A DNA stretch of 64,000 bases, taken from Silvibacterium bohemicum. Lineage in GTDB: Bacteria; Acidobacteriota; Terriglobia; Terriglobales; Acidobacteriaceae. This document shows, one piece after another, positions 1-64,000 of the stretch (positions are counted from its first letter, which is position 1; each line of letters opens with the position of its first letter). The notes beneath the pieces were generated by a model, which saw only the letters and a program-made list of their open reading frames with translations, ran no database searches and was not told the DNA's origin. The stretch is from positions 62,001 to 126,000 of the forward strand of contig NZ_LBHJ01000019.1 in NCBI RefSeq assembly GCF_001006305.1, read 5' to 3'. Made by a program: the position numbers and the translations under genes.

Positions 1-381
1 GAGAAGCAACCCATCGGGCCGATGTCTCATCAACACGTCGAGGCTGTTCATCTCCGCATCGTGCCGATTTTTGGTGACGGAGACGATCAGCAGCGAGTCG
101 TGCAATCTGGCCACTCGGCCTGCGGCCTCTGCGCAGCTCGCAAAAAATGAGTCAGCGATGCTCGGCACCAGCAGGCCGATGGTCTTGGTGCGTCCCCCTT
201 TGAGCACGCGGGCAGCGTGGTTCGGCCTGTAGCCAAGCCGCTGGATGGCGGCGTCGACTTTCCTGAATGTCTCCGGGCTTACATTAATTCCGCCGTTCAC
301 GACGCGCGATACCGTCCCGACGCCTACGCCGGCGAGGCGAGCAACGTCAGAGAGGGTGGGCTGCGCGTGTCTCTTACTCAT
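1..381 (-). CDS. LacI-family transcriptional regulator (N-terminal part, cut by window edge)
   Basis: Reading leftward from an ATG at 381, the frame stays open to the window edge and gives 127 residues. Residues 9-60 form a typical LacI DNA-binding head: LSDVARLAGVGVGTVSRVVN followed by a hinge-type stretch ending in YRPNHAARVLKGG. From residue 65 the start of the periplasmic-binding-like sensor domain is visible (TIGLLVPSIADSFF). The C-terminal effector domain lies outside the window, so the ligand cannot be guessed. The gene is divergent from the TonB-dependent receptor at 765-4280, and two palindromes of LacI-operator type sit between them, so it most likely represses that receptor and possibly itself. 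It was found by direct translation; the family assignment is firm. Confidence 0.9.
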   Translation of the reverse strand, partial: MSKRHAQPTLSDVARLAGVGVGTVSRVVNGGINVSPETFRKVDAAIQRLGYRPNHAARVLKGGRTKTIGLLVPSIADSFFASCAEAAGRVARLHDSLLIVSVTKNRHDAEMNSLDVLMRHRPDGLLL

Positions 382-535
382 TGACGATCCGAATCACCCA
401 GATCCATGCAGTCCACTCCATTCGCAAGGATGGTTTCACAAACTCCATGCGCTCGCCAATGGAATGCAGCGAATAGACGCCTGTGGAACAAATTATTGAC
501 AGTTAACTCACAACCTTTCTAATATTGGCGGCAGG

Positions 536-551
536 CTGGAAACGTTCCCAA
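536..551. promoter_or_regulatory. LacI-type operator, upstream copy (imperfect)
   Basis: CTGGAAACGTTCCCAA has the same right half and central ACGT as the perfect palindrome at 665-680 and differs from it at two positions in the left half. It lies at the start of the first of two tandem copies of a roughly 129-bp module between the divergent lacI-type gene and the TonB receptor. Role as a binding site is inference from palindrome form and position. Confidence 0.55.
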
Positions 552-664
552 TCCAAGTGCTGCTTCTCAGCATCACGCAGAATCTGCAGCACGAAAAGGC
601 AAGCCAATCTGTGTGGAGGTGCTATCACGACAAAGTGAAGAGCAGTTTTACTATTTGAGGCGAT

Positions 665-680
665 TTGGGAACGTTCCCAA
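665..680. promoter_or_regulatory. LacI-type operator, perfect 16-bp palindrome
   Basis: TTGGGAACGTTCCCAA is a perfect 16-base inverted repeat with a central CG step, the usual form of LacI-family operators. It sits about 85 bases before the proposed start of the TonB receptor and about 285 bases before the divergent LacI-type gene. A second, weaker copy lies 129 bases upstream, so cooperative or looping repression is possible (inference). Confidence 0.7.
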
Positions 681-764
681 TTTGCGAAACAGTCCCGAAT
701 GTCTTGTAAGTTCCCACGCAAACAAAAAACGACAAGCTGTCTTTGTGGAGGTGCTGTGCACACT

Positions 765-3700
765 ATGGTGAAGAGCAATTCCCTTCAATCTTTCATTCTG
801 AGTTGCATCGTCAGGATTTACGATTTTCCCCCGTTTGGTGTTCTTCTTCGTCGTCGTATGTCAGTGGCGGCGGCATTCTTTCTGGTGTTTCTGCAGTTAT
901 CGCCCCCGATTGCCAATGCGCAGTCAAACTTCTCTTCACTTAGCGGAACGGTGACCGATCCAACCGGAGCCGTGGTACCGAATGCACGCGTGACCGCGCA
1001 CAACAATGCCAACGGAGAAGAGCGTACGGTTCAGACGAATGATTCGGGTTCCTACACCATCACCAATCTGCTGCCTGGAGATTACACGGTGAAGGTGGAG
1101 GCAAAGGGCTTTGGAACCGTGGAGCAGAGAGGAACGCATCTCGATCCGAACATCGGCAGCCGCTATGACGCCGCGCTCAAACCCGGCGAGTCGAGCACCA
1201 CGGTGACGGTGCAGGCCGATGCGAATACGCTGCAGACTGAGTCCGCTGCCGTAGGACAGTTAGTCACGAGCGAGCAGGTGCGCTCCATTCAGCTCAACGG
1301 CCGTAACCCCATCTATCTCTCGCAGCTGGAGCCGGGTGTTGCCCGCAATGCGCCCTTGTCTTCTTTCAACTTCACTCCTGACTTTGGCGGTCCGACGATC
1401 AATGGAGCACGCAGCAACGAGAGTCTGGTCACGCTGGACGGAGCACCGATGATCCGCACTCGCGCGGATGGGACGACGATCGGTGTTGCCGATGTCGACT
1501 CCATCTCACAGGTCCAGATTCTGACCACGACTTATCCCGCACAATACGGCGGGACCTCGGGCGGTGTGATCGTTCAGATTCCCAAGAGCGGTACGAGCCA
1601 ATTCCATGGCACCGGATATGAGTACCTGCGCAACTCCTTCTTCAACGCGAACACGTGGACGAGGAATCAGTCGAACCAGGCGCTGCTGAACGGACATCCG
1701 CCGCCATTTCGCTTCAACCAGTTTGGATGGAATCTCGGCGGACCGGTATACATTCCGCACCTCTTCAATCAGGGCAAGCAGAAGCTTTTCTTCGAAGCGG
1801 GACAGGAGTTTCTTCGCTACCGGCAAAATGCAACGCAGACCGGCACGGTGCCGACTGCGCTGATGCGCCAGGGAAATTTCAGCGAGCTGCTGGGGCCGAA
1901 TATTTTTTATCAGCAGCCGGTGCAGATCGTGAATCCGGCGACGGGCGTTCCCTATCCGAACAATGTAATCACAACCGGTCTCAGCCCTAACGGAATCGGC
2001 TTGCTCAATGCGTATCCTGCGGCGAACGAGACGGGTAATAACGGCTTCAACTGGGAGGCCTCCGAGCCCTACCCGCAAAATCAGAGGAAGGACACGCTGG
2101 TCCTGGACTATACGCCGGGGGAGGCTCACCACATCCGCTTCAGCGTCTTAAATTACAACTACAACCAGATAAGTCCCTTCTCCAGCAACTTCACGCAACT
2201 GCCTCAGGTGTGGAACTGGCCGAACCAGGTGGGCATCGTCCATTACACATGGACGATCAGTCCGACGACCGTGAATGATGCGACGTTTTCGGCGTCTGCC
2301 GATCATGTCACCATCACCAATGACTTATCCAGCGGCCTGTATAACCGTGCTCTGTACGGAATCGATTATCCCTATCTGTTTCCGGGGGCACAGAAAGAGA
2401 CGCCCAACAAGATACCTACGATCGAGATCGCCAACTTCACCACACTCAATGGCGGTCCTTATCCCTCGCACTCCGGCGGCCCCATCTTCAACTTTGCCGA
2501 TAACCTAACCAAGGTGTTAGGAAGACATACACTGGTCTTTGGCGGGGTGTGGCAATACTCGGGAGAAAACGATAACGACCAGATCAGCGTGAGCAGCACG
2601 ACTCCCGGCGCGACGAATAATCAGAATGGTCAGTTTATTTTTACTGACACGCGCACGGGCCATCCAACAACCAACGCGGCGGTTGCAAATACCGCGCTCG
2701 GCCTCTTCGATACCTACGGCGAAATCGGACAAAAGACCTATACGCTTTTCCGCGGGCATATGTACGAAGGCTTCGGACAGGATCAGTGGCGCGCCACGCC
2801 GAAGATGGTGCTGGAGTATGGCGTGCGATACAGCGTGATCCAGCCTTACTACGCTCTGTGGAGGAATCAATCGGTCTTCAATCCAGGCTCGTATAACCCC
2901 GCAACCGCGCCAACCGTGAATCCCACGACGGGATTCGCTACGGGAGGCGATCCTTATGATGGCGTGGTGATTCCGGGCAGTGGATTTCCCAGCTCTGCTC
3001 AAGGACATCTGCCGGCAAACATTCTCAGCGGCCAATTTCAGGATCTCTTTCGCGGATTCGGCGCGGGTTATTCGAAGACCGTATGGTCGGATGTTCAGCC
3101 GCGCTTCGGCATCACGTATCAACTTACTCCAACGACCGTGGTGCGGGCTGGAGCCGGCCGCTTCGTCCAGCGTCTGGGTGTTAGCGACCAGGTGCAGGTG
3201 GGTGGAAATGCACCCTTCCAGGACAGCGAGACGGTCACCGCCGGATCCGCGGATAACCCGGGAGGCGCAGGCACAAATGCTCTGCCTCTGGCGCTTTCAT
3301 CGCAGGCTTACAACTTTCCGAATCCGGAATCGTGGGGCTGGAATGCCACGGTCGAACAGGATGTCCCCGGCTTCGCTACACTCACCATGGCTTATGTCGG
3401 ACGGCGAGGAATTCACCTGCCCCAATTGGAGAACATCAACCAGCTCCAGCCGGGTACGGTGCAGGCCAATCCGAATGTAATCGCGCCGGATGCTCTACGT
3501 CCCTATCAGGGATTCTCGACGATTTTGCAGAACTCGAATGGCGGAAGCTCGATCTATCATTCGCTGCAAGTCAACCTCAAACGCCGCATGACCAAGAATG
3601 TGTTGTTCGGTGTGGCGTATACGTGGTCGAAGAGCATGGACTTCGGATCGAGTGTCGGTTATGAGCTTCCGAACGTCTACAATCCTGCACCGAATTACGG

Positions 3701-4280
3701 CCCCAGCGACTTCGATATTCGTAACATCGTTGTCGTCAACTATGTCTGGGATATTCCATACGGGACCAACGCGAGCAATCGAGTGGTTCGCTCCGTGCTT
3801 GGCAACTGGCAGGCTTCCGGTGTGACCCAGGCACAGTCGGGAATTCCCATCCAGATCGGCACGGGGGATGACTTCGCTGGAGTGGGACCAGGAGCGGGAA
3901 CGCAGCTGTGGGATGTGACACGCGCCCCGCATATCGAAAAACATTTCAGCGGAAACGGAAGCACGGGCGACTGGTTCGACCCGACAGTCTTCGTGCAGCC
4001 GGCTCCGGGAACGCTGGCCCCGCGCGGCACCCGCAATCTGGTCTATGGTCCTGGCTTCCAGAGCTGGAACATGGCTCTCTTGAAAAACATCCATATCATC
4101 CCCGGCAGGGAGAATCATGTATTGACCTTCAAGGCCGAGGCATTCAACTTCACCAACCATCCCAACCTGGATGCGCCACAGAGCAACCCTACCAGCTCAA
4201 CGTTTGGTGAGGTGACCTCGAAGGGAAATACCTACGCGTCGGATCGCGAGCTGCAGTTCAGCCTGCGCTACGCGTTCTAA
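765..4280 (+). CDS. Oar-like TonB-dependent receptor with carboxypeptidase-regulatory-like domain
   Basis: 1171 residues from ATG 765; GGAGG at 747-751 lies 13 bases upstream. The frame is open from 699, and a later ATG at 858 would still leave the signal sequence. Residues about 30-52 hold arginines followed by a hydrophobic stretch and an ANAQ cleavage-like site. Next come a carboxypeptidase-regulatory-like beta domain (SGTVTDPTGAVVPNARV), a plug with SIQLNGRNPIYL, and a very long beta-barrel ending in ...QFSLRYAF, a terminal Phe as in outer-membrane proteins. It is an outer-membrane active transporter of the acidobacterial Oar type; the substrate is unknown, but control by a LacI-type regulator points to a sugar or oligosaccharide (inference). 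A strong terminator follows. Confidence 0.93.
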   Translation: MVKSNSLQSFILSCIVRIYDFPPFGVLLRRRMSVAAAFFLVFLQLSPPIANAQSNFSSLSGTVTDPTGAVVPNARVTAHNNANGEERTVQTNDSGSYTITNLLPGDYTVKVEAKGFGTVEQRGTHLDPNIGSRYDAALKPGESSTTVTVQADANTLQTESAAVGQLVTSEQVRSIQLNGRNPIYLSQLEPGVARNAPLSSFNFTPDFGGPTINGARSNESLVTLDGAPMIRTRADGTTIGVADVDSISQVQILTTTYPAQYGGTSGGVIVQIPKSGTSQFHGTGYEYLRNSFFNANTWTRNQSNQALLNGHPPPFRFNQFGWNLGGPVYIPHLFNQGKQKLFFEAGQEFLRYRQNATQTGTVPTALMRQGNFSELLGPNIFYQQPVQIVNPATGVPYPNNVITTGLSPNGIGLLNAYPAANETGNNGFNWEASEPYPQNQRKDTLVLDYTPGEAHHIRFSVLNYNYNQISPFSSNFTQLPQVWNWPNQVGIVHYTWTISPTTVNDATFSASADHVTITNDLSSGLYNRALYGIDYPYLFPGAQKETPNKIPTIEIANFTTLNGGPYPSHSGGPIFNFADNLTKVLGRHTLVFGGVWQYSGENDNDQISVSSTTPGATNNQNGQFIFTDTRTGHPTTNAAVANTALGLFDTYGEIGQKTYTLFRGHMYEGFGQDQWRATPKMVLEYGVRYSVIQPYYALWRNQSVFNPGSYNPATAPTVNPTTGFATGGDPYDGVVIPGSGFPSSAQGHLPANILSGQFQDLFRGFGAGYSKTVWSDVQPRFGITYQLTPTTVVRAGAGRFVQRLGVSDQVQVGGNAPFQDSETVTAGSADNPGGAGTNALPLALSSQAYNFPNPESWGWNATVEQDVPGFATLTMAYVGRRGIHLPQLENINQLQPGTVQANPNVIAPDALRPYQGFSTILQNSNGGSSIYHSLQVNLKRRMTKNVLFGVAYTWSKSMDFGSSVGYELPNVYNPAPNYGPSDFDIRNIVVVNYVWDIPYGTNASNRVVRSVLGNWQASGVTQAQSGIPIQIGTGDDFAGVGPGAGTQLWDVTRAPHIEKHFSGNGSTGDWFDPTVFVQPAPGTLAPRGTRNLVYGPGFQSWNMALLKNIHIIPGRENHVLTFKAEAFNFTNHPNLDAPQSNPTSSTFGEVTSKGNTYASDRELQFSLRYAF

Positions 4281-4305
4281 ATAGCGAGGATGTAGTTCAT
4301 TTTTC

Positions 4306-4338
4306 ATGGGAATGCCGGTGACGGCATTCCCATTTTTC
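4306..4338 (+). terminator. Rho-independent terminator after the TonB receptor
   Basis: GGGAATGCC and GGCATTCCC form a perfect nine-pair stem (plus flanking AT pairs) with a six-base loop, followed by ATTTTTC. It lies 26 bases after the receptor stop and just before the end of the convergent ABC permease gene. Confidence 0.85.
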
Positions 4339-4354
4339 TTGCGGTGATTGATCC

Positions 4355-6817
4355 TCATTCGGAGCGCAGGGCCTCTACGGCATTGATGCGTGCAGCGCGC
4401 GCGGCGGGCACAGCCGATGCGACGATGGCCGCGGCTATTATCACTGCGGCTGATGCGACAAAGGCGAGGATGCCCGGGGGCTGCGCCTCGGCCACGTATT
4501 TGCTTACGATGCGCGCGAAGGCCAGGCCAACGACAAATCCTGCAGCCACTCCGATGCACGCGATCACCAGGCCTTCGGCGAGAACATTGGTGAGGATGCT
4601 ACGCGGCTGCGCGCCTAGAGCCATGCGGATGCCGAACTCGCGCGTGCGTCCGCTTACCGAGAAGGCGAGAACGCCGGCAACTCCAACCACAGAGATCAGG
4701 AGAGCGACGCCGGCGAAGCCGCCGAAGACGACGGCATTGAGGCGGTTGGGTGTCAGCACTTCCGCGCGAATATCTTCGAGCGTGTTAGCCCGCTCCACCG
4801 GCTGATCGGCTGCGATGTTATGAATGGTGCGGGTGATGAGCGGCACGAGGGTGTACGGATCGCCCTGGGTGCGCACGAACAGGCGGCCATTCCATCCCTC
4901 CTGCTCAGAGGGCTGATAGACGGTCATGGCCGGCGAGGGGATGATGTTCTCATCGTCAATATCGGCGACGACGCCGACGATCCTGCGCGGCTCGGTGCCG
5001 ATGCCGATGAACTTCATCACACCGTCCGTCCAGCGCAATTCGCGATTCAGCGCCTGCTGACCCGGGAAGAGGGTCTGCGCGACGCTTCGGCTGATGATGA
5101 CCACGGGTTCGGAGCCCTCTTTATCGGTGTCGCGGAAATCGCGGCCCTCCTGAACGGGAATCCCGAGTGTTTCGAAGAATCCCGGCGAGACGGAGCGGAA
5201 GCGGGCACGCAAATCGTCGAGACCATTCTTGCGCACCGCGCCCTGCACGGCGAAGGAGAAGCTTATGCCCAGGCCCTGGCCATCGCGCCATGGAACACTG
5301 AACCCTGAAGACACATGCGCGACTCCCGGCAGGGCGCTCACACGCTGCTGCACGTCGCGATAGAAATTTCTCACCTGCTCCGGAGTTCGGCCATAGGACA
5401 TCACAGGCAGATTCACCGCCAGAACACGCGCGGTTTCGAATTGCGGCTGCGTCTTCTCGAGCACAAAGAGCGTTCTCATCAACGCGCCGGCACCGGCGAG
5501 CAGCAGGAACGAGGCGGTAATCTGCGTTACGGCAAAGATGCGAAGGCGCCGGCTGCTTCCACCTGCGACGCGCGTTCCGCTGCTGGCCAGACCGAGGCCT
5601 CGCGACACATCGGCAGTGGGAAGGCGCGGGACAAAGGCCAGAAAGACAGCGGCGGCCAGCGAAAGAATCACTCCGAACCACACCAGGCTGAAGTCGAGGG
5701 TCAAGCCGTCAGCGCGCACCGAGAAGCGCGACGCATAGCGCCCCAGGATTGCCACCATGGGAGCAGCGATGAGCAACGCAGCCAATGCTCCGCTTCCGCA
5801 TAGAACGATGCTTTCGGCCAGCAGCGATCGGCGCAAAGCTGCCGTGCTTGCACCCAGCGCCGAGCGCACGGCCAGCTCCGGTTCGCGGCGCACGGTTCGT
5901 GCGAGCACCAGATTGGCAACGTTGGAGCAGGCGATCACAAACAGCAGGCCGGATGCGGCGAACAAGATCCACAGGATGGTATTCGCGCGGGAATTGATCT
6001 GCTCGTGCATCCGCTTCACATCGATTTGGAAGTGATCGCTGGATTTGTAGACCTCAGGATGCGCGGCCACCATAGCGGAGTAGGCCGTCCGCAGCTCGGC
6101 TCGAGCCGTGTCGAGACTGGCAGCGGGCGCGAGCCGTCCGAAGACCTCGGTCATGCGATGCTCACGGCCGGTCACCATGGTTGCGGAGAGATGATGAGGG
6201 CTGGTGACCACGTTGGCGATGATCTCGGTCTCAACCGGATAAGGCACCGATGGCTCGAGCACTCCAACGATGACCGCGGTGCGCGGGCCTGCGAAGCTTT
6301 CCAGACGCACCGATTTCCCGATCACTCCGGGATCGGAGTGCAGCGATGTGTTCCAGAACCGATACGTGAGCACGGCCGCACCGGCGGCGTTGGGGCCATC
6401 GTCGGCAGAGGTCAGCAAACGGCCCAGCACGGGACGCAGACCCATCACATCGAAGTAGTTGCCATCGACTACGCCGGCATGGATCTCACGCGGAGTGCCG
6501 AGACCCACAACGGTGAAGCTGATCTCGGAGAAGGTTCCGAGCTCGGTGATGCTCTTCAGGCCCTTGCCGAGATCCTGGATTTCAGGAACAGAGAAAGTCG
6601 CATTGCTCTCGCCGATGCCGGGAGCGCTCTGGCGGATGTAAAGCAGGCGATCCTCATCGCGATTGGCGAGCGGGCGCAGAAGTACCGCGCGAACCACGCT
6701 GAAGATGGCTGCGTTGGCTCCAATGCCGAGGGCCAGCGTCAGGGCAACGGTGATCCACAGCGCCGGAACTCGCGACAGCGAGCGGATGGCGATTTTCAAA
6801 TCACGAACGAATGACAT
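4355..6817 (-). CDS. ADOP-family ABC transporter permease (FtsX/MacB type)
   Basis: 820 residues from ATG 6817, chosen because GGAG lies six bases before it; the in-frame ATG at 6829 has no such site. The N-terminus reads MSFVRDLKIAIRSLSRVPAL followed by a membrane segment, then a MacB-type periplasmic domain, an FtsX core with three membrane segments (around VRRDPE-like VRREPELAVRSALGAS), a second periplasmic domain and a second FtsX core ending in VPAARAARINAVEALRSE. This duplicated MacB_PCD-FtsX layout is that of the acidobacterial permeases called ADOP. No ATPase gene is adjacent, as is common for the family. Substrate unknown; export of lipophilic compounds or peptides is typical of relatives. 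It converges on the TonB receptor and is not obviously linked to it. Confidence 0.92.
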   Translation of the reverse strand: MSFVRDLKIAIRSLSRVPALWITVALTLALGIGANAAIFSVVRAVLLRPLANRDEDRLLYIRQSAPGIGESNATFSVPEIQDLGKGLKSITELGTFSEISFTVVGLGTPREIHAGVVDGNYFDVMGLRPVLGRLLTSADDGPNAAGAAVLTYRFWNTSLHSDPGVIGKSVRLESFAGPRTAVIVGVLEPSVPYPVETEIIANVVTSPHHLSATMVTGREHRMTEVFGRLAPAASLDTARAELRTAYSAMVAAHPEVYKSSDHFQIDVKRMHEQINSRANTILWILFAASGLLFVIACSNVANLVLARTVRREPELAVRSALGASTAALRRSLLAESIVLCGSGALAALLIAAPMVAILGRYASRFSVRADGLTLDFSLVWFGVILSLAAAVFLAFVPRLPTADVSRGLGLASSGTRVAGGSSRRLRIFAVTQITASFLLLAGAGALMRTLFVLEKTQPQFETARVLAVNLPVMSYGRTPEQVRNFYRDVQQRVSALPGVAHVSSGFSVPWRDGQGLGISFSFAVQGAVRKNGLDDLRARFRSVSPGFFETLGIPVQEGRDFRDTDKEGSEPVVIISRSVAQTLFPGQQALNRELRWTDGVMKFIGIGTEPRRIVGVVADIDDENIIPSPAMTVYQPSEQEGWNGRLFVRTQGDPYTLVPLITRTIHNIAADQPVERANTLEDIRAEVLTPNRLNAVVFGGFAGVALLISVVGVAGVLAFSVSGRTREFGIRMALGAQPRSILTNVLAEGLVIACIGVAAGFVVGLAFARIVSKYVAEAQPPGILAFVASAAVIIAAAIVASAVPAARAARINAVEALRSE

Positions 6818-6844
6818 AACGATCTCCATTCGGGCAGCTTGGTT

Positions 6845-7114
6845 TAGAGCCTGTCATGCACTTTTGGGCAGTTGTCGTTGCGAGCGAAAAGCGGTCCAGA
6901 CGAGACGGCGTCCGAAGGCTGTGGCGGTCCCACCGCCGAGGGCGACAACGAAGTATGGACCGCTTTGCGCCGCAACCCGAAGGGCCGGGGCCAATTTTTC
7001 CGGCTTCGTTGTCGCTCGTCGCTCGAAGATTCCCGATATTCGTCGCTCCTCACTTCTAGAATCCAAAAAAATTGGCTCCCGGCGACGCTGTCCAAAAGTG
7101 CATAACAGGCTCTA
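6845..7114. mobile_element. MITE-like element: TA-flanked, with 25-bp terminal inverted repeats and nested inner repeats
   Basis: The ends 6846-6870 and 7089-7113 are inverted copies that match at 23 of 25 bases, starting AGAGCCTGT and followed by ATGCACTTTTGG after one variable base. TA lies at both borders, as expected for IS630/mariner-type insertion. Inside are further inverted pairs: AAAGCGGTCCA (6888-6898) with its complement at 6956-6966, GCGACAACGAAG (6942-6953) with 7004-7015, and GCCAATTTTT near 6990 with about 7067-7076. It contains no credible reading frame. It fills the gap between the ABC permease and the rhamnose locus. It is presumed to be non-autonomous and moved in trans. 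Confidence 0.65.
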
Positions 7115-7247
7115 TGGGGTTCTGCAGTCTCTCAAGCGCAAGACGATCTCTGCTGTCAATCTTCACCCTATCGTCGCTTGCATCGGCGCCTATCGAATTT
7201 CCGCAAGTGCGTATCTTTTTCGATATGGCCGATTTTCCGGACGGCTC

Positions 7248-7279
7248 GATAGCTTATGTTGATATCAACATAAGCTATC
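7248..7279. promoter_or_regulatory. Perfect 32-bp palindrome, possible operator
   Basis: A 32-base perfect inverted repeat without loop, centred on GATATC at 7261-7266 with arms reading GTTGATATCAAC in the middle. It lies 140 bases beyond the stop of rhaB. No T-run follows on either strand, which argues against a terminator; the strict symmetry and AT-rich arms are more like a dimeric-regulator binding site. No gene start is next to it, so the target is unclear. The rest of 7115-7419 holds only a weak hairpin (about 7324-7384, arms CACCTGGCT / AGCCAGGGTG) that could end rhaB transcription, and no gene that I can support. Confidence 0.45.
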
Positions 7280-7419
7280 CGGCGTCAAGGGAAATGACTA
7301 TTTTTACGAATTCTTGAATGATTTCACCTGGCTTGCATGCGCATGGGCGGCCATCCTCATAACCGCTGCCATGAGCCAGGGTGAACAGATTTCTTACATC
7401 TCATCTTCGGCCGCGTCGT

Positions 7420-8934
7420 TTATCCAGCAGCGGTGTGATGCGCCGAACCCAGCAGCGTGGCCCATGCGGAGACGGCTTTTGCGGAGACGCCGTTGCCGCC
7501 ATTCCGATCTTGATTGAGAGCGGCGAGTTGCACCGCAAAGTTGCCGATCGTCGAGCTTTCGACGGCTCCACGGTGCACTTCGAGGCCGGTTGCCGCCGCG
7601 GTAAGGCGATTGAGGAGATCGTTCTGACTGCCTCCTCCAACGATGTAGAGCCGCTTGAAGTTTTTCCCGCTGAGCTCCGAGATGCGCGCCAGCACTTCGG
7701 CGTAGCGTGCCGCGAGGGAGTGGAAGATCAAGAGCGCAAATTGCGGAGCGTTCGCGGGGCGCTCATCGAGCGCGGCCAGGCCGCGAGCCGCACGCTGCGC
7801 ATTGATGCGCGCAGGCATGTGGCCCTGCAGCAGCAGATCGGAGTCATCGACATCGATCAGAGCATTGGGATCGAGCAGGGCCTCGGCGTCGATAAGATCA
7901 GGGGGCAGCGTCGCATGTTCGGCTTCAGCGACCAGGTCCTTGACGATCCAATCCCTTCCCTCGATCGACCATTGCTCGATGCATTGGCGCAGCAGCCACA
8001 TGCCGTTCACGTTCTTGTGAAAGCAGATGCGATTGCCGACTCCGCCAAGGTTGGTGAAATTTTCCGCGCGCACGGCGGGGCTGTTGCATGGCTCGTTCAA
8101 TACTGTTCCGACCAGAGACCATGTGCCGGAGCTAATGTAAGCCCAGTCATCGCCAGCCGCGCCAATACCGGCGATGGCCGAGGCTGTGTCGTGGCAGGCA
8201 GGCGCGATCAGCAGAGTATCGCGAAGCGCGGACAATTTCGCCAGGGAGCCATGGAGCTTACCAACGATGGCGCCCGGTTGAACGATCTTTGCGGCCACGT
8301 CGGGATCGATGCCGACTGCGTGAAAAATCTCCTCGCACCATTCCGCCTTGCCCAGCTTCACTAACTGGGTGTGCGTTGCGTTGGTCAGCTCGGCGACACG
8401 ATCTCCTCCCCAGCGAGCCAGCATGTACTCGGGAAGATTGAGCCACGGCCGGTCATGGTGAAGACCGGCCAAGTGATCGGCATGGAGCTGATAGAGGGTG
8501 TTGATGCGCAGCTGCTGCACTCCGGTCAACGCGTGCATGCGGTCGGGACTGCACTTGCCGTGCACAGAGCCGAATGCGTGGACCGTGCGTTCATCGCGAT
8601 AGCAGAAGGGATCGGCTACCGGGCTTCCATCATCATTCAATCGAACATAATCGACGGCCCAGCCATCGACGGCGATGGAGCGAATGCCTTCCGTGGCGAT
8701 CTCCGCAGCCTTACGAACTCCGTCGTCGATGCCCGCTTCGATCCTGCGAAGATCCCAACGCAAGCCGCCATCCACTTCGCGAGGCCGGTTGTCGAAGCGA
8801 TGCACGACCGCAAACTGCGGCCGTCCGTCGCGCCAACGCAACAGCGAGACGCGACAGCTCTCGGCTCCAAGATCGACAGCAACCAGTGCACGGCGATCAG
8901 CCGGAGTGCGGCCGAGGTCTGGCGAATCGCTCAA
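7420..8934 (-). CDS. rhaB: Rhamnulokinase
   Basis: 504 residues. The start is a TTG at 8934-8932 that overlaps the TGA stop of rhaEW in the string TTGA, so the pair is translationally coupled. The FGGY-kinase fold shows the N-terminal nucleotide loop LVAVDLGAESCRVSLLRW, then AVDGWAVDYVRL, the middle LTNATHTQL and SSGTWSLVG, and the C-terminal YIVGGGSQNDLLNRL loop. It phosphorylates L-rhamnulose to L-rhamnulose 1-phosphate in the cytosol using ATP. It is the last gene of the leftward rhaEW-rhaB pair. The SSGTWSLVG and GGGSQN motifs are those of RhaB rather than of xylulokinase or glycerol kinase, so the assignment is firm. Confidence 0.93.
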   Translation of the reverse strand: MSDSPDLGRTPADRRALVAVDLGAESCRVSLLRWRDGRPQFAVVHRFDNRPREVDGGLRWDLRRIEAGIDDGVRKAAEIATEGIRSIAVDGWAVDYVRLNDDGSPVADPFCYRDERTVHAFGSVHGKCSPDRMHALTGVQQLRINTLYQLHADHLAGLHHDRPWLNLPEYMLARWGGDRVAELTNATHTQLVKLGKAEWCEEIFHAVGIDPDVAAKIVQPGAIVGKLHGSLAKLSALRDTLLIAPACHDTASAIAGIGAAGDDWAYISSGTWSLVGTVLNEPCNSPAVRAENFTNLGGVGNRICFHKNVNGMWLLRQCIEQWSIEGRDWIVKDLVAEAEHATLPPDLIDAEALLDPNALIDVDDSDLLLQGHMPARINAQRAARGLAALDERPANAPQFALLIFHSLAARYAEVLARISELSGKNFKRLYIVGGGSQNDLLNRLTAAATGLEVHRGAVESSTIGNFAVQLAALNQDRNGGNGVSAKAVSAWATLLGSAHHTAAG

Positions 8935-11138
8935 CGAAGGAACGCCTCCACCAGACCTCCATCCACCGGGATGAGATGGCCTGTGGTTACGGGGGTGAGC
9001 GGTCCGGCGAGAAACAGGATCGCCTGCGCGCAGTCTTTCGGATCGATCGGCACATGGGTCAGCGTGCGCTGTGCATAGAATTGCGCCAGCTTGTTGCGCA
9101 GCTCGTCGTCGCTTTCGGTTTCCGCGAAGGCGATGGCGTATTTGGCCAGCGAGGCTTTCACGCGATCTCGCGGAAACATGGTCGAGCCCTTCACCACGGT
9201 GGCTGGACTGATGCCGTTGACGCGCGTACGCGGAGACAGCCTGACAGCAAGCTCTCGGATGAGATGGCTGAGAGCGGCCTTCGAGACATCGTAAGCCTCG
9301 CTTCCCTTCTTCGCGACTACCGCGTTTGCCGAGCTGGTCAGAGTCAGCGTGGTGTCCAGCCCCTGCTCGTCGAGGATCTTCTGCGCCTCGTCGGCCAGAA
9401 GGTAGTTCGCCGTCACATTGATCTCGAGCGTCAATGCCCACTGCGCATCGCTGACGACACCATCAGGCGAAGAGGGGAAGATCGCGGCGGTATTGATGAT
9501 CATGTCCACGCCGCCGAACTGCTTGATCGTCGCATGCAGCGCGGCCTTGATCGTCTCGCGATTGCGAATGTCGATCGAAGTGGCAAGAACCGCTTCCTTG
9601 CCCGCGATGCTCTTGCACTCCTCAGCCGTCTTCTCGGCGCCTGCGGTGTCGCGGTCGGCTACTACTACATGCGCTCCGCGCTCGGCTGCGAGCAACGCAA
9701 CTTCGCGACCGATGCCGCTGCCTCCGCCGACCACTAACGCGATGCGGCGGCTCAGCTCCTTCTCGGGAGGCTGGCGACGAATCTTCGCCTCTTCGAGCGC
9801 CCAGTACTCGATGCGGAAGGCTTCGCTCGGCGGCAATGCAACGTAATTCTCGTACACCGTAAATTCACCGGGACCGGCGGCCGGACCAGCCTGCGGCACA
9901 TCGACACATTCGATCTCTTCGCCCAGCGATCCCGCGCCCTGCATCACATGGATCGCGTTGGTGTAGAACTCGCCGGTCAGCCGGGACTCGGTCTTATTTT
10001 TCCCGAAGGTGAACATGCCCACGCCAGGAACCAGCACCACGGTCGGGCTAGCATCGCGAATCGCCGGCGAATCTTTGAGCGCATGCTTCGCGTAATACTC
10101 GCCGTACTCTTTGCGATAGGTCTCGAGCGTCGTGTCGATCAACGCCTGCAGCTCTTTCGCATCGCCCTTGGGATTCCAGGGCAGATACATGGGGCGAATC
10201 TTGGTGCGGATGAAATGATCCGGGCAGCTGGTGCCCAGGTGCGCCAGCTTCTGCGCCTGCTTCGAGTTCACAAACTCCAGCACATCCGGCGAATCGGTGA
10301 AAGTGCCGATCCAGCGCTGCTTGCGCGATACCGCTCCACGCAGCCGGGGAAAGATCGCTTGCGCAACCGTCGCGCGGTCTTCGCGCGTCTTATGCAGCGA
10401 TCCGCCGAATGCTGCTGCGCTCTTCTTTGTGGCATGGGCATCGATGAACTGGCCGATCTGGTCGATGATGGTAATGGTGTTCAGATAGCTTTCGCGCTGC
10501 GTGTTGCCCCAGGTAAACAGGCCGTGGCCGCCGAGGATGATGCCGTCGCAGCCGGGGTTCTCTTCCACAGCACGCTTGAGCATCATGGCCAGCTCAAAGC
10601 CCGGACGCTGCCAGGGCAGCCATACCAGCTTGTGGCCGAACTGCTTGTTGAACTCCTCCATCTTGATCTTGCCGTTGGCCGACGCGGCCAACGCAATCGC
10701 CCAATCGGGATGGAGATGATCGACGTGCGGGAAGGGTAGAAAGCCGTGAAGCGGGGTATCGATTGAAGCCGCGACAGGGTTGTTGCCGAAGGTGATGAGC
10801 GGGTACATCGCCACCATCTCGTCTTCGCGGGCGACGCCCGGATAGACCTTCTCCATGGACAGCAGCTTGTCCATGTAGAGCGTTGCGAAGCCCTGGCGCT
10901 TGATGCTGCCCAGGTCGCCGCCGCTTCCCTTCACCCACAGGACCTTCACGCTCTGGCCGGTCAAGGGATCGACCTGGTCCAGCTTGGAGCTGGTGTTGCC
11001 GCCGCCGAAGTTTGTAATGCGCAGATCGGAGCCAAGCAAATTCGAGCGGTAGCGCAGCAGCTCGGGCGCATCCAGCTTGGCGGCAACCGCATCGTCCCAG
11101 CGGTCTTCGAGGAAACGCAGACCACTTTTCACAGCCAT
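8931..11138 (-). CDS. rhaEW: Bifunctional rhamnulose-1-phosphate aldolase / L-lactaldehyde dehydrogenase (SDR)
   Basis: 735 residues from ATG 11138; another ATG at 11150 exists, but its GAAGG directly abuts it, so the later start fits better. Residues about 1-420 are a class II aldolase: zinc-ligand histidines in FPHVDHLHPDWAIA and ILGGHGLFTWG, and GGGNTSSK near the start. From about 465 a short-chain dehydrogenase follows, with the NAD loop VGGGSGIGRE and the catalytic YDVSK. The aldolase splits rhamnulose 1-phosphate into DHAP and L-lactaldehyde; the SDR oxidises lactaldehyde to L-lactate. The fusion is the known RhaEW type. Its product fits the lutABC genes in the same locus. A candidate operator lies at 11213-11226. 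Confidence 0.92.
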   Translation of the reverse strand: MAVKSGLRFLEDRWDDAVAAKLDAPELLRYRSNLLGSDLRITNFGGGNTSSKLDQVDPLTGQSVKVLWVKGSGGDLGSIKRQGFATLYMDKLLSMEKVYPGVAREDEMVAMYPLITFGNNPVAASIDTPLHGFLPFPHVDHLHPDWAIALAASANGKIKMEEFNKQFGHKLVWLPWQRPGFELAMMLKRAVEENPGCDGIILGGHGLFTWGNTQRESYLNTITIIDQIGQFIDAHATKKSAAAFGGSLHKTREDRATVAQAIFPRLRGAVSRKQRWIGTFTDSPDVLEFVNSKQAQKLAHLGTSCPDHFIRTKIRPMYLPWNPKGDAKELQALIDTTLETYRKEYGEYYAKHALKDSPAIRDASPTVVLVPGVGMFTFGKNKTESRLTGEFYTNAIHVMQGAGSLGEEIECVDVPQAGPAAGPGEFTVYENYVALPPSEAFRIEYWALEEAKIRRQPPEKELSRRIALVVGGGSGIGREVALLAAERGAHVVVADRDTAGAEKTAEECKSIAGKEAVLATSIDIRNRETIKAALHATIKQFGGVDMIINTAAIFPSSPDGVVSDAQWALTLEINVTANYLLADEAQKILDEQGLDTTLTLTSSANAVVAKKGSEAYDVSKAALSHLIRELAVRLSPRTRVNGISPATVVKGSTMFPRDRVKASLAKYAIAFAETESDDELRNKLAQFYAQRTLTHVPIDPKDCAQAILFLAGPLTPVTTGHLIPVDGGLVEAFLR

Positions 11139-11212
11139 ATCGATATCCATCCTTCAATTTGGACGCATAGCGCCCCGAACCATCGTTTCACGGTTTTACC
11201 AATAGATCAATT

Positions 11213-11226
11213 ATTCCTATAGGCAC
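11213..11226. promoter_or_regulatory. Candidate rhamnose-locus operator 1 (TTCC-N4-GGMA type)
   Basis: ATTCC-TATA-GGCAC lies 75-88 bases before the rhaEW start. The same arrangement (TTCC, four bases, GGMA) occurs at 12424-12437 and 16654-16667, once in each leftward promoter region of the rhamnose locus. The left arm is strict and the right arm less so. Binding by the regulator at 11273-12373 is inference. Confidence 0.5.
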
Positions 11227-11272
11227 ATAGTGAGCAGGAATATAGCGGCATTTCGCGATCCGATCATTCTGG

Positions 11273-12373
11273 TCAAACGCCGGCGGGCGGAGTGTTGAGG
11301 AGCGACGGCGTGACTGTCCTGGTGCTCACGTAGTTGTAGGGCGGAACCGTCTGCCCGCTCAGCAATGCCAGCCCCAGGCTCACCAGCGCCGGGCCATAGG
11401 TTCCGGTTTCGTGTGAGACCGATCCGATCAGTGGCGAGGAGCGCTTCTGCATCTCTTCCATCGCCTCCGGGATGCAGTCCTGGCCTACGACCGCGACATG
11501 ACGTTCGCGCTTCGCCTCGCGCACCGCATCAACGGCTCCGAGAGCGCTGGTGTCGGTCGCAGCCGCGATCAGGATATGTTTTTCCTTCGAGTGCCGCTTG
11601 AGGAAATCCGCAACCAATTCCCTGCTTACATTGCGCATGCCGCGCCCGTCGACGCGGACGAACGACTCGACCGGCATCTCTCCGAGCACCGACTTGATGG
11701 CTTCAAATGCGCCGGTGGTGCGGCTCTGCACCAGCGTTCCGGCTTCGGGCAGATCGAGGCCGATGACCCAATCCACTTTACCGCCCCAGTTGGCCTGCGC
11801 GTGCTGTGCAAGCAGTTCGCCGGCGTCGCGGCCTACGCGGTAATTGTCTACGCCGAGAAAAGTAGCGTGGGGGTGAGGAATATCCACAGCGATGAGCGGA
11901 ATCTTCGCCGCTGAAATCTTGTCGGCGATCACCGGAGCGACTTCCTGCTCGACCTGAAATTCGATGACTAGGTCCACGCGGCTCTTCACGAACTCTTCCG
12001 CATTGCGCAATGCGATCGTCGCGTCATATTGATTGTCCAGAATCATCAGGTCCACACCCATGGATGTAGCGGCGGCCTTGAGGCTCTCGGTGACGGCGAC
12101 GCTGAAGGGCATGTCCTTGCTTTGCCCGGCGAAACCGAAGCGCAATTTCTTCGGACGGCTTACGGCGCGATAGAGCCCGTCTGTTGATTGCGCGAGATAG
12201 CCGCGATGCGTGTAAGTCTTCAGCACCCGGTAGACGGTGGTCTTGGATATTTTGGTGCGCTGATAGATGGACTCGAGCGACATTGGCTGGTTTTCATTCT
12301 GCAGCAGCTCCAGAATGTCCAGCGCCTTGGAAAGAACGGGGATTAAGTAGAGACGCTTATTCGATTTACGCAA
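11273..12373 (-). CDS. Transcriptional regulator: IclR-like winged helix fused to a sugar-binding (LacI/RbsB-type) domain
   Basis: 366 residues from TTG 12373, with GGAG six bases upstream. Residues 8-66 form a winged helix of IclR type: IPVLSKALDILELL, then KISKTTVYRVLKTYTHRGYL. There is no signal peptide or membrane segment. From about residue 76 a periplasmic-binding-protein fold follows (LRFGFAGQSKDMPF, AKIPLIAVDIPHP, GVDNYRVGRDAGELLAQHA, AATDTSALGAVDAV), as in the sensor half of LacI proteins. It sits between rhaI and rhaEW and probably senses rhamnose or an intermediate and controls the three promoters of the locus. An inverted repeat 51-64 bases before its start suggests autoregulation. 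The combination of an IclR head and LacI-type sensor is unusual; it is not one of the classic RhaS, RhaR or DeoR-type rhamnose regulators. Confidence 0.85.
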   Translation of the reverse strand: MRKSNKRLYLIPVLSKALDILELLQNENQPMSLESIYQRTKISKTTVYRVLKTYTHRGYLAQSTDGLYRAVSRPKKLRFGFAGQSKDMPFSVAVTESLKAAATSMGVDLMILDNQYDATIALRNAEEFVKSRVDLVIEFQVEQEVAPVIADKISAAKIPLIAVDIPHPHATFLGVDNYRVGRDAGELLAQHAQANWGGKVDWVIGLDLPEAGTLVQSRTTGAFEAIKSVLGEMPVESFVRVDGRGMRNVSRELVADFLKRHSKEKHILIAAATDTSALGAVDAVREAKRERHVAVVGQDCIPEAMEEMQKRSSPLIGSVSHETGTYGPALVSLGLALLSGQTVPPYNYVSTRTVTPSLLNTPPAGV

Positions 12374-12423
12374 AACCTGCTCCGAACTGGGGATCGAATC
12401 CTATTATGCCCGGCAAGGTAATG

Positions 12424-12437
12424 TTTCCAATAGGAAA
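12424..12437. promoter_or_regulatory. Candidate rhamnose-locus operator 2 (perfect TTTCC-AATA-GGAAA)
   Basis: This is the most symmetrical of the three copies, with five-base arms TTTCC and GGAAA separated by AATA. It is located 51-64 bases upstream of the regulator start and just beyond the rhaI stop, so it could serve autoregulation. Confidence 0.55.
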
Positions 12438-12465
12438 TTCGTTCTTCAGTTTTACGTATTGAACT

Positions 12466-13677
12466 TCAGGCATAGCTGCTGACACTGCCGGCATTTTTAG
12501 CAGCTCGCTGTTTGGCGGCACGCTCCACGTAACCGCTCTCGTATAACGTTTTCAGCGGATCGTGAGGAAGGCCGCGGGTCACTCTCCATTGCGCTACGGC
12601 TGGACGAACATCGGTGTAGAAGGCTCCGCGAAACAGCTCCTCGGCTTCCACCAGACGGCACTCATCCTGCAACCCGGCCAGCTTAGCCTGGTCTACGAGG
12701 GCAGCCTTCGCGTAGAGCTCCTGCGCTGCAACGACGGTCTGCACCATGGCTTCCACTTTGCCCTTCAGGTTGTGGCTCTGATCGATCATGAAGGCGATGT
12801 CGTTGAGCTGGTCGCCCGCGCCGCTCACGATCTCGTAGAAGATTCGAAACACCTGGTAGGGGTCGATCGAGCCCAGCGTGAGGTCGTCGTCGGCATACTT
12901 GCGGTCGTTGAAGTGAAAGCCGCCGAGCGCCTTCAGATGCAGCAGCCACGCGACGATCTGCTCCACATTCTGCGCCTGGTAGTGATGGCCGGTATCGACC
13001 AGCACCTTCGCTTGCGGACCTGCGCTGCGCGCGTACTCGAGCGCCATGCCCCAATCGGCAACGTCAGTGAAATAAAACGCAGGCTCAAACGGTTTGTACT
13101 CGACCAGCATGCGCTGATCGGGCCGCAAAGCATCATGAATGGTCTTCAGGCTTTCCTGCAGCCAGTCGATGCGACGCCGGATGGACTGCGATCCCGGATA
13201 ATTGGCTCCGTCGGAGATCCACATCGAGATATCGCGCGAGTCCAGAGCCTTCGCGACTTCGACCGACTCGATGCAATGCGCGACTGCCTGCTGCCGTATC
13301 TCCGCGCTGGGATTGGCCAGCGAGCCGAATTTATATTTCTGATCCTGAAAGAGATTTGGATTGATGGAGCCGGCGCGCACGCCATACTTCGTCTCGAGCG
13401 AACGAACCTCGGCGGCATCCTTCACGCCGTTGGGAGTATCCCAGAGCACATGCAGGGCGACGGTAGGGCTGGCGCCGGTGAGCGCGTTGACCTGACCCGC
13501 ATCGGCAAACTTCTCTTCGAGATTGGTGGCCGCCGCCGGCTGCACAAATTTTCCAAAGCGCGTGCCAGTGTTCGAGAATCCCCACGAAGGAAGCTCGATA
13601 CGGAAGCTGTCGAGCGCCTGAAACACGCGCTCCGTATCACCATGTGCAGAGCCGGAATGGTTATTCAAATGAGACAT
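12466..13677 (-). CDS. rhaI: L-rhamnose isomerase (RhaI family)
   Basis: 403 residues from ATG 13677; a GTG codon immediately precedes it in frame. A xylose-isomerase-like TIM barrel: SWGFSNTGTRFGKF at the start, EYKPFEPAFYFTD, LVDTGHHYQAQNVEQ and GFHFNDRKYADDDL carry the conserved Glu, Asp and His metal ligands. It is the Pseudomonas stutzeri/Bacteroidetes RhaI type, not the E. coli RhaA type. It converts L-rhamnose to L-rhamnulose. The start lies nine bases after the lutC stop, so it is the last gene of a lutABC-rhaI transcription unit. Relatives also isomerise other aldoses, so side activities are possible, but the rha context settles the main role. Confidence 0.93.
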   Translation of the reverse strand: MSHLNNHSGSAHGDTERVFQALDSFRIELPSWGFSNTGTRFGKFVQPAAATNLEEKFADAGQVNALTGASPTVALHVLWDTPNGVKDAAEVRSLETKYGVRAGSINPNLFQDQKYKFGSLANPSAEIRQQAVAHCIESVEVAKALDSRDISMWISDGANYPGSQSIRRRIDWLQESLKTIHDALRPDQRMLVEYKPFEPAFYFTDVADWGMALEYARSAGPQAKVLVDTGHHYQAQNVEQIVAWLLHLKALGGFHFNDRKYADDDLTLGSIDPYQVFRIFYEIVSGAGDQLNDIAFMIDQSHNLKGKVEAMVQTVVAAQELYAKAALVDQAKLAGLQDECRLVEAEELFRGAFYTDVRPAVAQWRVTRGLPHDPLKTLYESGYVERAAKQRAAKNAGSVSSYA

Positions 13678-13686
13678 CACCCGATT

Positions 13687-14439
13687 TTACCCAGAACAGC
13701 ACTCATTGGGAAACAAACTGCCTATTGAAACGGAAATGCTTTTCATCGGAGGAGAATCATCGGACGCCATCCAACGTACCTGCACTATGTCTTGTACCAG
13801 GATCACATCCAGAAAGCGCGGCCCGTGAACGCCCTTGATGCGCGTCATCTCGATATCGGCCGTCGCCGATGGTCCGGAGAAAAACGTGGTCGGCAGAGTC
13901 GCGGTTTGCTCGAGCATGCGCATGGCCTGGGGAACGGATTGCAGCACCTGGCTCGCGAAGAGCACGCACAGGTGATAATCCGGCATCAGGGTGGAGGCGC
14001 GACGGCCTTGTCCGGGCACATTCTGCAACACGATGGTTCCGGTATCGGCGATGGCCAGCGTGGCACCGGTGAGAACGCCATCGAGCTGGTCGAGTGCGTG
14101 CGCGTCGAGATTCGAGTCTTCTACAAAATGAAAATCCGGCGGCAGCCACTCGTTCGGTGTGCCGGCCGCTATCACGATGTTCTGCTTGTCGCGCTGCTGC
14201 AATGCCCGCGCTATGGCTCCGGCGATCTCCGCTGGAACGCAGTGAAAGACCTGGGCGTCGTAATCGCGGAGCCGGTCTTCGAGGAGATGAAGAATTTCCG
14301 CAGGCGGCAGATCGGGCGCGACTTTGTATTCTCTGCGAATCTTCTCCCATGCCGCGGCCGCATCGCTCGGCGGAGCTTGCGGCTTCGCGGCGCGAATCCG
14401 TTCCAGAATCTGTGCTCGTGCTTCGGTTCTCTCAGGCAT
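13687..14439 (-). CDS. lutC: Lactate utilisation protein C (LUD domain)
   Basis: 250 residues from ATG 14439, which overlaps the lutB stop by eight bases. The frame is open further upstream, but only this start gives the usual LutC N-terminus MPERTEARAQILERIRAA. The LUD domain shows LDGVLTGATLAIADTGTI, then a conserved PDYHLCVL and ATADIEMTRIKGVHGPR near the C-terminus. LutC is a subunit of the LutABC complex that oxidises L-lactate to pyruvate. Here it follows lutA and lutB and precedes rhaI, tying lactate oxidation to rhamnose breakdown. The C-terminus carries some 25 extra residues (MKSISVSIGSLFPNECCSG) after the usual end. Confidence 0.9.
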   Translation of the reverse strand: MPERTEARAQILERIRAAKPQAPPSDAAAAWEKIRREYKVAPDLPPAEILHLLEDRLRDYDAQVFHCVPAEIAGAIARALQQRDKQNIVIAAGTPNEWLPPDFHFVEDSNLDAHALDQLDGVLTGATLAIADTGTIVLQNVPGQGRRASTLMPDYHLCVLFASQVLQSVPQAMRMLEQTATLPTTFFSGPSATADIEMTRIKGVHGPRFLDVILVQDIVQVRWMASDDSPPMKSISVSIGSLFPNECCSG

Positions 14440-15883
14440 GGCCGCGATCTTTCTTTTCCCGCGCATCGAACCACTCGCGGAATGTCTGTTGCGGCATGGC
14501 GTGCAGATCGCGCGCCTGCGTCCATCCGCCCAGCATGCCGGGCAGCCAGCCGATCCATCCCTCGCGATTGACGAGCGGCTTCTCTGCTGCCCGTCCAAAT
14601 TTCTGCGCTGCACGAAAGCGCGATTCGCTGCGGAAGATCATGCCCAGCACCTTCATCGCGACGGCTTCGGGATTCAATCTGCCCATCCCCCGCGTCTGCT
14701 GCTTTACTACCTTATTGCGCAGGTGAATCAGCACTTCGGGAATATTGATCTTGACCGGGCAGACCTCGTAGCATGCTCCGCAGAGCGATGAGGCATAAGG
14801 CAGGCTTTGCGCGTGTTCCATCTTCTGCAACTGCGGCGTCAAGATCGCTCCGATGGGCCCCGCGTAGACCGAGCCGTACGCGTGGCCGCCGGTCTGGCGA
14901 TAGACAGGGCAGGCGTTTTGGCAGGCTCCGCAGCGAATGCAATATAGGGTTTGCCGGCCTTCGGGATCGGCGAGAACATCGGTGCGGGCGTTATCCATCA
15001 GCACGACGTGGAAATTTCGCGGCCCGTCGTTTTCGTGGAGGCCGGTCCAGATGGAGTTATAAGGATTCATCCGCTCGCCGGTGGCCGAACGCGGCAGCAG
15101 CTGCAGCATCACTTCGAGATCCTGGAAGCGCGGCAGCACCTTGTCGATTCCGGCGATGGTGATGAGCGTCTGCGGCAAGGTGAGACACATTCGCCCGTTG
15201 CCTTCGGACTCGACGATGCAGACGCTGCCGGTTTCGGCGATGAGGAAGTTCGCTCCGCTGATCGCTGTTTGCACCGTGAGGAATTTTTTGCGCAGATAAG
15301 TCCGCGCGGCCTCTGCCAGATCGGCCGGCTCCTCGCCCAGATGCTTCAGTCCCATCTCACGCAGAAAGATCTCGCGAATCTCGTGACGACTCTTGTGCAG
15401 CGCGGGCACGACGATGTGCGATGGCTGATCCTGGCCCAGTTGAATGATCAGCTCCGCGAGGTCGGTCTCGATCGCGTTGATCCCCGCAGCCTCGAGCGCG
15501 TTGTTGAGATGGATCTCCTCGGTGGTCATCGACTTGATCTTGACTACTTCGCGGGAGCCGGCTTCCGTGGCCAGGCGGACGACAATCTGCCGCGCCTCTT
15601 CGGCATCGCGCGCCCAATGAACGTGTCCGCCGGCAGCCTCGCAGTTGCGCTCGAACTGCTCGAGGTATTCGTCCATGTATGCCAGTGCATGCTCACGTAT
15701 CTGCCGGCCGGCCTCGCGCAGCTGTTGCCAGTCGGGCCGCTCGCCTACGACGCGCTGGCGCTTTGTCTGGATTACGTTCGTCGCGTGCTTCACATTCCTG
15801 CGCAGCTGCAAGTCATGGAGCGAGACCTTGGCCGCCTTGGGAAAGGCGGGCGCGGTTGCCGGATCGAGCGGTATGCGGCTCAT
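14432..15883 (-). CDS. lutB: L-lactate dehydrogenase iron-sulfur subunit LutB
   Basis: 483 residues from ATG 15883, whose first bases overlap the lutA stop (ATGA). The N-terminal half is a LUD domain (LTVQTAISGANFLIAETGSV). It is followed by two ferredoxin-like cluster motifs, CIRCGACQNACPVYR and SLCGACYEVCPVKI, which bind 4Fe-4S clusters, and a C-terminal DUF3390-type tail. Together with LutA and LutC it oxidises L-lactate to pyruvate, passing electrons to an unknown acceptor. The tight overlaps on both sides show that lutA-B-C are translated together. Length matches the family. Confidence 0.94.
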   Translation of the reverse strand: MSRIPLDPATAPAFPKAAKVSLHDLQLRRNVKHATNVIQTKRQRVVGERPDWQQLREAGRQIREHALAYMDEYLEQFERNCEAAGGHVHWARDAEEARQIVVRLATEAGSREVVKIKSMTTEEIHLNNALEAAGINAIETDLAELIIQLGQDQPSHIVVPALHKSRHEIREIFLREMGLKHLGEEPADLAEAARTYLRKKFLTVQTAISGANFLIAETGSVCIVESEGNGRMCLTLPQTLITIAGIDKVLPRFQDLEVMLQLLPRSATGERMNPYNSIWTGLHENDGPRNFHVVLMDNARTDVLADPEGRQTLYCIRCGACQNACPVYRQTGGHAYGSVYAGPIGAILTPQLQKMEHAQSLPYASSLCGACYEVCPVKINIPEVLIHLRNKVVKQQTRGMGRLNPEAVAMKVLGMIFRSESRFRAAQKFGRAAEKPLVNREGWIGWLPGMLGGWTQARDLHAMPQQTFREWFDAREKKDRGHA

Positions 15884-16632
15884 CTCTCTTCTCCGGCAAG
15901 AATTTCGGCGAGGTGCAGCGTGCGGACGCCGGTTCGCTGGCGATGCAATCCGCCTTCGATGTGCATCAGGCAGGAGTTGTCGCAGGCGGTACAAATCTCT
16001 GCACCGGTATCGATCACGGCTTTTGTCTTATCCGCCAGCATGGCGGCCGAGACATCCGCGTTCTTGACCGCGAAGGTGCCTCCGAAGCCGCAGCATTGCT
16101 CGAGTCCTTCGATCGGAATCAGTTCAATGCCGCGGACCGACTTCAACAGCTGGATCGGACCATCGCCCAGTCCAAGGTTTCGCAAACCGTGGCAGCTGGC
16201 GTGATAGGTGACCTTGTGCGGATAAGAGGCGCCGACATCTTCCAGGCCCAGCTTTTTGGTGAGGAACTCCGAGAACTCCCACACCTTGGGCAGAAGGACA
16301 TTCAGATCCCTCTTGAGCGCCTCGTCGTGCAGCTCCCCGGCCATCAAAGGATAATGATCCCGCATCATCGCTACACAAGAGGACGACGGCACCACCACGG
16401 CTTCGGCATCGCGAAACTGCTCGACGAACCGTCGCACCAGCGGCAGCGCTTCGGCCTGGTAACCGGTATTCCAGTGCATCTGGCCGCAGCATGTCTGTCC
16501 GCTGGGAAATTCGACAGTGTGCCCCAGCCGCTCCAGCACGCGAACGGCGGCTTTGCCGGTCTCCGGAAACAGGGTGTCGTTATAGCAGGTGATGAAGAGC
16601 GCGACGCGCAGAGCCGTCCTCCTGAAATTCAT
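15880..16632 (-). CDS. lutA: L-lactate dehydrogenase iron-sulfur subunit LutA (CCG domains)
   Basis: 250 residues from ATG 16632; a TTG nine bases earlier is less likely. Two cysteine-rich CCG domains are seen: FITCYNDTLFPETGKA with QTCCGQMHWNTG, and TYHASCHGLRNLG with EQCCGFGGTFAVK. It is the subunit with non-cubane or 4Fe-4S clusters in LutABC. It is the first gene of the leftward lutABC-rhaI unit and is divergent from rhaT across about 100 bases that contain a candidate operator at 16654-16667. Confidence 0.94.
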   Translation of the reverse strand: MNFRRTALRVALFITCYNDTLFPETGKAAVRVLERLGHTVEFPSGQTCCGQMHWNTGYQAEALPLVRRFVEQFRDAEAVVVPSSSCVAMMRDHYPLMAGELHDEALKRDLNVLLPKVWEFSEFLTKKLGLEDVGASYPHKVTYHASCHGLRNLGLGDGPIQLLKSVRGIELIPIEGLEQCCGFGGTFAVKNADVSAAMLADKTKAVIDTGAEICTACDNSCLMHIEGGLHRQRTGVRTLHLAEILAGEER

Positions 16633-16653
16633 TAAATTCAATAGAGATTATAT

Positions 16654-16667
16654 TTTCCCAATGGCAC
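16654..16667. promoter_or_regulatory. Candidate rhamnose-locus operator 3, between lutA and rhaT
   Basis: TTTCC-CAAT-GGCAC has the same spacing and left arm as the copies at 11213 and 12424. It lies 22-35 bases before lutA and about 70 bases before the divergent rhaT, so a single site could control both directions. Confidence 0.5.
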
Positions 16668-16735
16668 GTGCACTCAATTACGATAAATCGTCTTACCTTT
16701 GTATGCCGTTATTCTTCTTGTTATGAGGGTTCTTT

Positions 16736-17932
16736 GTGGGACCTAACCCGTTCTTAGGCGTCATCTATCATTGGATCGGCGGCTTCGCCTCGGCCACCAA
16801 CTTCATCCCTTTTCGTGGCATCAAACGCTGGTCGTGGGAGATTTACTGGATCATCCAAGGCGTGGCCGCATGGCTGATCGCCCCGACGTTGCTGGCCTCT
16901 ATTTTTGTTCCTCACGTCTTCGGCATTCTGCATCAGGCTCCGTCATCCGCGATCGGATACGCCATCTTCTGGGGCATGCTCTGGGGCACAGGAGGACTTA
17001 CCTTCGGGCTGGCCATCCGCTATCTGGGACTCGGTCTGGGTTATGCCATTGCGCTCGGCCTGTGCACTGCTTTCGGCACGCTCATGCCTCCCATCTTCAG
17101 CCGCGAGAACGGCCATATGCAACTGGTCATCATCGCACATCAGGCGTCGGGCCGTGTCATCCTCATCGGAGTGCTGGTCTGCCTGATTGCGGTCGCCATC
17201 AACGGCCTGGCCGGGATGTCAAAAGAGAAAGAGATTACAGAGGAAGAAAAGGCCAGCTCCGGCGAGCGCGATTTCTCCTTCGCCACCGGCATGGCTGTGG
17301 CCATCTTCGCGGGCATCATGAGCTCGTGCTTCGCCTATGGCCTGGCTGCCGGCAAACCAATCGGAGAGATTGCGAAGGTCCAGCTGCTGGCCTCGGGACA
17401 TTCGGATCTGTGGCAGAACCTGCCGGTGCTGATTGTCGTATTGTGGGGCGGCTTCATTACAAATTTTGTGTGGTCGCTGATTCTTATTCTGAAAAACCGC
17501 TCTTTCGCGCAATTCGGCGGCCAGCCGGGAAGCAATCCGCTGGGAACCAGCGCGGAGACGGGCACAACGCTGCAGGATGTCGATCCCCGCACACTCACCA
17601 AGCACATCGCCGCCGGGCCACTCACGAGAAATTACATCCTCGCCGCGCTGGCCGGCGTCATCTGGTACTTTCAATTCTTTTTCTATTCGATGGGCCAGAC
17701 CAAGATGGGCAAGTATGACTTTTCCAGCTGGGCTTTGCACATGGCCAGCATCATCATCTTCGCGACGTTGTGGGGCCTGATATTGGGAGAGTGGCGTGGA
17801 ACGGGCACGCGGACCCGGACACTGGTAGCGTCCGGGCTCGGGTTGTTGATTGCTTCCACGCTGATCATCGGGTACGGCAACTATCTCAAGACGGAAGAGC
17901 TGGTTCCGGCGCGGGTTGCCATGTCGCGATAG
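16736..17932 (+). CDS. rhaT: L-rhamnose/H+ symporter RhaT
   Basis: 398 residues from GTG 16736, preceded by GAGGG about seven bases upstream. The protein is almost wholly hydrophobic, with about ten membrane segments. The N-terminus GPNPFLGVIYHWIGGFASATNF and WSWEIYWIIQG are hallmarks of RhaT, and YFQFFFYSMGQTKMGKYDFSSWALHM near the C-terminus matches the family as well. It imports L-rhamnose with protons through the inner membrane. It is divergent from lutA and closes the rhamnose locus on the right. Length is slightly above that of E. coli RhaT because of a longer cytoplasmic loop (residues about 160-180). Confidence 0.94.
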   Translation: MGPNPFLGVIYHWIGGFASATNFIPFRGIKRWSWEIYWIIQGVAAWLIAPTLLASIFVPHVFGILHQAPSSAIGYAIFWGMLWGTGGLTFGLAIRYLGLGLGYAIALGLCTAFGTLMPPIFSRENGHMQLVIIAHQASGRVILIGVLVCLIAVAINGLAGMSKEKEITEEEKASSGERDFSFATGMAVAIFAGIMSSCFAYGLAAGKPIGEIAKVQLLASGHSDLWQNLPVLIVVLWGGFITNFVWSLILILKNRSFAQFGGQPGSNPLGTSAETGTTLQDVDPRTLTKHIAAGPLTRNYILAALAGVIWYFQFFFYSMGQTKMGKYDFSSWALHMASIIIFATLWGLILGEWRGTGTRTRTLVASGLGLLIASTLIIGYGNYLKTEELVPARVAMSR

Positions 17933-18000
17933 ACCCTATGGGCGATGCCGCTTCGTCAGCCTGGTATTACTATGTTGCATGGCGCAAGCGTTGATCCCTC

Positions 18001-19767
18001 ATGGAGATTGTCCGATTGACCTGCGGTCGTGAAACTCCAGTCGCGGCAAAGGAGAACCCCGGCATCGCGGCTCATCTGTGGAATGCGTGGTGCACTCGCC
18101 GGTTTCGAGACCTTCGTTGCGTGTGTGGCCTGTTTCTATTGTTGTCGATGGCCTCGGCATTTGAGACATGCCTGGCTCAGTCAGCCTCTCCGCAACAATC
18201 GATTGGCGCGACGATTCAGGGAACCATTGTCGAGGCGGATCACAAGGCGGTTGCTCACGCGCTGGTGCGGCTTGAATCTCAGGATGGGCATCGCGTGCTG
18301 CAGACTGTGACGGACTCTAACGGGGCCTATGTCATCTCTGCACTGCCTGCCGGCACGTATCGCATCACCTCGGAACTCAACGGGCTCCACAATCGCGTGA
18401 CTGATCCGCTGGTCATGGCAGCAGACGAGCATCGGCGCGTCGATCTTGTGCTCGAAGCTGCAAATACGCCAGGGGCAAAATCGAATCCGTCTTCTACAGC
18501 TGCGCCCCCTTCTCCATCCGCTGCCGATGCGATGCAGTTTGCCGATCTGCCCAACTTCACTGTCGCAGGAGTAACCGACTGGACTGCCGCGGGCGGACAC
18601 GGCTCCGACGCGCGATTGCGGACGAGCGAAGACCTCACGCGAGCGACAGTTGTGCTCAAACCGGCCGAGGCCAGTTCGGCGAAGTCGAAAGATGCCGCGA
18701 GCGAATCCGAGAGCAGTCTGCGCGCGGCTTTGGCAAAAGATCCACACAGCTTCGAGGCGAATCATCGGATGGGTGAGTTCTGTCTGCGCGAAAAAGATTT
18801 TCACGAGGCGATCCGCGCACTGCAGGCGGCTTACGAGATCGATCCGGCGAATGCGAGCAACGAGTACGACCTGGCTCTCGCTTACCAAGGCGCTGGGCAA
18901 CTGGCGCAGGCACGCGATCATGCTCAGCATTTACTGGCTCATGCGGAGAATGCCAATGCCCATCGGCTGCTGGGCGATCTGGACGAAGAGCTGGGTGAGC
19001 CGCTGCTTGCGGTCAATGAAGATGAGAGGGCGGTTCGTCTCGATCCCAGTGAAGAGAATTATTTTCAGTGGGGCACGGAGCTGTTGACTCATCGCGCGGT
19101 CAAGCCAGCGATCGAGGTTTTTGGAGATGGCGCAAAGGCTTATCCCAAATCGTCGCGCATGCTGGCGGCGCTGGGAGCCGCGCTGTTTGCCGGCGGACGC
19201 AATGACGAGGCCGCATCGCGCGTGTGCGAGGCGGCGGACTTGAATCCGGCCGATGCGGCTCCGTATATTTTTCTGGGCAAGATCGATCTCGCTGCGCCGA
19301 CAGCGATTGCATGCGTCGAGCCCAGGCTGGCGCATTATCTGGAGCAACAGCCGGAGAGCGCGCTTGCGAATTACTATTACGCGATGACGCTGTGGAAGGC
19401 GGAGCAGTCGTCAGAGAGCAAGGCGCAACTTCAGCGTGTCGAATTGCTGCTGACCAGGGCGGTTACCGCCGATCCCAAGTTTGAAGATGCGCTGCTACAG
19501 CTGGGCATCCTGTATTTCTCGCAGAGCAACTTCAAGCAAGCTGCGGATTGTTTTCAACGCGCGGTCTCTGCCGATCCGCAGTCGAGTGCTGCGCATTACC
19601 GGCTCGGCATGGCGTATGCGCGCATCGGTGAGCATGATCAGTCGCGAGCGGAATTTGCCCGTTATCGTGAGCTGGACCAGCAACAGGCGGCCGCGATTGA
19701 GCAGCAGCGGAAAGAGATCAAGCAGTTTCTAGTAGTGCTGAAGGACAAGCCGGCCACGGTGAACTGA
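18001..19767 (+). CDS. Exported TPR protein with N-terminal carboxypeptidase-regulatory-like domain
   Basis: 588 residues from ATG 18001, which has no clear Shine-Dalgarno; a GTG at 18121 is a possible later start. A hydrophobic segment at residues about 41-55 (CVCGLFLLLSMASAF) ends in CLAQ, a signal-peptide-like site. Residues about 70-155 form a carboxypeptidase-regulatory-like domain (IQGTIVEADHKAVAHALVRL ... AGTYRI). From about residue 240 at least seven tetratricopeptide repeats follow. The C-terminal two thirds is a paralogue of the TPR protein at 29694-31109 (ANYYYAMTLWK against AQYYYAMSLWK, both ending with AHYRLG-type repeats). It converges on the ASPIC/UnbV operon. A scaffold role at the envelope is inferred. 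Confidence 0.85.
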   Translation: MEIVRLTCGRETPVAAKENPGIAAHLWNAWCTRRFRDLRCVCGLFLLLSMASAFETCLAQSASPQQSIGATIQGTIVEADHKAVAHALVRLESQDGHRVLQTVTDSNGAYVISALPAGTYRITSELNGLHNRVTDPLVMAADEHRRVDLVLEAANTPGAKSNPSSTAAPPSPSAADAMQFADLPNFTVAGVTDWTAAGGHGSDARLRTSEDLTRATVVLKPAEASSAKSKDAASESESSLRAALAKDPHSFEANHRMGEFCLREKDFHEAIRALQAAYEIDPANASNEYDLALAYQGAGQLAQARDHAQHLLAHAENANAHRLLGDLDEELGEPLLAVNEDERAVRLDPSEENYFQWGTELLTHRAVKPAIEVFGDGAKAYPKSSRMLAALGAALFAGGRNDEAASRVCEAADLNPADAAPYIFLGKIDLAAPTAIACVEPRLAHYLEQQPESALANYYYAMTLWKAEQSSESKAQLQRVELLLTRAVTADPKFEDALLQLGILYFSQSNFKQAADCFQRAVSADPQSSAAHYRLGMAYARIGEHDQSRAEFARYRELDQQQAAAIEQQRKEIKQFLVVLKDKPATVN

Positions 19768-19791
19768 GGCAGGCTTTTGCGGATAGAATTT

Positions 19792-19860
19792 CTTTCGGCG
19801 GCTGAAGCCGCGTTTCTTGCACGCCAGTGATGGCATGGCTAAAGCCATGCCCTACCGAAA
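19792..19860. repeat. REP-type double palindrome in a convergent gap
   Basis: Two hairpins lie side by side: CGGCGGCTGAAGCCGC (about 19796-19812) and GGCATGGCTAAAGCCATGCC (19832-19851), enclosed by TTTCGG and CCGAAA. The same GGCTNAAGCC hairpin core is found three times at 57417-57530. It sits between two convergent genes, the usual place for REP sequences, and may help end transcription. Confidence 0.7.
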
Positions 19861-19892
19861 GCAATTCAATTTAACATTGTCGAGATTGCCCA

Positions 19893-21656
19893 TCACTTGA
19901 TGACGCCTTCGCCTTCGCGAATGGTGAGGATCTGGTTTGCCTTCATCTTTTCGAAGCGCTCGATCTTCTGCGTGGTGGGCCACTTCACTTCGATGAGGTC
20001 TACGGTGTCGGCCTTGCCAAGGCCGAAGTGGAGGCGCAGGTCGCTCTGCGACATTACGCTGGTCCCGCTGTGCACCTCGTCCATCTGGATGTGCTTGCCG
20101 ACCATCACGCGGACACGTGCGCCGATGGCGGTGCGATTGCACTTGGTGCCGATGAGCTTAATCTTGATCCAGTTCTGTCGATTGCCTCCGTCATTGCGGA
20201 GCAGCGAGGGAGGGTCGTTGAGGTTCAGGATAACGGCATCTATGTCGCCATCGTTGTCGTAGTCGCCGAAGGCCGCGCCACGGCTGGAGAATCGTTCACT
20301 GACGCCAGGGCCCAGCTCTGCTGAGACGTCTTTGAAGCGCCCATTGCCTAGGTTTTTGTAGACGAGCCGCGGGTTTTTGAATGTCTGGCCGAAGTTGTAG
20401 TTATCGATCTCCGGATAAACATGCCCGTTCACCTGGATGATGTCGGCCCAGCCGTCGTTATCGTAGTCGACGAAGCCGCAGCCCCAGGCAACGTAGCGAT
20501 TGTTGACTCCGATGCCTGAATCGAAGGTGACATCGGTGAATGTGCCGTCACCGTTGTTGTGGTAGAGGTTGCAGGTGTCGTCGGAGAAGTTGGTCTTGAA
20601 GATATCGAAGAAGCCGTCGCAGTCGTAGTCGGCGACGGCTACGCCCATGCCGGCCTGCTCGTGTCCGTTGTCGCTGTAGGCGCAGCCGGCCATCACAGCG
20701 ACATCGGTAAACGTGCCGTCGTGATTGTTCTTGAACAGGATGCTTGGCTCGGAGTCTACGGCGATGTAGATATCGGGCCAGCCGTCGTTGTCGAAGTCAT
20801 AGGAGACAGCAGTGATCGAATAGCGCGGGCCGGGCTTCAGTATGCCGGATTTCTCCGAAACATCGGTGAAGGTGCCATCACCGTTGTTGCGGTAGAGGAT
20901 GTTGGTGTCGCCAGGCAGTCCGCGCGGGCCGCACATGCTCGGCACGCCCTTCCATTGGCAATAGGTTGTCTTATCGGCTGGAAGAATTTTCTCCGGATCG
21001 AGCTTGAGGTAATTGCAGACGAAGAGATCGAGATGGCCATCGCGATCGTAATCAAGAAAGGTACAACCCGTGCCCCAGCGATAGATGTTCTGCGCAAGGC
21101 CGGCCTTCTGCGTCACGTCAGTAAATGTGCCATCGCCATTGTTGCGGAAGAGGATGTTGTGTCCCCAGAAGCAGCAGAAGAGATCATCCCAACCATCGTT
21201 GTTGTAGTCGCCGACGCAGACGCCGGTCTGCCAGCCGGTGCGTCCGATGCCGGATTTTTCCGTGACATCGGTAAAGGTGCCATCGCGATTATTTTTATAC
21301 AGGTGGGACGTGGGAGCCTGGCCCGGAGCCCATTGCGCGTCGAGCCTGTTGCCGTTGGTGAGATAGATATCGAGCCAGCCGTCGTGATCGTAGTCGAAGA
21401 AGGCCAGCCCGCTGCCCTTGGCTTCGATGATGGAGCGCTTGTGATCGATGCCGCCCCACACGTTGAGCGCGGTGAGACCGGAGTGCTGCGCGACGTCGAC
21501 AAGTTGGACTGGAGATGTTTCGACATGGGGAGACGTCGCGGTTTGAAGGAGCGACGGATCGCGCCACTTCCACAGCGGCGTCGCGAGCGCTTCAGTCAGC
21601 GTGCCGCTGAGCGCGATGATTCCGGAGCCGAGGAAACGGCGGCGGGGAAGATTCAT
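19893..21656 (-). CDS. CRTAC1-family protein (FG-GAP/VCBS repeats and ASPIC/UnbV domain), Tat-exported
   Basis: 587 residues. ATG 21656 overlaps the stop of the upstream gene (ATGA). The N-terminus MNLPRRRFLGSGIIALSGTL is a Tat-type signal. At least seven FG-GAP repeats with calcium-loop motifs follow: FFDYDHDGWLDIYLTNG, VGDYNNDGWDDLF, FLDYDRDGHLDLFVCNY, SYDFDNDGWPDIYIAVD, VADYDCDGFFDIFKTNF, FVDYDNDGWADIIQVNG and FGDYDNDGDIDAVILN. The C-terminus is an ASPIC/UnbV domain (AIGARVRVMVGKHIQMDEV). It folds as a beta-propeller, probably at the cell surface. It is the second gene of the operon that starts at 25498 and is divergent from a TonB receptor. Specific ligand unknown. Confidence 0.92.
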   Translation of the reverse strand: MNLPRRRFLGSGIIALSGTLTEALATPLWKWRDPSLLQTATSPHVETSPVQLVDVAQHSGLTALNVWGGIDHKRSIIEAKGSGLAFFDYDHDGWLDIYLTNGNRLDAQWAPGQAPTSHLYKNNRDGTFTDVTEKSGIGRTGWQTGVCVGDYNNDGWDDLFCCFWGHNILFRNNGDGTFTDVTQKAGLAQNIYRWGTGCTFLDYDRDGHLDLFVCNYLKLDPEKILPADKTTYCQWKGVPSMCGPRGLPGDTNILYRNNGDGTFTDVSEKSGILKPGPRYSITAVSYDFDNDGWPDIYIAVDSEPSILFKNNHDGTFTDVAVMAGCAYSDNGHEQAGMGVAVADYDCDGFFDIFKTNFSDDTCNLYHNNGDGTFTDVTFDSGIGVNNRYVAWGCGFVDYDNDGWADIIQVNGHVYPEIDNYNFGQTFKNPRLVYKNLGNGRFKDVSAELGPGVSERFSSRGAAFGDYDNDGDIDAVILNLNDPPSLLRNDGGNRQNWIKIKLIGTKCNRTAIGARVRVMVGKHIQMDEVHSGTSVMSQSDLRLHFGLGKADTVDLIEVKWPTTQKIERFEKMKANQILTIREGEGVIK

Positions 21657-24600
21657 CGCAGTGCTTCCATAGCTTGCAGTGCGCCGCGATTCTGCGGCTG
21701 CAGGCGGAGCAGCTCCTGCACCATGGCGATTGCGCTTTCGCGGTCGCCGCGCATGGCGTAGAGACGCGCGAGATTGAGATAGGACTGATCGAAATTCGGA
21801 ACGAGCTGGATGCAGGTTTTGAATTGCGCTTCCGCTTCGGAGTAATTTTGCGCGCGCACGTAAAGGATGCCGAGATTGTTGCGCGCTTCGGGGTAGTCGG
21901 GGCGCAGCGCGATGGCCTTCTGGAGATAGTCAGAGGCTTGAGGTATCTGGCCTTGCTGCGCGTAGAGCATGCCCAGACCGTAGTCGATCTCCGGATCGTC
22001 AGGTTGGATTGCAAGAGCGCGCGTGAGCAGGTCCTGCGCCTTGTCGAATGCGCCCTGGCGGCGATAGAGATTTCCCAGGTTCACGAGCGCGATGGCATAG
22101 GATGGCCTCTGCTGCAGCGATCGCTGAAAGTTCTGCATCGCATCGTCCGCGCGGCCCTGCTGCGCGGCGATCATGCCGAGGTTGTTCCAGGCCTCAGGAT
22201 AGTCAGCGCGCAAGGCTACTGTACGTTCGAGATATTTCTTCGCCTGGTCGAGATCGTTTCTGCGCAGATAGAGAGTGCCGAGGTTATAGCAGGCTTCGGG
22301 ATCATCCGGCTTGGCGGCGAGCACCTGCTGGAAAGATGCTGTGGCCTGATCGAGATATCCGTGCTGGAGCAGAGCGATGCCGTAGGTGAAATCGTTGCGC
22401 TGCAACGCGCTCTGATAGAGCACTCCTCCGAAGGGCAGCGCCTTCGCGAGGCGGTCTTTCGGATTGGTGGGTATGGTTCGCATATCGTCGAGCACGCGCG
22501 CGGGGTCCACCGGCCCCTGATAGATCTTGACGATCATGACTTCGCGGTCAAGTAGAAACGTGCATGGGATGGGCAGGTCTTTGCGGCGATCGAAGAGAAA
22601 CCGAAAGATGATGTTGTAGATGCCGGCGACTTCTTCGGTCGCGAAGAGAACCGGGAAAGAAAAATGGTCTGGTGAGACGGCGGCCTGTGCGGCGTGAAGA
22701 TCGGAGGGGTCGTCAACATTGAGGGCGAGGACTTCGCAATGGCTCGCTGTCAGCGCGGCATGCTGCTGCTGGAATATTCGGAGCTGATCGCTGCTCTGAG
22801 GTGATTTCGTCGACCAGAAATTGAGCAACAGGAAGCTGCCCTGCAGCGATTGCAAGCTGCGCATGTTGCCGGTGAGGTCGGGCAGCGAAAATTCCGGAGC
22901 CTTCAACGGCTCGAGCAGCCATGTTTCCACCTGCGAGGGCAGGGATTCTGGGGCTGTCGAGGGTGCCGTTCCAATAGATATGACCGGCGGCGGTGCGAAG
23001 GGCGTAGCGTTGAATGTCGACGCGCCTTCTTCGATCTCGATGCGATGGTTTGGGGGAAGATTTTCGAACTGCTGCGTCAGCCCGCTGGGCCAGTGGACGG
23101 TGGCGCGAACATTTCCATCGTAACTCCCGATGCCCACGTGAACTTCCTTCGTATGCTGCGCGAGAAATCCCGATCCGGCCTGCAGATATCTTGTCTGGCG
23201 CAGGCCGCCCGCTTCTACTGTGACCGCTGCACCGATGGCGTCGCGATTGCTCTTCGTGCCGCGCAGGCGAAAGGCAATCGACTTGCCGATGTCCTGCATA
23301 CTGTTGTGCAGGATCCGCAATTGCGGGGCGTTGCGATTTTTCAGGATGACTTCAAGCCGGCCATCGTGATCGAGATCGGCCAGCGCAAACGAACGGCTGT
23401 CCTCGGGGAAGTCGAGTCCGGCGGTTCCCGAGACTTCGGAGAAGGTTCCGTCGCGGTTATTCGCGAACATTACGTTGCGCTCATAGCCGCTCCATGACGC
23501 GTCGGAGCGGATCAGCTCATTCAATGCGTTCCAGCCGTGCTCGTAGGCTTGCGACGGGGTGGTGTCGTCGGGCGATTTGGCCACGACCTGACGCCAGAAG
23601 AAGCTGCCCAGGTCAATCTGATTTTTGGGGCCGGAGATGTATCCGTTGGCCACATAGAGATCGGGATAGCCGTCGTGATCGAAATCCCAGAAGTCGGAGC
23701 ACCACGACCATCGGCCCATTTCGATGCCAATCCGGGCGCTCTCATTCTGGAAATTGCCGTCCCCTTGATTGCGGTAAAGCGAATTGCCGCGGGCATGGCG
23801 GCGATAGAGGGCGCGGATATCTTCCGGCGCTTTCTCATGAAAATTCTTCTGCTGCGAAACCCTCTGCCCGGCTGCTGACCACATGTTGGCGGCGTAGATG
23901 TCCGGCTTGCCGTCGTTGTCGATGTCGCTCCACGCGGCGCTCATGCCGGCTCCGGCATCCTGGACGTGAGCTGCTTCGGAAATGGCGGCGAAGGTGCCAT
24001 CACCGTTATTGCGGTAGAAGTTGCTGCGGCCGAAATCGTTGGCCACGTAGAGATCGGGAAGACCGTTGCTTTGATAGTCCCCCCAGGCGCAGGCAAAGCT
24101 GTAACGGTCGTTTTCGGCATTCAAGCCGACGGCTTCGGTGTGGTCTTCGAAGGTCCCATCGCCCTGGTTGCGCATCAGGTAATTCGGCGGACCGTTGCGG
24201 GCGTCGAAGTAGGGCACGGGATAGTGATACTGGTCGAGGCCGAGATAGTAACTGTAAAGGCAGAAGTAGATATCGAGGCGGCCATCGCGGTCATAGTCGG
24301 CGATCGCCGCATGAGTGAAGGTTCCCTGCGGCTGCTGCTTAAACTTGAAGGCATCGCGCTTGAGCGAGAAAGTTCCGTTGCCCTGATTGAGAAACAGGAG
24401 TGGACCGCTGCCGCAGACGACCAGGAGATCCTGTACGCCTTTGTTTCCGAAGTCGGCGAAGAGGGCGCAGGCAGTATTGTCGAGAACGCCGACTCCCGAT
24501 TTCTCTGTGACATCCTCGAAGGTGCCGTCGCCGCGATTGCGGTAGAGACGATTCGGTAATCCCGCTGGCTGGCAGACGTAAAGATCATCGAAGCCATCGT

Positions 24601-25498
24601 TATCGAAGTCGCCAACAGAGACGCCGTTGTTCCCGTAAACGTCGATCCCACAGGCGCCGTCGAGCACGGTGCGCCAGTAGTCGGTTCCGTGAAGCAGCTG
24701 GGTTGAGTAGGATTCAGCCGCCGTCATTGCGTGCCCCGTCACATCGACGAAGGCAGGGCCACGGATTTCGCTTACTGTCTCCTCGCGGGCCTCCCACTTG
24801 CGAACCTTCCACTCCTTCGAATCGTTCTGCAGCCATTCGGTCAGCCAGGCGCCCACCCGCTCTTCGCGGCGGTCGGATTCCAGCTCCGCGACGATGTCGT
24901 AGCGAATGTCCAGACGGAGGGTGAGGGGCGTCTCTGCAATCTCCTCGATGGCGGTGATCTCGAACTCCGCCGTCCGCACCTTGGCAGTCCCCCCGAGCCA
25001 GCTGCGGATTTCGTGAAGCACGCGCTCGCGGCCCGGGATGAGCTGCTTCTTCGACTCAAACTGCCTCTTGCGTATCTCAAGCCCGCTGCCGCTCCTCAGC
25101 TTGTGTTCCTGAGTTGGCGTGAGCGGGGAGATTTCACAGGCGGGGTCGAGAAACGCTGCCAGCGCTGAGAGATCATTCGCGCCCGACTGCAAGGCTTGAC
25201 TCCATCGTTGGAGGAGCAGGCCAATTTCGTACGCATATTTTTCAGTTACGAACTCATCGCTGCCCGGAGCAACGAGGCTGAATAGATTTTCGACCGGCGA
25301 CTGGGCGGGATAATGCGGTGTAAAGCGGACGTCCGCAAAGGGGAGCACGCCATTCGCGGCAGAAGGAAACTCGGACAGGCCGGACCAAGGGGAGCAGCCG
25401 AGGAAGGGAGCTGCACGAAAGAAAAACGGCGCAGCTGCAAAGCCTTTCAGGATCGATCGCCGGGAAAACGGCTTTCCTTCGTTATGGTGATGCGACAT
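21653..25498 (-). CDS. Tat-exported fusion: NTF2-like + FG-GAP/ASPIC-UnbV + cysteine-less thioredoxin fold + TPR
   Basis: 1281 residues from ATG 25498, chosen because it gives a clean Tat signal (FSRRSILKGFAAAPFFF); the frame is open 58 codons further up. Approximate order: residues 60-260 an NTF2/SnoaL-like region; 280-800 FG-GAP repeats (VGDFDNDGFDDLYVCQ, IADYDRDGRLDIYF, WSDIDNDGKPDIYAAN, FWDFDHDGYPDLYVANG); 800-870 ASPIC/UnbV; 920-1060 a TlpA/AhpC-like thioredoxin fold in which the WCxxC position reads WSTKSPQS, so it has no redox cysteines; 1080-1281 about seven TPRs. The usual CRTAC1 protein is 500-700 residues, so this is more than double. First gene of a two-gene operon, divergent from the TonB receptor at 25803. 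Likely a surface binding or assembly factor (inference). Confidence 0.88.
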   Translation of the reverse strand: MSHHHNEGKPFSRRSILKGFAAAPFFFRAAPFLGCSPWSGLSEFPSAANGVLPFADVRFTPHYPAQSPVENLFSLVAPGSDEFVTEKYAYEIGLLLQRWSQALQSGANDLSALAAFLDPACEISPLTPTQEHKLRSGSGLEIRKRQFESKKQLIPGRERVLHEIRSWLGGTAKVRTAEFEITAIEEIAETPLTLRLDIRYDIVAELESDRREERVGAWLTEWLQNDSKEWKVRKWEAREETVSEIRGPAFVDVTGHAMTAAESYSTQLLHGTDYWRTVLDGACGIDVYGNNGVSVGDFDNDGFDDLYVCQPAGLPNRLYRNRGDGTFEDVTEKSGVGVLDNTACALFADFGNKGVQDLLVVCGSGPLLFLNQGNGTFSLKRDAFKFKQQPQGTFTHAAIADYDRDGRLDIYFCLYSYYLGLDQYHYPVPYFDARNGPPNYLMRNQGDGTFEDHTEAVGLNAENDRYSFACAWGDYQSNGLPDLYVANDFGRSNFYRNNGDGTFAAISEAAHVQDAGAGMSAAWSDIDNDGKPDIYAANMWSAAGQRVSQQKNFHEKAPEDIRALYRRHARGNSLYRNQGDGNFQNESARIGIEMGRWSWCSDFWDFDHDGYPDLYVANGYISGPKNQIDLGSFFWRQVVAKSPDDTTPSQAYEHGWNALNELIRSDASWSGYERNVMFANNRDGTFSEVSGTAGLDFPEDSRSFALADLDHDGRLEVILKNRNAPQLRILHNSMQDIGKSIAFRLRGTKSNRDAIGAAVTVEAGGLRQTRYLQAGSGFLAQHTKEVHVGIGSYDGNVRATVHWPSGLTQQFENLPPNHRIEIEEGASTFNATPFAPPPVISIGTAPSTAPESLPSQVETWLLEPLKAPEFSLPDLTGNMRSLQSLQGSFLLLNFWSTKSPQSSDQLRIFQQQHAALTASHCEVLALNVDDPSDLHAAQAAVSPDHFSFPVLFATEEVAGIYNIIFRFLFDRRKDLPIPCTFLLDREVMIVKIYQGPVDPARVLDDMRTIPTNPKDRLAKALPFGGVLYQSALQRNDFTYGIALLQHGYLDQATASFQQVLAAKPDDPEACYNLGTLYLRRNDLDQAKKYLERTVALRADYPEAWNNLGMIAAQQGRADDAMQNFQRSLQQRPSYAIALVNLGNLYRRQGAFDKAQDLLTRALAIQPDDPEIDYGLGMLYAQQGQIPQASDYLQKAIALRPDYPEARNNLGILYVRAQNYSEAEAQFKTCIQLVPNFDQSYLNLARLYAMRGDRESAIAMVQELLRLQPQNRGALQAMEALR

Positions 25499-25802
25499 CT
25501 TTGTGCAGTTCCCCGTGATCAGTCCGGAAGTCGCAATGCTAGCATCGGGGCCGATCCTCTCCAAATTGGTATATCCCAATTCGCATTTTGCCTCGGCAAA
25601 AGCGGTGATTTTCCTGCCGAAATCTCTTATCCATCCCAGGATGCGGAGAAGACTCATCATTTTGATTGACAAATTTATCTACACACAGGTAGCTTTCATC
25701 CCGCTATTGCGAGTTGTTTCTACTGACGCGATTGTAAGCGGTTGCAAACGTCCGACACCGCAGCTTTTGAACGAGAGAAGTACAAAATTGGAGGCTGTTC
25801 GA
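25499..25802. promoter_or_regulatory. Divergent promoter region between the ASPIC/UnbV operon and the TonB receptor
   Basis: No gene is seen in these 304 bases, which separate two starts facing away from each other. TTGTAAGCGGTTGCAA at 25732-25747 is an imperfect palindrome (six of eight arm pairs) of the type bound by LacI-family regulators. TTGACA at 25666-25671 is a possible -35 element without a convincing -10. The leftward promoter was not recognised. Confidence 0.45.
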
Positions 25803-28800
25803 ATGGGTCCTCACGAAAATGCAAAAACGATGAAGGCCGGGTATCTCCTACGGAGTCTCGGCTACGCAGCACTCTGCTGCATCCTGGTATTCCTGGCCCA
25901 GAACCGGTATGCCTTCGCTCAAGTGGATGAAGGATCGATCGCTGGAATTGTCCAAGATCCGACAGGCGCAGTCATCCCGGGTGCGCATGTGACGCTGCTC
26001 AACACTGACCAAGGCTTATCCCTGGAGACAACGGCCAACGCGAACGGCGAATATACCTTCTCGCCGGTCCGCATCGGGCACTACATGATCACGGTGACCT
26101 CGCCGGGATTCTCAACCACCACCCAGAAGAATCTGCAGGTGAACGTATCGCAGAATCTGCAAGTAAACATTCAGCTGAAGCCGGGCGCAGCAACGCAGAC
26201 CGTGGAAGTAACCACGGCTCCCGCGGAATTGCAGACGGAAGACGCTTCACTCGGGCAAACGGTCACCGAGCATAGCGTGAACAGCCTGCCGCTGAACGGC
26301 CGCAACTTTACCTTTCTGGCCCAGCTCGGGGCCGGCGTCAACTCGCCCCAGGCCGATACGCGCGGTAATGCCGCTTCCGGCGCATTTACTGCCAATGGCC
26401 TGCGTCCGGCGCAAAATAACTACCTGCTGGACGGAATCGACAACAACTCGAACGCCGTCGATTTTCTGAACGGCACTAACTTCGTCATTCTTCCGCCGGT
26501 CGATGCGATCTCGGAGTTCAAGGTGCAGACGGGAGATTTCAGCGCTGAGCTGGGACGCTCCGCCGGAGCGGTTCTGAATGCCACGATCAAATCGGGTACG
26601 AACAGCATCCACGGCGCGGCGTGGGAGTTCTTCCGCAACGACAAGCTCGATGCTGCCGACTGGTTCGAAGACAACGCTGGCATCAAGAAGGGCGAACTTC
26701 GGCAGAACCAGTTCGGTGGAGCGATCGGCGGTCCGATCATCAAGGACAAAGCCTTCTTCTTCGGCGACTACGAAGGTCTGCGGCGCGTGCAAGGAACAGT
26801 GCTTCCCGGCACGGTGCCGACTCTTACGGAACGCAACAGCGGTTTCACTAACCTCTCCGATCTGATCACCGGACAGAACGGCGCGCCGCGCATCGACTCC
26901 CTGGGCCGATCGATTCCTTATGGCACCATTCTCGATCCGGCTACGACTCGCGCGGTAACTGCAGGCACGGTCGATCCCGTGTCAGGATTAACGGCAACCC
27001 AAAGCGGCTTTGTTCGTGACCCATTCGGAACCTGCGGAGCGGGCACGACGACCTTCACGCTTGGCACCTGCAACCTGAACCAACTGCCCGCGGGCCGTAT
27101 TGATGCGAACGCAGTCAAACTGCTCAACCTCTACCCGACACCGACGAACGGCTCGTTCAGCACGAACTTTACATCGAGCCCTGCCCTCTACGAGCATCGC
27201 AATGCCTTCGATACTCGCGTGGACTTCAACCCCTCGCAGAAAGAGCAGATCTTCTTCCGCTTCAGCTACGTGGACGATCCGCAGTTCATCCCCGGCATCT
27301 TCGGGGGCGTAGCTGACGGCGGCGGCTTCCAGCAAGGTCTGCAGACTGCCAAATCGGATCAGGCTGTTCTCGCCTGGACTCATGTGTTTTCGCCCAGCGT
27401 GGTGAACGTCGCACGCGTTGGATTCAACCACCTTCACACCACACGCTTCGGACCGGAAGGCTCGGTGACCGGCATCCCGGCGCAGTTTGGGATTCAGGGC
27501 GTTCAGCAGACCTCGGAAAATGGCGGCCTTCCCGCCATTGTTATTCAGGGCCTGCAGGAACTCGGCAGCAATGACTACCTCCCTTCGGATGAAGTCAGCC
27601 AGACATTGCAGGTGGCTGACGACTTCACGAAGATTTACGGAAAGCACAGCTTTAAAGCTGGCCTCGAATATCAGACTGTCGATTTCAATACTCTGCAGCC
27701 CGCTTACGCGCGCGGTGAGTTTGATTTCAACGGGAACTTTGCGGGCGTTCCGGGACAGAGCGGAGATCAGACCGGCCGCGCACAGCTTCTGCTAACTCCC
27801 ATCGCAGCAACCGTCCCCGGAGGCGTTAACTTCGTGGGCGGCGCCAATGAAGTCCACGCCTCGAACATCAGCAAAACATATGACCAGAGAAGCTATCTGG
27901 CTTTCTACTTCCAGGATGACTGGAAGGTCACCCCGCGGCTGACCCTCAACCTGGGCATGCGCTGGGATTATTTCAGCCCGATCTCTGAGACGAACGGCGG
28001 ACAGGCTAACTTCGTTCAAACCGGACCGCCGGCGGGAGGGCCGATCTACCTGATTCCGGCATCGGGTAAGGACAACCGGCAACTCTCATCGACGGCCAAC
28101 AATCCAGCCCTGAACGGCCAAGGCTTCCTCGACCTGCTGGCCAAGGACAAGATTGCTTTGGGAGAGACCAGCAAATACGGAAATGCGCTGGTCCAGACGC
28201 AGCAGCACAACTTCGCACCACGCTTCGGCTTCGCCTTTGAAGTGACGCCCAAGCTTGTGGCACGCGGCGGTGCAGGCCTCTTCTTCAACGCATTCGAAAA
28301 CCAGGGATACGGACCGAACATCGGAGAGAACTATCCCTTCGTCTACAACTTCGACTTCAAGGGAACGACGGATTCCGCACCCTTCAGCTCCGGCCCCAAT
28401 CCTTACGGGAGCTGCGCAACGGCAGCGCCCTACGGAGGAGCCGCACCGATTGGCGTAGGCCTGAGCTGCGCGGCATTCACGCCTCTGGCGGTGAACGCTG
28501 CGGGCCTCAGCCTGCAGGGACTCCAGTTCGATTACGTAACCCCGCGTACTTTCAGCACGAACCTGACCCTGCAATACGCACTCACACACAGCTTGTCTGC
28601 GCAGGTGGCCTACGTGCTTACCGACGCCAGCTCCCTGCAGATCGGTATTGGCAACAACGAAGTCTCTCAGCTGCTGCCGGCCAACATCAGCACGACACCC
28701 TATGTGCCGTTCCCCGACTTTTCACAGGGAGCAAGTTACCAGCGGTCAGCGGGAAGCAGCGTCTACAACGGCCTGCAGACCAAGCTCGAACAGCAGCTGT

Positions 28801-29591
28801 CGAACGGATTGAACTATCTCGTCACCTACACCTATTCAAAAACGCTCTCCGACGCGGGTGACTTGCTCAACGGAGGCAGTACGAATGGATATCGGGCTCC
28901 ATGGCTACCGGGCTACGGTCCACGATTCGACTGGGGCCTGGCCGATTTCGATGTTCGGAATGTCTTCCATCTCAGCGGCGGATACGAGTTGCCCTTCGGC
29001 AAGGGCAAGGCGTTCCTGGCTAACTCAGGAAGGCTTGCGGACGAGGTCGTAGGAGGTTGGAGCCTTAACACCATCGTCACTATCCAGGGGGGACAGCCCA
29101 TTTCACTCACCTGCCCCACCGCGACCACCTCGGGAACAAACTGCAACGACGTCGAAGTTCCCGGGCAAAGCCAGAAGCTGGGGCTGCATACCGATTCGAA
29201 TGGCAAGCTGAGCTGGTTTGGAAACCCCAACGCCTTCCAGCAGCCTTGCCCGTTGGGTGGGACGCCGACGGCAGGGTGCTTCCCATTAACCGGCCGGGGC
29301 ATCCTCGGCGGCGGACCCTCCACCACGTATGGACCGCCTCTCCGCCAATTCACGCTGTCCGCGTTCAAGGCGATTCCCATCAACGAGCGCTTCTCGATGC
29401 AGTTCCGAGCGGAGTTCTTCAACATCCTCAATCATCCGAACTTCAACGCACCTAACTTCGGCGGCAACGGAGTTACGTCGGTTGGAAACTCGGGCAACTT
29501 TACCAGCTCCACCTTCGGCGAGATTGGATCGACCCGCGATGCTCCCTACGATCCGAGACAGATCCAGTTCGCTCTGAAGTTGTTCTTCTAA
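25803..29591 (+). CDS. Oar-like TonB-dependent receptor with carboxypeptidase-regulatory-like domain
   Basis: 1262 residues from ATG 25803, with GGAGG eight bases upstream. The frame is open much earlier, but only this start gives a signal sequence: GYLLRSLGYAALCCILVFL ending in YAFAQ. Then comes a carboxypeptidase-regulatory-like domain (GIVQDPTGAVIPGAHVTLLN), a plug with NSLPLNGRNFTFLAQLGAGV and NGLRPAQNNYLLDGIDNNSN, and a long barrel whose last residues are QIQFALKLFF. Outer-membrane TonB-dependent transporter of the acidobacterial Oar group. It is divergent from two FG-GAP/ASPIC proteins and followed by a TPR protein, a phosphatase-like protein and a GH2 enzyme, which suggests uptake of an oligosaccharide or glycoconjugate (inference). 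A terminator follows, but the next gene starts only 100 bases on. Confidence 0.93.
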   Translation: MGPHENAKTMKAGYLLRSLGYAALCCILVFLAQNRYAFAQVDEGSIAGIVQDPTGAVIPGAHVTLLNTDQGLSLETTANANGEYTFSPVRIGHYMITVTSPGFSTTTQKNLQVNVSQNLQVNIQLKPGAATQTVEVTTAPAELQTEDASLGQTVTEHSVNSLPLNGRNFTFLAQLGAGVNSPQADTRGNAASGAFTANGLRPAQNNYLLDGIDNNSNAVDFLNGTNFVILPPVDAISEFKVQTGDFSAELGRSAGAVLNATIKSGTNSIHGAAWEFFRNDKLDAADWFEDNAGIKKGELRQNQFGGAIGGPIIKDKAFFFGDYEGLRRVQGTVLPGTVPTLTERNSGFTNLSDLITGQNGAPRIDSLGRSIPYGTILDPATTRAVTAGTVDPVSGLTATQSGFVRDPFGTCGAGTTTFTLGTCNLNQLPAGRIDANAVKLLNLYPTPTNGSFSTNFTSSPALYEHRNAFDTRVDFNPSQKEQIFFRFSYVDDPQFIPGIFGGVADGGGFQQGLQTAKSDQAVLAWTHVFSPSVVNVARVGFNHLHTTRFGPEGSVTGIPAQFGIQGVQQTSENGGLPAIVIQGLQELGSNDYLPSDEVSQTLQVADDFTKIYGKHSFKAGLEYQTVDFNTLQPAYARGEFDFNGNFAGVPGQSGDQTGRAQLLLTPIAATVPGGVNFVGGANEVHASNISKTYDQRSYLAFYFQDDWKVTPRLTLNLGMRWDYFSPISETNGGQANFVQTGPPAGGPIYLIPASGKDNRQLSSTANNPALNGQGFLDLLAKDKIALGETSKYGNALVQTQQHNFAPRFGFAFEVTPKLVARGGAGLFFNAFENQGYGPNIGENYPFVYNFDFKGTTDSAPFSSGPNPYGSCATAAPYGGAAPIGVGLSCAAFTPLAVNAAGLSLQGLQFDYVTPRTFSTNLTLQYALTHSLSAQVAYVLTDASSLQIGIGNNEVSQLLPANISTTPYVPFPDFSQGASYQRSAGSSVYNGLQTKLEQQLSNGLNYLVTYTYSKTLSDAGDLLNGGSTNGYRAPWLPGYGPRFDWGLADFDVRNVFHLSGGYELPFGKGKAFLANSGRLADEVVGGWSLNTIVTIQGGQPISLTCPTATTSGTNCNDVEVPGQSQKLGLHTDSNGKLSWFGNPNAFQQPCPLGGTPTAGCFPLTGRGILGGGPSTTYGPPLRQFTLSAFKAIPINERFSMQFRAEFFNILNHPNFNAPNFGGNGVTSVGNSGNFTSSTFGEIGSTRDAPYDPRQIQFALKLFF

Positions 29592-29601
29592 GCTAAGATG
29601 A

Positions 29602-29655
29602 GAGCACCCCGGAATGCCCGCCCAAGCGGGATCATTCCGAGGTGCTCTTCTTTTA
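29602..29655 (+). terminator. Rho-independent terminator after the TonB receptor
   Basis: GAGCACC(CC)GGAATG and CATTCC(GA)GGTGCTC pair into a long, slightly interrupted stem, with a GC-rich inner part in the loop, followed by TTCTTTT. It may attenuate rather than fully stop transcription into the TPR gene. Confidence 0.75.
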
Positions 29656-29693
29656 TGTAGCGACTTGCTCACGCTACGGCACGGAGGTGAACG

Positions 29694-31109
29694 TTGAGCA
29701 GAAGGCCTCAGTTCGGGCTGACAATTCTTTCCCTGCTGTTGCTCTCTGCTGATTTCAGCTTTGCCGCAGATGACCGGGAACAAAAACTCAATCGCGAATT
29801 CCAGTCGGCGGTCGCGCAATACAAGGCTGGCCAGTATCCCCAGGCAGCGGCGCAACTGGAAGAGCTGCTACCGCAGCTTCCGAAAAACTTTGAAGTCCAG
29901 GAACTGCTGGGGCTGGTGTATGCCTCAGAGTCGCAAAACAAGAAAGCGATCGAACATCTGCAAGCCGCGGTCGAGCTCAAACCCAATTCTCCCGAGGCCA
30001 GGACGAATCTTGCTGCGACCTTCTCGCACGCGGGACGCTTCGATTTAGCCGGAGAGCAATTCCGAAAGGCGCTGGAGCTGGAACCACATAACTACAATGC
30101 GAACCATAACCTCGGGGAGTTTTACATCCACGCCGGAAAGATTACGGATGCGCTGCCTCTTCTCGAAGAGGCGCAACGCGTGGATTCATCCTCCTACGAC
30201 AATGGCTATGATCTGTCGCTGGCCTACTTTCTCTCCGGGCGGCTGGATGCTGCGAGGCAGCTTATCGATACTCTGATCGCCCAGAAGAACTCTGGCGACC
30301 TGCACAACCTGCTCGGCGAAGTAGAAGAGAAGGATGGGAAGTTCCTAGCGGCGGCGAAAGAGTTCGAGATCGCCGCGCAGATGGAGCCCAGCGAGGAGAA
30401 TCTCTTTGACCTTGCGTGCGAATTTCTCCTGCACCGCACCTACGAGCCCGCGATCGACGTGTATAAGAAGGCGATCGAACGCTATCCTGACTCGGCGCGG
30501 CTCCGCATCGGGCTAGGGGTCACGCTGTATTCGCGCGGCCAGTACGATGAGGCGGTGAAGTCGCTGGTGGCCGCCGCCGATCTCACGCCACGCGATCCAC
30601 GCTGTTATCTCTTTCTCTCGAAGGCTTATGACAGCTCGCTGCAGCAGGCGGACGAGGTGATTCAGCGATTCCGCCGCTATGCTGAGCTTGAGCCGCGCAA
30701 TGGATTGGCGCAGTATTACTACGCGATGAGTTTATGGAAGGGCAAGCGAACGGGCGATTCGAATCTGGATATTCACCAGGTCGAGGAGCTGCTTCAGAAA
30801 TCGATCGCACTCGATCCCTCGCTGGCCGAGGCTCATGTACAGCTGGCAGATCTTTACGATGGGCAGCATGCTTATGACAAATCGATACCGCAATATGTCC
30901 GGGCGCTGGAGCTGAACCAGAATCTTCCCGATGCGCATTACCGGCTGGGGCAGGACTACATCCATACCGGCAGGAAAGACCAGGCGCAGGCGGAATTCAT
31001 CGTCTATCAGAAGCAGCGCGCCGAACACATGGCCGTGATCGATAAAGAGAAAGCAGACGTGCAGCAATTCGTGTATGCGGCCAAAACTGAGCCCGTAAGC
31101 AAACCATGA
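29694..31109 (+). CDS. Exported TPR protein
   Basis: 471 residues from TTG 29694, with GGAGGTGA just upstream; no nearby ATG is in frame. A signal peptide is seen at residues 1-24 (FGLTILSLLLLSADFSFAA). The rest is a chain of at least ten tetratricopeptide repeats, for example FRKALELEPHNYNANHNLGEFYI and YVRALELNQNLPDAHYRLG. It is a paralogue of the C-terminal part of the protein at 18001-19767, but lacks that protein's carboxypeptidase-regulatory-like domain. It lies after the TonB receptor and 51 bases before the Tat phosphatase-like gene, in the same direction. A periplasmic scaffold or partner role is inferred; no enzyme motif is present. Confidence 0.88.
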   Translation: MSRRPQFGLTILSLLLLSADFSFAADDREQKLNREFQSAVAQYKAGQYPQAAAQLEELLPQLPKNFEVQELLGLVYASESQNKKAIEHLQAAVELKPNSPEARTNLAATFSHAGRFDLAGEQFRKALELEPHNYNANHNLGEFYIHAGKITDALPLLEEAQRVDSSSYDNGYDLSLAYFLSGRLDAARQLIDTLIAQKNSGDLHNLLGEVEEKDGKFLAAAKEFEIAAQMEPSEENLFDLACEFLLHRTYEPAIDVYKKAIERYPDSARLRIGLGVTLYSRGQYDEAVKSLVAAADLTPRDPRCYLFLSKAYDSSLQQADEVIQRFRRYAELEPRNGLAQYYYAMSLWKGKRTGDSNLDIHQVEELLQKSIALDPSLAEAHVQLADLYDGQHAYDKSIPQYVRALELNQNLPDAHYRLGQDYIHTGRKDQAQAEFIVYQKQRAEHMAVIDKEKADVQQFVYAAKTEPVSKP

Positions 31110-31160
31110 TTGGCTGAGAATCGGCGACTTTGAACATGTATTTCGCAAGCTGAAGGTGAT

Positions 31161-32363
31161 TTGAATTTGAGCAATGTTTTTCCATCCCGTAGTTCCTCGT
31201 TCGCGGAGATGTTGTCGCGATGCTCGCCACGCGAAGTCTCGGGATATCTCGGACGCAGCCGGCGCGATTTCCTGCGCGGAGCGGCTGGATTAGCCGCGGG
31301 GTCAGCGCTGATGAGCGCTAGCCCGTTTGTGCATGGCCAGAAGGCGGCAAAGAAACGGAAAGTGATTGTGATCACCTTCGGAGGCGGCGCCCGGGATCAG
31401 GAAACATTTGCGCCGGAGGGACAGGAGAATATTCCGCACATGCTTCATGACCTGATCCCGCAGGCGAGCTTCTTTACGCAGGTGATGAACCAGGGCATCC
31501 TCGGCCACTACGTCGCAACAGCGAGCCTGGCGACCGGAGTCTACGAAACGCTGAATAATTTTTCCGCAGTTCCTCCCGAACATCCGACCGTCTTCGAATA
31601 CTTCCGCAAAGATCTGCGCCGCCCAGCGTCGGACGCGTGGGTGGTCGCTCCCAGCAACGGTTTCAATCGCATTGGCGATAGCGGAAACCGCTCCTATGGC
31701 CCGGACCTGGGAGCGCGCGTGGTTCTGCCGAAGCATCTGCTGCGCGCCGCTATCTCGGGATCGACGGACTACGAACATCTGCTGCGCGACAACTATGAGA
31801 CGCCGCTCTATACGCCTCCGATTGCAGGCGGCGAGTTTGAGCTGCAGCAACTGGAGAGGATCCTCAAGCTCTCGGTCGACGACTTCAAGGCTCATGCCCT
31901 GACCGCATCGAGTCCGGACGAGCTATCTGTATTTATTGCACGCCGCCTGATGCAGCAGGAGTCTCCAAGCCTGTTGTGGATCACCATGCACGATATCGAT
32001 ATTGCGCACTCCGGCGCGTATTCGCTCTACGTCGATGCAATCCAGCGCACCGACCGACTATGCGCGGAACTGTGGCAGGCGGCGCAGAGCGACCCGGAAT
32101 ATGCAGGCAACACGACGCTCTTCATCCTGCCGGATTTCGGCCGGGATGCGGATGAAGACTCCGGCGGCAACGGATTTCAGCATCATCGAACGGGTGACGC
32201 AGCTTCGCGCACCACCTGGATGATCGCCATGGGAGCTGGAGTTCGCGAGGGAGTCATCTATGACCGACCCGTGCAATCAATCGATCTGGTGCCGAGCCTG
32301 GGCGCGATGATGGGATTCTCCCCGGCGCTTTCCCAGGGCACGCCCATCAAGGAGCTGCTCTAA
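31161..32363 (+). CDS. Tat-exported alkaline phosphatase/sulfatase-superfamily protein
   Basis: 400 residues from TTG 31161 (GAAGGTGA upstream); ATG 31209 is an alternative that keeps the signal. The Tat signal is GRSRRDFLRGAAGLAAGSAL. The remainder has the layout of the alkaline phosphatase/sulfatase superfamily: strand plus metal-loop region VIVITFGGGARDQETF, then GHYVATASLATG at the place of the nucleophile, MHDIDIAHSGAYSLYVDAI, LPDFGRDADED and GFQHHRTGD, and a C-terminal VQSIDLVPSLGAMMG. These carry the Asp and His residues expected for metal binding. The substrate is unknown and the nucleophile is not certain. The next gene starts four bases after its stop, so the two are translated together. 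Confidence 0.8.
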   Translation: MNLSNVFPSRSSSFAEMLSRCSPREVSGYLGRSRRDFLRGAAGLAAGSALMSASPFVHGQKAAKKRKVIVITFGGGARDQETFAPEGQENIPHMLHDLIPQASFFTQVMNQGILGHYVATASLATGVYETLNNFSAVPPEHPTVFEYFRKDLRRPASDAWVVAPSNGFNRIGDSGNRSYGPDLGARVVLPKHLLRAAISGSTDYEHLLRDNYETPLYTPPIAGGEFELQQLERILKLSVDDFKAHALTASSPDELSVFIARRLMQQESPSLLWITMHDIDIAHSGAYSLYVDAIQRTDRLCAELWQAAQSDPEYAGNTTLFILPDFGRDADEDSGGNGFQHHRTGDAASRTTWMIAMGAGVREGVIYDRPVQSIDLVPSLGAMMGFSPALSQGTPIKELL

Positions 32364-32367
32364 ACGT

Positions 32368-33576
32368 ATGCTGCCCAGCGATCTCAAAGCCGAACAATTC
32401 TCGGGATATCCTCCCGAGGCGAGGGCGCTGGTAGTTGCGCATCTCGAAGTTCTACGGCAGTTGCCGCTCAGCTTCATGCCCAGCCTGTTGCGCGAGATCA
32501 TCGACTACGATTATCGATTTCCGGCGGAGCGTAAGACGATTGATAGCGAGCTGGCGGAGCTCTCCTCTCTGTCGCCGGCGCAAAGGCGCGAATGGTTTCA
32601 ACCCTTCTCCGACTTATCGCTCTCTCCGAAACTCGAGCGAGTGGATTGGGTCAATCAGCCGGCGCAATTTACAGAGCAGCTCTCTGCATACCTGTGGAGC
32701 ACGCATCAGATGGATGCGTTCCGCAAGGCTGCGACAGAGTATGGGAACCGCTTGCAGCCGGTAATGCCTACCGATTCCCTTTCCATGCCGAGATTGGGCA
32801 TCGCGATCATAGGACAAGGCGTGACGGCATACGATGCGCCGCTGTTCCGCAATTTGCGCAAGCATGGGACTTACTTCACAAAGGTGAAGCCGGATAACGG
32901 ACTGGAAAAACTGCTGGCAGGCATCGCGGCGCGGGCGGAAGCGCATCCTGCGCCTTACGGCCATTGGTACATCGATGGAGGACAAGAGGCCAATCACAGC
33001 GCGCTGCTGACATGCACTTCATATCACGGCCTGGAACCGATGCGCGCAGCACTGCTGAAAAACATCCAGACGGAAATCGCAAAGCCCGGCATGGGGCCGG
33101 AGGAGCTGCGCACCCACCTCGCACAGCTCGCAATATCGGATATCGGGGTGAAAGGATCCGGCGACGTCGTGCTCGATCGCTTTCAAATGAAGCTGTTCAC
33201 AGAAGGCTCGGGAACACAGATCTTCAGCACCACCTTCGCGCAGTGGACAACCCGCGAGGTCCTGCGGCGTGCCCAGGCGCTTACCATGCTGGTGCGCTTT
33301 GCTCCGCGGCAACGGCAGAAGCCGATGAACGAGCTACTCGCCAATGGAGACAGCAACCCTGAGCTCGACACTGTCGGCTCGCTGGTCGACGCGGACATGG
33401 GCAGCTACTATCACTGGCTCAACCAGCAGCGCCTGCCGGGATGGAATCAATCTTCGTTTCTTGTGTGGTTTGAGGGACACGATAAAGCCGTAGCCATTGG
33501 ACCATCGCTGCCTCGCAACACGGAGTCGAGCTCGGCAGTCGATCTCGCGGAGCTTCTGAGGTTAGCCACCACATGA
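32368..33576 (+). CDS. Uncharacterised protein coupled to the phosphatase-like gene
   Basis: 402 residues from ATG 32368, four bases behind the stop of the previous gene. I do not recognise a domain. There is no signal peptide or membrane segment, so it is presumably cytosolic. Visible features: an N-terminal helical part (residues 1-120) and a conserved-looking middle with LGIAIIGQGVTAYDAPLFRNLRKHGTYF, YGHWYIDGGQEAN, SDIGVKGSGDVVLDRFQMKLFTEGSGTQIFSTTFAQW and SLVDADMGSYYHWLNQQRLPGW. The dense His/Trp/Tyr/Asp clusters suggest an active or binding site. Base and codon use match the neighbours, so it is a real gene. Tight coupling to an exported phosphatase-like protein hints at a shared task, but no function is claimed. 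Confidence 0.85.
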   Translation: MLPSDLKAEQFSGYPPEARALVVAHLEVLRQLPLSFMPSLLREIIDYDYRFPAERKTIDSELAELSSLSPAQRREWFQPFSDLSLSPKLERVDWVNQPAQFTEQLSAYLWSTHQMDAFRKAATEYGNRLQPVMPTDSLSMPRLGIAIIGQGVTAYDAPLFRNLRKHGTYFTKVKPDNGLEKLLAGIAARAEAHPAPYGHWYIDGGQEANHSALLTCTSYHGLEPMRAALLKNIQTEIAKPGMGPEELRTHLAQLAISDIGVKGSGDVVLDRFQMKLFTEGSGTQIFSTTFAQWTTREVLRRAQALTMLVRFAPRQRQKPMNELLANGDSNPELDTVGSLVDADMGSYYHWLNQQRLPGWNQSSFLVWFEGHDKAVAIGPSLPRNTESSSAVDLAELLRLATT

Positions 33577-33676
33577 CGATCTTCACCTCGCGCTTGAATA
33601 CTCAATCTCTACAAATCAGACACCAAATTTCACACATGCCTTCAGCCAATTCGATGGGAGCTATTCGGTAAAACTT

Positions 33677-36073
33677 ATGGATCGACGCATTTTTCTCAAG
33701 ACTACTGGTACGTTGTTAGCCTCAGCCGCACTTCCGCATGCTTCGGCGCTGGGCGAAGAGCCTTTGGCAAAAGGCCGCACGATTCTCCCCATGAACCGGA
33801 ATTGGCGATATCACCCGTCGAAGATCGACGGTGCCGAAGCGATTGCCTTCGACGATTCAACGTTCGAGAAGGTTGTGGTTCCACACACGAATATCAAGCT
33901 TCCCTGGCATAACTTCGACGACAAAGATTACGAATTCGTCTCAACCTACCGGCGGCGTTTCAAGCTTCCCGCATCGGCAGCGGGCAAGCGGGTCTTCGTG
34001 GACTTTGAAGGCGTGATGACCGCGTCAACGGTATGGATCAACGGTGTTCCGCTCGGCGAATATAAGGGAGGATTCACGCCATTTTCGTTTGAGCTGACAC
34101 CCCATCTTCGCTCCCAGGAAGAAAACGTTCTTGTGGTTCAGGTCGATTCGACAGAAAGAGCGGACATCCCGCCCTTCGGCTACGAGGTCGACTACATGAC
34201 CTTCGGCGGCATCTATCGCGAGGTCTCGCTTCGCGCCGTCCCTCACACGTACATCGACAATATTCACGCCCGCCCCAAGGATGTGATGAGCGGCAGTCCC
34301 TCGATCGATGTCGATTGCTTTCTCGCCGGAGATCTTACTGCGAGCAAACTCTCGCTCGAAGTCGAATTACGCGATGGAGACCAGGTCATCGCTAAAGGTA
34401 CTCATGCGCTTCCGCGCAAACCTTCCGCGGCTACAGCTGATACAACTATCGACCCTGTAACTCCGGCGCCGGCGTACGCCAGCATCGAAACGACCGACGA
34501 CCCGGCGCGCTCGACCATCACTCTAACCGGACTGGGCAGCGTAAAACTTTGGGATCTTTCCAGTCCACAGCTCTACACCGTTCATGTTCGTTTGCTACAG
34601 TCCGGAGAGGCGATTGACGAAGATCAACGCCGCGTTGGCTTTCGTGAAGCAACGTTCACCGATCACGGATTCTCTCTCAATGGAAAGATCATCAAGCTTC
34701 GCGGACTGGATCGCCACCAGACCTTCCCGTTCGTTGGGCAGGCGATGCCTGCCCGCGCGCAGCGGCAGGATGCGAAGATTCTGCGGCACAACCTGCACTG
34801 CAACATCGTTCGCACCTCGCACTATCCCCAGTCACGGCACTTCCTCGATTGCTGTGACGAGATCGGCCTGCTGGTGCTGGAGGAGATCCCCGGCTGGCAG
34901 CATATCGGCAACGAGGCGTGGCAGCTTGTGGCAATCGACAACGTGGGGCGCATGATTCGCCGCGACTGGAATCATCCCTCCATTATTCTGTGGGGCGTGC
35001 GCATTAACGAGTCGAAGGACAATCACAACTTTTATGTGCGCACCAACGCACTCGCACACGCTCTCGATCAGACGCGCCAGACAGGCGGCATTCGCTACTT
35101 TCAGGAGTCGGAGTTCCTCGAAGATGTGTTTACGATGAACGATTTCGGCTTTCCGCTCAAGAAGCCCAATCACCCTCGCTACCTGAATACCGAATTTGTC
35201 GGCCACACATTTCCAACGAAGACAACCGATGACGACGAACGCCAGCGCGAGCACACTCTACGGCACGCGCGCATTCACAACCAGCTTGCTTCCGATCCGC
35301 AATACGCGGGAGGCATCGGCTGGTGCGCGTTCGACTACAACACGCATGCGAACTTCGGCTCCGGCGACCGCATCTGCTACCACGGCGTCACGGATATCTT
35401 TCGCGAGCCGAAGGCTGCTGCAGGTTTTTACAAATCGCAGTGCGATCCCGAAGAGGAGATCGTTTTGGAGCCGGCCTTTCACTGGGCGCGCGGCGATGAG
35501 TCAGTAGGTTTTTCGAAGGCCGTGATCTGTTCGAACTGCGATCACCTCAAGGTTTTCACACGCTCCGGCAGCATCGAAAGCAATCCGTGGGTGGCTCTGG
35601 CCGAGCTCGATCCCGACCGCACCGAATTTGAGCACCTGAAGTATCCTCCCTTTGTTCTTGACGTAAGCAAATACCGGGATGGCTGGGGCGACCTGCGCAT
35701 CGACGGCTATCTCAATGGGAAACAGGTCATCTCGAAGTCGCTCTCTGGCCGTGGCGTCGATACCAAATTCGCGCTGCTGCCTGACGATCTTACGCTCATG
35801 GCCGACGGCGCAGACACGACGCGAGTTGTTCTGCGCGTGACCGACGAGTTCGGCGCGATGCGAACCTATGCCAACGATGCGGTGAGCTTCACGTTGGAAG
35901 GGCCGGCCGAGTTGATCGGCGACAATCCGTTTTCTCTGATCGGAGGAACCGGAGCTGTCTGGGTTCGCGCCAAGGAGGTAGCGGGAACTGTAACTCTCAA
36001 AGCGACACATCCGCGATTGGGTTCGCAGACGGTGAGCTTTACTTTCACGAGTGTTCCCGAAGAGACGGTGTAG
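33677..36073 (+). CDS. Glycoside hydrolase family 2 protein (beta-galactosidase-like), Tat-exported
   Basis: 798 residues from ATG 33677. The N-terminus MDRRIFLKTTGTLLASAAL is a Tat-type signal. Then the GH2 order follows: a jelly-roll sugar-binding domain (about 40-200, NRNWRYHP, WINGVPLGEYKGGFTPF, YREVSLRAV), an immunoglobulin-like sandwich (about 200-330), and the TIM barrel. The acid/base is Glu445 in WGVRINESKDN and the nucleophile probably Glu506 in YLNTEFVGHTF. A further beta domain near the C-terminus (TLMADGADTTRVVLRVTDEFG) matches the GH2 C-terminal Ig-like domain. It should hydrolyse beta-galactosides or similar sugars in the periplasm. Position behind the TonB receptor, TPR and phosphatase-like genes makes it a probable part of that utilisation set. 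Confidence 0.9.
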   Translation: MDRRIFLKTTGTLLASAALPHASALGEEPLAKGRTILPMNRNWRYHPSKIDGAEAIAFDDSTFEKVVVPHTNIKLPWHNFDDKDYEFVSTYRRRFKLPASAAGKRVFVDFEGVMTASTVWINGVPLGEYKGGFTPFSFELTPHLRSQEENVLVVQVDSTERADIPPFGYEVDYMTFGGIYREVSLRAVPHTYIDNIHARPKDVMSGSPSIDVDCFLAGDLTASKLSLEVELRDGDQVIAKGTHALPRKPSAATADTTIDPVTPAPAYASIETTDDPARSTITLTGLGSVKLWDLSSPQLYTVHVRLLQSGEAIDEDQRRVGFREATFTDHGFSLNGKIIKLRGLDRHQTFPFVGQAMPARAQRQDAKILRHNLHCNIVRTSHYPQSRHFLDCCDEIGLLVLEEIPGWQHIGNEAWQLVAIDNVGRMIRRDWNHPSIILWGVRINESKDNHNFYVRTNALAHALDQTRQTGGIRYFQESEFLEDVFTMNDFGFPLKKPNHPRYLNTEFVGHTFPTKTTDDDERQREHTLRHARIHNQLASDPQYAGGIGWCAFDYNTHANFGSGDRICYHGVTDIFREPKAAAGFYKSQCDPEEEIVLEPAFHWARGDESVGFSKAVICSNCDHLKVFTRSGSIESNPWVALAELDPDRTEFEHLKYPPFVLDVSKYRDGWGDLRIDGYLNGKQVISKSLSGRGVDTKFALLPDDLTLMADGADTTRVVLRVTDEFGAMRTYANDAVSFTLEGPAELIGDNPFSLIGGTGAVWVRAKEVAGTVTLKATHPRLGSQTVSFTFTSVPEETV

Positions 36074-36081
36074 ATCTTCAC

Positions 36082-36189
36082 CTTCAAGGGAGGAGGCAAT
36101 GCATGCCCGGCTGCGCCCATTGCTCTGGCATACTCGGGAGTTACGCCCAAGGACGTCATCGCAGTCAATGCGTTGAGGTCATTGTTCAA
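36082..36189 (-). pseudogene. Possible remnant of a GVTPEY-repeat protein
   Basis: Leftward translation from 36189 gives about 36 residues, with LNALTAMTSLGVTPEYARAM followed by GAAG and then drift into antisense of the GH2 gene. The GVTPEY-x-R-x-M pattern resembles the short repeats I associate with C-terminal parts of acidobacterial membrane-sensor or anti-sigma proteins. Only a fragment is left. The match rests on one short motif and could be chance. Confidence 0.3.
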
Positions 36190-36207
36190 ATCGAGCGCTC
36201 TTGATAA

Positions 36208-36228
36208 GCGCCGTTGACGAGACGGCGC
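36208..36228. terminator. Weak hairpin between convergent GH2 and hrpB genes
   Basis: GCGCCGT and ACGGCGC form a perfect seven-pair stem with a seven-base loop, directly after the hrpB stop. There is no T-run on either strand, so it is at best a weak terminator for the long leftward operon. Confidence 0.4.
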
Positions 36229-38562
36229 CTAGGGCTTCTCGGGCCAGTTGTGTCTCGGATAGCGGCGCATCAGCTCCCGGCGTACCTGCGGATAGAGCCT
36301 CTCCCAGAAGCCGGCGAGATCGGTGGTGGTTTGCACGGCCCGCTGGTTTGGCGCGAGCAGGTGGACCACGACCGGCGTTTTGTCTCGCCCGATCCGCGGC
36401 GTTTCGCGCATGCCGAAAAAATCCTGCAGCCGCGATGCGATCCACGGCGCCTTGCCGTGCTCATAGTTAATCTTTGTCGGGCGCCCATTCTGTAGCCGGA
36501 TGCTGACGGGAGCGAACTCGCGGAGAAGTCTTGCGTCCAATGTCTGTTCGAGTAGCGGAATGAAATCCTTCGCCGCATTTTTCAACTCCGCAAAACTGCG
36601 CAGTCCCGAACAAAGATTGCGCAATGCGCCTGAGATATCCGGTATTTCAAAACCGGCAAACTCCATTCGTACTTTCCATTGCTCGAAAGCCTCTCCATCG
36701 ATGAAGCGCTCGAGGCCGGCTTCCAGCGCCTGCTGTGCGAGCAGCTCAGCCGCGGCCGCCTGATCCTTCGCCGCACCGCGCGATTCCTGGATCACCAGTT
36801 CGTCATAGAGGAGAGCGCTGACCTCTTCGACCCGCTCCCCAGTGCGGTTCCACACGACGTTCGATTGTTCGCGCACATGGTCTGGGAAGAGATCGACCAG
36901 CCATTCCGGCTCGATGCGCGCGGTCATGCGAACGAGCGGCAGCGGTTTCTCTTTTCGATCCTCTGCATCGACGGCAACCATAAACTCATAGGCCGGAGGC
37001 GCGCCTGCAACCTCCGCGGATCCACCTGTCGACAGCAGCACTTGATTACCCGCTCGCCGGCGCGCGACGCGATCCGGAAATCCGGCGAGCACAGATATCA
37101 GCAGGGCATCGTCATTATGACTCGTCTGACGCGAGAGGCGCGCAATTCGTCGAAGCTGCTTCAGATGCTGCTCGGTGCGATAGTCTCGCGGGAGTTCCAG
37201 AGCTTCGAGAAGATCGTTCTTTTCGCTCCGCGCTCCCGATCCCAGCAGCGCGGCCGCGGCACAACCGTCGTCACCCGCATCGCGATCTATCGCCTCGACG
37301 AGGATGCGCGATAGACGCGGAGGCAGCGGATAGCGCGCCAGCTTCTTCGCCATCTCTCCGGAAGCGTTGAGGCGATCGAGCAGCGATTCGGCACTCTCGA
37401 TGGCGGCGACGGGAGGCGCGTCCAGCCACTCGATGCTGTCGAAGTGAGGAATTCGCATCGAGCGAAGCGCGAGGCATAGCTGCGACAGATCGCTGCGCAC
37501 AATCTCCGGCGCGTCGTGATCCGGTCGGCGCAGATAATCTTCTTCGGGATAGAGGCGCAGCACGCTTCCTGGCCCGGTGCGCCCTGCGCGACCCGCTCTC
37601 TGTATGGCGGAGGCCTTACTCACGCGCCCGATATGAAGCGATGGCAAACCAGTCCATGGTGAGTAGGTGGCGTAGCGCGCAAGACCGCTATCGATGACCG
37701 CGGTTACGCCTTCCACTGTGACCGAGCTTTCGGCGACGTTCGTTGCCAGGATGACTTTTCGCTGCGACGAAGGCGAGACGGCACGATCCTGTTCTGCGGA
37801 TGAGAGATCACCATGCAATGCCAGCAGCAGTAGCCCGGTCCGATGCGCGACAGGCTCGCACTCACGCATTGCGCGGCGAATCTCTGCCGCGCCCGGCAGA
37901 AAGACCAAGATGTGGCCGGTGGGCGACTCCCTGACTAGACGCTCAACGGCCGAGCTGACCTGCTTCTGGAGCGGCTCGGGAGAGTATGGCAGATGTTCGA
38001 TGGAAAGCTCGAAACGTCTTCCTTCCGAACGCAGCATGGGACATCCACCCAGATATTTTGCTACCGGAGCCGCATCGAGAGTGGCGGACATGACCACGAC
38101 CTGCAACTCGGGACGCGTGCGCTGCAGACGCTTCAATAACGCGAGAGCAAAGTCGCTTTCCAGATGACGTTCGTGGAACTCATCGAGCACCACCGCGTCG
38201 ACGCCCTTAAGCTCCGGGTCTGAGAGCAGACGCCGCGTCAGTATGCCTTCGGTGAGATAACGAATGCGCGTGCGCGGACCTATCGCTTCCTCTAACCGAA
38301 CCTGATAGCCGGCGGTTTCTCCGACCTTCTCGCCCAGCTCGGCGGCAACTCTCTGCGCAGCAAGTCGAGCCGCGATGCGACGCGGTTCGAGAACCACCAC
38401 TTCGCCCCGAATATTCTTCAGGAGCGCGGGCGGCACGCGAGTCGTCTTGCCTGCGCCAGGCGGCGCTTCGATCACCAGGTTGGGATTGCGCGCGAGCGAA
38501 GAGAGAATCTCCGGCAGAAGCGCATCCACCGGAAGAGAAAGTTTCTGAGTCACCAGTCCCAT
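36229..38562 (-). CDS. hrpB: ATP-dependent helicase HrpB
   Basis: 777 residues from ATG 38562; TTG 38589 would add nine residues. Domain order is that of DEAH-type HrpB: Walker A PPGAGKTTRVP, VVLEPRRIAARLAA, DEFH box in VVLDEFHERHLES, motif III VMSATLDA, motif V ILATNVAESSVTVEGV and motif VI QRAGRAGRTGPG, then the HrpB-specific C-terminal region. It is a predicted RNA (or nucleic-acid) helicase whose cellular job is poorly defined in most bacteria. It starts 36 bases after the cobF stop with no visible terminator between, so it is probably transcribed with the cobalamin operon. That link may be only read-through. Confidence 0.93.
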   Translation of the reverse strand: MGLVTQKLSLPVDALLPEILSSLARNPNLVIEAPPGAGKTTRVPPALLKNIRGEVVVLEPRRIAARLAAQRVAAELGEKVGETAGYQVRLEEAIGPRTRIRYLTEGILTRRLLSDPELKGVDAVVLDEFHERHLESDFALALLKRLQRTRPELQVVVMSATLDAAPVAKYLGGCPMLRSEGRRFELSIEHLPYSPEPLQKQVSSAVERLVRESPTGHILVFLPGAAEIRRAMRECEPVAHRTGLLLLALHGDLSSAEQDRAVSPSSQRKVILATNVAESSVTVEGVTAVIDSGLARYATYSPWTGLPSLHIGRVSKASAIQRAGRAGRTGPGSVLRLYPEEDYLRRPDHDAPEIVRSDLSQLCLALRSMRIPHFDSIEWLDAPPVAAIESAESLLDRLNASGEMAKKLARYPLPPRLSRILVEAIDRDAGDDGCAAAALLGSGARSEKNDLLEALELPRDYRTEQHLKQLRRIARLSRQTSHNDDALLISVLAGFPDRVARRRAGNQVLLSTGGSAEVAGAPPAYEFMVAVDAEDRKEKPLPLVRMTARIEPEWLVDLFPDHVREQSNVVWNRTGERVEEVSALLYDELVIQESRGAAKDQAAAAELLAQQALEAGLERFIDGEAFEQWKVRMEFAGFEIPDISGALRNLCSGLRSFAELKNAAKDFIPLLEQTLDARLLREFAPVSIRLQNGRPTKINYEHGKAPWIASRLQDFFGMRETPRIGRDKTPVVVHLLAPNQRAVQTTTDLAGFWERLYPQVRRELMRRYPRHNWPEKP

Positions 38563-38598
38563 CGAAACATAGCGTTTCGCACGAGTCAATTTGAGCGG

Positions 38599-39372
38599 TC
38601 AGCGATGGTTCGATACAGCAGGTCTGGTCAGCATGTAGATGTCCATGATCCAACCATGGCGCTGCCGCGCTTCGCGGCGTGTTGCCTCGATCGTTTCAGC
38701 TATATCATCGAGTTTCCCGGACAATAGAATCTCTTTCTCCGTTCCCAGGTACGCACCCCAGTAGATGCTGAGATTCTGTCCTAGAAGATGCTTGAAAGAG
38801 TTGTTGCCATCGAGCATGATGACGCTGTTTTCCGTCTCGGGTGGTAATCCGTTCGCGGCCAACTGCCGGCCGGTTGTGATGCTCACCGACTCCCCGATGC
38901 CGTTCAGAACGATCTTGTGTCTCGCGGCCAGAGACTGAAGGCTGGTGATTCCCGGAATCACTTCGTAGTCAAAGCTGACCTTGCCTCGCGCGATGACCTT
39001 CTCGACAATCCTCAGCGTGCTGTCATAGAGAGAGGGATCTCCCCACACTAAAATTGCACCGCAGTCTTCCTCGCCCAATTCTTCTGAGATGAACGCCTCG
39101 TAGAGAAGAGCTCTTTGTCGATGCCAAGCCTCCACACGCTCCGTATAAGACTCTATCGATGGATCGCGAACGGGGTCGACTGCTTCGACCACTCGATACG
39201 GTCTGCTGACATAGCGTTCGCATATCTCCTGGCGAAGCTTTACCAGATCGCTCTTGCTCTCACCTTTGTCCAAGAAGAAGAACACATCGACCGCATTCAT
39301 GGCTCGGATGGCTTGCATTGTGACGTGCTCCGGATCGCCCGCGCCTATGCCGATGATGTAGAGCTTCCTCAT
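38599..39372 (-). CDS. cobF: Precorrin-6A synthase (deacetylating), CobF
   Basis: 257 residues from ATG 39372. The start MRKLYIIGIGAGDPEHVTMQ is the glycine-rich SAM-binding loop of tetrapyrrole methylases. RPYRVVEAVDPVRDPS and AILVWGDPSLYDSTLRIVE are characteristic of CobF rather than of CobI, CobJ or CobM. It methylates C-1 of precorrin-5 and releases the acetyl group as acetate, a step specific to the oxygen-dependent cobalamin pathway. It is separated by 18 bases from cobK upstream and is the last cob gene of the operon. The presence of CobF supports the aerobic route independently of CobG. Confidence 0.92.
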   Translation of the reverse strand: MRKLYIIGIGAGDPEHVTMQAIRAMNAVDVFFFLDKGESKSDLVKLRQEICERYVSRPYRVVEAVDPVRDPSIESYTERVEAWHRQRALLYEAFISEELGEEDCGAILVWGDPSLYDSTLRIVEKVIARGKVSFDYEVIPGITSLQSLAARHKIVLNGIGESVSITTGRQLAANGLPPETENSVIMLDGNNSFKHLLGQNLSIYWGAYLGTEKEILLSGKLDDIAETIEATRREARQRHGWIMDIYMLTRPAVSNHR

Positions 39373-39390
39373 TCTTGATGTATCTCCGGG

Positions 39391-40215
39391 TCAAAACTTG
39401 TCTATAAGAATACGACCCAGCGCTACGATTGCCTCCTGGACCGTTTCAACGGGCTGGGATGCATACTTGAATGGCCGGCCAATCATCACTACGGGGATGC
39501 CAAGCGACCGGCAAGCTTCAATCTTGGAATAGGTCGCCGGGCCGCCGCTGTTCTTGGACACCACGTAGTCAATGGAGTGATCGCGCAGCAACTGCACTTC
39601 GTCTTCGAAGCTGAATGGACCTCGCCGGAAGAGCAGTTTATGATTTTGCGGAAGCGGCCCGCTGGGTTCATCGATGACGCGAATCAAAAACCAGGTATCT
39701 TTGCAGTCGGAAAACGCCTCCAGTTCCTGGCGGCCGATGGAAAGAAAAACACGCGCGTCCTTCGCATCGATAAACTGAGCCGCGCTTCTGAAGTCGGCTA
39801 CCTCGTGCCATTGATCGCCTTCGATGCTCTTCCACGCGGGACGAGCCAACAGGATCAGCGGCACTCCTGTCCGAGTACAGGCTGCCTCGGCATTTCGGCT
39901 AATCCTTGCCGCGAAGGGATGAGTTGCATCGATCACTGCGGCTATCTTTTCATTCACGAGATAGAGCGCAAGCCCATCGACACCGCCGAAACCTCCGACC
40001 CTGACCAATCCTTCTGGCAGCCTGGGTTCGGCGACGCGACCGGCGAGCGACGACACCACTGTTATGTCCTGTCTCTCTGCGAGGCAAGCGGCAAGCTCGG
40101 CGCCTTCTCCTGTTCCGCCGAGGATGAGGACGCGTGGGTGGGCCTGCTCCGGAGCAGCGGGGAGCCGATTGCCGGTTATCGATGCCTCGCCGCTTAGCTT
40201 CTGCATACTTCTCAT
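39391..40215 (-). CDS. cobK: Precorrin-6A reductase
   Basis: 274 residues from ATG 40215 (AGGA four bases upstream). An N-terminal extension of about 25 residues precedes the usual start VLILGGTGEGAELAACLAER, the nucleotide-binding loop. AAVIDATHPFAARISRNAEAAC, GRQELEAFSD and YVVSKNSGGPATYSKIEACR are typical CobK/CbiJ motifs. It reduces precorrin-6A with NADPH. CobK and CbiJ are related; the presence of CobG, CobF and CobL around it makes CobK the right name. Gaps of 15-18 bases on both sides place it firmly in the operon. Confidence 0.93.
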   Translation of the reverse strand: MRSMQKLSGEASITGNRLPAAPEQAHPRVLILGGTGEGAELAACLAERQDITVVSSLAGRVAEPRLPEGLVRVGGFGGVDGLALYLVNEKIAAVIDATHPFAARISRNAEAACTRTGVPLILLARPAWKSIEGDQWHEVADFRSAAQFIDAKDARVFLSIGRQELEAFSDCKDTWFLIRVIDEPSGPLPQNHKLLFRRGPFSFEDEVQLLRDHSIDYVVSKNSGGPATYSKIEACRSLGIPVVMIGRPFKYASQPVETVQEAIVALGRILIDKF

Positions 40216-40230
40216 TTTTCCTGAGCGTAG

Positions 40231-40977
40231 TTACGCGTCGCGTTCCCTGCCGGTCGAATAGAGATAGCTTTCTCCGAATCCAGGTTGACCGAGTGACTTC
40301 CCGACCAGGATGAGTGCGTTTCGATCCACGCCGGATGCGGCAACGATCTCCTGAATGGTGGACAAGGTTCCTCGCAGGATTGCCTGATCGGGCCAGGTCG
40401 CGCGAAAGACAACGACGACAGGGCAATCCGCTCCATAGAGAGGCAACAGCTGCGAGGTGACGATGTCCAGATTCGTGATGGAGAGATGGATGGCCATGGT
40501 CGCGCCCGATCTTCCCAGCGTCGCGAGATCTTCTCCGATGGGCATCGGTGTCGAACGGGTCGAGGTGCGCGTCAATATCAGCGTTTGCGCCACATGCGGA
40601 AGTGTCAGCTCCTGCCCTAGAACCGCTGCTGCGGCAGCGAAGGAAGGAACACCCGGCGTCACATCGTAGGGGATGCGCAACTCGGCGAGGCGGCGAATCT
40701 GCTCCGCCATGGTGCTCCATATCGACAGGTCGCCGGAATGAATGCGAGCGATATCATGGCCGTCTTTATTGGCCGCAACCATCTCCGCGATGATCTCGTC
40801 GAGGTTCATCTCCGCGGTATCGATCACGCTCGCTCCCGGAGGCGCATAGGCAATCACCTCTTTCGGAACCAGCGAGCCCGCATAGAGACAGACCTGCGAT
40901 CTCTGAATCAGATCCCGCCCGCGCAGGGTGAGCAGATCCGCGGCTCCCGGGCCAGCGCCGATGAAATGAACGGTCAT
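40231..40977 (-). CDS. cobM: Precorrin-4 C11-methyltransferase
   Basis: 248 residues from ATG 40977, which overlaps the cobE stop (ATGA). The SAM-binding loop is [18 protein letters not shown] at the N-terminus. [40 protein letters not shown] and [21 protein letters not shown] are the family signature of CobM/CbiF. It adds the methyl group at C-11. Length equals the family norm. The context (CobG, CobF) decides for CobM over the anaerobic CbiF. Confidence 0.94.
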
Positions 40978-41339
40978 TGCAGCACCGCCACGGCACAGGT
41001 GCAGAGATGGCCGGTCCGGCGCGGCATGGTGAGCTTTGCATCCGGACCGAGAGCAGCCAAGGCCGAGGCCTCAGCGACGCTGGAGGTGCCGACCTTTTCC
41101 GCAGCCAGCGACGAATGAGTAATTACGCCGGAAACTTCGGCGAGTATGTTTGCGGGAAAGAGTTTCAAACTTAGTCCTAGTTCTTCCGAGACCGCTTGCG
41201 CGATGGTTGAGTGGCGATCGAGCGTTGCGAGAACGATATCGGGAGCGAGTTCTACTCCGCAGGTACGTATAAGGTCGAGCACATCGCCTGCCGTCGTGCG
41301 CGAAGAGCAGCCAATGCCTATCGAAACAGATCGGCTCAT
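40974..41339 (-). CDS. cobE: CobE/CbiG-C-like cobalamin biosynthesis protein
   Basis: 121 residues from ATG 41339, which overlaps the cobL stop (ATGA); its own stop overlaps cobM in the same way. [21 protein letters not shown] and the following [20 protein letters not shown] match the CobE/GbiG-C (cbiG C-terminal) domain, and the C-terminal part with [20 protein letters not shown] also fits. Its exact role is debated: proposed to help the aerobic pathway, perhaps by handling an intermediate. Stand-alone CobE of this length is usual in aerobic cob operons. Confidence 0.88.
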
Positions 41340-42595
41340 GGCTTCACCACCGCCCACTGCGTAATCGGCATGAACGGTCTCCATCCCAGCATGCCGCCCA
41401 CCGGCTCGGCGCGAGCTACCTGGATGCGGGTCAAGTCACCGCCATATAACTTCTGCAAGCTGGAGAGCATGGCTTCGCTCTCTACAGTCACCGCGTTTGC
41501 GACCAGCCGGCCTCCGCTGGCCAGTCGATCCCAGCATGCTTCAAACATATCTTTGCTGAGCCCTCCTCCGATGAAGATCGCGTGCGGCACATTCATTCCA
41601 GCAAAGCTCGATGGAGCGCTGCCCATTACGACCTTCAGAGCCGGTACGCCCAAGTGCTTCGCATTCGTTTGAATTCGCTCCGCTCGCTCGGCTCGTTCCT
41701 CAAACGCAATGCAGGAGCAGGAAGGATGCACACGCATCCACTCGATGCCGATGGTTCCCGACCCTGCGCCAACATCCCACAGCAGTTGTCCCGGTAATGG
41801 CGCGAGTCGCGCCAGCGTGATCGCACGAACCTCTCGCTTGGTCAGCTGGCCATCGGATTCGAAAACACTTTCGGGCAAACCTGGGACTAAAGACAGAGGC
41901 ATGCTGTCCGCATCTGCGGCGCAGAGCAGCGCAATCGCATTCAGATCGCTGCTGCGCTCCGCGGACCAGGATCGTGCGGCCTCTTCAATAACTTTCTCCG
42001 ACGTGCCTCCGAGGCTTTCGAAGACGCACATGCGGCTCGATCCGTAGCCGCGGCTCGTCAACATCCGCGCCACCGCAGCGGGAGTTGCTCCATCTTCAGA
42101 AAAAACCACGACTCGCTGATCCGGATAGAGATGGCGATGCAGCTGTTCGATGGGGCGATTCACCAGCGAGACCAGGCCCGTCTCAGTCGCAGGCCAGCCC
42201 ATTCGCGCGCATACGAGAGAGAAAGCGGAGATCTGTGGGATCACGCGGAACTCCGTCCGCGCCAGCTCGCGGGTTAGAGTCACTCCAACTCCGTGGAGCA
42301 TGGGATCTCCGCTGGCCAAGACGACGATATTTTGCTGGCCTCTATGCTTGGTCAGAAGCTCCTGCACAGCAAGCATCATGGGCGATGGCCACGCTATTCT
42401 TGGCGCTGCTCCCGCAGGTACAAGAGCGAGATGACGCACGCCACCGAAGAGGATGTCCGCCGACTCGATCGCTTGCCTTGCCTCAGAGTTGAGACCGTCC
42501 CAGCCATCTTCGCCAATACCGACGATGGTCAACCAGCGCTGGACTGCGGTTTCCAGCGTTGCACGCGTGGCGTTTTGCATCGAGTCACGCACCAT
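41336..42595 (-). CDS. cobL: Precorrin-6Y C5,15-methyltransferase (decarboxylating), CobL
   Basis: 419 residues from ATG 42595, overlapping the cobIJ stop by 11 bases; ATG 42580, just behind that stop, is an alternative. Residues about 15-205 are the CbiE-type methylase (WLTIVGIGEDGWDGLNSEAR, VVLASGDPMLHGVGVTL). Residues about 220-419 are the CbiT-type class I methylase (TKREVRAITLARL, LLWDVGAGSGTIGIEWMRV). The fused enzyme methylates C-5 and C-15 and decarboxylates the C-12 acetate. Fusion is the standard form in the aerobic pathway. It lies between cobIJ and cobE in the operon with overlaps on both sides. Confidence 0.94.
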   Translation of the reverse strand: MVRDSMQNATRATLETAVQRWLTIVGIGEDGWDGLNSEARQAIESADILFGGVRHLALVPAGAAPRIAWPSPMMLAVQELLTKHRGQQNIVVLASGDPMLHGVGVTLTRELARTEFRVIPQISAFSLVCARMGWPATETGLVSLVNRPIEQLHRHLYPDQRVVVFSEDGATPAAVARMLTSRGYGSSRMCVFESLGGTSEKVIEEAARSWSAERSSDLNAIALLCAADADSMPLSLVPGLPESVFESDGQLTKREVRAITLARLAPLPGQLLWDVGAGSGTIGIEWMRVHPSCSCIAFEERAERAERIQTNAKHLGVPALKVVMGSAPSSFAGMNVPHAIFIGGGLSKDMFEACWDRLASGGRLVANAVTVESEAMLSSLQKLYGGDLTRIQVARAEPVGGMLGWRPFMPITQWAVVKP

Positions 42596-44096
42596 AGCTT
42601 CGCGGAGTGTAGATGAGCTGGCGGCCGTCTGCGAGCGAAAGATGGCGGGTTGTCGAGGATCCAACCAGAACCAATGTTTGCATGTCGACCTGCGACGTAT
42701 CGAGCCTGCCCAGATCCGTGAAGACTACTTTTTCGTCGTCTCTGCCTACGCTGCGCGCCAGCACCACCGGCGTCTCAGGCGAGCGATATTCGGAGAGAAT
42801 GGCCTGCGCCTCGGCCAACTGCCACTTGCGCTCCGAGGAAACCGGATTATAGATAGCCAGAGCAAAATCGGCGGAGGCCGCGGCGTGCAGGCGCTTGACG
42901 ATGATCTCCCACGGCTTCAACCGATCGGAGAGCGAGAGCACGCAGAAATCGTGCCCCAACGGAGCGCCCACGCGAGAGGCTGCAGCCTGCATCGCCGACA
43001 GGCCAGGAACGATGTGGATGTCGAGCGCACGCCATGCCGACGGCCCTTGCTCGACCGACTCCAACACCGCCGATGCCATGGCAAAGATGCCCGGATCACC
43101 GGACGAAATGACGCAGACACGGCGGCCCGACTCGGCCAGCGACAGCGCATGGCGCGCGCGCTCGGCCTCGACCTTATTATCGGAGCCGTGACGGCCTTGA
43201 CCTGGCCGCATAGGAACGCGATTGAGATAGGTGTGATATCCAACGAGGTCCGTTGCATCGCAGAGCGCCTGCTGAGCCTCCGGAGTTATCCATCCCGGAG
43301 AGCCTGGGCCCAATCCCACAACGGTGATTCGTCCTGGACCATTTGCAACACGATCCTTGTGGTTTTCACGCGAGTCCGGAATCAGAATCAGCGAGAAGTA
43401 CGCGACGTTGAGCGGATCGACCTCGCTCAACTTCAGAATTCGCTCCGATGCCATCGTGGCTCGCTCGATGAAGAGCGCCTTGTCGCCCAGACCCAAACGG
43501 ACAAGAACATTTCTAACCTTCGCAAAGTTGCGACCGAGCTTGATAATTGCAAAGGCGCTTGACGTATTCAGCCGCGCCGCCAATTCTTCTTCAGAAAGAG
43601 TTGCGGGCAACACCACAAGCTCGGTGTCTCGCCTTACCAGCGGAGTTCCAAGCCTTGCAGCTGCAGCCATAATCGAAGGAACTCCGGGGATCACTTCGGT
43701 CGCGAAGCGATGAGCGAGCCGATCGTGGAGATACATATACGATCCGTAGAAAAATGGATCACCCTCGCAGAGGATTGCCACGTTTCGGCCGCTCTCCAGA
43801 TGAGCAGCGATCTGTTTCGCCATCTCGTCATAGAAGCCGGACATCGCGCCTTCGTAGCCGCCGGGATGATCGGTGAGCTCCGTGGTCACGGGATACATCA
43901 TAGGCAATTCGATCTGCTCGCTCGTCAGCTCCGCGCTCACGATGGAGCGCGCGTTGCTCTGTCCAAGCTTCGTCGTCGGATACGCGATCACATCCGCTTG
44001 CCGGACCGCTCGAAGAGCTTTGAGCGTCACCAACTCAGGGTCGCCAGGACCCAGTCCTACTCCAAACAATCGGCCTATCATTTGCGCTTCGATCAT
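42585..44096 (-). CDS. cobIJ: Fused precorrin-2 C20- and precorrin-3B C17-methyltransferase
   Basis: 503 residues from ATG 44096, overlapping the cobH stop (ATGA) with AGGA just before. Residues about 8-245 are CobI: LFGVGLGPGDPELVTLKALR, VAILCEGDPFFYGSYMYLHDRL and EVIPGVPSIMAAAARLG. A short linker (about 246-258) leads to CobJ: RITVVGLGPGSPGWITPEAQ, VGYHTYLNRVPMRPGQ and VCVISSGDPGIFAMASAV. CobI methylates C-20 of precorrin-2; CobJ methylates C-17 and contracts the ring after CobG. CobG acts between the two steps, so a fusion would keep the product close. Such CobIJ fusions are known in some aerobic producers. Confidence 0.94.
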   Translation of the reverse strand: MIEAQMIGRLFGVGLGPGDPELVTLKALRAVRQADVIAYPTTKLGQSNARSIVSAELTSEQIELPMMYPVTTELTDHPGGYEGAMSGFYDEMAKQIAAHLESGRNVAILCEGDPFFYGSYMYLHDRLAHRFATEVIPGVPSIMAAAARLGTPLVRRDTELVVLPATLSEEELAARLNTSSAFAIIKLGRNFAKVRNVLVRLGLGDKALFIERATMASERILKLSEVDPLNVAYFSLILIPDSRENHKDRVANGPGRITVVGLGPGSPGWITPEAQQALCDATDLVGYHTYLNRVPMRPGQGRHGSDNKVEAERARHALSLAESGRRVCVISSGDPGIFAMASAVLESVEQGPSAWRALDIHIVPGLSAMQAAASRVGAPLGHDFCVLSLSDRLKPWEIIVKRLHAAASADFALAIYNPVSSERKWQLAEAQAILSEYRSPETPVVLARSVGRDDEKVVFTDLGRLDTSQVDMQTLVLVGSSTTRHLSLADGRQLIYTPRSYGA

Positions 44097-44722
44097 TCTT
44101 CCTCACTGGCAAGCGCATTGACCGCGGCGGCAGCGATGGCGCTTCCGCCGCGGCGGCCGCGAATGGTTAGATACGGAAGGTTCAAGCGATTCGCGATAAG
44201 AGCCTCTTTCGATTCCGCGGCTCCGACAAAGCCTACGGGAACTCCGATGATGAGCGCCGGGCGCGATACGTGTCCCTCCAGCATTTCGAGCAGGTGGAAG
44301 AGTGCCGTTGGCGCGTTGCCGATCACAACCACTGAGCCTTCCAGCTTGTCACGCCACAACTCTACGGCTGCGGCGCTTCGCGTCGTCTGAAGCTTCTCGG
44401 CTAATTCCGCGGTGCGAGGATCGCCCAGCGTGCAGAGCACTTCATTGTCCGCACTCAACCTGGACCGAGTGACGCCGTTGGCCACCATCTTAGCGTCGCA
44501 AAGAATGGTTGCGCCGTCGCGAAGGGCCCGGAAGCCGATCTCTGCAGCTCCAGAAGAGGCCGCTACATACTGCGGGAGATCGGTCATTCCACACGCGTGA
44601 ATCATGCGCACCACGACGCGGGCGAGATCCTGCGGAAAGGCCGATAAGTCCGCTTCAGCCCTGATAATGGAAAACGACTCGCGATAGATTGCAGCCGCAT
44701 CTTTCTTGTAATTCATCTTCAT
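44093..44722 (-). CDS. cobH: Precorrin-8X methylmutase
   Basis: 209 residues from ATG 44722, which shares one base with the cobG stop (TGATG). Family motifs: IYRESFSIIRAEADLSAFP, RVVVRMIHACGMTDLPQYV with the catalytic His, GATILCDAKMVANGVTRSRL, VVIGNAPTALFHLLEM and a C-terminal GRRGGSAIAAAAVNAL. It moves the methyl group from C-11 to C-12 and yields hydrogenobyrinic acid, the last ring-modifying step of the aerobic branch. Length matches the family exactly with this start; an upstream extension is possible but would overlap cobG. Confidence 0.94.
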   Translation of the reverse strand: MKMNYKKDAAAIYRESFSIIRAEADLSAFPQDLARVVVRMIHACGMTDLPQYVAASSGAAEIGFRALRDGATILCDAKMVANGVTRSRLSADNEVLCTLGDPRTAELAEKLQTTRSAAAVELWRDKLEGSVVVIGNAPTALFHLLEMLEGHVSRPALIIGVPVGFVGAAESKEALIANRLNLPYLTIRGRRGGSAIAAAAVNALASEEE

Positions 44723-46011
44723 CAATGAGTTGTAGCCTCGAGCTGTGCGTGGCATGCAGCGACAGCTTCAATCGCGTTCTTAGCATCGCAGTGCAATGCG
44801 ACGGTGGTCCCGCGGAGTTTCAAAGAGTAGCCCGATTCATTCGCAATCAGCTCGGCCGTCGCGCCGTTTCGCATGGCGCACTGTTTTTCGCATCCCGAAA
44901 TGTTCACCGACCAGCCCGGCCCCGTTTCACGGCCGGCGAGATTCTGCGCAAGCAACATCGCATCCGCTCTGACATCCGCGAATGACGCATCGCAGCCAAG
45001 CCCGGCACAGGCAGAAAGGCCGCGATAGCCGTCTCGTCCGTCGAGCGAAAGGCCTGCGTCTTCCAGTTGCCGGCTGATATTGGATACATCTTTTGAAGCA
45101 ATGGCGCCGAGGACGATGCCGCGCCATGGAGCTAATCGCAAACTCGCGCCGCACTCGTTCGCGATTGCGGCGAGCAACTGCGCCTGTTGCGCATTCAATC
45201 TTCCCAGCGGGATCGAGGGGACGACGCTCACGACTCCAGCTTGCCGCGTTGCGTGGACGCCGATCGGCCAGTCTTGTTCGGCAATGACTTGTTCGGCGAT
45301 GACCTGCTTCTCCGGTACATATGGCTGCATGAATGCGGAGAGGCCTTCAAGCATTCGCTCCCATGCTTCCGGAACGGCGGCGATTCGCTTGGCGCGAACC
45401 GGTAGTTCGAATTGTTTCGAAATTTGAAGACAGAGCTTCGCCGCTTCGATCATGCAATCGATCGCCTGATCGCTGGCCACGCTCAGCCCCGCAGGCAAGC
45501 CGCCAACAGCAAGATGAAAATGAGGTTCGCCCCCGCTCGTCACCGCCCGCAGTGCGAGGTCGTCGAGCTCGCGGCTGTACCACTTCCCGCCCCCGTCGAG
45601 CGACATGCTGAACTTGGGATGAAGCTCCGCCAGCATGGGATCTGCAGACAAACGAGCGTCCAGTTCGCGCACCAGGGGCGATGTGTCCAATAATTCGTCG
45701 CCGTCTATACCGGCGAAAGGACTGGCAATGATATTGCGGACTCGATCATGCGCTCGCGAGGGCAACATGCCCGCGGATTCGAGGCCCTCGACCGCGTGAT
45801 TGAGATCCTTTTGCTGCATTCCTCGCAGCTGGACGTTGGCGCGGGAGGTGATCTCAACTTGTCTATCAGAGAGAGTCTCTGCAATCCTGGCAATCGCGCG
45901 CAGCTGGCTTGCATCGATCAACCCACCGGGGATTCGGATGCGAAGCAGCAGACCGTCTTTCGCAGGAACGGCATGGAGAATTCCTGGGCAAAAACTGTCG
46001 CCGACTCTCAT
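44722..46011 (-). CDS. cobG: Precorrin-3B synthase (oxygen-dependent), CobG
   Basis: 429 residues from ATG 46011. It has the sulfite/nitrite-reductase-like ferredoxin domains twice (residues about 12-80 with DGLLLRIRIPGGLID, and about 250-315 with IPLGRLNAQQAQLLAAI). The 4Fe-4S motif has cysteines in SACAGLGCDAS and SGCEKQCAMRNG. CobG uses oxygen to hydroxylate precorrin-3A and is the marker enzyme of the aerobic route. It is the first gene after the riboswitch. A perfect five-residue repeat VIAEQVIAEQ in the linker (around 45275-45303) comes from a 14-15-bp tandem duplication and seems harmless. No strong Shine-Dalgarno is visible. Confidence 0.93.
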   Translation of the reverse strand: MRVGDSFCPGILHAVPAKDGLLLRIRIPGGLIDASQLRAIARIAETLSDRQVEITSRANVQLRGMQQKDLNHAVEGLESAGMLPSRAHDRVRNIIASPFAGIDGDELLDTSPLVRELDARLSADPMLAELHPKFSMSLDGGGKWYSRELDDLALRAVTSGGEPHFHLAVGGLPAGLSVASDQAIDCMIEAAKLCLQISKQFELPVRAKRIAAVPEAWERMLEGLSAFMQPYVPEKQVIAEQVIAEQDWPIGVHATRQAGVVSVVPSIPLGRLNAQQAQLLAAIANECGASLRLAPWRGIVLGAIASKDVSNISRQLEDAGLSLDGRDGYRGLSACAGLGCDASFADVRADAMLLAQNLAGRETGPGWSVNISGCEKQCAMRNGATAELIANESGYSLKLRGTTVALHCDAKNAIEAVAACHAQLEATTH

Positions 46012-46133
46012 CTAGGGAACGTCTTTCTGTCTCGAATGGCCGGGTCGGAGAGTGCAGCGCAGGCACAAAAGCTGCAATCACTCGACCTTCCCCTCGGAGG
46101 CGCGTGCGATTTATGCCCATTGGGACATTGCTT

Positions 46134-46308
46134 ACGGCAGGTCTTCGGACTTGCAGGCTGCCTACTCGCCCCGGCTTTCCAGTCCTTTGCAGAACCAGTG
46201 CCTTGTTCGGGGCTTTCGTTCCTGCTTACCGCTGCGGGGCAGTTCCGGACTTCACCGGATTCCCTTTTCTGTCTGTTCGCGAGAAGCAGACACCGGAAGC
46301 ATCTTCAG
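46134..46308 (-). promoter_or_regulatory. Cobalamin (adenosylcobalamin-type) riboswitch
   Basis: On the minus strand upstream of cobG the conserved elements appear in order: a 5' GCTTCCGGTGTC-type arm, GGGAATCCGGTGAAGTCCGG, AACTGCCCCGCAGCGGTAAG, the B12-box-like GGCACTGG, GAAAGCCGGGGCGAGTAGGC and the closing GTCCGAAGACCTGCCG. These are the consensus pieces of the cobalamin riboswitch. About 120 bases separate it from the cobG start. I see no clear terminator there, so control may be at translation or through an unrecognised structure. It should turn down the whole cob operon when cobalamin is plentiful. Confidence 0.95.
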
Positions 46309-46407
46309 TATAGGGGAGTTGAATATCGATATCAACGCGGCGAGACAGGCGAGGATCAGTGGATCTGGCCCAAGTTCCTTCGCGCGGCGGCAATCGATGC
46401 GCACCTG

Positions 46408-48783
46408 TTACAGATCGGTGCCTTGAGCAAGCGGCATGGGGAGAACTCGCCCGGAGGTTCCCGTGCGGCTTGCGGCCTCCGGCATTTCGGCAGCCTTGCG
46501 CTTGGCGCGATACATCGACTGGTCGGCGTTGCGCTTCAGCTCTTCAGCCGTGTTTCCGTCTTGCGGATAGAGGGCGAGACCAAAGCTTGCCGATCCTTCG
46601 ACCCGATGCTCATCCAACTGGAATGGCGGATCGAAGCAAGCCTGCAGGCGCTTCATGAGGGTGGTTGCGCTGGTGGATTGGGTCACCGGCGCAATCACCA
46701 GAAACTCGTCGCCGCCAATGCGCGCCAGCGTATCCGCGGAACGCATCTGTGCATGAAGGCGAGCGCCGATCTCCTTCAGATATAAATCGCCGATCTTGTG
46801 ACCATAGCGATCGTTGACTTGTTTGAACCCATTGAGGTCGATGTAAACGATGGCCAGCTGTGCTTGCTGGCGCACCGCGTCTTCCAGGGCCGATTGCAGC
46901 TTGCTATCGCAGAGGCGCCGGTTAGGAAGCTCCGTGAGCGGATCGTGCGTGGAGTGATGAACTAGCTGCTGGTGGAGCTGCAGTCGCTCCACTGCGAGGG
47001 TCGCCAGCTCCGACAGCGTCGCGTACACCTCCTGCTGGTCCTCGGCAGGAACAAGATCGCGCGGCCCCGATACGACGACTTTGCCGATCGCATTGCTGAC
47101 ACCGCCAAGAAGCGGCAGCTCGAAATAAGTGAGCTCATCGGCGCCGCCGGTTCGCTCGTCGACACCCTTGGCCGGTTCGGCCTCCGGTGTGAGGCAGTAG
47201 GAGCATGCGAATCCCGGAAGCAACACCATCACCGATTTGCATATCTCCGCGAGAATTGCGTCAAGATTGTGGTTCGAGCTGATCTTTTCAAGAATCCTGC
47301 TGCGCTCCCCGGCCAAAACCATCGAACGGTTGATGCGATCGGTCTGGCGGCCTACCTGTTTTCGCAGCATGACCGCCCACACCGTGATCACCAGTGCCAA
47401 CACCAGGAGTGCGCCCACGAGTCCGAAGAGGTGGCCGACCGTCCACCAGGAGGGTTCGGAGAGCACCTGAATGTCGGAGGCATCGCGCATCTCCAGATGA
47501 AAGAGGACCGGCGCCCGCCACGGGCCTCCCGGGACGATTCGGCAGATGCCGGCAATGCGTATGCGGCTCCCGATGGGGAACGTCGGCAGCGAGGTCTTGC
47601 CGCGCAGAGACCCGTTCACCAGATGCCCGTCGATATTCATCACCAGGGTGTTTGTTCCGCTATCTCGTAACTGGGAGACAAGGACTCCAGAGAGCGAAAT
47701 CAGGTTGTCGCTATAGATGCCGCTGAATGCGTCTGCGTAGCTGACCGCCCTGGGTTCGATCTGCTCGTGGCCGCCCGTCTTGATCAGGATCGCCTGGCGA
47801 AGACTCGGAGCGTAATCGCGATTGCTAGGCAGCCCATAGGCGTCGACGACGTCGCCAATGGCAAGGTCGTTCGTCTCCCTCGTCTGAACGAAGATGCTTT
47901 TGCCATCTCCCTCCAGAACCGCTGCGTCGCCCTTGCGATAATACGTAACAGCGCCGCGCACTCTTACCCGGCGCGAAGTATCGTCGATCCTTTGAGCCTC
48001 AAAGACCTTGTCGATGTCAGTCAACGGAAGCTGATCGAGGTCGACCTTCGATGAGCTGAGACGATGGATTGCCGAGGCGTCCGGCGCGTAGAGCACAATC
48101 CCGGTGAGCTGCGTTTTGGCATCGAAGACGCCGCCGGCGACGGCAGTAATCTCAACCAGAGAGCCCAGCGCCGACTTAGGATCGAAGCCGGCGGAAGATC
48201 CCAGGTAGACCTCGACTTCGCCGCCGGCCAGCCCTACGTCCAGGTGCATGTAGGAAGCATTTTCGTGCTGCTCGATATCCAAAGCACGAACCTTGCCTCG
48301 GATGGTGACGAGCTGAGAATCTTCCTTGCCCGTAGCCAATTCCGCATATTCATAGCGGCGTGCGGTAAATTTCTGCCCGCGTCCGATCGCGCGGATGCTG
48401 GGGTCGGGTGCTATTTCCGTGCGATAGCCTTGATGAGTGACGCCGGTGATCTCTACCAGGTCACCATTGTGGATCGGGTAAGGGTGTGTGGTAGCTACGA
48501 AGACGCCGCCGCTTGCATCCTGGACAAAGAGATCGTAGTCGAGCGGGTCATAGTATGTGACCGTCCCCACCAAATGCACTTTGCCGCGGGAAGCCTGATC
48601 GGGCGGCAGTTCATGGATCTCAGAGGCGCGGGTCAGCTGGACGGAAGGCATCACAACCGGGGTGCTTTGCCCGAAGGCTAAGGCGGCGAGAAGCGCCAGG
48701 TGGGCGATCATCGCCAGTCGGATGGAGAAAACTACAGGCGGTCGATGCGATGCTTCTTTCCCCAAAACAGAGAACTTCCGCAT
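46408..48783 (-). CDS. Membrane-bound GGDEF protein (diguanylate cyclase) with OB-like periplasmic repeats
   Basis: 791 residues from ATG 48783, chosen for its signal peptide (FSIRLAMIAHLALLAALAFGQ); the frame is open 51 codons further up. Residues about 40-440 lie outside the membrane and contain repeated beta units, seen in VHLVGTVTYYDPLDYDLFVQ and VRVRGAVTYYRKGDAAVLEG, probably OB-like folds. A membrane segment follows (WWTVGHLFGLVGALLVLALV), then a GAF-like part and the GGDEF domain with LTELPNRR, DLNGFKQVNDRYGHKIGD and RIGGDEF. RSAD lies five residues before GGDEF, the position of the inhibitory I-site. It probably makes c-di-GMP in response to an outside signal. Upstream 48784-49085 holds no gene. 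Confidence 0.9.
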   Translation of the reverse strand: MRKFSVLGKEASHRPPVVFSIRLAMIAHLALLAALAFGQSTPVVMPSVQLTRASEIHELPPDQASRGKVHLVGTVTYYDPLDYDLFVQDASGGVFVATTHPYPIHNGDLVEITGVTHQGYRTEIAPDPSIRAIGRGQKFTARRYEYAELATGKEDSQLVTIRGKVRALDIEQHENASYMHLDVGLAGGEVEVYLGSSAGFDPKSALGSLVEITAVAGGVFDAKTQLTGIVLYAPDASAIHRLSSSKVDLDQLPLTDIDKVFEAQRIDDTSRRVRVRGAVTYYRKGDAAVLEGDGKSIFVQTRETNDLAIGDVVDAYGLPSNRDYAPSLRQAILIKTGGHEQIEPRAVSYADAFSGIYSDNLISLSGVLVSQLRDSGTNTLVMNIDGHLVNGSLRGKTSLPTFPIGSRIRIAGICRIVPGGPWRAPVLFHLEMRDASDIQVLSEPSWWTVGHLFGLVGALLVLALVITVWAVMLRKQVGRQTDRINRSMVLAGERSRILEKISSNHNLDAILAEICKSVMVLLPGFACSYCLTPEAEPAKGVDERTGGADELTYFELPLLGGVSNAIGKVVVSGPRDLVPAEDQQEVYATLSELATLAVERLQLHQQLVHHSTHDPLTELPNRRLCDSKLQSALEDAVRQQAQLAIVYIDLNGFKQVNDRYGHKIGDLYLKEIGARLHAQMRSADTLARIGGDEFLVIAPVTQSTSATTLMKRLQACFDPPFQLDEHRVEGSASFGLALYPQDGNTAEELKRNADQSMYRAKRKAAEMPEAASRTGTSGRVLPMPLAQGTDL

Positions 48784-49035
48784 TTGCAGCCTCGCTCGCA
48801 ACCCGTGGGATAAACGTTCTCCAAGCATCTCTATCGGCTGGCGAGACCAGAATTCTACGTGCTTTTTGGAGAAAACCCCCTCAAATTGCCCTTTGCTGGA
48901 TGCTCGAACGATCCCGACTGGCATTTTGGCTGGCACGCTTGGGTGGATCGCAGAAAAACACTATGCCGAGTGGCCTAGCTGCTCCATCCATCTGCGTTCT
49001 TTGAGATAACGGGAATTGCCGCGGTGCGCGCCTTG

Positions 49036-49048
49036 GTGGTCTAACCAC
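49036..49048. promoter_or_regulatory. FadR-type operator-like site 1
   Basis: GTGGTCTAACCAC has five-base perfect arms GTGGT and ACCAC, the form of sites for the FadR subgroup of GntR regulators (TGGT-N-ACCA). It is just beyond the end of the GntR gene and about 250 bases before the GGDEF gene start. Together with the sites at 49969 and 51370 it marks both sides of the gene pair. Function is inferred only from pattern. Confidence 0.4.
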
Positions 49049-49085
49049 TGCGAGGACTCTTCCCTCGCCGGGATGCGAAGAGATC

Positions 49086-49853
49086 TCAGGCCGAGGTCGT
49101 CTTATGCGGGCTGTTTCTTCGCTTGGCCACGCCCTGCCCGTTCTGCTTCGACGCGGGGCGCTCCAGTCCCTGAGCGGTTTCGGCCATGCGCAAATGCTGT
49201 TCCATGGCGCTACGCGCCTCCTCCGGCTTGCGCGTGCGAATGGCGCGATAGATCTCACGGTGCATCTCTGCGGATTCGCGCAGATCGCGTGAGCGCTCGG
49301 CGGTCTTGCGCCGCTTCTCATACATGGCAGAGGTTATCGTTTCCATGAGTGCAGCGAGAATCGGATTGCCGGATGCCTGCGCGATAATGCGATGAAAGAG
49401 CACATCATGGATGAGGTACTCGGACGGCGCGTCGACCGCGGCATACATCTCGGCCACTTCTTCCGCGAGCGCGGTGTGATGCTCTTCCCTGCCGCGTTCC
49501 GCCGCAAGCGCCGCCAGATTGCTTTCCAGGATGACGCGCGCCTCAAACATCTGCCACGGCTGGAAGCCATGCAGGGCGCCCATGAGCGAGAAAGACGACT
49601 TCCCAAATTGCGCCGGACCTTCAGCGACGAAGGTTCCCACTCCGTGCCGGACTTTCATCACTCCCATCGCGGCAAGGTAGCCGATGCCGGTGCGAAGACT
49701 GGCCCGGCTGATCTTGAGCGCGCGTGCGAATTCACGTTCGGGCGGAATTTTGTCGCCCGGCTGAAGGGAGCCGTTTTCAATGAGGGAGGTGATGTGGTTC
49801 ACCACCTGCATGGTCCGGTGAGTATCGCTGACATCCTGTTTTTGCCCGGGCAT
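49086..49853 (-). CDS. GntR-family regulator, FadR subgroup (FCD domain)
   Basis: 255 residues from ATG 49853, with AAGGAG ten bases upstream; the TTG at 49862 sits too near that site. Residues about 14-80 are the winged helix of GntR type (GSLQPGDKIPPEREFARALK, ISRASLRTGIGYLAAMGVMKV, GVGTFVAEGP). Residues about 95-225 are the helical FCD effector domain (FEARVILESNLAALAAER, HDVLFHRIIAQASGNPILAAL, EMHREIYRAIRTRKPEEARSAMEQHL) with His and Asp residues for metal and organic-acid binding. It is divergent from uxaE, so a hexuronate or related acid is the probable ligand. A FadR-type palindrome lies between the two starts. Confidence 0.9.
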   Translation of the reverse strand: MPGQKQDVSDTHRTMQVVNHITSLIENGSLQPGDKIPPEREFARALKISRASLRTGIGYLAAMGVMKVRHGVGTFVAEGPAQFGKSSFSLMGALHGFQPWQMFEARVILESNLAALAAERGREEHHTALAEEVAEMYAAVDAPSEYLIHDVLFHRIIAQASGNPILAALMETITSAMYEKRRKTAERSRDLRESAEMHREIYRAIRTRKPEEARSAMEQHLRMAETAQGLERPASKQNGQGVAKRRNSPHKTTSA

Positions 49854-49968
49854 TTTGAGCAAGCTCCTTCAATTCTTGCTGGAACCGGAAAGAACGAGCT
49901 TAGCACTGGTTTTTTTCGGTCGGAAGAAATTCTAGCCGGTCCTTTGACCATCCCGAGCGTGTATCCTA

Positions 49969-49981
49969 GTGGTCAGACCGC
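49969..49981. promoter_or_regulatory. FadR-type operator-like site 2, between the GntR gene and uxaE
   Basis: GTGGTCAGACCGC contains the perfect core GGTC-A-GACC and matches the outer arms except one base. It lies about 115 bases before the GntR gene start and about 30 bases before the proposed uxaE start, the best placed of the three candidate sites. TTGACC at 49944-49949 may be a -35 element for uxaE, which would put this site over the -10 region. Confidence 0.55.
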
Positions 49982-50012
49982 CGCGCACAGCGGCGTCCCA
50001 GGAGCCACGGCA

Positions 50013-51272
50013 TTGCGGTTGAATAAATACTCCGTTGGAACCGGCGATCGGTTCGCACATCAGGCCAAAGCACAGCTGCAGGCATGTCTGCTGGCCTCGC
50101 AGCAGGGCGTCGAGGTGACGCCGGTATGGAACAAATCCAACCGCGAGCACACCATCATCGGCTCCGAGCCTACATCGACGCGACAGGCAGCCGACGCTGC
50201 GGTGAAGGCACTGCATTGGGAGAAGCCTTACTTCTGTGACGCCGACCACATTACGCTGCAGACGGTCGACCGTTTTCTCGCGCCTTGCGATTTCTACACC
50301 ATCGATGTGGCCGATGCGATTGGCCAACACGCGCCCGCAAGCGATATCGACCAATTTGTGAACCGTCATCCGGAGCTCCTGGGGAAGATCCAATTGAGCG
50401 GCATCGATGAGGCGTTCGGCATCACCGCAGAACACCTGAAAAATACTGCGGAGAAATTTCTGGCTGCAGTCAAACAGGCTGGAAAGGTCTATCGCAAGAT
50501 CGAAAGCGCGAAGGGCGCCGGCAACTTCATCCCCGAAATCTCGATGGACGAGACGGATCGTGCGCAGAGCCCGGTCGAGTTGCTCATTATCCTCGCTGCC
50601 ATTGCGGATGAAGGGATACCGATTCAGACCATCGCGCCTAAATTCAGCGGCCGCTTCAACAAGGGCGTGGATTATGTCGGCGACGTGGCACAGTTCGAGA
50701 AGGAGATGGCGCTCGACGTGGCGGCAATTGCGTATGCGGTCCGCCAATATGGACTTCCGGATAATCTGAAGCTCAGCGTGCACTCCGGCAGCGATAAGTT
50801 TTCCATCTATCCCGCAATTCACGCCACCATGCGGCGGTTTGACGCAGGCGTACATCTCAAAACTGCTGGAACTACGTGGCTCGAAGAACTGATTGGTCTT
50901 GCCGAAGCGGACGGCGACGGCCTGGCGCTCGCGAAACAGATCTACGCGGAGGCCTTCGCTCACGCGGACGAGCTATGCGCGCCCTACGCCACTGTGATCG
51001 ATATCGACCCGACGAAACTGCCCTCTCCGCAGGAGGTAGCCGTGTGGACGTCGGAACAATATACTTCGGCCTTGCGCCATGTTCCGGGATCACCGGCTTA
51101 CAACAGCAGCCTGCGACAGCTACTGCATGTGGGCTTCAAGATCGCGGCAAAGATGGGCCACCGTTACCTCGACCTGCTTGAGGCCAATGAAGCCATCATT
51201 GCAAAAAATGTGACGGAGAATCTGTATCAGCGTCACATTGCGCCTGTCTTTCTTGGGCAGCGCTCCATCTAA
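50013..51272 (+). CDS. uxaE: Tagaturonate epimerase family protein (UxaE)
   Basis: 419 residues from TTG 50013. This start is chosen because GGAG lies eight bases upstream, the protein then begins MRLNKYSVGTGDRFAHQAKA as is usual for the family, and the operator-like site falls in front of it; GTG 49959 is an alternative. Family motifs: VEVTPVWNKSNREHTIIGSEP, PYFCDADHITLQTVDRF, PCDFYTIDVADAIG, FIPEISMDETDRAQSP and LKLSVHSGSDKFSIYPAI, with His, Asp and Glu residues for metal binding. UxaE interconverts D-tagaturonate and D-fructuronate in galacturonate breakdown. No other uronate gene is in the window, so its partners must lie elsewhere. Confidence 0.88.
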   Translation: MRLNKYSVGTGDRFAHQAKAQLQACLLASQQGVEVTPVWNKSNREHTIIGSEPTSTRQAADAAVKALHWEKPYFCDADHITLQTVDRFLAPCDFYTIDVADAIGQHAPASDIDQFVNRHPELLGKIQLSGIDEAFGITAEHLKNTAEKFLAAVKQAGKVYRKIESAKGAGNFIPEISMDETDRAQSPVELLIILAAIADEGIPIQTIAPKFSGRFNKGVDYVGDVAQFEKEMALDVAAIAYAVRQYGLPDNLKLSVHSGSDKFSIYPAIHATMRRFDAGVHLKTAGTTWLEELIGLAEADGDGLALAKQIYAEAFAHADELCAPYATVIDIDPTKLPSPQEVAVWTSEQYTSALRHVPGSPAYNSSLRQLLHVGFKIAAKMGHRYLDLLEANEAIIAKNVTENLYQRHIAPVFLGQRSI

Positions 51273-51281
51273 AGAAACGAC

Positions 51282-51320
51282 GGCTCCCGCGTCATTGGTC
51301 ATGCCGGGAGCCATCTTTCT
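51282..51320 (+). terminator. Terminator after uxaE
   Basis: GGCTCCCG (51282-51289) and CGGGAGCC (51305-51312) pair perfectly, followed by ATCTTTCT. The stem is GC-rich but the U-tract is short. The rest of 51321-51596 holds no gene that I can support. Confidence 0.65.
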
Positions 51321-51369
51321 CTCGCCGCACCGACAAGGCCATGCTGCACAAAAGTCCATGACTCGCACC

Positions 51370-51382
51370 GTGGCTAGACCAC
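51370..51382. promoter_or_regulatory. FadR-type operator-like site 3
   Basis: GTGGCTAGACCAC shares the outer arms GTGG and CCAC with the sites at 49036 and 49969 but its centre is not symmetrical. It lies between the uxaE terminator and the DUF1800 gene, 215 bases before the latter. A weak candidate. Confidence 0.3.
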
Positions 51383-51596
51383 TGATGTGCCATCGGAGCT
51401 CACCCGGTCCTACCCCTTCGCACTGCCCTTTATTTCAATCTGCGGTTTTCGCGCAATGCCCGATTCTCGGCAATCTGCAACTTTCGTTGTAGGCCGCGAA
51501 CCGAAGAAGTACTGGCACTCCCCTGAAAAGTGCCGATGTTAATGCCTCGTTCCAACCCTTCAACATAGAGCCATTTGACACCGATGCGGAGTAGGT

Positions 51597-54440
51597 ATGC
51601 TGCGGAGACTGAAGTACTCTCAACTTTTTATCCGCGCGATGGTGTGCGGTATTCCGACGATCTTCGCCGCATGGGCCATCACAGGATGCGGAGTTGGTTT
51701 GACCAACAACGGTGCAGCCTCGGCCATCTCTGCGCCAAGCAGCTCAGTCCGCGTTGGGCAGACGCTGCAAATAAACAACCAGTCGAAGCTCACCGGCTCT
51801 CCAATCACCTATTGGGTTAATGGAGTCCAGGGCGGCAATGCACAGCTGGGAACTATCGACGCCAATGGTTTGTATACCGCGCCGGGTAGTGTTCCCACTC
51901 CGAATAACGCAGTAACTATCACCAGCCTGGCCACAGACTTTCCCGACGACAAGCCGGGGTCGGCGGTCATCAGTGTCCTCAATCCGATTCCGATCATCAA
52001 GACGGTTACACCTACCGCTCTCACCGAAGGAACGACGCTGATCACCATCAGTGGGTCGGAGTTCGTCTATGGCGCACAGATTGTGTGGAACGGAGTACCT
52101 GTTCCAACCACGCTGGTCTCGGATTCTCAATTGGCAGCCACGATCGCTGCGCCCACTCCCGGCACATATCCGCTGACCGTCAGCAATCCCGATCCGGGCT
52201 CGGCCAATGCCGCTACGATCTCGGAGCAGGTAGGGCCCGGCCAGGTAGTGCTTACGTGGCAAACCACGAACGGCACCAGCGTACGCGTCAGCAATCCGCT
52301 CACCATCGGACTGATGGTGAACGGCACCAACAACACGGGCGTGACCCTGACCGCCAATGGAATTGCCGGAGGCAATGCGCAGATTGGCACTGTAGTATCG
52401 AATGCCGACGGCAGCGTAACTTATACCGCTCCGGCCATAGTGCCAAGCCCGAGTAACACTGTTCAGCTGACTGCGATTAGCGTAGACAATCGCAAGGTGT
52501 CGGCCTCGCAGAATATCAGCGTAATGAATCCGATCCCCATTCTTGTGTCAGCGACGCCCATGGCATTCAATGCCGGAACAAACACCGTAGTCCTCGCGGG
52601 CAGCAACTTCATCAATGGTGCGCAGGCCCTGGTCAACGGTGCGGCGGTATCGACGACGTTCAACAGCGGCGGACAACTGACTGCGAGTTTCACCGCTCCC
52701 AATCCCGGCAATCTCGATCTCCAGGTCTTGAATCCGAGCCCCGGACCTGCGGCTTCCACCGACCTGATCGCGCAGGTGAACGGCACTCTGCCGGTGCAAT
52801 TGGTGTCGCCCCAAGACGCCTCTCGTTTTCTGGCCCAGGCGACCTTTGGTGCGACCGACGCCGATATCCATCACTTGTCGACGATCGGATTTCCCGCATG
52901 GCTCGGCGAGCAATTCAACACCCCGGCCACATTGCATGAGCCCTTCGTCGATCAGGCACTCGCTTTGTATAACCCGCCATGCAACGCCGGAGACATACAG
53001 TGCAATGCGTCACTCTTTGTTGACAACGCATCCGACGAGAACTATTGGCAGCAGAGCTTCTGGCAGCAGGCCTTGACTGGACAAGATCAATTGCGGCAAC
53101 GCGTGACCTATGCGCTCTCACAGTTGTTCGTGATTGCGAGCACCAATCCCGGAGTCGCGGCCATGCCGCGAGGGATGGCCAACTATTACGACGTTCTCGG
53201 AGCCGACGCCTTCGGCAACTTCCGCCAGCTTCTGCAGGATGTGACATTGAATCCGATGATGGGCATGTTTCTGTCCATGCAGGGAAACGACAAAGGGGAT
53301 GCTACGCGCGATCCGGATGAGAATTACGCACGCGAGGTAATGCAGCTCTTCACTATCGGTCTCTATCAACTCAATCCGGATGGCACGCAGAAGCTCGACG
53401 GCACGGGTCAGCCGATCCCGACTTACTCGAATACAGATGTCATGGGATTGGCGAAAGTATTTACGGGTTTCAGCTGGAATATCCCCGGCGACCAAAGCGA
53501 CAATGCATGGTCGAACTGCTGCGTTTATGTCGGGCCCGGATTCGGCGAAGATATCCTGCCGATGCAGAGCTTCCCCAACCACCATTCGACGGATGAAAAA
53601 GATTTCCTCGGCGGCACCATTCCGGCGAACACGAATGCCGATCCTCTGGGCGATCTGAAGGTCGCGCTCGATACGCTCTTCAATCATCCGAACCTTCCGC
53701 CTTTCTTTTGCAGGCAGCTGATCCAGCATTTGGTCACGAGCAATCCCAGCCCCGCGTACGTGAGCCGTGTTGCTGCGGTATTTCAGGATGACGGCCAGGG
53801 CGTTCGCGGCGATATGCAGGCGGTTCTTCAAGCGATTCTCCTCGATGAAGAAGCTCGAGGCTCGGCAGCGGCCAGCAGCAATCCTCAATATGGCAAGGTG
53901 CGCGAGGCTATGGTTCGTTACACGGAGTGGGCGCGTGCATTTACTGCGCAATCTCGAACCGGATCGTTCAACCTGCGCACTACTGAAGATCCGATCTATG
54001 CGCTGGGTGAGATGACGCTGCGCTCGCCAACTGTCTTCAACTGGTTTGCTCCGGGCTACGTGCCTCCCGGCACCAGCATCGAGCAGGCCGGATTAACGGC
54101 GCCTGAAATGGAGATGACGGATGTGTCGACGGTGGTCGGCTATCTGAACTACATGCAGAGTGCGATTGGCGCAGGCTATAACTTCGGTCCCGACGTCTTT
54201 TCTTACTACTCGACTGAGATGGGCCTGGCTGCGACTCCCGATCAGCTGCTCGACCGCATCAATCTGCTGTTGATGGCCGGAGAGATGGACAGCACACTGC
54301 GCAGCCAGATTCTATCTGCCGTCGCTTCCATCCCCATACCTTCGGGAGATGAGAATGCGATCAACGCCGCCCTCTTGAGCCGCGTGCAGACGGCAATTTA
54401 TCTCACCATGGCATCGCCGGCCTATGCGGCGCAGTTTTAA
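51597..54440 (+). CDS. DUF1800-domain protein with IPT/TIG-like repeats, probable lipoprotein
   Basis: 947 residues from ATG 51597, with GGAGTAGGT directly upstream. The N-terminus has a hydrophobic stretch ending in AITGCG, a lipobox-like site. Residues about 45-400 are a series of Ig-like domains: units with GGNAQLGTIDANGLYTAP and GGNAQIGTVVSNADGSVTY alternate with IPT/TIG units (IIKTVTPTALTEGTTLITISG, ILVSATPMAFNAGTNTVVLAG). From about 415 the DUF1800 domain follows (ASRFLAQATFGATDADIHHL, QLRQRVTYALSQLFVIAS, DENYAREVMQLFTIGLYQLN, FCRQLIQHLVTSNPSP). It is paired with a DUF1501 gene nine to twelve bases downstream, a known conserved couple of unknown function. Confidence 0.9.
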   Translation: MLRRLKYSQLFIRAMVCGIPTIFAAWAITGCGVGLTNNGAASAISAPSSSVRVGQTLQINNQSKLTGSPITYWVNGVQGGNAQLGTIDANGLYTAPGSVPTPNNAVTITSLATDFPDDKPGSAVISVLNPIPIIKTVTPTALTEGTTLITISGSEFVYGAQIVWNGVPVPTTLVSDSQLAATIAAPTPGTYPLTVSNPDPGSANAATISEQVGPGQVVLTWQTTNGTSVRVSNPLTIGLMVNGTNNTGVTLTANGIAGGNAQIGTVVSNADGSVTYTAPAIVPSPSNTVQLTAISVDNRKVSASQNISVMNPIPILVSATPMAFNAGTNTVVLAGSNFINGAQALVNGAAVSTTFNSGGQLTASFTAPNPGNLDLQVLNPSPGPAASTDLIAQVNGTLPVQLVSPQDASRFLAQATFGATDADIHHLSTIGFPAWLGEQFNTPATLHEPFVDQALALYNPPCNAGDIQCNASLFVDNASDENYWQQSFWQQALTGQDQLRQRVTYALSQLFVIASTNPGVAAMPRGMANYYDVLGADAFGNFRQLLQDVTLNPMMGMFLSMQGNDKGDATRDPDENYAREVMQLFTIGLYQLNPDGTQKLDGTGQPIPTYSNTDVMGLAKVFTGFSWNIPGDQSDNAWSNCCVYVGPGFGEDILPMQSFPNHHSTDEKDFLGGTIPANTNADPLGDLKVALDTLFNHPNLPPFFCRQLIQHLVTSNPSPAYVSRVAAVFQDDGQGVRGDMQAVLQAILLDEEARGSAAASSNPQYGKVREAMVRYTEWARAFTAQSRTGSFNLRTTEDPIYALGEMTLRSPTVFNWFAPGYVPPGTSIEQAGLTAPEMEMTDVSTVVGYLNYMQSAIGAGYNFGPDVFSYYSTEMGLAATPDQLLDRINLLLMAGEMDSTLRSQILSAVASIPIPSGDENAINAALLSRVQTAIYLTMASPAYAAQF

Positions 54441-54452
54441 AGGGAGACGATG

Positions 54453-55880
54453 ATGAACAAGCATGAGTTATCCCGGCGTCAATTTCTTCGCACCGCGTCG
54501 ATGGCATCGATGGCTGGGCTTTCGGTCAGCCCTTTTCTCATTGAGCTGAACTCGGTTGCCGCCATGGCCCAGCAGAGCAGCCCTACCGATTACCGCGCTC
54601 TGGTCTGCATCTTCTTGCAAGGCGGCAACGATGGCCACGGAACGGTAATCGCAACCGACCCCGATTCGTTCAGCGCGTTTACGACGGCACGCTCCGGCGC
54701 GCCCGGCCTCGCCTACAGCCAGAGTGACTTGCTGCCGATCGTGCTGAAGACACCGCAGACCGGCCGCACCTTCGCGCTCAATCCTTATCTGACTGGCGTG
54801 CAGAATTTATTCAATGCTGGCCGCGCCGCGGTTATTGCGAACACGGGCACACTCATCGAGCCCGTCAGCAAAACTCAGGTCGTCGCTGGATCTGCTCCTT
54901 TGCCGGCTTCGCTGTATTCGCACTTCGATCAGACGGCCGCATGGCAGGCTATCTCGGCCACGGGAGGCAGCGCCGTCCACACCGGATGGGGTGGCGCGAT
55001 GGCCGACCTGATCGCGTCATCGAATGCGAGCCCGGCGTTCACCTGTATCTCGACCGCGGGAGTTGCTCTCTTTCTCTCCGGCATAACTTCTTATCAGCTG
55101 AATGTAACTCCGGCGGGCCCCGTGCCGATCGCCGGTCTCGCGCAGCCGCTCTTCGGACAGCAGGCCGGATCAAATGCGCTCGCTTCCATCTTGAGCGCAG
55201 ACGAGACCAATCTCTTCGCCAAGGAATACGGCGTGATGATTAACCGCTCGATCGCCGCGCAGGCCAGCCTCTCCAGCTCGATGCTGCCCGCCGGTGCTGG
55301 CGGCGTGCCAAACCCACCGCAATACCTCGATCCCATCACCAACGTCCTGACCAACAATGGCCTCGCAGCGTCGCTGCAAACGGTGGCACGGGTCATCGGA
55401 GGAAGAAGCGGCCTCGGCGTCAGCAGGCAGATCTTTTATGTGGAGCTCGACGGCTTCGATATGCACGAGAATCAGGCGCCACAGCATGCACGCCTGCTCA
55501 CGCAGCTCGGCCAGGCGCTCGAATATTTCGACGGCCTGATGATCGCCGCAGGTCTCGGCAATCAAGTGACAACCTTTACCACTTCCGACTTTGGCCGAAC
55601 TCTGACGGCCAATAGCAATGGGACTGACCACGGCTGGGGAAGCCACCACTTCGTTGTCGGCGGCGCGGTCAATGGACAGGATATGTACGGTCAGTATCCG
55701 GTGATCGGGTCGAATCAGGCCAACGATACGGGCGCGGGCCGGCTCATCCCGACTACAGGCGTCGAGCAGTATGCGGGAACACTCGCACGCTGGTTCGGGC
55801 TTTCGGATGGCCAGGTCAAAGAAGTATTTCCGAATTTCATCAATTTCGGATCGAACGCTTATATGGGCTTCATGAGCTGA
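54453..55880 (+). CDS. DUF1501-domain protein, Tat-exported
   Basis: 475 residues from ATG 54453; an ATG directly before it (54450) is also possible. AGGGAG lies six bases upstream. The Tat signal is LSRRQFLRTASMASMAGLSV. DUF1501 motifs follow: LVCIFLQGGNDGHGTVI, LALN-like FALNPYLTGVQNLF, GGSAVHTGWGGAMADL, FYVELDGFDMHENQ, TTFTTSDFGRTLTANSNGTDHGWGSHHFVVGG and the C-terminal YAGTLARWFGLSDGQVKEVF. The fold belongs to the alkaline phosphatase/sulfatase superfamily. It forms a two-gene unit with the DUF1800 protein; both should act in the periplasm or at the outer surface. Substrate unknown. Confidence 0.92.
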   Translation: MNKHELSRRQFLRTASMASMAGLSVSPFLIELNSVAAMAQQSSPTDYRALVCIFLQGGNDGHGTVIATDPDSFSAFTTARSGAPGLAYSQSDLLPIVLKTPQTGRTFALNPYLTGVQNLFNAGRAAVIANTGTLIEPVSKTQVVAGSAPLPASLYSHFDQTAAWQAISATGGSAVHTGWGGAMADLIASSNASPAFTCISTAGVALFLSGITSYQLNVTPAGPVPIAGLAQPLFGQQAGSNALASILSADETNLFAKEYGVMINRSIAAQASLSSSMLPAGAGGVPNPPQYLDPITNVLTNNGLAASLQTVARVIGGRSGLGVSRQIFYVELDGFDMHENQAPQHARLLTQLGQALEYFDGLMIAAGLGNQVTTFTTSDFGRTLTANSNGTDHGWGSHHFVVGGAVNGQDMYGQYPVIGSNQANDTGAGRLIPTTGVEQYAGTLARWFGLSDGQVKEVFPNFINFGSNAYMGFMS

Positions 55881-56101
55881 GTTGGCGGCTCTACCCAGAG
55901 CAACAACATCGAGCACTCTTCCGCTATTCGGCCTGCAGTCATGTGTCGACCTGCATTGAAAATGGAAAGGCGGCCTCTATGTGGGCCGCGCTGTCCTCTG
56001 ACTAAATTTTAGTGCAAGGGTTTGGTGCGGTATTCCAACGAGGGAACAAGGCAGAGTAAGCGCTGCAACAACGAAACACAATTATCCAAAATTTGCGGAA
56101 T

Positions 56102-56302
56102 TTAGCTTTGGCTAGATCCCGGTTGAGAGCGGCCGGTCTCGATTCGATTGCCAGCAGAAGGTTTGGTGGGAACCAGCTTCATCGCGCCCAAGGGCCGCGC
56201 GCTCATTTTCTTCGAAGAAATGGATACGATCTTAGCGGGGCCGGATCTTTTGACTGGGGCTGCGCTGGATCTGGGGGGAAATGGCATCTGGGTATCGGAC
56301 AT
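56102..56302 (-). CDS. Possible small basic protein
   Basis: 66 residues from ATG 56302, stop TAA at 56102. The sequence is rich in Ser, Pro, Lys and Arg (FPPRSSAAPVKRSGPAKIV, SARPLGAMKLVPTKPSAG) and has no recognised domain. A weak AGAGAG lies upstream. It would be the only gene in the 660-base gap 55881-56543. The composition is compatible with a disordered basic protein, but equally with chance. Confidence 0.3.
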   Translation of the reverse strand: MSDTQMPFPPRSSAAPVKRSGPAKIVSISSKKMSARPLGAMKLVPTKPSAGNRIETGRSQPGSSQS

Positions 56303-56469
56303 CTGTGCTCTCTGATCGGTGGATTTAATCGCCCGTACATCCGTCGATAGTGCAACTGAGATGCCAAACCGCAGCGGCATCTTTTGCTCCGCAAAACCCT
56401 GTATTTAGAGATGTATTTCGTGAGTTGGATCGGCGCATGGTCCGGCGAAGACCTTGATGGGTTAAAAAT

Positions 56470-56508
56470 AAACCGCCGATGGGTTAATTATTTACCCATC
56501 GGCGGTTT
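56470..56508. terminator. Strong bidirectional terminator after the mrp-type gene
   Basis: AAACCGCCGATGGGT (56470-56484) and its exact complement at 56494-56508 form a 15-pair stem with a nine-base loop. Leftward the stem is followed by ATTTTTAAC, rightward by ATCTTTT. It lies 35 bases beyond the stop of the leftward Mrp gene. The remaining gap 55881-56101 contains only a small hairpin (GCGGCC at 55970 with GGCCGC at 55984) that may end the DUF1501 transcript. Confidence 0.88.
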
Positions 56509-56543
56509 ATCTTTTGGAAATAGAAAATTGGAACGCTATACCG

Positions 56544-57380
56544 CTAACTGATTTCGAAGATGTCTTCGACCTTGGCCGATTGCGCCTGGGCCTTCTCCGC
56601 AACCTGCCTCGCGATGGCGTAGAACTGTGCGGCCTTGGGAGAGTCGGGACCGGCCAGTGCTATCGGCAGACCGGTGTCGCCGCCCTGCCGGATCTCGGGA
56701 TCGAGCTCGATCGAGCCGAAAAAATTCAATCCAAACTGCTTTGCCGTCCGCTCGGTTCCGCCCTTCGAGAAGATGTCGATCTCCTGATGGCAGTGCGGGC
56801 AGGTGAAGTGACTCATGTTTTCGACCAGGCCGAGAATCTCCACGTTGACCTGGTGGAACATCTCCAACGCCTTGCGTGCATCCTGCAGCGCCACATCGGA
56901 GGGAGTCGAAACCACCACGGCTCCGGTCAAAGGAACCGTCTGCACCAGCGAGATGACCACATCGCCTGTTCCCGGAGGCAGGTCAATGAGCAGGAAATCC
57001 AGCTCACCCCATTGCACCTGCTGCAGGAACTGCCGGATGATCTGGTGCAGCATGGGTCCGCGCATGACCATAGGCTTGTCGCTGGGAGAGATGAATCCCA
57101 TCGAGATCACCTTCACTCCATGCGCGACGTTGGGCTCGATCTGGTTGCCTTCGAGGATGCGCGGCTGTTTGCTCGTGCCCAGCATCAGTGGCACGTTGGG
57201 GCCGTAGATGTCGGCATCGATCAACCCGACGCGAAAGCCCAGCTTGGCCAGGGCGACGGCCAGGTTGACCGACAGCGTGGTCTTACCGACTCCGCCCTTG
57301 CCCGATCCAACGGCTACGATGTTTGCCACGCCCGGCAATGAAGTCGGTGCGGGAGGTTGTGGTGCGTGTCCATGTGCCAT
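56544..57380 (-). CDS. apbC: Mrp/NBP35-family iron-sulfur cluster carrier ATPase
   Basis: 278 residues from ATG 57380. The deviant Walker A motif VGSGKGGVGKTTLSVNLA, LIDADIYGPNVPLMLG, DFLLIDLPPGTGDVVISL and VVVSTPSDVALQDARKAL define the Mrp/ApbC group. CPHCH (in ENMSHFTCPHCHQEIDIF) is the conserved CxxC that bridges a 4Fe-4S cluster between two subunits. It lacks the N-terminal MIP18/DUF59 domain that many Mrp proteins have, and starts instead with a short HGHAPQPP stretch. It is cytosolic and transfers clusters to target enzymes. It is not overlapped with neighbours and ends in a strong terminator. Confidence 0.93.
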   Translation of the reverse strand: MAHGHAPQPPAPTSLPGVANIVAVGSGKGGVGKTTLSVNLAVALAKLGFRVGLIDADIYGPNVPLMLGTSKQPRILEGNQIEPNVAHGVKVISMGFISPSDKPMVMRGPMLHQIIRQFLQQVQWGELDFLLIDLPPGTGDVVISLVQTVPLTGAVVVSTPSDVALQDARKALEMFHQVNVEILGLVENMSHFTCPHCHQEIDIFSKGGTERTAKQFGLNFFGSIELDPEIRQGGDTGLPIALAGPDSPKAAQFYAIARQVAEKAQAQSAKVEDIFEIS

Positions 57381-57416
57381 ACTGCTACTCCTGTTCTCTT
57401 ATTGAGCTTTGAGGCT

Positions 57417-57530
57417 GCTCAGCGGCTAAAGCCGCGTGTTTTATGTGTGCGAAACGGCATGGCTGAAGCCATGCCCTGATACAAAACTTAGCCACTGCCA
57501 GTTGCTGCATGGCTGAAGCCGTGCCGCGAT
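57417..57530. repeat. Cluster of three REP-type palindromes
   Basis: AGCGGCTAAAGCCGCG (about 57420-57436), GGCATGGCTGAAGCCATGCC (57456-57475) and TGCATGGCTGAAGCCGTGCC (about 57506-57525) share the hairpin core GGCTNAAGCC. Two are followed by near-copies of GATACAAAACYT, so the repeat unit is longer than the hairpin. The second matches the copy at 19832-19851 except for one loop base. They fill the gap between the thioesterase and Mrp genes, both leftward. Confidence 0.75.
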
Positions 57531-57632
57531 ACAAAACCTGGCCATTCCGATTGCAGCGCCGTCTGAATCTGAAGCCGTGTCCTGATATTCATCACGCTGC
57601 AACCCAATGACCGCGAAATTTCTCCGCGTGCT

Positions 57633-58181
57633 TCAGTTTCTGCCCGGACGAACCGAGCCTTGCACCTCGACCTCCGCGGGCTTGGCGGCGCGTTTGCGCT
57701 CCAGTTCGCGCTGACGCAGCTCGCGGCGGCGTGCAGCATCGGCGAAGCGGCGTTTTTCGTCTTCCGACTCAGGCGCAAGCTGCGGAACTGGCACGCGGCG
57801 TCCCTGCGAATCGATAGCCACGAACGTGAGGTAAGCCGAGGCAACGTGACGATGCATTCCGGCAATGGTGTTCTCCACCCAGACTTTCACGCCTACTTCC
57901 ATCGAGGTGTTGAAGGCCCGGTTGAGGGATGATTTCAGGATCAGCAGATCGCCCACATGCACCGGCGCGATGAAGTCGATGTGATCCATCGATGCGGTGA
58001 CGACGTGGGTGCGGGCGTGGCGGTAGGCAGCCATGGCTCCCACCAGATCGATGAAGTGCATCAGCCGGCCGCCGAGCAGATTACCCAGCGTATTGGTGTC
58101 GTTCGGCAGAATCAGTTCGGTCATCTCCGATTGCGACTCGGCAACGCCGCGCACCGGAAGCGAATGGCCGGGAAAGTCCAT
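57633..58181 (-). CDS. Acyl-CoA thioesterase (hotdog fold, YciA/BFIT type)
   Basis: 182 residues from ATG 58181, with GGAAAGAGAG upstream; earlier starts in the open frame have no such site. The hotdog core shows LPNDTNTLGNLLGGRLMHFID, the signature of the acyl-CoA hydrolase family with the catalytic Asn/Asp-Thr region, then THVVTASMDHIDFIAPVHVGD and FNTSMEVGVKVWVEN. The last 35 residues are charged and probably flexible (RRRELRQRELERKRAAKP). It hydrolyses acyl-CoA thioesters in the cytosol; chain-length preference cannot be read from the sequence. No operon partner is apparent. Confidence 0.9.
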   Translation of the reverse strand: MDFPGHSLPVRGVAESQSEMTELILPNDTNTLGNLLGGRLMHFIDLVGAMAAYRHARTHVVTASMDHIDFIAPVHVGDLLILKSSLNRAFNTSMEVGVKVWVENTIAGMHRHVASAYLTFVAIDSQGRRVPVPQLAPESEDEKRRFADAARRRELRQRELERKRAAKPAEVEVQGSVRPGRN

Positions 58182-58640
58182 GCTTGTGCTCTCTTTCCGC
58201 TTTTCGGGCGAATGTCCGTGCCGCCCGGTTGCGTTTGCCCAATGGTCGATGAGGGTCAATTCCAGTGTCGGCAATTGCGGCATTTTACGCAAATGCCGAC
58301 GGAGCAAGCGGAGGTTTTAGATTGATTGGGCCCTCTGAACCTAGCGGAGATTCAAGGAAAGCGGCCAGATAGCTATTTTCAGCTGCCTGCTGGAGATATA
58401 GACCGGTTCTGAACTGCTTGATGAGAGCATTGGCTTGTTATCGTCAGTTAACCAAAAGCTCCGTCTTTGCAGGCTGACGTTTTGCTCGATCACTTCCTAT
58501 AAACCGACTTGCCACCACTCCTCTCGCCCAACCCGTCAATTCGCCTTTGGCGACTGCATATCGCTGGTACAAAACTCCTATCTGCGAAATTTATAATTTA
58601 ATTACCTCATTTCCGGCGTTCTGTCGGTTTTGAGCAAGCA
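58182..58640. other. Gene-free stretch with a possible promoter for the AraC gene
   Basis: No gene is seen between the divergent thioesterase and AraC-type starts. The right part is AT-rich. TATAAT at 58592-58597 is a consensus -10 hexamer about 60 bases before the AraC start, but no good -35 element lies at the right distance. Confidence 0.4.
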
Positions 58641-58652
58641 AGGAGGGCGCCA

Positions 58653-59531
58653 ATGGGCGAGAGCGAACGCGGACTTGAAGTTGAGGAACTCTCGAATACT
58701 CCAAAGCTGAAATCGAGCGCCTCTCTTCGATGCAAGGGCCTATATTTAGGGGAGTTTCATAGCGGCGTCGATGCTGTCCTGCCTTCCTCCCCAGGCAGGC
58801 ACGTTATCTTCCAGCTCAAGTCCGGTCCGACCAGAGGTGAGCATCGCTTGGAGCATGGAACGGTTATCCCATTCACAAAGAAACCCGAGACAATCACTCT
58901 CGTTCCCGCTGGACCTGCTCCAAGAGTCTCCCTGTTTACGCCTGCCGATTTCATTTATTGCGCGATGGACAGGGAGTTCATCGGTTCAATCGCCGAGGAG
59001 ATGGACCGCAACTATTCCACAATTCCTTCCTTCCGATCCGGCGTCCACAATGCCTCTATCGAGGCCATCCTCCAGTTGCTGAGCAAGGAATTGGAAACAG
59101 GAGCCCCATCGGGCGCTCTCTACGTTGACTCACTAGCGCACGCGCTCGGGGTGCGCTTTGTGCTCGCCGATGAGGTTGCGAGGATGGCCGGCGTCGCAAC
59201 CACCTCCGGCCTACCGCCGCATATTCTCATTCGGGTGCAGAATCGAATCGAAGCCGAGTTGGGAAACTCTCTGACGTTGGAGGCGCTGTCGCAGGAGAGT
59301 GGATACAGCAAATCTCATTTTCTTCGGATGTTCCAATCGGCAGTGGGGCAAACGCCGCATCAGTATGTTCTTGCGAGACGGTTACACCGTGCTCAGCAGC
59401 TTCTGAAGCGGGAGCACCTCACCATCGCGGAAGTCGCACTATCATGCGGCTTTTCAAGCCAGGCTCATATGACTGACGCCTTCCGTAAGCAGCTTCAGAC
59501 AACACCTGGCGAGTACCGCCGCAATTCATAG
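58653..59531 (+). CDS. AraC-family transcriptional regulator
   Basis: 292 residues from ATG 58653, with AGGAGG six bases upstream. The C-terminal third (about 190-292) holds the two helix-turn-helix units of AraC proteins: NSLTLEALSQESGYSKSHFL and MFQSAVGQTPHQYVLARRL, then LTIAEVALSCGFSSQAHMTD with FRKQLQTTPGEYRR. The N-terminal part (residues 1-180) is a cupin-like sensor region without a clear ligand motif (GRHVIFQLKSGPTRGEHRL). The aldehyde dehydrogenase 125 bases downstream in the same direction is the natural target or partner, so the effector may be an aldehyde or related compound (inference). Confidence 0.9.
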   Translation: MGESERGLEVEELSNTPKLKSSASLRCKGLYLGEFHSGVDAVLPSSPGRHVIFQLKSGPTRGEHRLEHGTVIPFTKKPETITLVPAGPAPRVSLFTPADFIYCAMDREFIGSIAEEMDRNYSTIPSFRSGVHNASIEAILQLLSKELETGAPSGALYVDSLAHALGVRFVLADEVARMAGVATTSGLPPHILIRVQNRIEAELGNSLTLEALSQESGYSKSHFLRMFQSAVGQTPHQYVLARRLHRAQQLLKREHLTIAEVALSCGFSSQAHMTDAFRKQLQTTPGEYRRNS

Positions 59532-59655
59532 CAGGATTCCAGTACGACCGCATTCTGCTGGAAGATCCAACCCTTCGCTCCCTTCTATCTTCGGAACAGT
59601 TCGAGCAAGTGGCTCTTCGTGAGTTACCTCAACCTGCCCGAACGGAAGAGGATTG

Positions 59656-61050
59656 ATGAATTACGAAACAATAAACCCCACCACGGGCGTGCGCGTTGCG
59701 AGCTTCCCAGCGCACACCGCTTCGGAAGTAGAAAAAGCAATTGCAGAAGCTCACAGCACATACCACGTCTGGCGGCTGTCCACCTTCGGAGAACGGGCGG
59801 CCATTCTCCGCAAAGTAGCTGACTTGATGCGCCAGCGTATCGAGCCGCTTGCGGCAATGATTACTCTGGAGATGGGGAAGCTGATCGATCACAGCCGTGG
59901 CGAAACTCTACTCAGCGCCGACATTCTCACCTACTACGCAGACAACGCAGAGCGGTTCCTTGCTCCAGTACAACTGAAGCAGGCAAGCGGGGGCGCGACC
60001 GTCCTCAGCCAACCCATCGGCGTCATCTTCGGCATAGAGCCTTGGAATTTTCCTTACTATCAGCTGGCACGCTTCGCGGCGCCGAACCTGATGGCCGGAA
60101 ACACTGTCCTCGTGAAGCATTCGCCCTCTGTCCCACAGTGTGCTGACCTCTTCGCCCAGCTTTTCCTTGACGCAGGTGCAGCCGTCGGGACTTACACGAA
60201 TCTCCGGCTCACAGAGGAGCAGGCATCGCTTGTCATCGCGGACAAACGAGTGCAGGGAGTTGCCGTCACGGGCAGTGAGCGCGCAGGATCGGCAATCGCT
60301 GAGCAGGCCGGCAAGATGATGAAACGCTCGACGCTGGAGCTAGGTGGGAGTGACCCATTCATCGTGCTTGAAGATGCGGACATCGATCAGGCGGTTTCTA
60401 CCGCAGTTTTCAGCAGGATGATCAATATCGGCCAGGGTTGCGCCTGTGCGAAGCGTTTCATCGTTGTTGAAGCTGCTTACGATCAGTTTCTGCAGGGAGT
60501 TCGGAAGGCTCTGTCGTCGCTCGTCGCAGGCAGTCCTGTCGACGCCACCACGACAATAGGACCTCTGTCATCGGAGAGAGCACAGAACCTCTTGCTGGAG
60601 CAGATTGAGCGCGCTGTATCGGCCGGGGCCACACTCATACAAGGAGGCGTGAAGATCAAGCGTCCGGGCTTCTATGTTGAGCCAGGCATCCTTGCGGGTA
60701 TCGACCGAAACAATCCCGCTTACATGCAGGAATTCTTTGGACCAGTATTTCTTCTTTTTAAGGTTCGCGACGAGGCTGAGGCCATCGCCTTGGCAAACGA
60801 CACGCCTTTTGGTCTGGGCAGCACCATCTACACCGGCAACATTGACCGTGCACAGCGGCTGGCTCTCGAAATTGAAGCTGGTATGGTTTCGATCAACGAG
60901 CTACTTTGGACCGCGCCCGATCTGCCGTTCGGGGGCGTCAAGGGATCTGGTTATGGACGGGAGCTCTCCGAGCTTGGCATCCACGAGTTCGTCAACAAGA
61001 AATTGATTCGGTCGGCGGCTAAGCCGGTGAGATATGTGGCTGTGGGTTGA
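59656..61050 (+). CDS. NAD(P)-dependent aldehyde dehydrogenase, succinate-semialdehyde dehydrogenase-like
   Basis: 464 residues from ATG 59656, with GGAAGAGGA five bases upstream. The aldehyde-dehydrogenase fold is complete: IEPWNFPYYQLARFAAPNLM and AGNTVLVKHSPSVPQ (cofactor binding), VTGSERAGSAIAEQAG, the general-base Glu in STLELGGSDPFIVLEDADI, the catalytic Cys in NIGQGCACAKRF, and FFGPVFLLFKV with a C-terminal GGVKGSGYGRELSELGI. It is closest in pattern to the GabD/Sad succinate-semialdehyde group of about 460 residues. The true substrate is not certain; the linked AraC regulator suggests inducible expression. Confidence 0.9.
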   Translation: MNYETINPTTGVRVASFPAHTASEVEKAIAEAHSTYHVWRLSTFGERAAILRKVADLMRQRIEPLAAMITLEMGKLIDHSRGETLLSADILTYYADNAERFLAPVQLKQASGGATVLSQPIGVIFGIEPWNFPYYQLARFAAPNLMAGNTVLVKHSPSVPQCADLFAQLFLDAGAAVGTYTNLRLTEEQASLVIADKRVQGVAVTGSERAGSAIAEQAGKMMKRSTLELGGSDPFIVLEDADIDQAVSTAVFSRMINIGQGCACAKRFIVVEAAYDQFLQGVRKALSSLVAGSPVDATTTIGPLSSERAQNLLLEQIERAVSAGATLIQGGVKIKRPGFYVEPGILAGIDRNNPAYMQEFFGPVFLLFKVRDEAEAIALANDTPFGLGSTIYTGNIDRAQRLALEIEAGMVSINELLWTAPDLPFGGVKGSGYGRELSELGIHEFVNKKLIRSAAKPVRYVAVG

Positions 61051-61555
61051 CGAACATGTGCAAGAACTCCCGGGTTATTTACCTAGTGCTGTCAACAGTG
61101 AGAATCATCCGGTGCATTAACAACGCCGCTATGGCGCCATTTCCAGCCGGATATATTGTGCAGGCGCTTTATTCGATGGTCTTCGGCTTCGACGGGGCCT
61201 ATCGGGGTAAGCTCTTAGACGCGGAGTCCATAATCCTCACCTCTGAACATACCGCCAAGGCGCTGCGCTGTTCCCAGGCTTCGACGCAAATCCCGATGTT
61301 GTCGTGAGCGAATCCCTTCAGGCGGTCTAAGTGGAAAGCATCCTTCCGAGTTCCTGCGCCGGTCCGTACTTCTGTTCCAGCGCAGGAACCAAACTCTCCA
61401 TCCTGATTACTGCAAGCTTCCTACGACGCAGTCGTACCGCATGTCGAGGATATTGCTGAGCTTGTATCGCGACAATCGCGCGCGGCAGCCGGCAAAAAAC
61501 GGCAACAAAATCCCCCCCGCTTCGCAAGACAAGAAACCCGCGAGACAATAGAGTC
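61051..61555. other. Gene-free stretch after the aldehyde dehydrogenase
   Basis: About 500 bases without a supported gene. A rightward frame at 61047-61307 overlaps the dehydrogenase stop and gives 86 residues, but has no Shine-Dalgarno and no recognised motif. A run of seven C lies near 61512. No promoter could be named for the small TPR gene that follows. Confidence 0.4.
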
Positions 61556-61873
61556 ATGGATAAGGTTGCAATGTTGAACGAGATCCTCGCTCAGGATCCC
61601 AAGAACGCCTTTGCCCGCTACGGCCTGGCCATGGAATATTCGGGGCAGGGTGAGACGGAGCGGTCGCTGCACGAATTCGGACAGCTGCTGGCCGATCATC
61701 CCGACTACACGGCCGGCTATTTTATGGCAGCGCAGACGCTGGCCAAGGCCGGTCGGAATCCGGAAGCGAAGCAGCGTCTGACCGAGGGCATCGCCTCGGC
61801 GCGCCGCACCGGCAATCAGCATGCGCTGGGTGAGATGCAGGCCATGCTGGATGAACTCGAATTTGCCGACTAG
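61556..61873 (+). CDS. Small TPR protein
   Basis: 105 residues from ATG 61556. Two tetratricopeptide units are seen (NAFARYGLAMEYSGQGETER and DYTAGYFMAAQTLAKAGRNPEA) and a third, partial one (TGNQHALGEMQAMLDELE). There is no signal peptide, so it is cytosolic, and it probably acts as an adaptor. The TAG stop (61871-61873) is formed by the border of an 83-bp inverted-repeat element, so the original C-terminus may have been different. Confidence 0.82.
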   Translation: MDKVAMLNEILAQDPKNAFARYGLAMEYSGQGETERSLHEFGQLLADHPDYTAGYFMAAQTLAKAGRNPEAKQRLTEGIASARRTGNQHALGEMQAMLDELEFAD

Positions 61874-61953
61874 AGCATTTTTTCTTTAGATGTAGACCGA
61901 GGAGATGCACTTAGCGAATTTCCAAAAGGGCACAGCAATAGAAAAATGCTCTA
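61871..61953. repeat. Small TA-flanked inverted-repeat element overlapping the TPR stop codon
   Basis: TAGAGCATTTTTTC at the left end is matched by GAAAAATGCTCTA at 61941-61953, an inverted pair with one base of length difference. The element is 83 bases with TA at both borders, the same border form as the 270-bp element at 6845-7114, which also begins TAGAGC. Transcribed, it would form a hairpin; its left arm plus T-run could also act as a terminator for the TPR gene. Confidence 0.5.
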
Positions 61954-62077
61954 AAAGACCGTTCAGAATGAGCTCGATGCAGCGCGGTGCGGCTTCACCA
62001 CATCGTTTTGGGAGCACATCAAAATCACTGCTGGGAGGCCCGTTTTTTGCCGGCCGGAACGCGCATAATAGCTTGGC

Positions 62078-62683
62078 ATGAGAATTTCCCTGTTTCCGCT
62101 GGATGTCGTGCTCTTTCCAGGAACCGGACTGCCGCTGCACATCTTCGAGGATCGCTACAAGGAGATGATCGGGGAATGCATGGCGGATCGCACCGGTTTC
62201 GGGGTGGTGCGCGCCCAGCAGGAGGGCCTGGCCGTGATCGGGTGCACCGCCCAGATCGTTCGCGTCCTTCACCACTATGACGATGGCCGGCTGGATATTT
62301 TCTGCCAGGGCGAGTCGCGATTCGAGATCCAGATGCTCGAAAACAGCCGGGACTTTCTCGAAGCCGAGGTTGACTTCTTCGACGACGAGGGCGATGTGGC
62401 TCCGCGTTCTCTGCGGGAGGCGTGCGCGGCTCTGCACTTCGAAACACTGGAGCTGGCGGGGATCGAAATGCAGACCCTGCACCTCAGCCTGGACGAACCG
62501 ATCTCTTTTAAACTGGCCTCGGCTCTGCCCGCCGATCTGGGTTTCAAGCAGCAGTTGCTCGGGCTGCGCTCCGATGTTGAGCGCACCCACCGGCTGCTCG
62601 ATTTTTACCAGGCCATTCTTCCCAAGCTGCGCATGGGCGCATACGCCGCCAAAGCCTCCGGCCAGAACGGGCACGTCATGTGA
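62078..62683 (+). CDS. Lon-protease N-terminal-domain protein (LON substrate-binding domain, no protease)
   Basis: 201 residues from ATG 62078. The start ISLFPLDVVLFPGTGLPLHIFEDRYKEMI is the LON substrate-binding domain, continuing with GFGVVRAQQEGLAVIGCTAQIVRV and a helical C-terminal part with LGLRSDVERTHRLLDFYQAI. The AAA and protease domains of Lon are absent, so it is the stand-alone form found in many bacteria, of unproven role, perhaps in binding damaged or unfolded proteins. The left neighbour is the mini inverted-repeat element; no operon partner is evident. Confidence 0.9.
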   Translation: MRISLFPLDVVLFPGTGLPLHIFEDRYKEMIGECMADRTGFGVVRAQQEGLAVIGCTAQIVRVLHHYDDGRLDIFCQGESRFEIQMLENSRDFLEAEVDFFDDEGDVAPRSLREACAALHFETLELAGIEMQTLHLSLDEPISFKLASALPADLGFKQQLLGLRSDVERTHRLLDFYQAILPKLRMGAYAAKASGQNGHVM

Positions 62684-62825
62684 TGCTGGCCCCGCGGGGC
62701 GCGGATTTTCGCCGGAGCCAAGCGGAAGCGCGGCTAGCGTGAATCGTACCGGTCCCCCGGATCGTCTACTCTGATAATAGAAATCTTCTAAATAACCCGC
62801 AGTGCATCACTGCCCGGAGATTGAA

Positions 62826-64000
62826 ATGGCGACACAAAGCCTGCCGACAACGCTGGGGGATCTTCGCAAGAGCAAGGATTTTTCCGAAGCGCGCCTGCAA
62901 GGGCGTTCCGTGAAAGACGAGCTGCGCGAAAACCTGATCGCACGTCTGAAGACGCGCGAAACCATCTTTCCCGGCATCATCGGCTATGAAGACACCGTGG
63001 TCCCGCAGATCGTCAACGCCGTTCTGTCGAAGCAGAACTTCATTCTGCTGGGCTTGCGCGGCCAGGCCAAGAGCCGCATCCTGCGCTCGCTGACAGCGCT
63101 GCTCGACGCGCATACGCCCTACCTCGCCGGCTCCGAGATTCGCGACAATCCCTACCGGCCGCTCAGCAAGTGGGGCCGCGACCTGATCGCCCGGCACGGC
63201 GACGCCACGCCGATCGCCTATCTCTCGCGCGAAGAGCGTTACGTGGAAAAGCTGGCCACGCCGGACGTGACCGTAGCCGACCTGATCGGCGATCTCGATC
63301 CCATCAAGGCGGCGCGCGGCGGCGAAGACCTCTCCAGCGAATTCACCATGCACTACGGGCTGCTGCCCCGCGCCAACCGCGGCATCTTCGCCATCAACGA
63401 GCTGCCCGACCTGGCCGGGAAGATTCAGGTTGCGCTCTTCAACATCATGCAGGAAGGCGATGTGCAGATTAAGGGTTACCCGGTCCGGCTGGAGCTGGAT
63501 GTCGCGCTGGTCTTCAGCGCCAACCCCGAGGACTACACGGCGCGCGGCAAGATCGTAACTCCGCTCAAGGACCGCATCGGATCGGAGATTCGCACCCACT
63601 ACGCGGAGACCATCGACGAAGGCCTGACCATCACCGCGCAGGAGGCGTGGACGGATCGCGGCCTCGCGCAGCTGGAGATTCCGCAATATCTGCGCGAGAT
63701 CGTCGAGCAGGTGGCCTTTTCCGCGCGTGAAGACAAGCGTGTGGACAAGCGCAGCGGCGTGAGCCAGCGGCTGCCCATCTCGACCATGGAGCTGGTGGTT
63801 TCGAATGCCGAGCGGCGCGCGCTGGTGCACGACGAATCACTGGTGCTGCCCCGCGTCGGCGATCTCTACGCGGCGCTTCCCGGCATCACCGGCAAGCTGG
63901 AGCTCGAATACGAGGGCGAGATGCGCGGCGCGGATATCGTCGTCAAGGAAGTGATGCGCACCGCCATCGGCAAGATCTTCGACAAGTATTTCTCGGCGAC
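62826..64000 (+). CDS. AAA ATPase of the magnesium-chelatase/MoxR type (cut by window edge)
   Basis: From ATG 62826 (GGAGA five bases upstream) the frame is open to the window edge: 391 residues and part of a codon. The Walker A loop is [16 protein letters not shown] (residues about 74-90, GxxGxxKS). [21 protein letters not shown] holds the Walker B region, in which the usual DE reads [25 protein letters not shown] is the sensor-1 and arginine-finger region seen in ChlI/MoxR proteins. Such ATPases work with a von-Willebrand-type partner as a remodelling machine; the partner may lie just beyond the window. Function is not otherwise clear. Confidence 0.85.

Follow-up and report, generated by a model that had tools for sequence, protein, structure and literature searches.

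The 64-kb stretch of Silvibacterium bohemicum DNA that was analysed (the window) carries, at positions 18001–36073, a cassette of eight genes: TPR1, FGGAP2, FUS, OAR, TPR2, PHOS, U402 and GH2. Every gene was found where the original prediction had placed it. TPR1 (18001..19767, + strand) encodes an exported TPR protein in which Pfam recognises an N-terminal CarboxypepD_reg domain and TPRs. It is followed by two genes on the − strand, FGGAP2 (19893..21656) and FUS (21653..25498), which overlap by 4 bases. FGGAP2 is a Tat-exported, CRTAC1-like FG-GAP/ASPIC beta-propeller (FG-GAP_3 and UnbV_ASPIC in Pfam), while FUS is a 1281-aa Tat-exported fusion of an N-terminal domain, FG-GAP_3, ASPIC, a thioredoxin-like (AhpC-TSA) domain and TPRs (Pfam). 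The remaining genes are on the + strand. OAR (25803..29591) is an Oar-type TonB-dependent receptor with a CarboxypepD_reg plug extension; its matches to PF25183 (E = 5e-208), CarboxypepD_reg and the plug broadly identify it as SusC-like. Immediately 3′ of OAR is a second exported TPR protein, TPR2 (29694..31109; Pfam), and the paralogy of TPR1 and TPR2 that had been proposed was confirmed by 34% identity over 395 aa (E = 3e-73). PHOS (31161..32363) is Tat-exported and related, through weak Pfam and PDB profile matches, to the AlkP superfamily and DUF1501. It is paired with U402 (32368..33576), a 402-aa orphan in which no export signal was recognised. The last gene, GH2 (33677..36073), encodes a Tat-exported, beta-galactosidase-like glycoside hydrolase of family 2 (Pfam, NCBIfam).

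The starts of FUS and OAR are separated by a divergent promoter region of 304 bases (25499..25802), the same spacing as originally predicted. Counterparts of this region from 12 other genomes were aligned with it. A generic sigma-70 scan found no promoter, and the alignment together with an exact search gave a conserved −35-like element, TTGACA (25666..25671, + strand), inside TTTTGRTTGACA. A LacI-type operator, GTAANCGNTTAC, was present in the shared promoter of 11 of the 13 genomes compared (shuffle mean 0.14). Exact operator sites numbered 18 in 1.3 Mb; 13 of these were at FUS/OAR, and one more lay 121 bases before galT in another genome (G017). The site in S. bohemicum, the putative operator TGTAAGCGGTTGCA (25733..25746, + strand; 1 mismatch to TGTAANCGNTTACA), is the only match in the window at ≤2 mismatches, is not significant when taken alone, and is displaced toward OAR relative to the other genomes. 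LacI genes lie beside or within the cassettes of relatives; none was found beside the cassette within the window. The conserved operator is a new observation, and the cassette is probably LacI-controlled.

Conservation of the arrangement was followed across 200 genomes of the same class. The original prediction had named a receptor and an FG-GAP fusion that usually lie far apart as the outcome that would speak against a single system. The opposite was seen: among full-length FUS copies with at least 56% identity to that of the window, a matching OAR divergently adjoined FUS in 22 of 25, and the other three were at contig edges. FUS and the OAR clade occurred together in 41 genomes, FUS alone in 9, OAR alone in 1 and neither in 149. 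The arrangement is far from chance: it recurs in many genera and in different families of the class. Full-length FUS orthologues are present in many genomes of the class. OAR orthologues adjoining FUS are 57–77% identical (the best reported paralogue in the own genome reaches 44%), and FGGAP2 orthologues alongside FUS are 76–85% identical. TPR1 orthologues stand left of FGGAP2 in many cassettes. Behind OAR, PHOS and U402 move as a pair: in the loci compared, the gene immediately upstream of the U402 homologue is PHOS. GH2 orthologues (65–76% identical) are near the cassette in other genomes. The cassette genes are thus one conserved unit, of which no description was found in the literature searched (subscription journals were outside its coverage).

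In the window a complete rhamnose pathway lies directly left of the cassette, with a gap of only 68 bases between RhaT and TPR1 on one strand. The genes could on this ground be mere neighbours of one another whose functional context is the rhamnose cluster. However, the cassette is kept without rhamnose genes in nearly all relatives, and RhaI is found within 13 kb only in one genome (G238). We rejected this link as not conserved and consider it very improbable; the adjacency is probably incidental.

The statement that Acidobacteriota lack SusD held within the class: PF07980, the one SusD model searched, was found in 0 of the 200 genomes, including the own genome, while a Bacteroides control was positive. 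The own genome encodes about 65 Oar-type TonB receptors.

The label 'phosphatase/sulfatase-like' given earlier to PHOS holds at the profile level only, where there are weak matches to DUF1501, the Metalloenzyme superfamily and a sulfatase structure; the DUF1501 score is 15.8 bits, below the family cut-off of 27. Residues D278, H283, D329 and H342 of PHOS are invariant in the alignment. Its structure was predicted from a five-sequence alignment at low confidence (pLDDT 44, pTM 0.52), and a fold search with this model gave no significant match, with YejM, iPGM and phosphonoacetate hydrolase among the weak top matches. U402 belongs to no Pfam or NCBIfam family, gave chance-level matches only in profile searches against PDB and Pfam, and also has a low-confidence predicted model (pLDDT 41, five-sequence alignment). 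In GH2, E445 and E506 are conserved in 15 of 15 sequences and the NCBIfam GalA model scores 263 bits, under its cut-off; its beta-galactosidase-like activity is a predicted, family-level assignment.

A galactose context for the cassette appears repeatedly in different genera, where its recurrent neighbours are GH2, GH36, GH42, galK and galT, with GalM also identified nearby. Galactose genes lie within 10 kb in 20 of 56 PHOS-bearing cassette loci; for other Oar loci, taken as controls from the own genome only, the figure is 1 of 20, and the counts are not phylogenetically independent. This association is a new observation. About two-thirds of the cassettes have no recognised galactose gene in the DNA examined, and GH29 or other enzymes are near the cassette in relatives, so lineages may not all use the same substrate. 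These same features, together with rhamnose genes close to some cassettes, would also suit a cassette whose substrate is not galactose-based but a different sugar, a glycan with substituents or a compound other than a carbohydrate, the galactose genes being accidental neighbours in some lineages; TonB receptors of the Oar type import varied ligands. Because the LacI-type operator and regulators are present, and galactose enzymes recur in different genera, we regard this as possible but the less likely outcome. With modest confidence, we favour the reading that the region is a conserved, probably LacI-controlled, SusD-less outer-membrane uptake cassette whose substrates are most likely oligo- or polysaccharides that contain galactose.

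What the FG-GAP proteins contribute to such uptake is a separate question. In both FGGAP2 and FUS, FG-GAP repeats are followed by an ASPIC domain, both above Pfam cut-offs, and the FGGAP2 profile matches the human CRTAC1 structure 9etn (E = 7e-43). Beta-propeller lyases exist, and in a sugar-type context FG-GAP propellers might themselves be polysaccharide-degrading enzymes that feed the receptor. This is improbable: the propellers matched by the FGGAP2 profile are those of CRTAC1 and integrins, and its PDB matches include no lyase. The thioredoxin-like domain of FUS has no CxxC active site, here or in the aligned orthologues, many of which retain a single Cys.

The original prediction had suggested that the FG-GAP proteins could be partners of the receptor at the cell surface in a SusD-less uptake system. 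The system itself gains from the finding of one unit, no SusD, a LacI-type operator and galactoside enzymes, but the surface partners fare less well. Both proteins have Tat signals, and a lipobox-like Cys was found in 1 of 42 FUS and 0 of 28 FGGAP2 sequences, so they would be periplasmic unless there is a further export step. In addition, some receptor–PHOS–U402 cassettes lack the FG-GAP arm (L110, L019, L020, L113 and L114), which therefore cannot stand in for SusD in every case; GH2 orthologues occur even at two of these FUS-less cassettes (L019 and L113). Conversely, FUS paralogues were found away from the OAR clade of the cassette (L032, L039 and L048). The suggested periplasmic location is consistent with an apparatus that matures or stabilises the receptor, in which the FG-GAP/ASPIC, TPR and PHOS/U402 proteins bind no substrate. 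The CxxC-less thioredoxin-like domain and the TPRs resemble a protein-interaction scaffold, and the lack of an FG-GAP neighbour at many other Oar receptors in the own genome also speaks for such an apparatus. Against it, the close tie to one receptor clade favours a substrate-specific role over general maturation; we consider this explanation rather unlikely. Equally tentative is the proposal that the propellers, one of them fused to the thioredoxin-like and TPR module, form a SusD-independent glycan-capture arm for one Oar clade, and that PHOS and U402 are a novel pair of enzymes acting on a substituent of the glycan that is taken up.

Under the favoured reading of a galactoside uptake cassette, the parts might work as follows. 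Without inducer, a LacI-family repressor would sit on the shared FUS/OAR promoter. Upon induction, OAR would bring a glycan fragment through the outer membrane, energised by TonB as is usual for its family, and the Tat- or Sec-exported partners would act beyond the inner membrane. Galactose would be freed by GH2, or in relatives by GH36 or GH42, and PHOS may remove an ester substituent or handle it in some other way. The two TPR proteins, together with the TPR/thioredoxin-like tail of FUS, could be a scaffold that places the FG-GAP/ASPIC propellers at the receptor, where they may hold the glycan or the receptor complex. Galactose would then reach the cytosol and enter the Leloir pathway; in some relatives, galK and galT adjoin the cassette.

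Acidobacteriota are abundant soil bacteria, and the cassette bears on how they choose and take up substrates. It is a conserved, well-defined unit; its operator is shared, its suggested substrate class is specific and can be tested, and it includes two protein families without a firm Pfam assignment, PHOS being distantly placed and U402 an orphan. The natural cassettes with and without the FG-GAP arm allow the role of the arm to be told from that of the receptor.

Compared with known systems, the locus may represent a new variation on TonB-dependent glycan utilisation. Like the SusCD loci of Bacteroidota, it combines a TonB-dependent receptor bearing a carboxypeptidase-regulatory-like N-terminal extension with linked exported glycoside hydrolases (GH2 here; in relatives GH36, GH42 or GH29) and a putative sugar-type regulatory site. 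Unlike them, it has no SusD but contains the FG-GAP/ASPIC proteins, the TPR proteins, PHOS and U402, and its putative operator is of the LacI type, whereas SusCD loci are regulated by SusR/hybrid two-component or ECF sigma systems. Proteobacteria have SusD-independent carbohydrate TonB systems (CUT loci) with LacI/GalR regulators. The cassette shares with these a TonB receptor without SusD, a putative LacI-type operator and glycosidases, but its receptor is Oar-type and it has in addition the FG-GAP/ASPIC fusion, the TPR pair and the PHOS–U402 pair. PHOS resembles the DUF1501/alkaline phosphatase superfamily in that it matches DUF1501 and Metalloenzyme weakly and has similar motifs in its C-terminal part, but it falls below the Pfam cut-offs and forms a distinct family paired with U402. 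Finally, FGGAP2 resembles the CRTAC1/ASPIC-UnbV family in its structural match and ASPIC domain, while FUS differs from that family by its additional N-terminal, CxxC-less thioredoxin-like and TPR parts, and the FG-GAP proteins of the cassette differ in being tied to a TonB receptor.

The eight genes named in the original prediction were all found in the window (G000:C11:62001-126000, in a genome of 6.46 Mb and 25 contigs), each with the domains assigned to it. FUS, the 1281-aa FG-GAP/ASPIC/thioredoxin-like/TPR fusion, ends at 21653 with a four-base overlap with the start of FGGAP2, a CRTAC1-like FG-GAP/ASPIC protein; behind FGGAP2, and convergent to it, lies the TPR protein TPR1. Divergently from FUS, and separated from its start by 304 bases, the Oar-type TonB receptor gene OAR is followed on one strand, with short gaps, by TPR2 (a paralogue of TPR1), PHOS (AlkP/DUF1501-like), U402 (402 aa) and GH2 (glycoside hydrolase family 2), the last two gaps being 4 bases (PHOS/U402) and 100 bases (U402/GH2). 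Because of this spacing, the cassette likely comprises two divergent operons starting from the 304-base region. Among named records, the nearest that carry the cassette come from Acidobacteriota and Acidobacteriaceae MAGs.

Conservation was surveyed across a sample of 200 genomes of the class. Full-length FUS relatives were present in many genera, and the OAR clade occupied a similar set of genomes: both were found in 41 genomes, FUS only in 9, OAR only in 1 and neither in 149 (Fisher value 1e-32, overstated because the genomes are related). Had receptor and fusion usually lain apart, that would have spoken against one system; they do not. OAR (57-77% identity) was divergently adjacent to 22 of 25 full-length FUS copies (FUS identity at least 56%), and the remaining 3 have a contig edge within about 2.4 kb on the OAR side. 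In the 22 pairs, 301-1663 bases separate the matched segments, usually with a LacI gene between them where the gap is longer. The cassette genes are also together, in a different order, in family f5 (L025, L050, L053), and in family f6 (L064, L119, L121, L122, L124) FG-GAP, PHOS and Oar genes still cluster, mostly with U402 and TPR relatives, at low identities (roughly 23-49%). Of the ASPIC domains in the window's genome, 11/19 have an Oar receptor no more than 10 kb away, compared with 20% expected. We regard the cassette as very probably a real unit; this strength, like those below for sugar uptake, galactosides and the FG-GAP arm, is a judgement, not a computed value. Many other-genus cassettes (L024, L036-L038, L040, L041, L044-L047) have an additional TPR protein of 820-890 aa between FGGAP2 and FUS, often accompanied there by a second CRTAC1-like protein; the window has neither.

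Alignment of FUS-OAR intergenic regions from 13 genomes revealed a conserved TTTTGRTTGACA plus a palindrome shaped like LacI/GalR-family operators; LacI genes occur inside or beside cassettes of relatives. GTAANCGNTTAC with at most one mismatch occurred in 11/13 regions (shuffle mean 0.14), a descriptive figure, because the motif was chosen after the alignment was seen. As a partly independent check, 13 of the 18 exact sites in 1.31 Mb of cassette and flank DNA (1.25 expected at equal base frequencies) were located at FUS/OAR. Further exact sites precede galT (by 121 bases, in G017), a GH3 gene and another Oar gene. An exact copy at stitched position 15787 of the G145 region (L077), which precedes a further Oar receptor gene by 130 bases, suggests a small regulon that may include several receptors. 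The window's putative operator (25733-25746) has one mismatch, and such sites are at background genome-wide (7, compared with 8 for a reversed-pattern control).

Cassette flanks in different genera carry GH2 orthologues (56-76% identical, mostly 65-76%), GH36, GH42, GalK, GalT and GalM. At least one of these lies within 10 kb at 20/56 PHOS-bearing loci compared with 1/20 other Oar loci in the window's genome (two-sided p = 0.008; hand counts, kinship uncorrected, flank lengths unequal). Sugar uptake by the cassette is likely, and this enrichment makes galactosides the best guess for its substrate, somewhat favoured and not proven. GH2 residues E445 (RINES) and E506 (NTEF), which we take to be catalytic, are kept in 15/15 orthologues. 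Left of the cassette is a complete L-rhamnose catabolism cluster (7420-17932: FGGY kinase, aldolase/SDR fusion, IclR-type regulator with a periplasmic-binding domain, RhaI, LUD/LutB/CCG lactate-oxidation genes and RhaT). It is not beside the cassette in relatives, apart from a single RhaI gene 12 kb away in G238, and its position is probably incidental. A UxaE-like tagaturonate epimerase is encoded at 49392-51272.

Every U402 homologue found, among 61 relatives, is immediately preceded by a PHOS homologue. PHOS belongs largely to this class: of 199 genomes from across the phylum, 17 carry it, and all but three of those are members of the class. Profile comparison placed it on the fringe of the AlkP superfamily and DUF1501; structure prediction gave no usable model and fold search no significant match, and U402 remains an orphan. 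L068:8226-13365 holds two PHOS-U402 pairs in facing orientation, whose identities to the window's pair are 82/70% and 37/24%; this suggests an old duplication of the pair. At 51597-55880, a DUF1800 protein with a TIG domain is followed by a same-strand DUF1501 protein (match 54594-55823).

OAR-TPR2-PHOS-U402 is the most constant part of the cassette. L019, L020, L113 and L114 are cassettes without FUS (receptor identity 37-39%), and at L110 (G200) PHOS and U402 come after a receptor with 71-73% identity, while the 12 kb upstream hold no FG-GAP gene. By gene content, the FG-GAP proteins are therefore a dispensable though strongly linked arm. Plain sequence patterns, used in place of a trained predictor, picked out a Tat-type motif in FUS (38/42), FGGAP2 (23/28), PHOS (46/54) and GH2 (14/15) and in 0/50 U402 sequences, and TPR1 and TPR2 N-termini were mostly hydrophobic and Sec-like. 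Given the Tat motifs and a lipobox-like cysteine in one FUS only, the window's own, the sequences do not indicate surface display; a periplasmic location would be the default for the exported proteins. No CxxC is present in the thioredoxin-like domain of the window's FUS or of the aligned orthologues, many of which keep a single Cys. The proposed mechanism, FG-GAP proteins as surface partners of the receptor, is one of several options, and a glycan-capturing arm is a tentative reading that we consider rather doubtful.

The original observation proved correct, and so did its central prediction. In line with the claimed lack of SusD, one Pfam model, PF07980, matched in 0/200 genomes of the class, whereas the Bacteroides control was positive. 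Positions 699-6829 hold a further Oar receptor, which shares 27% identity with OAR, and after it a convergent MacB/FtsX-type permease. About 4 kb beyond the window's left edge is a convergent pair of CRTAC1-like proteins (L027:7867-11732, G000:C11), 36-39% identical to FGGAP2. The FGGAP2 profile itself matches human CRTAC1 (9etn, 7e-43) and, more weakly, integrin propellers.
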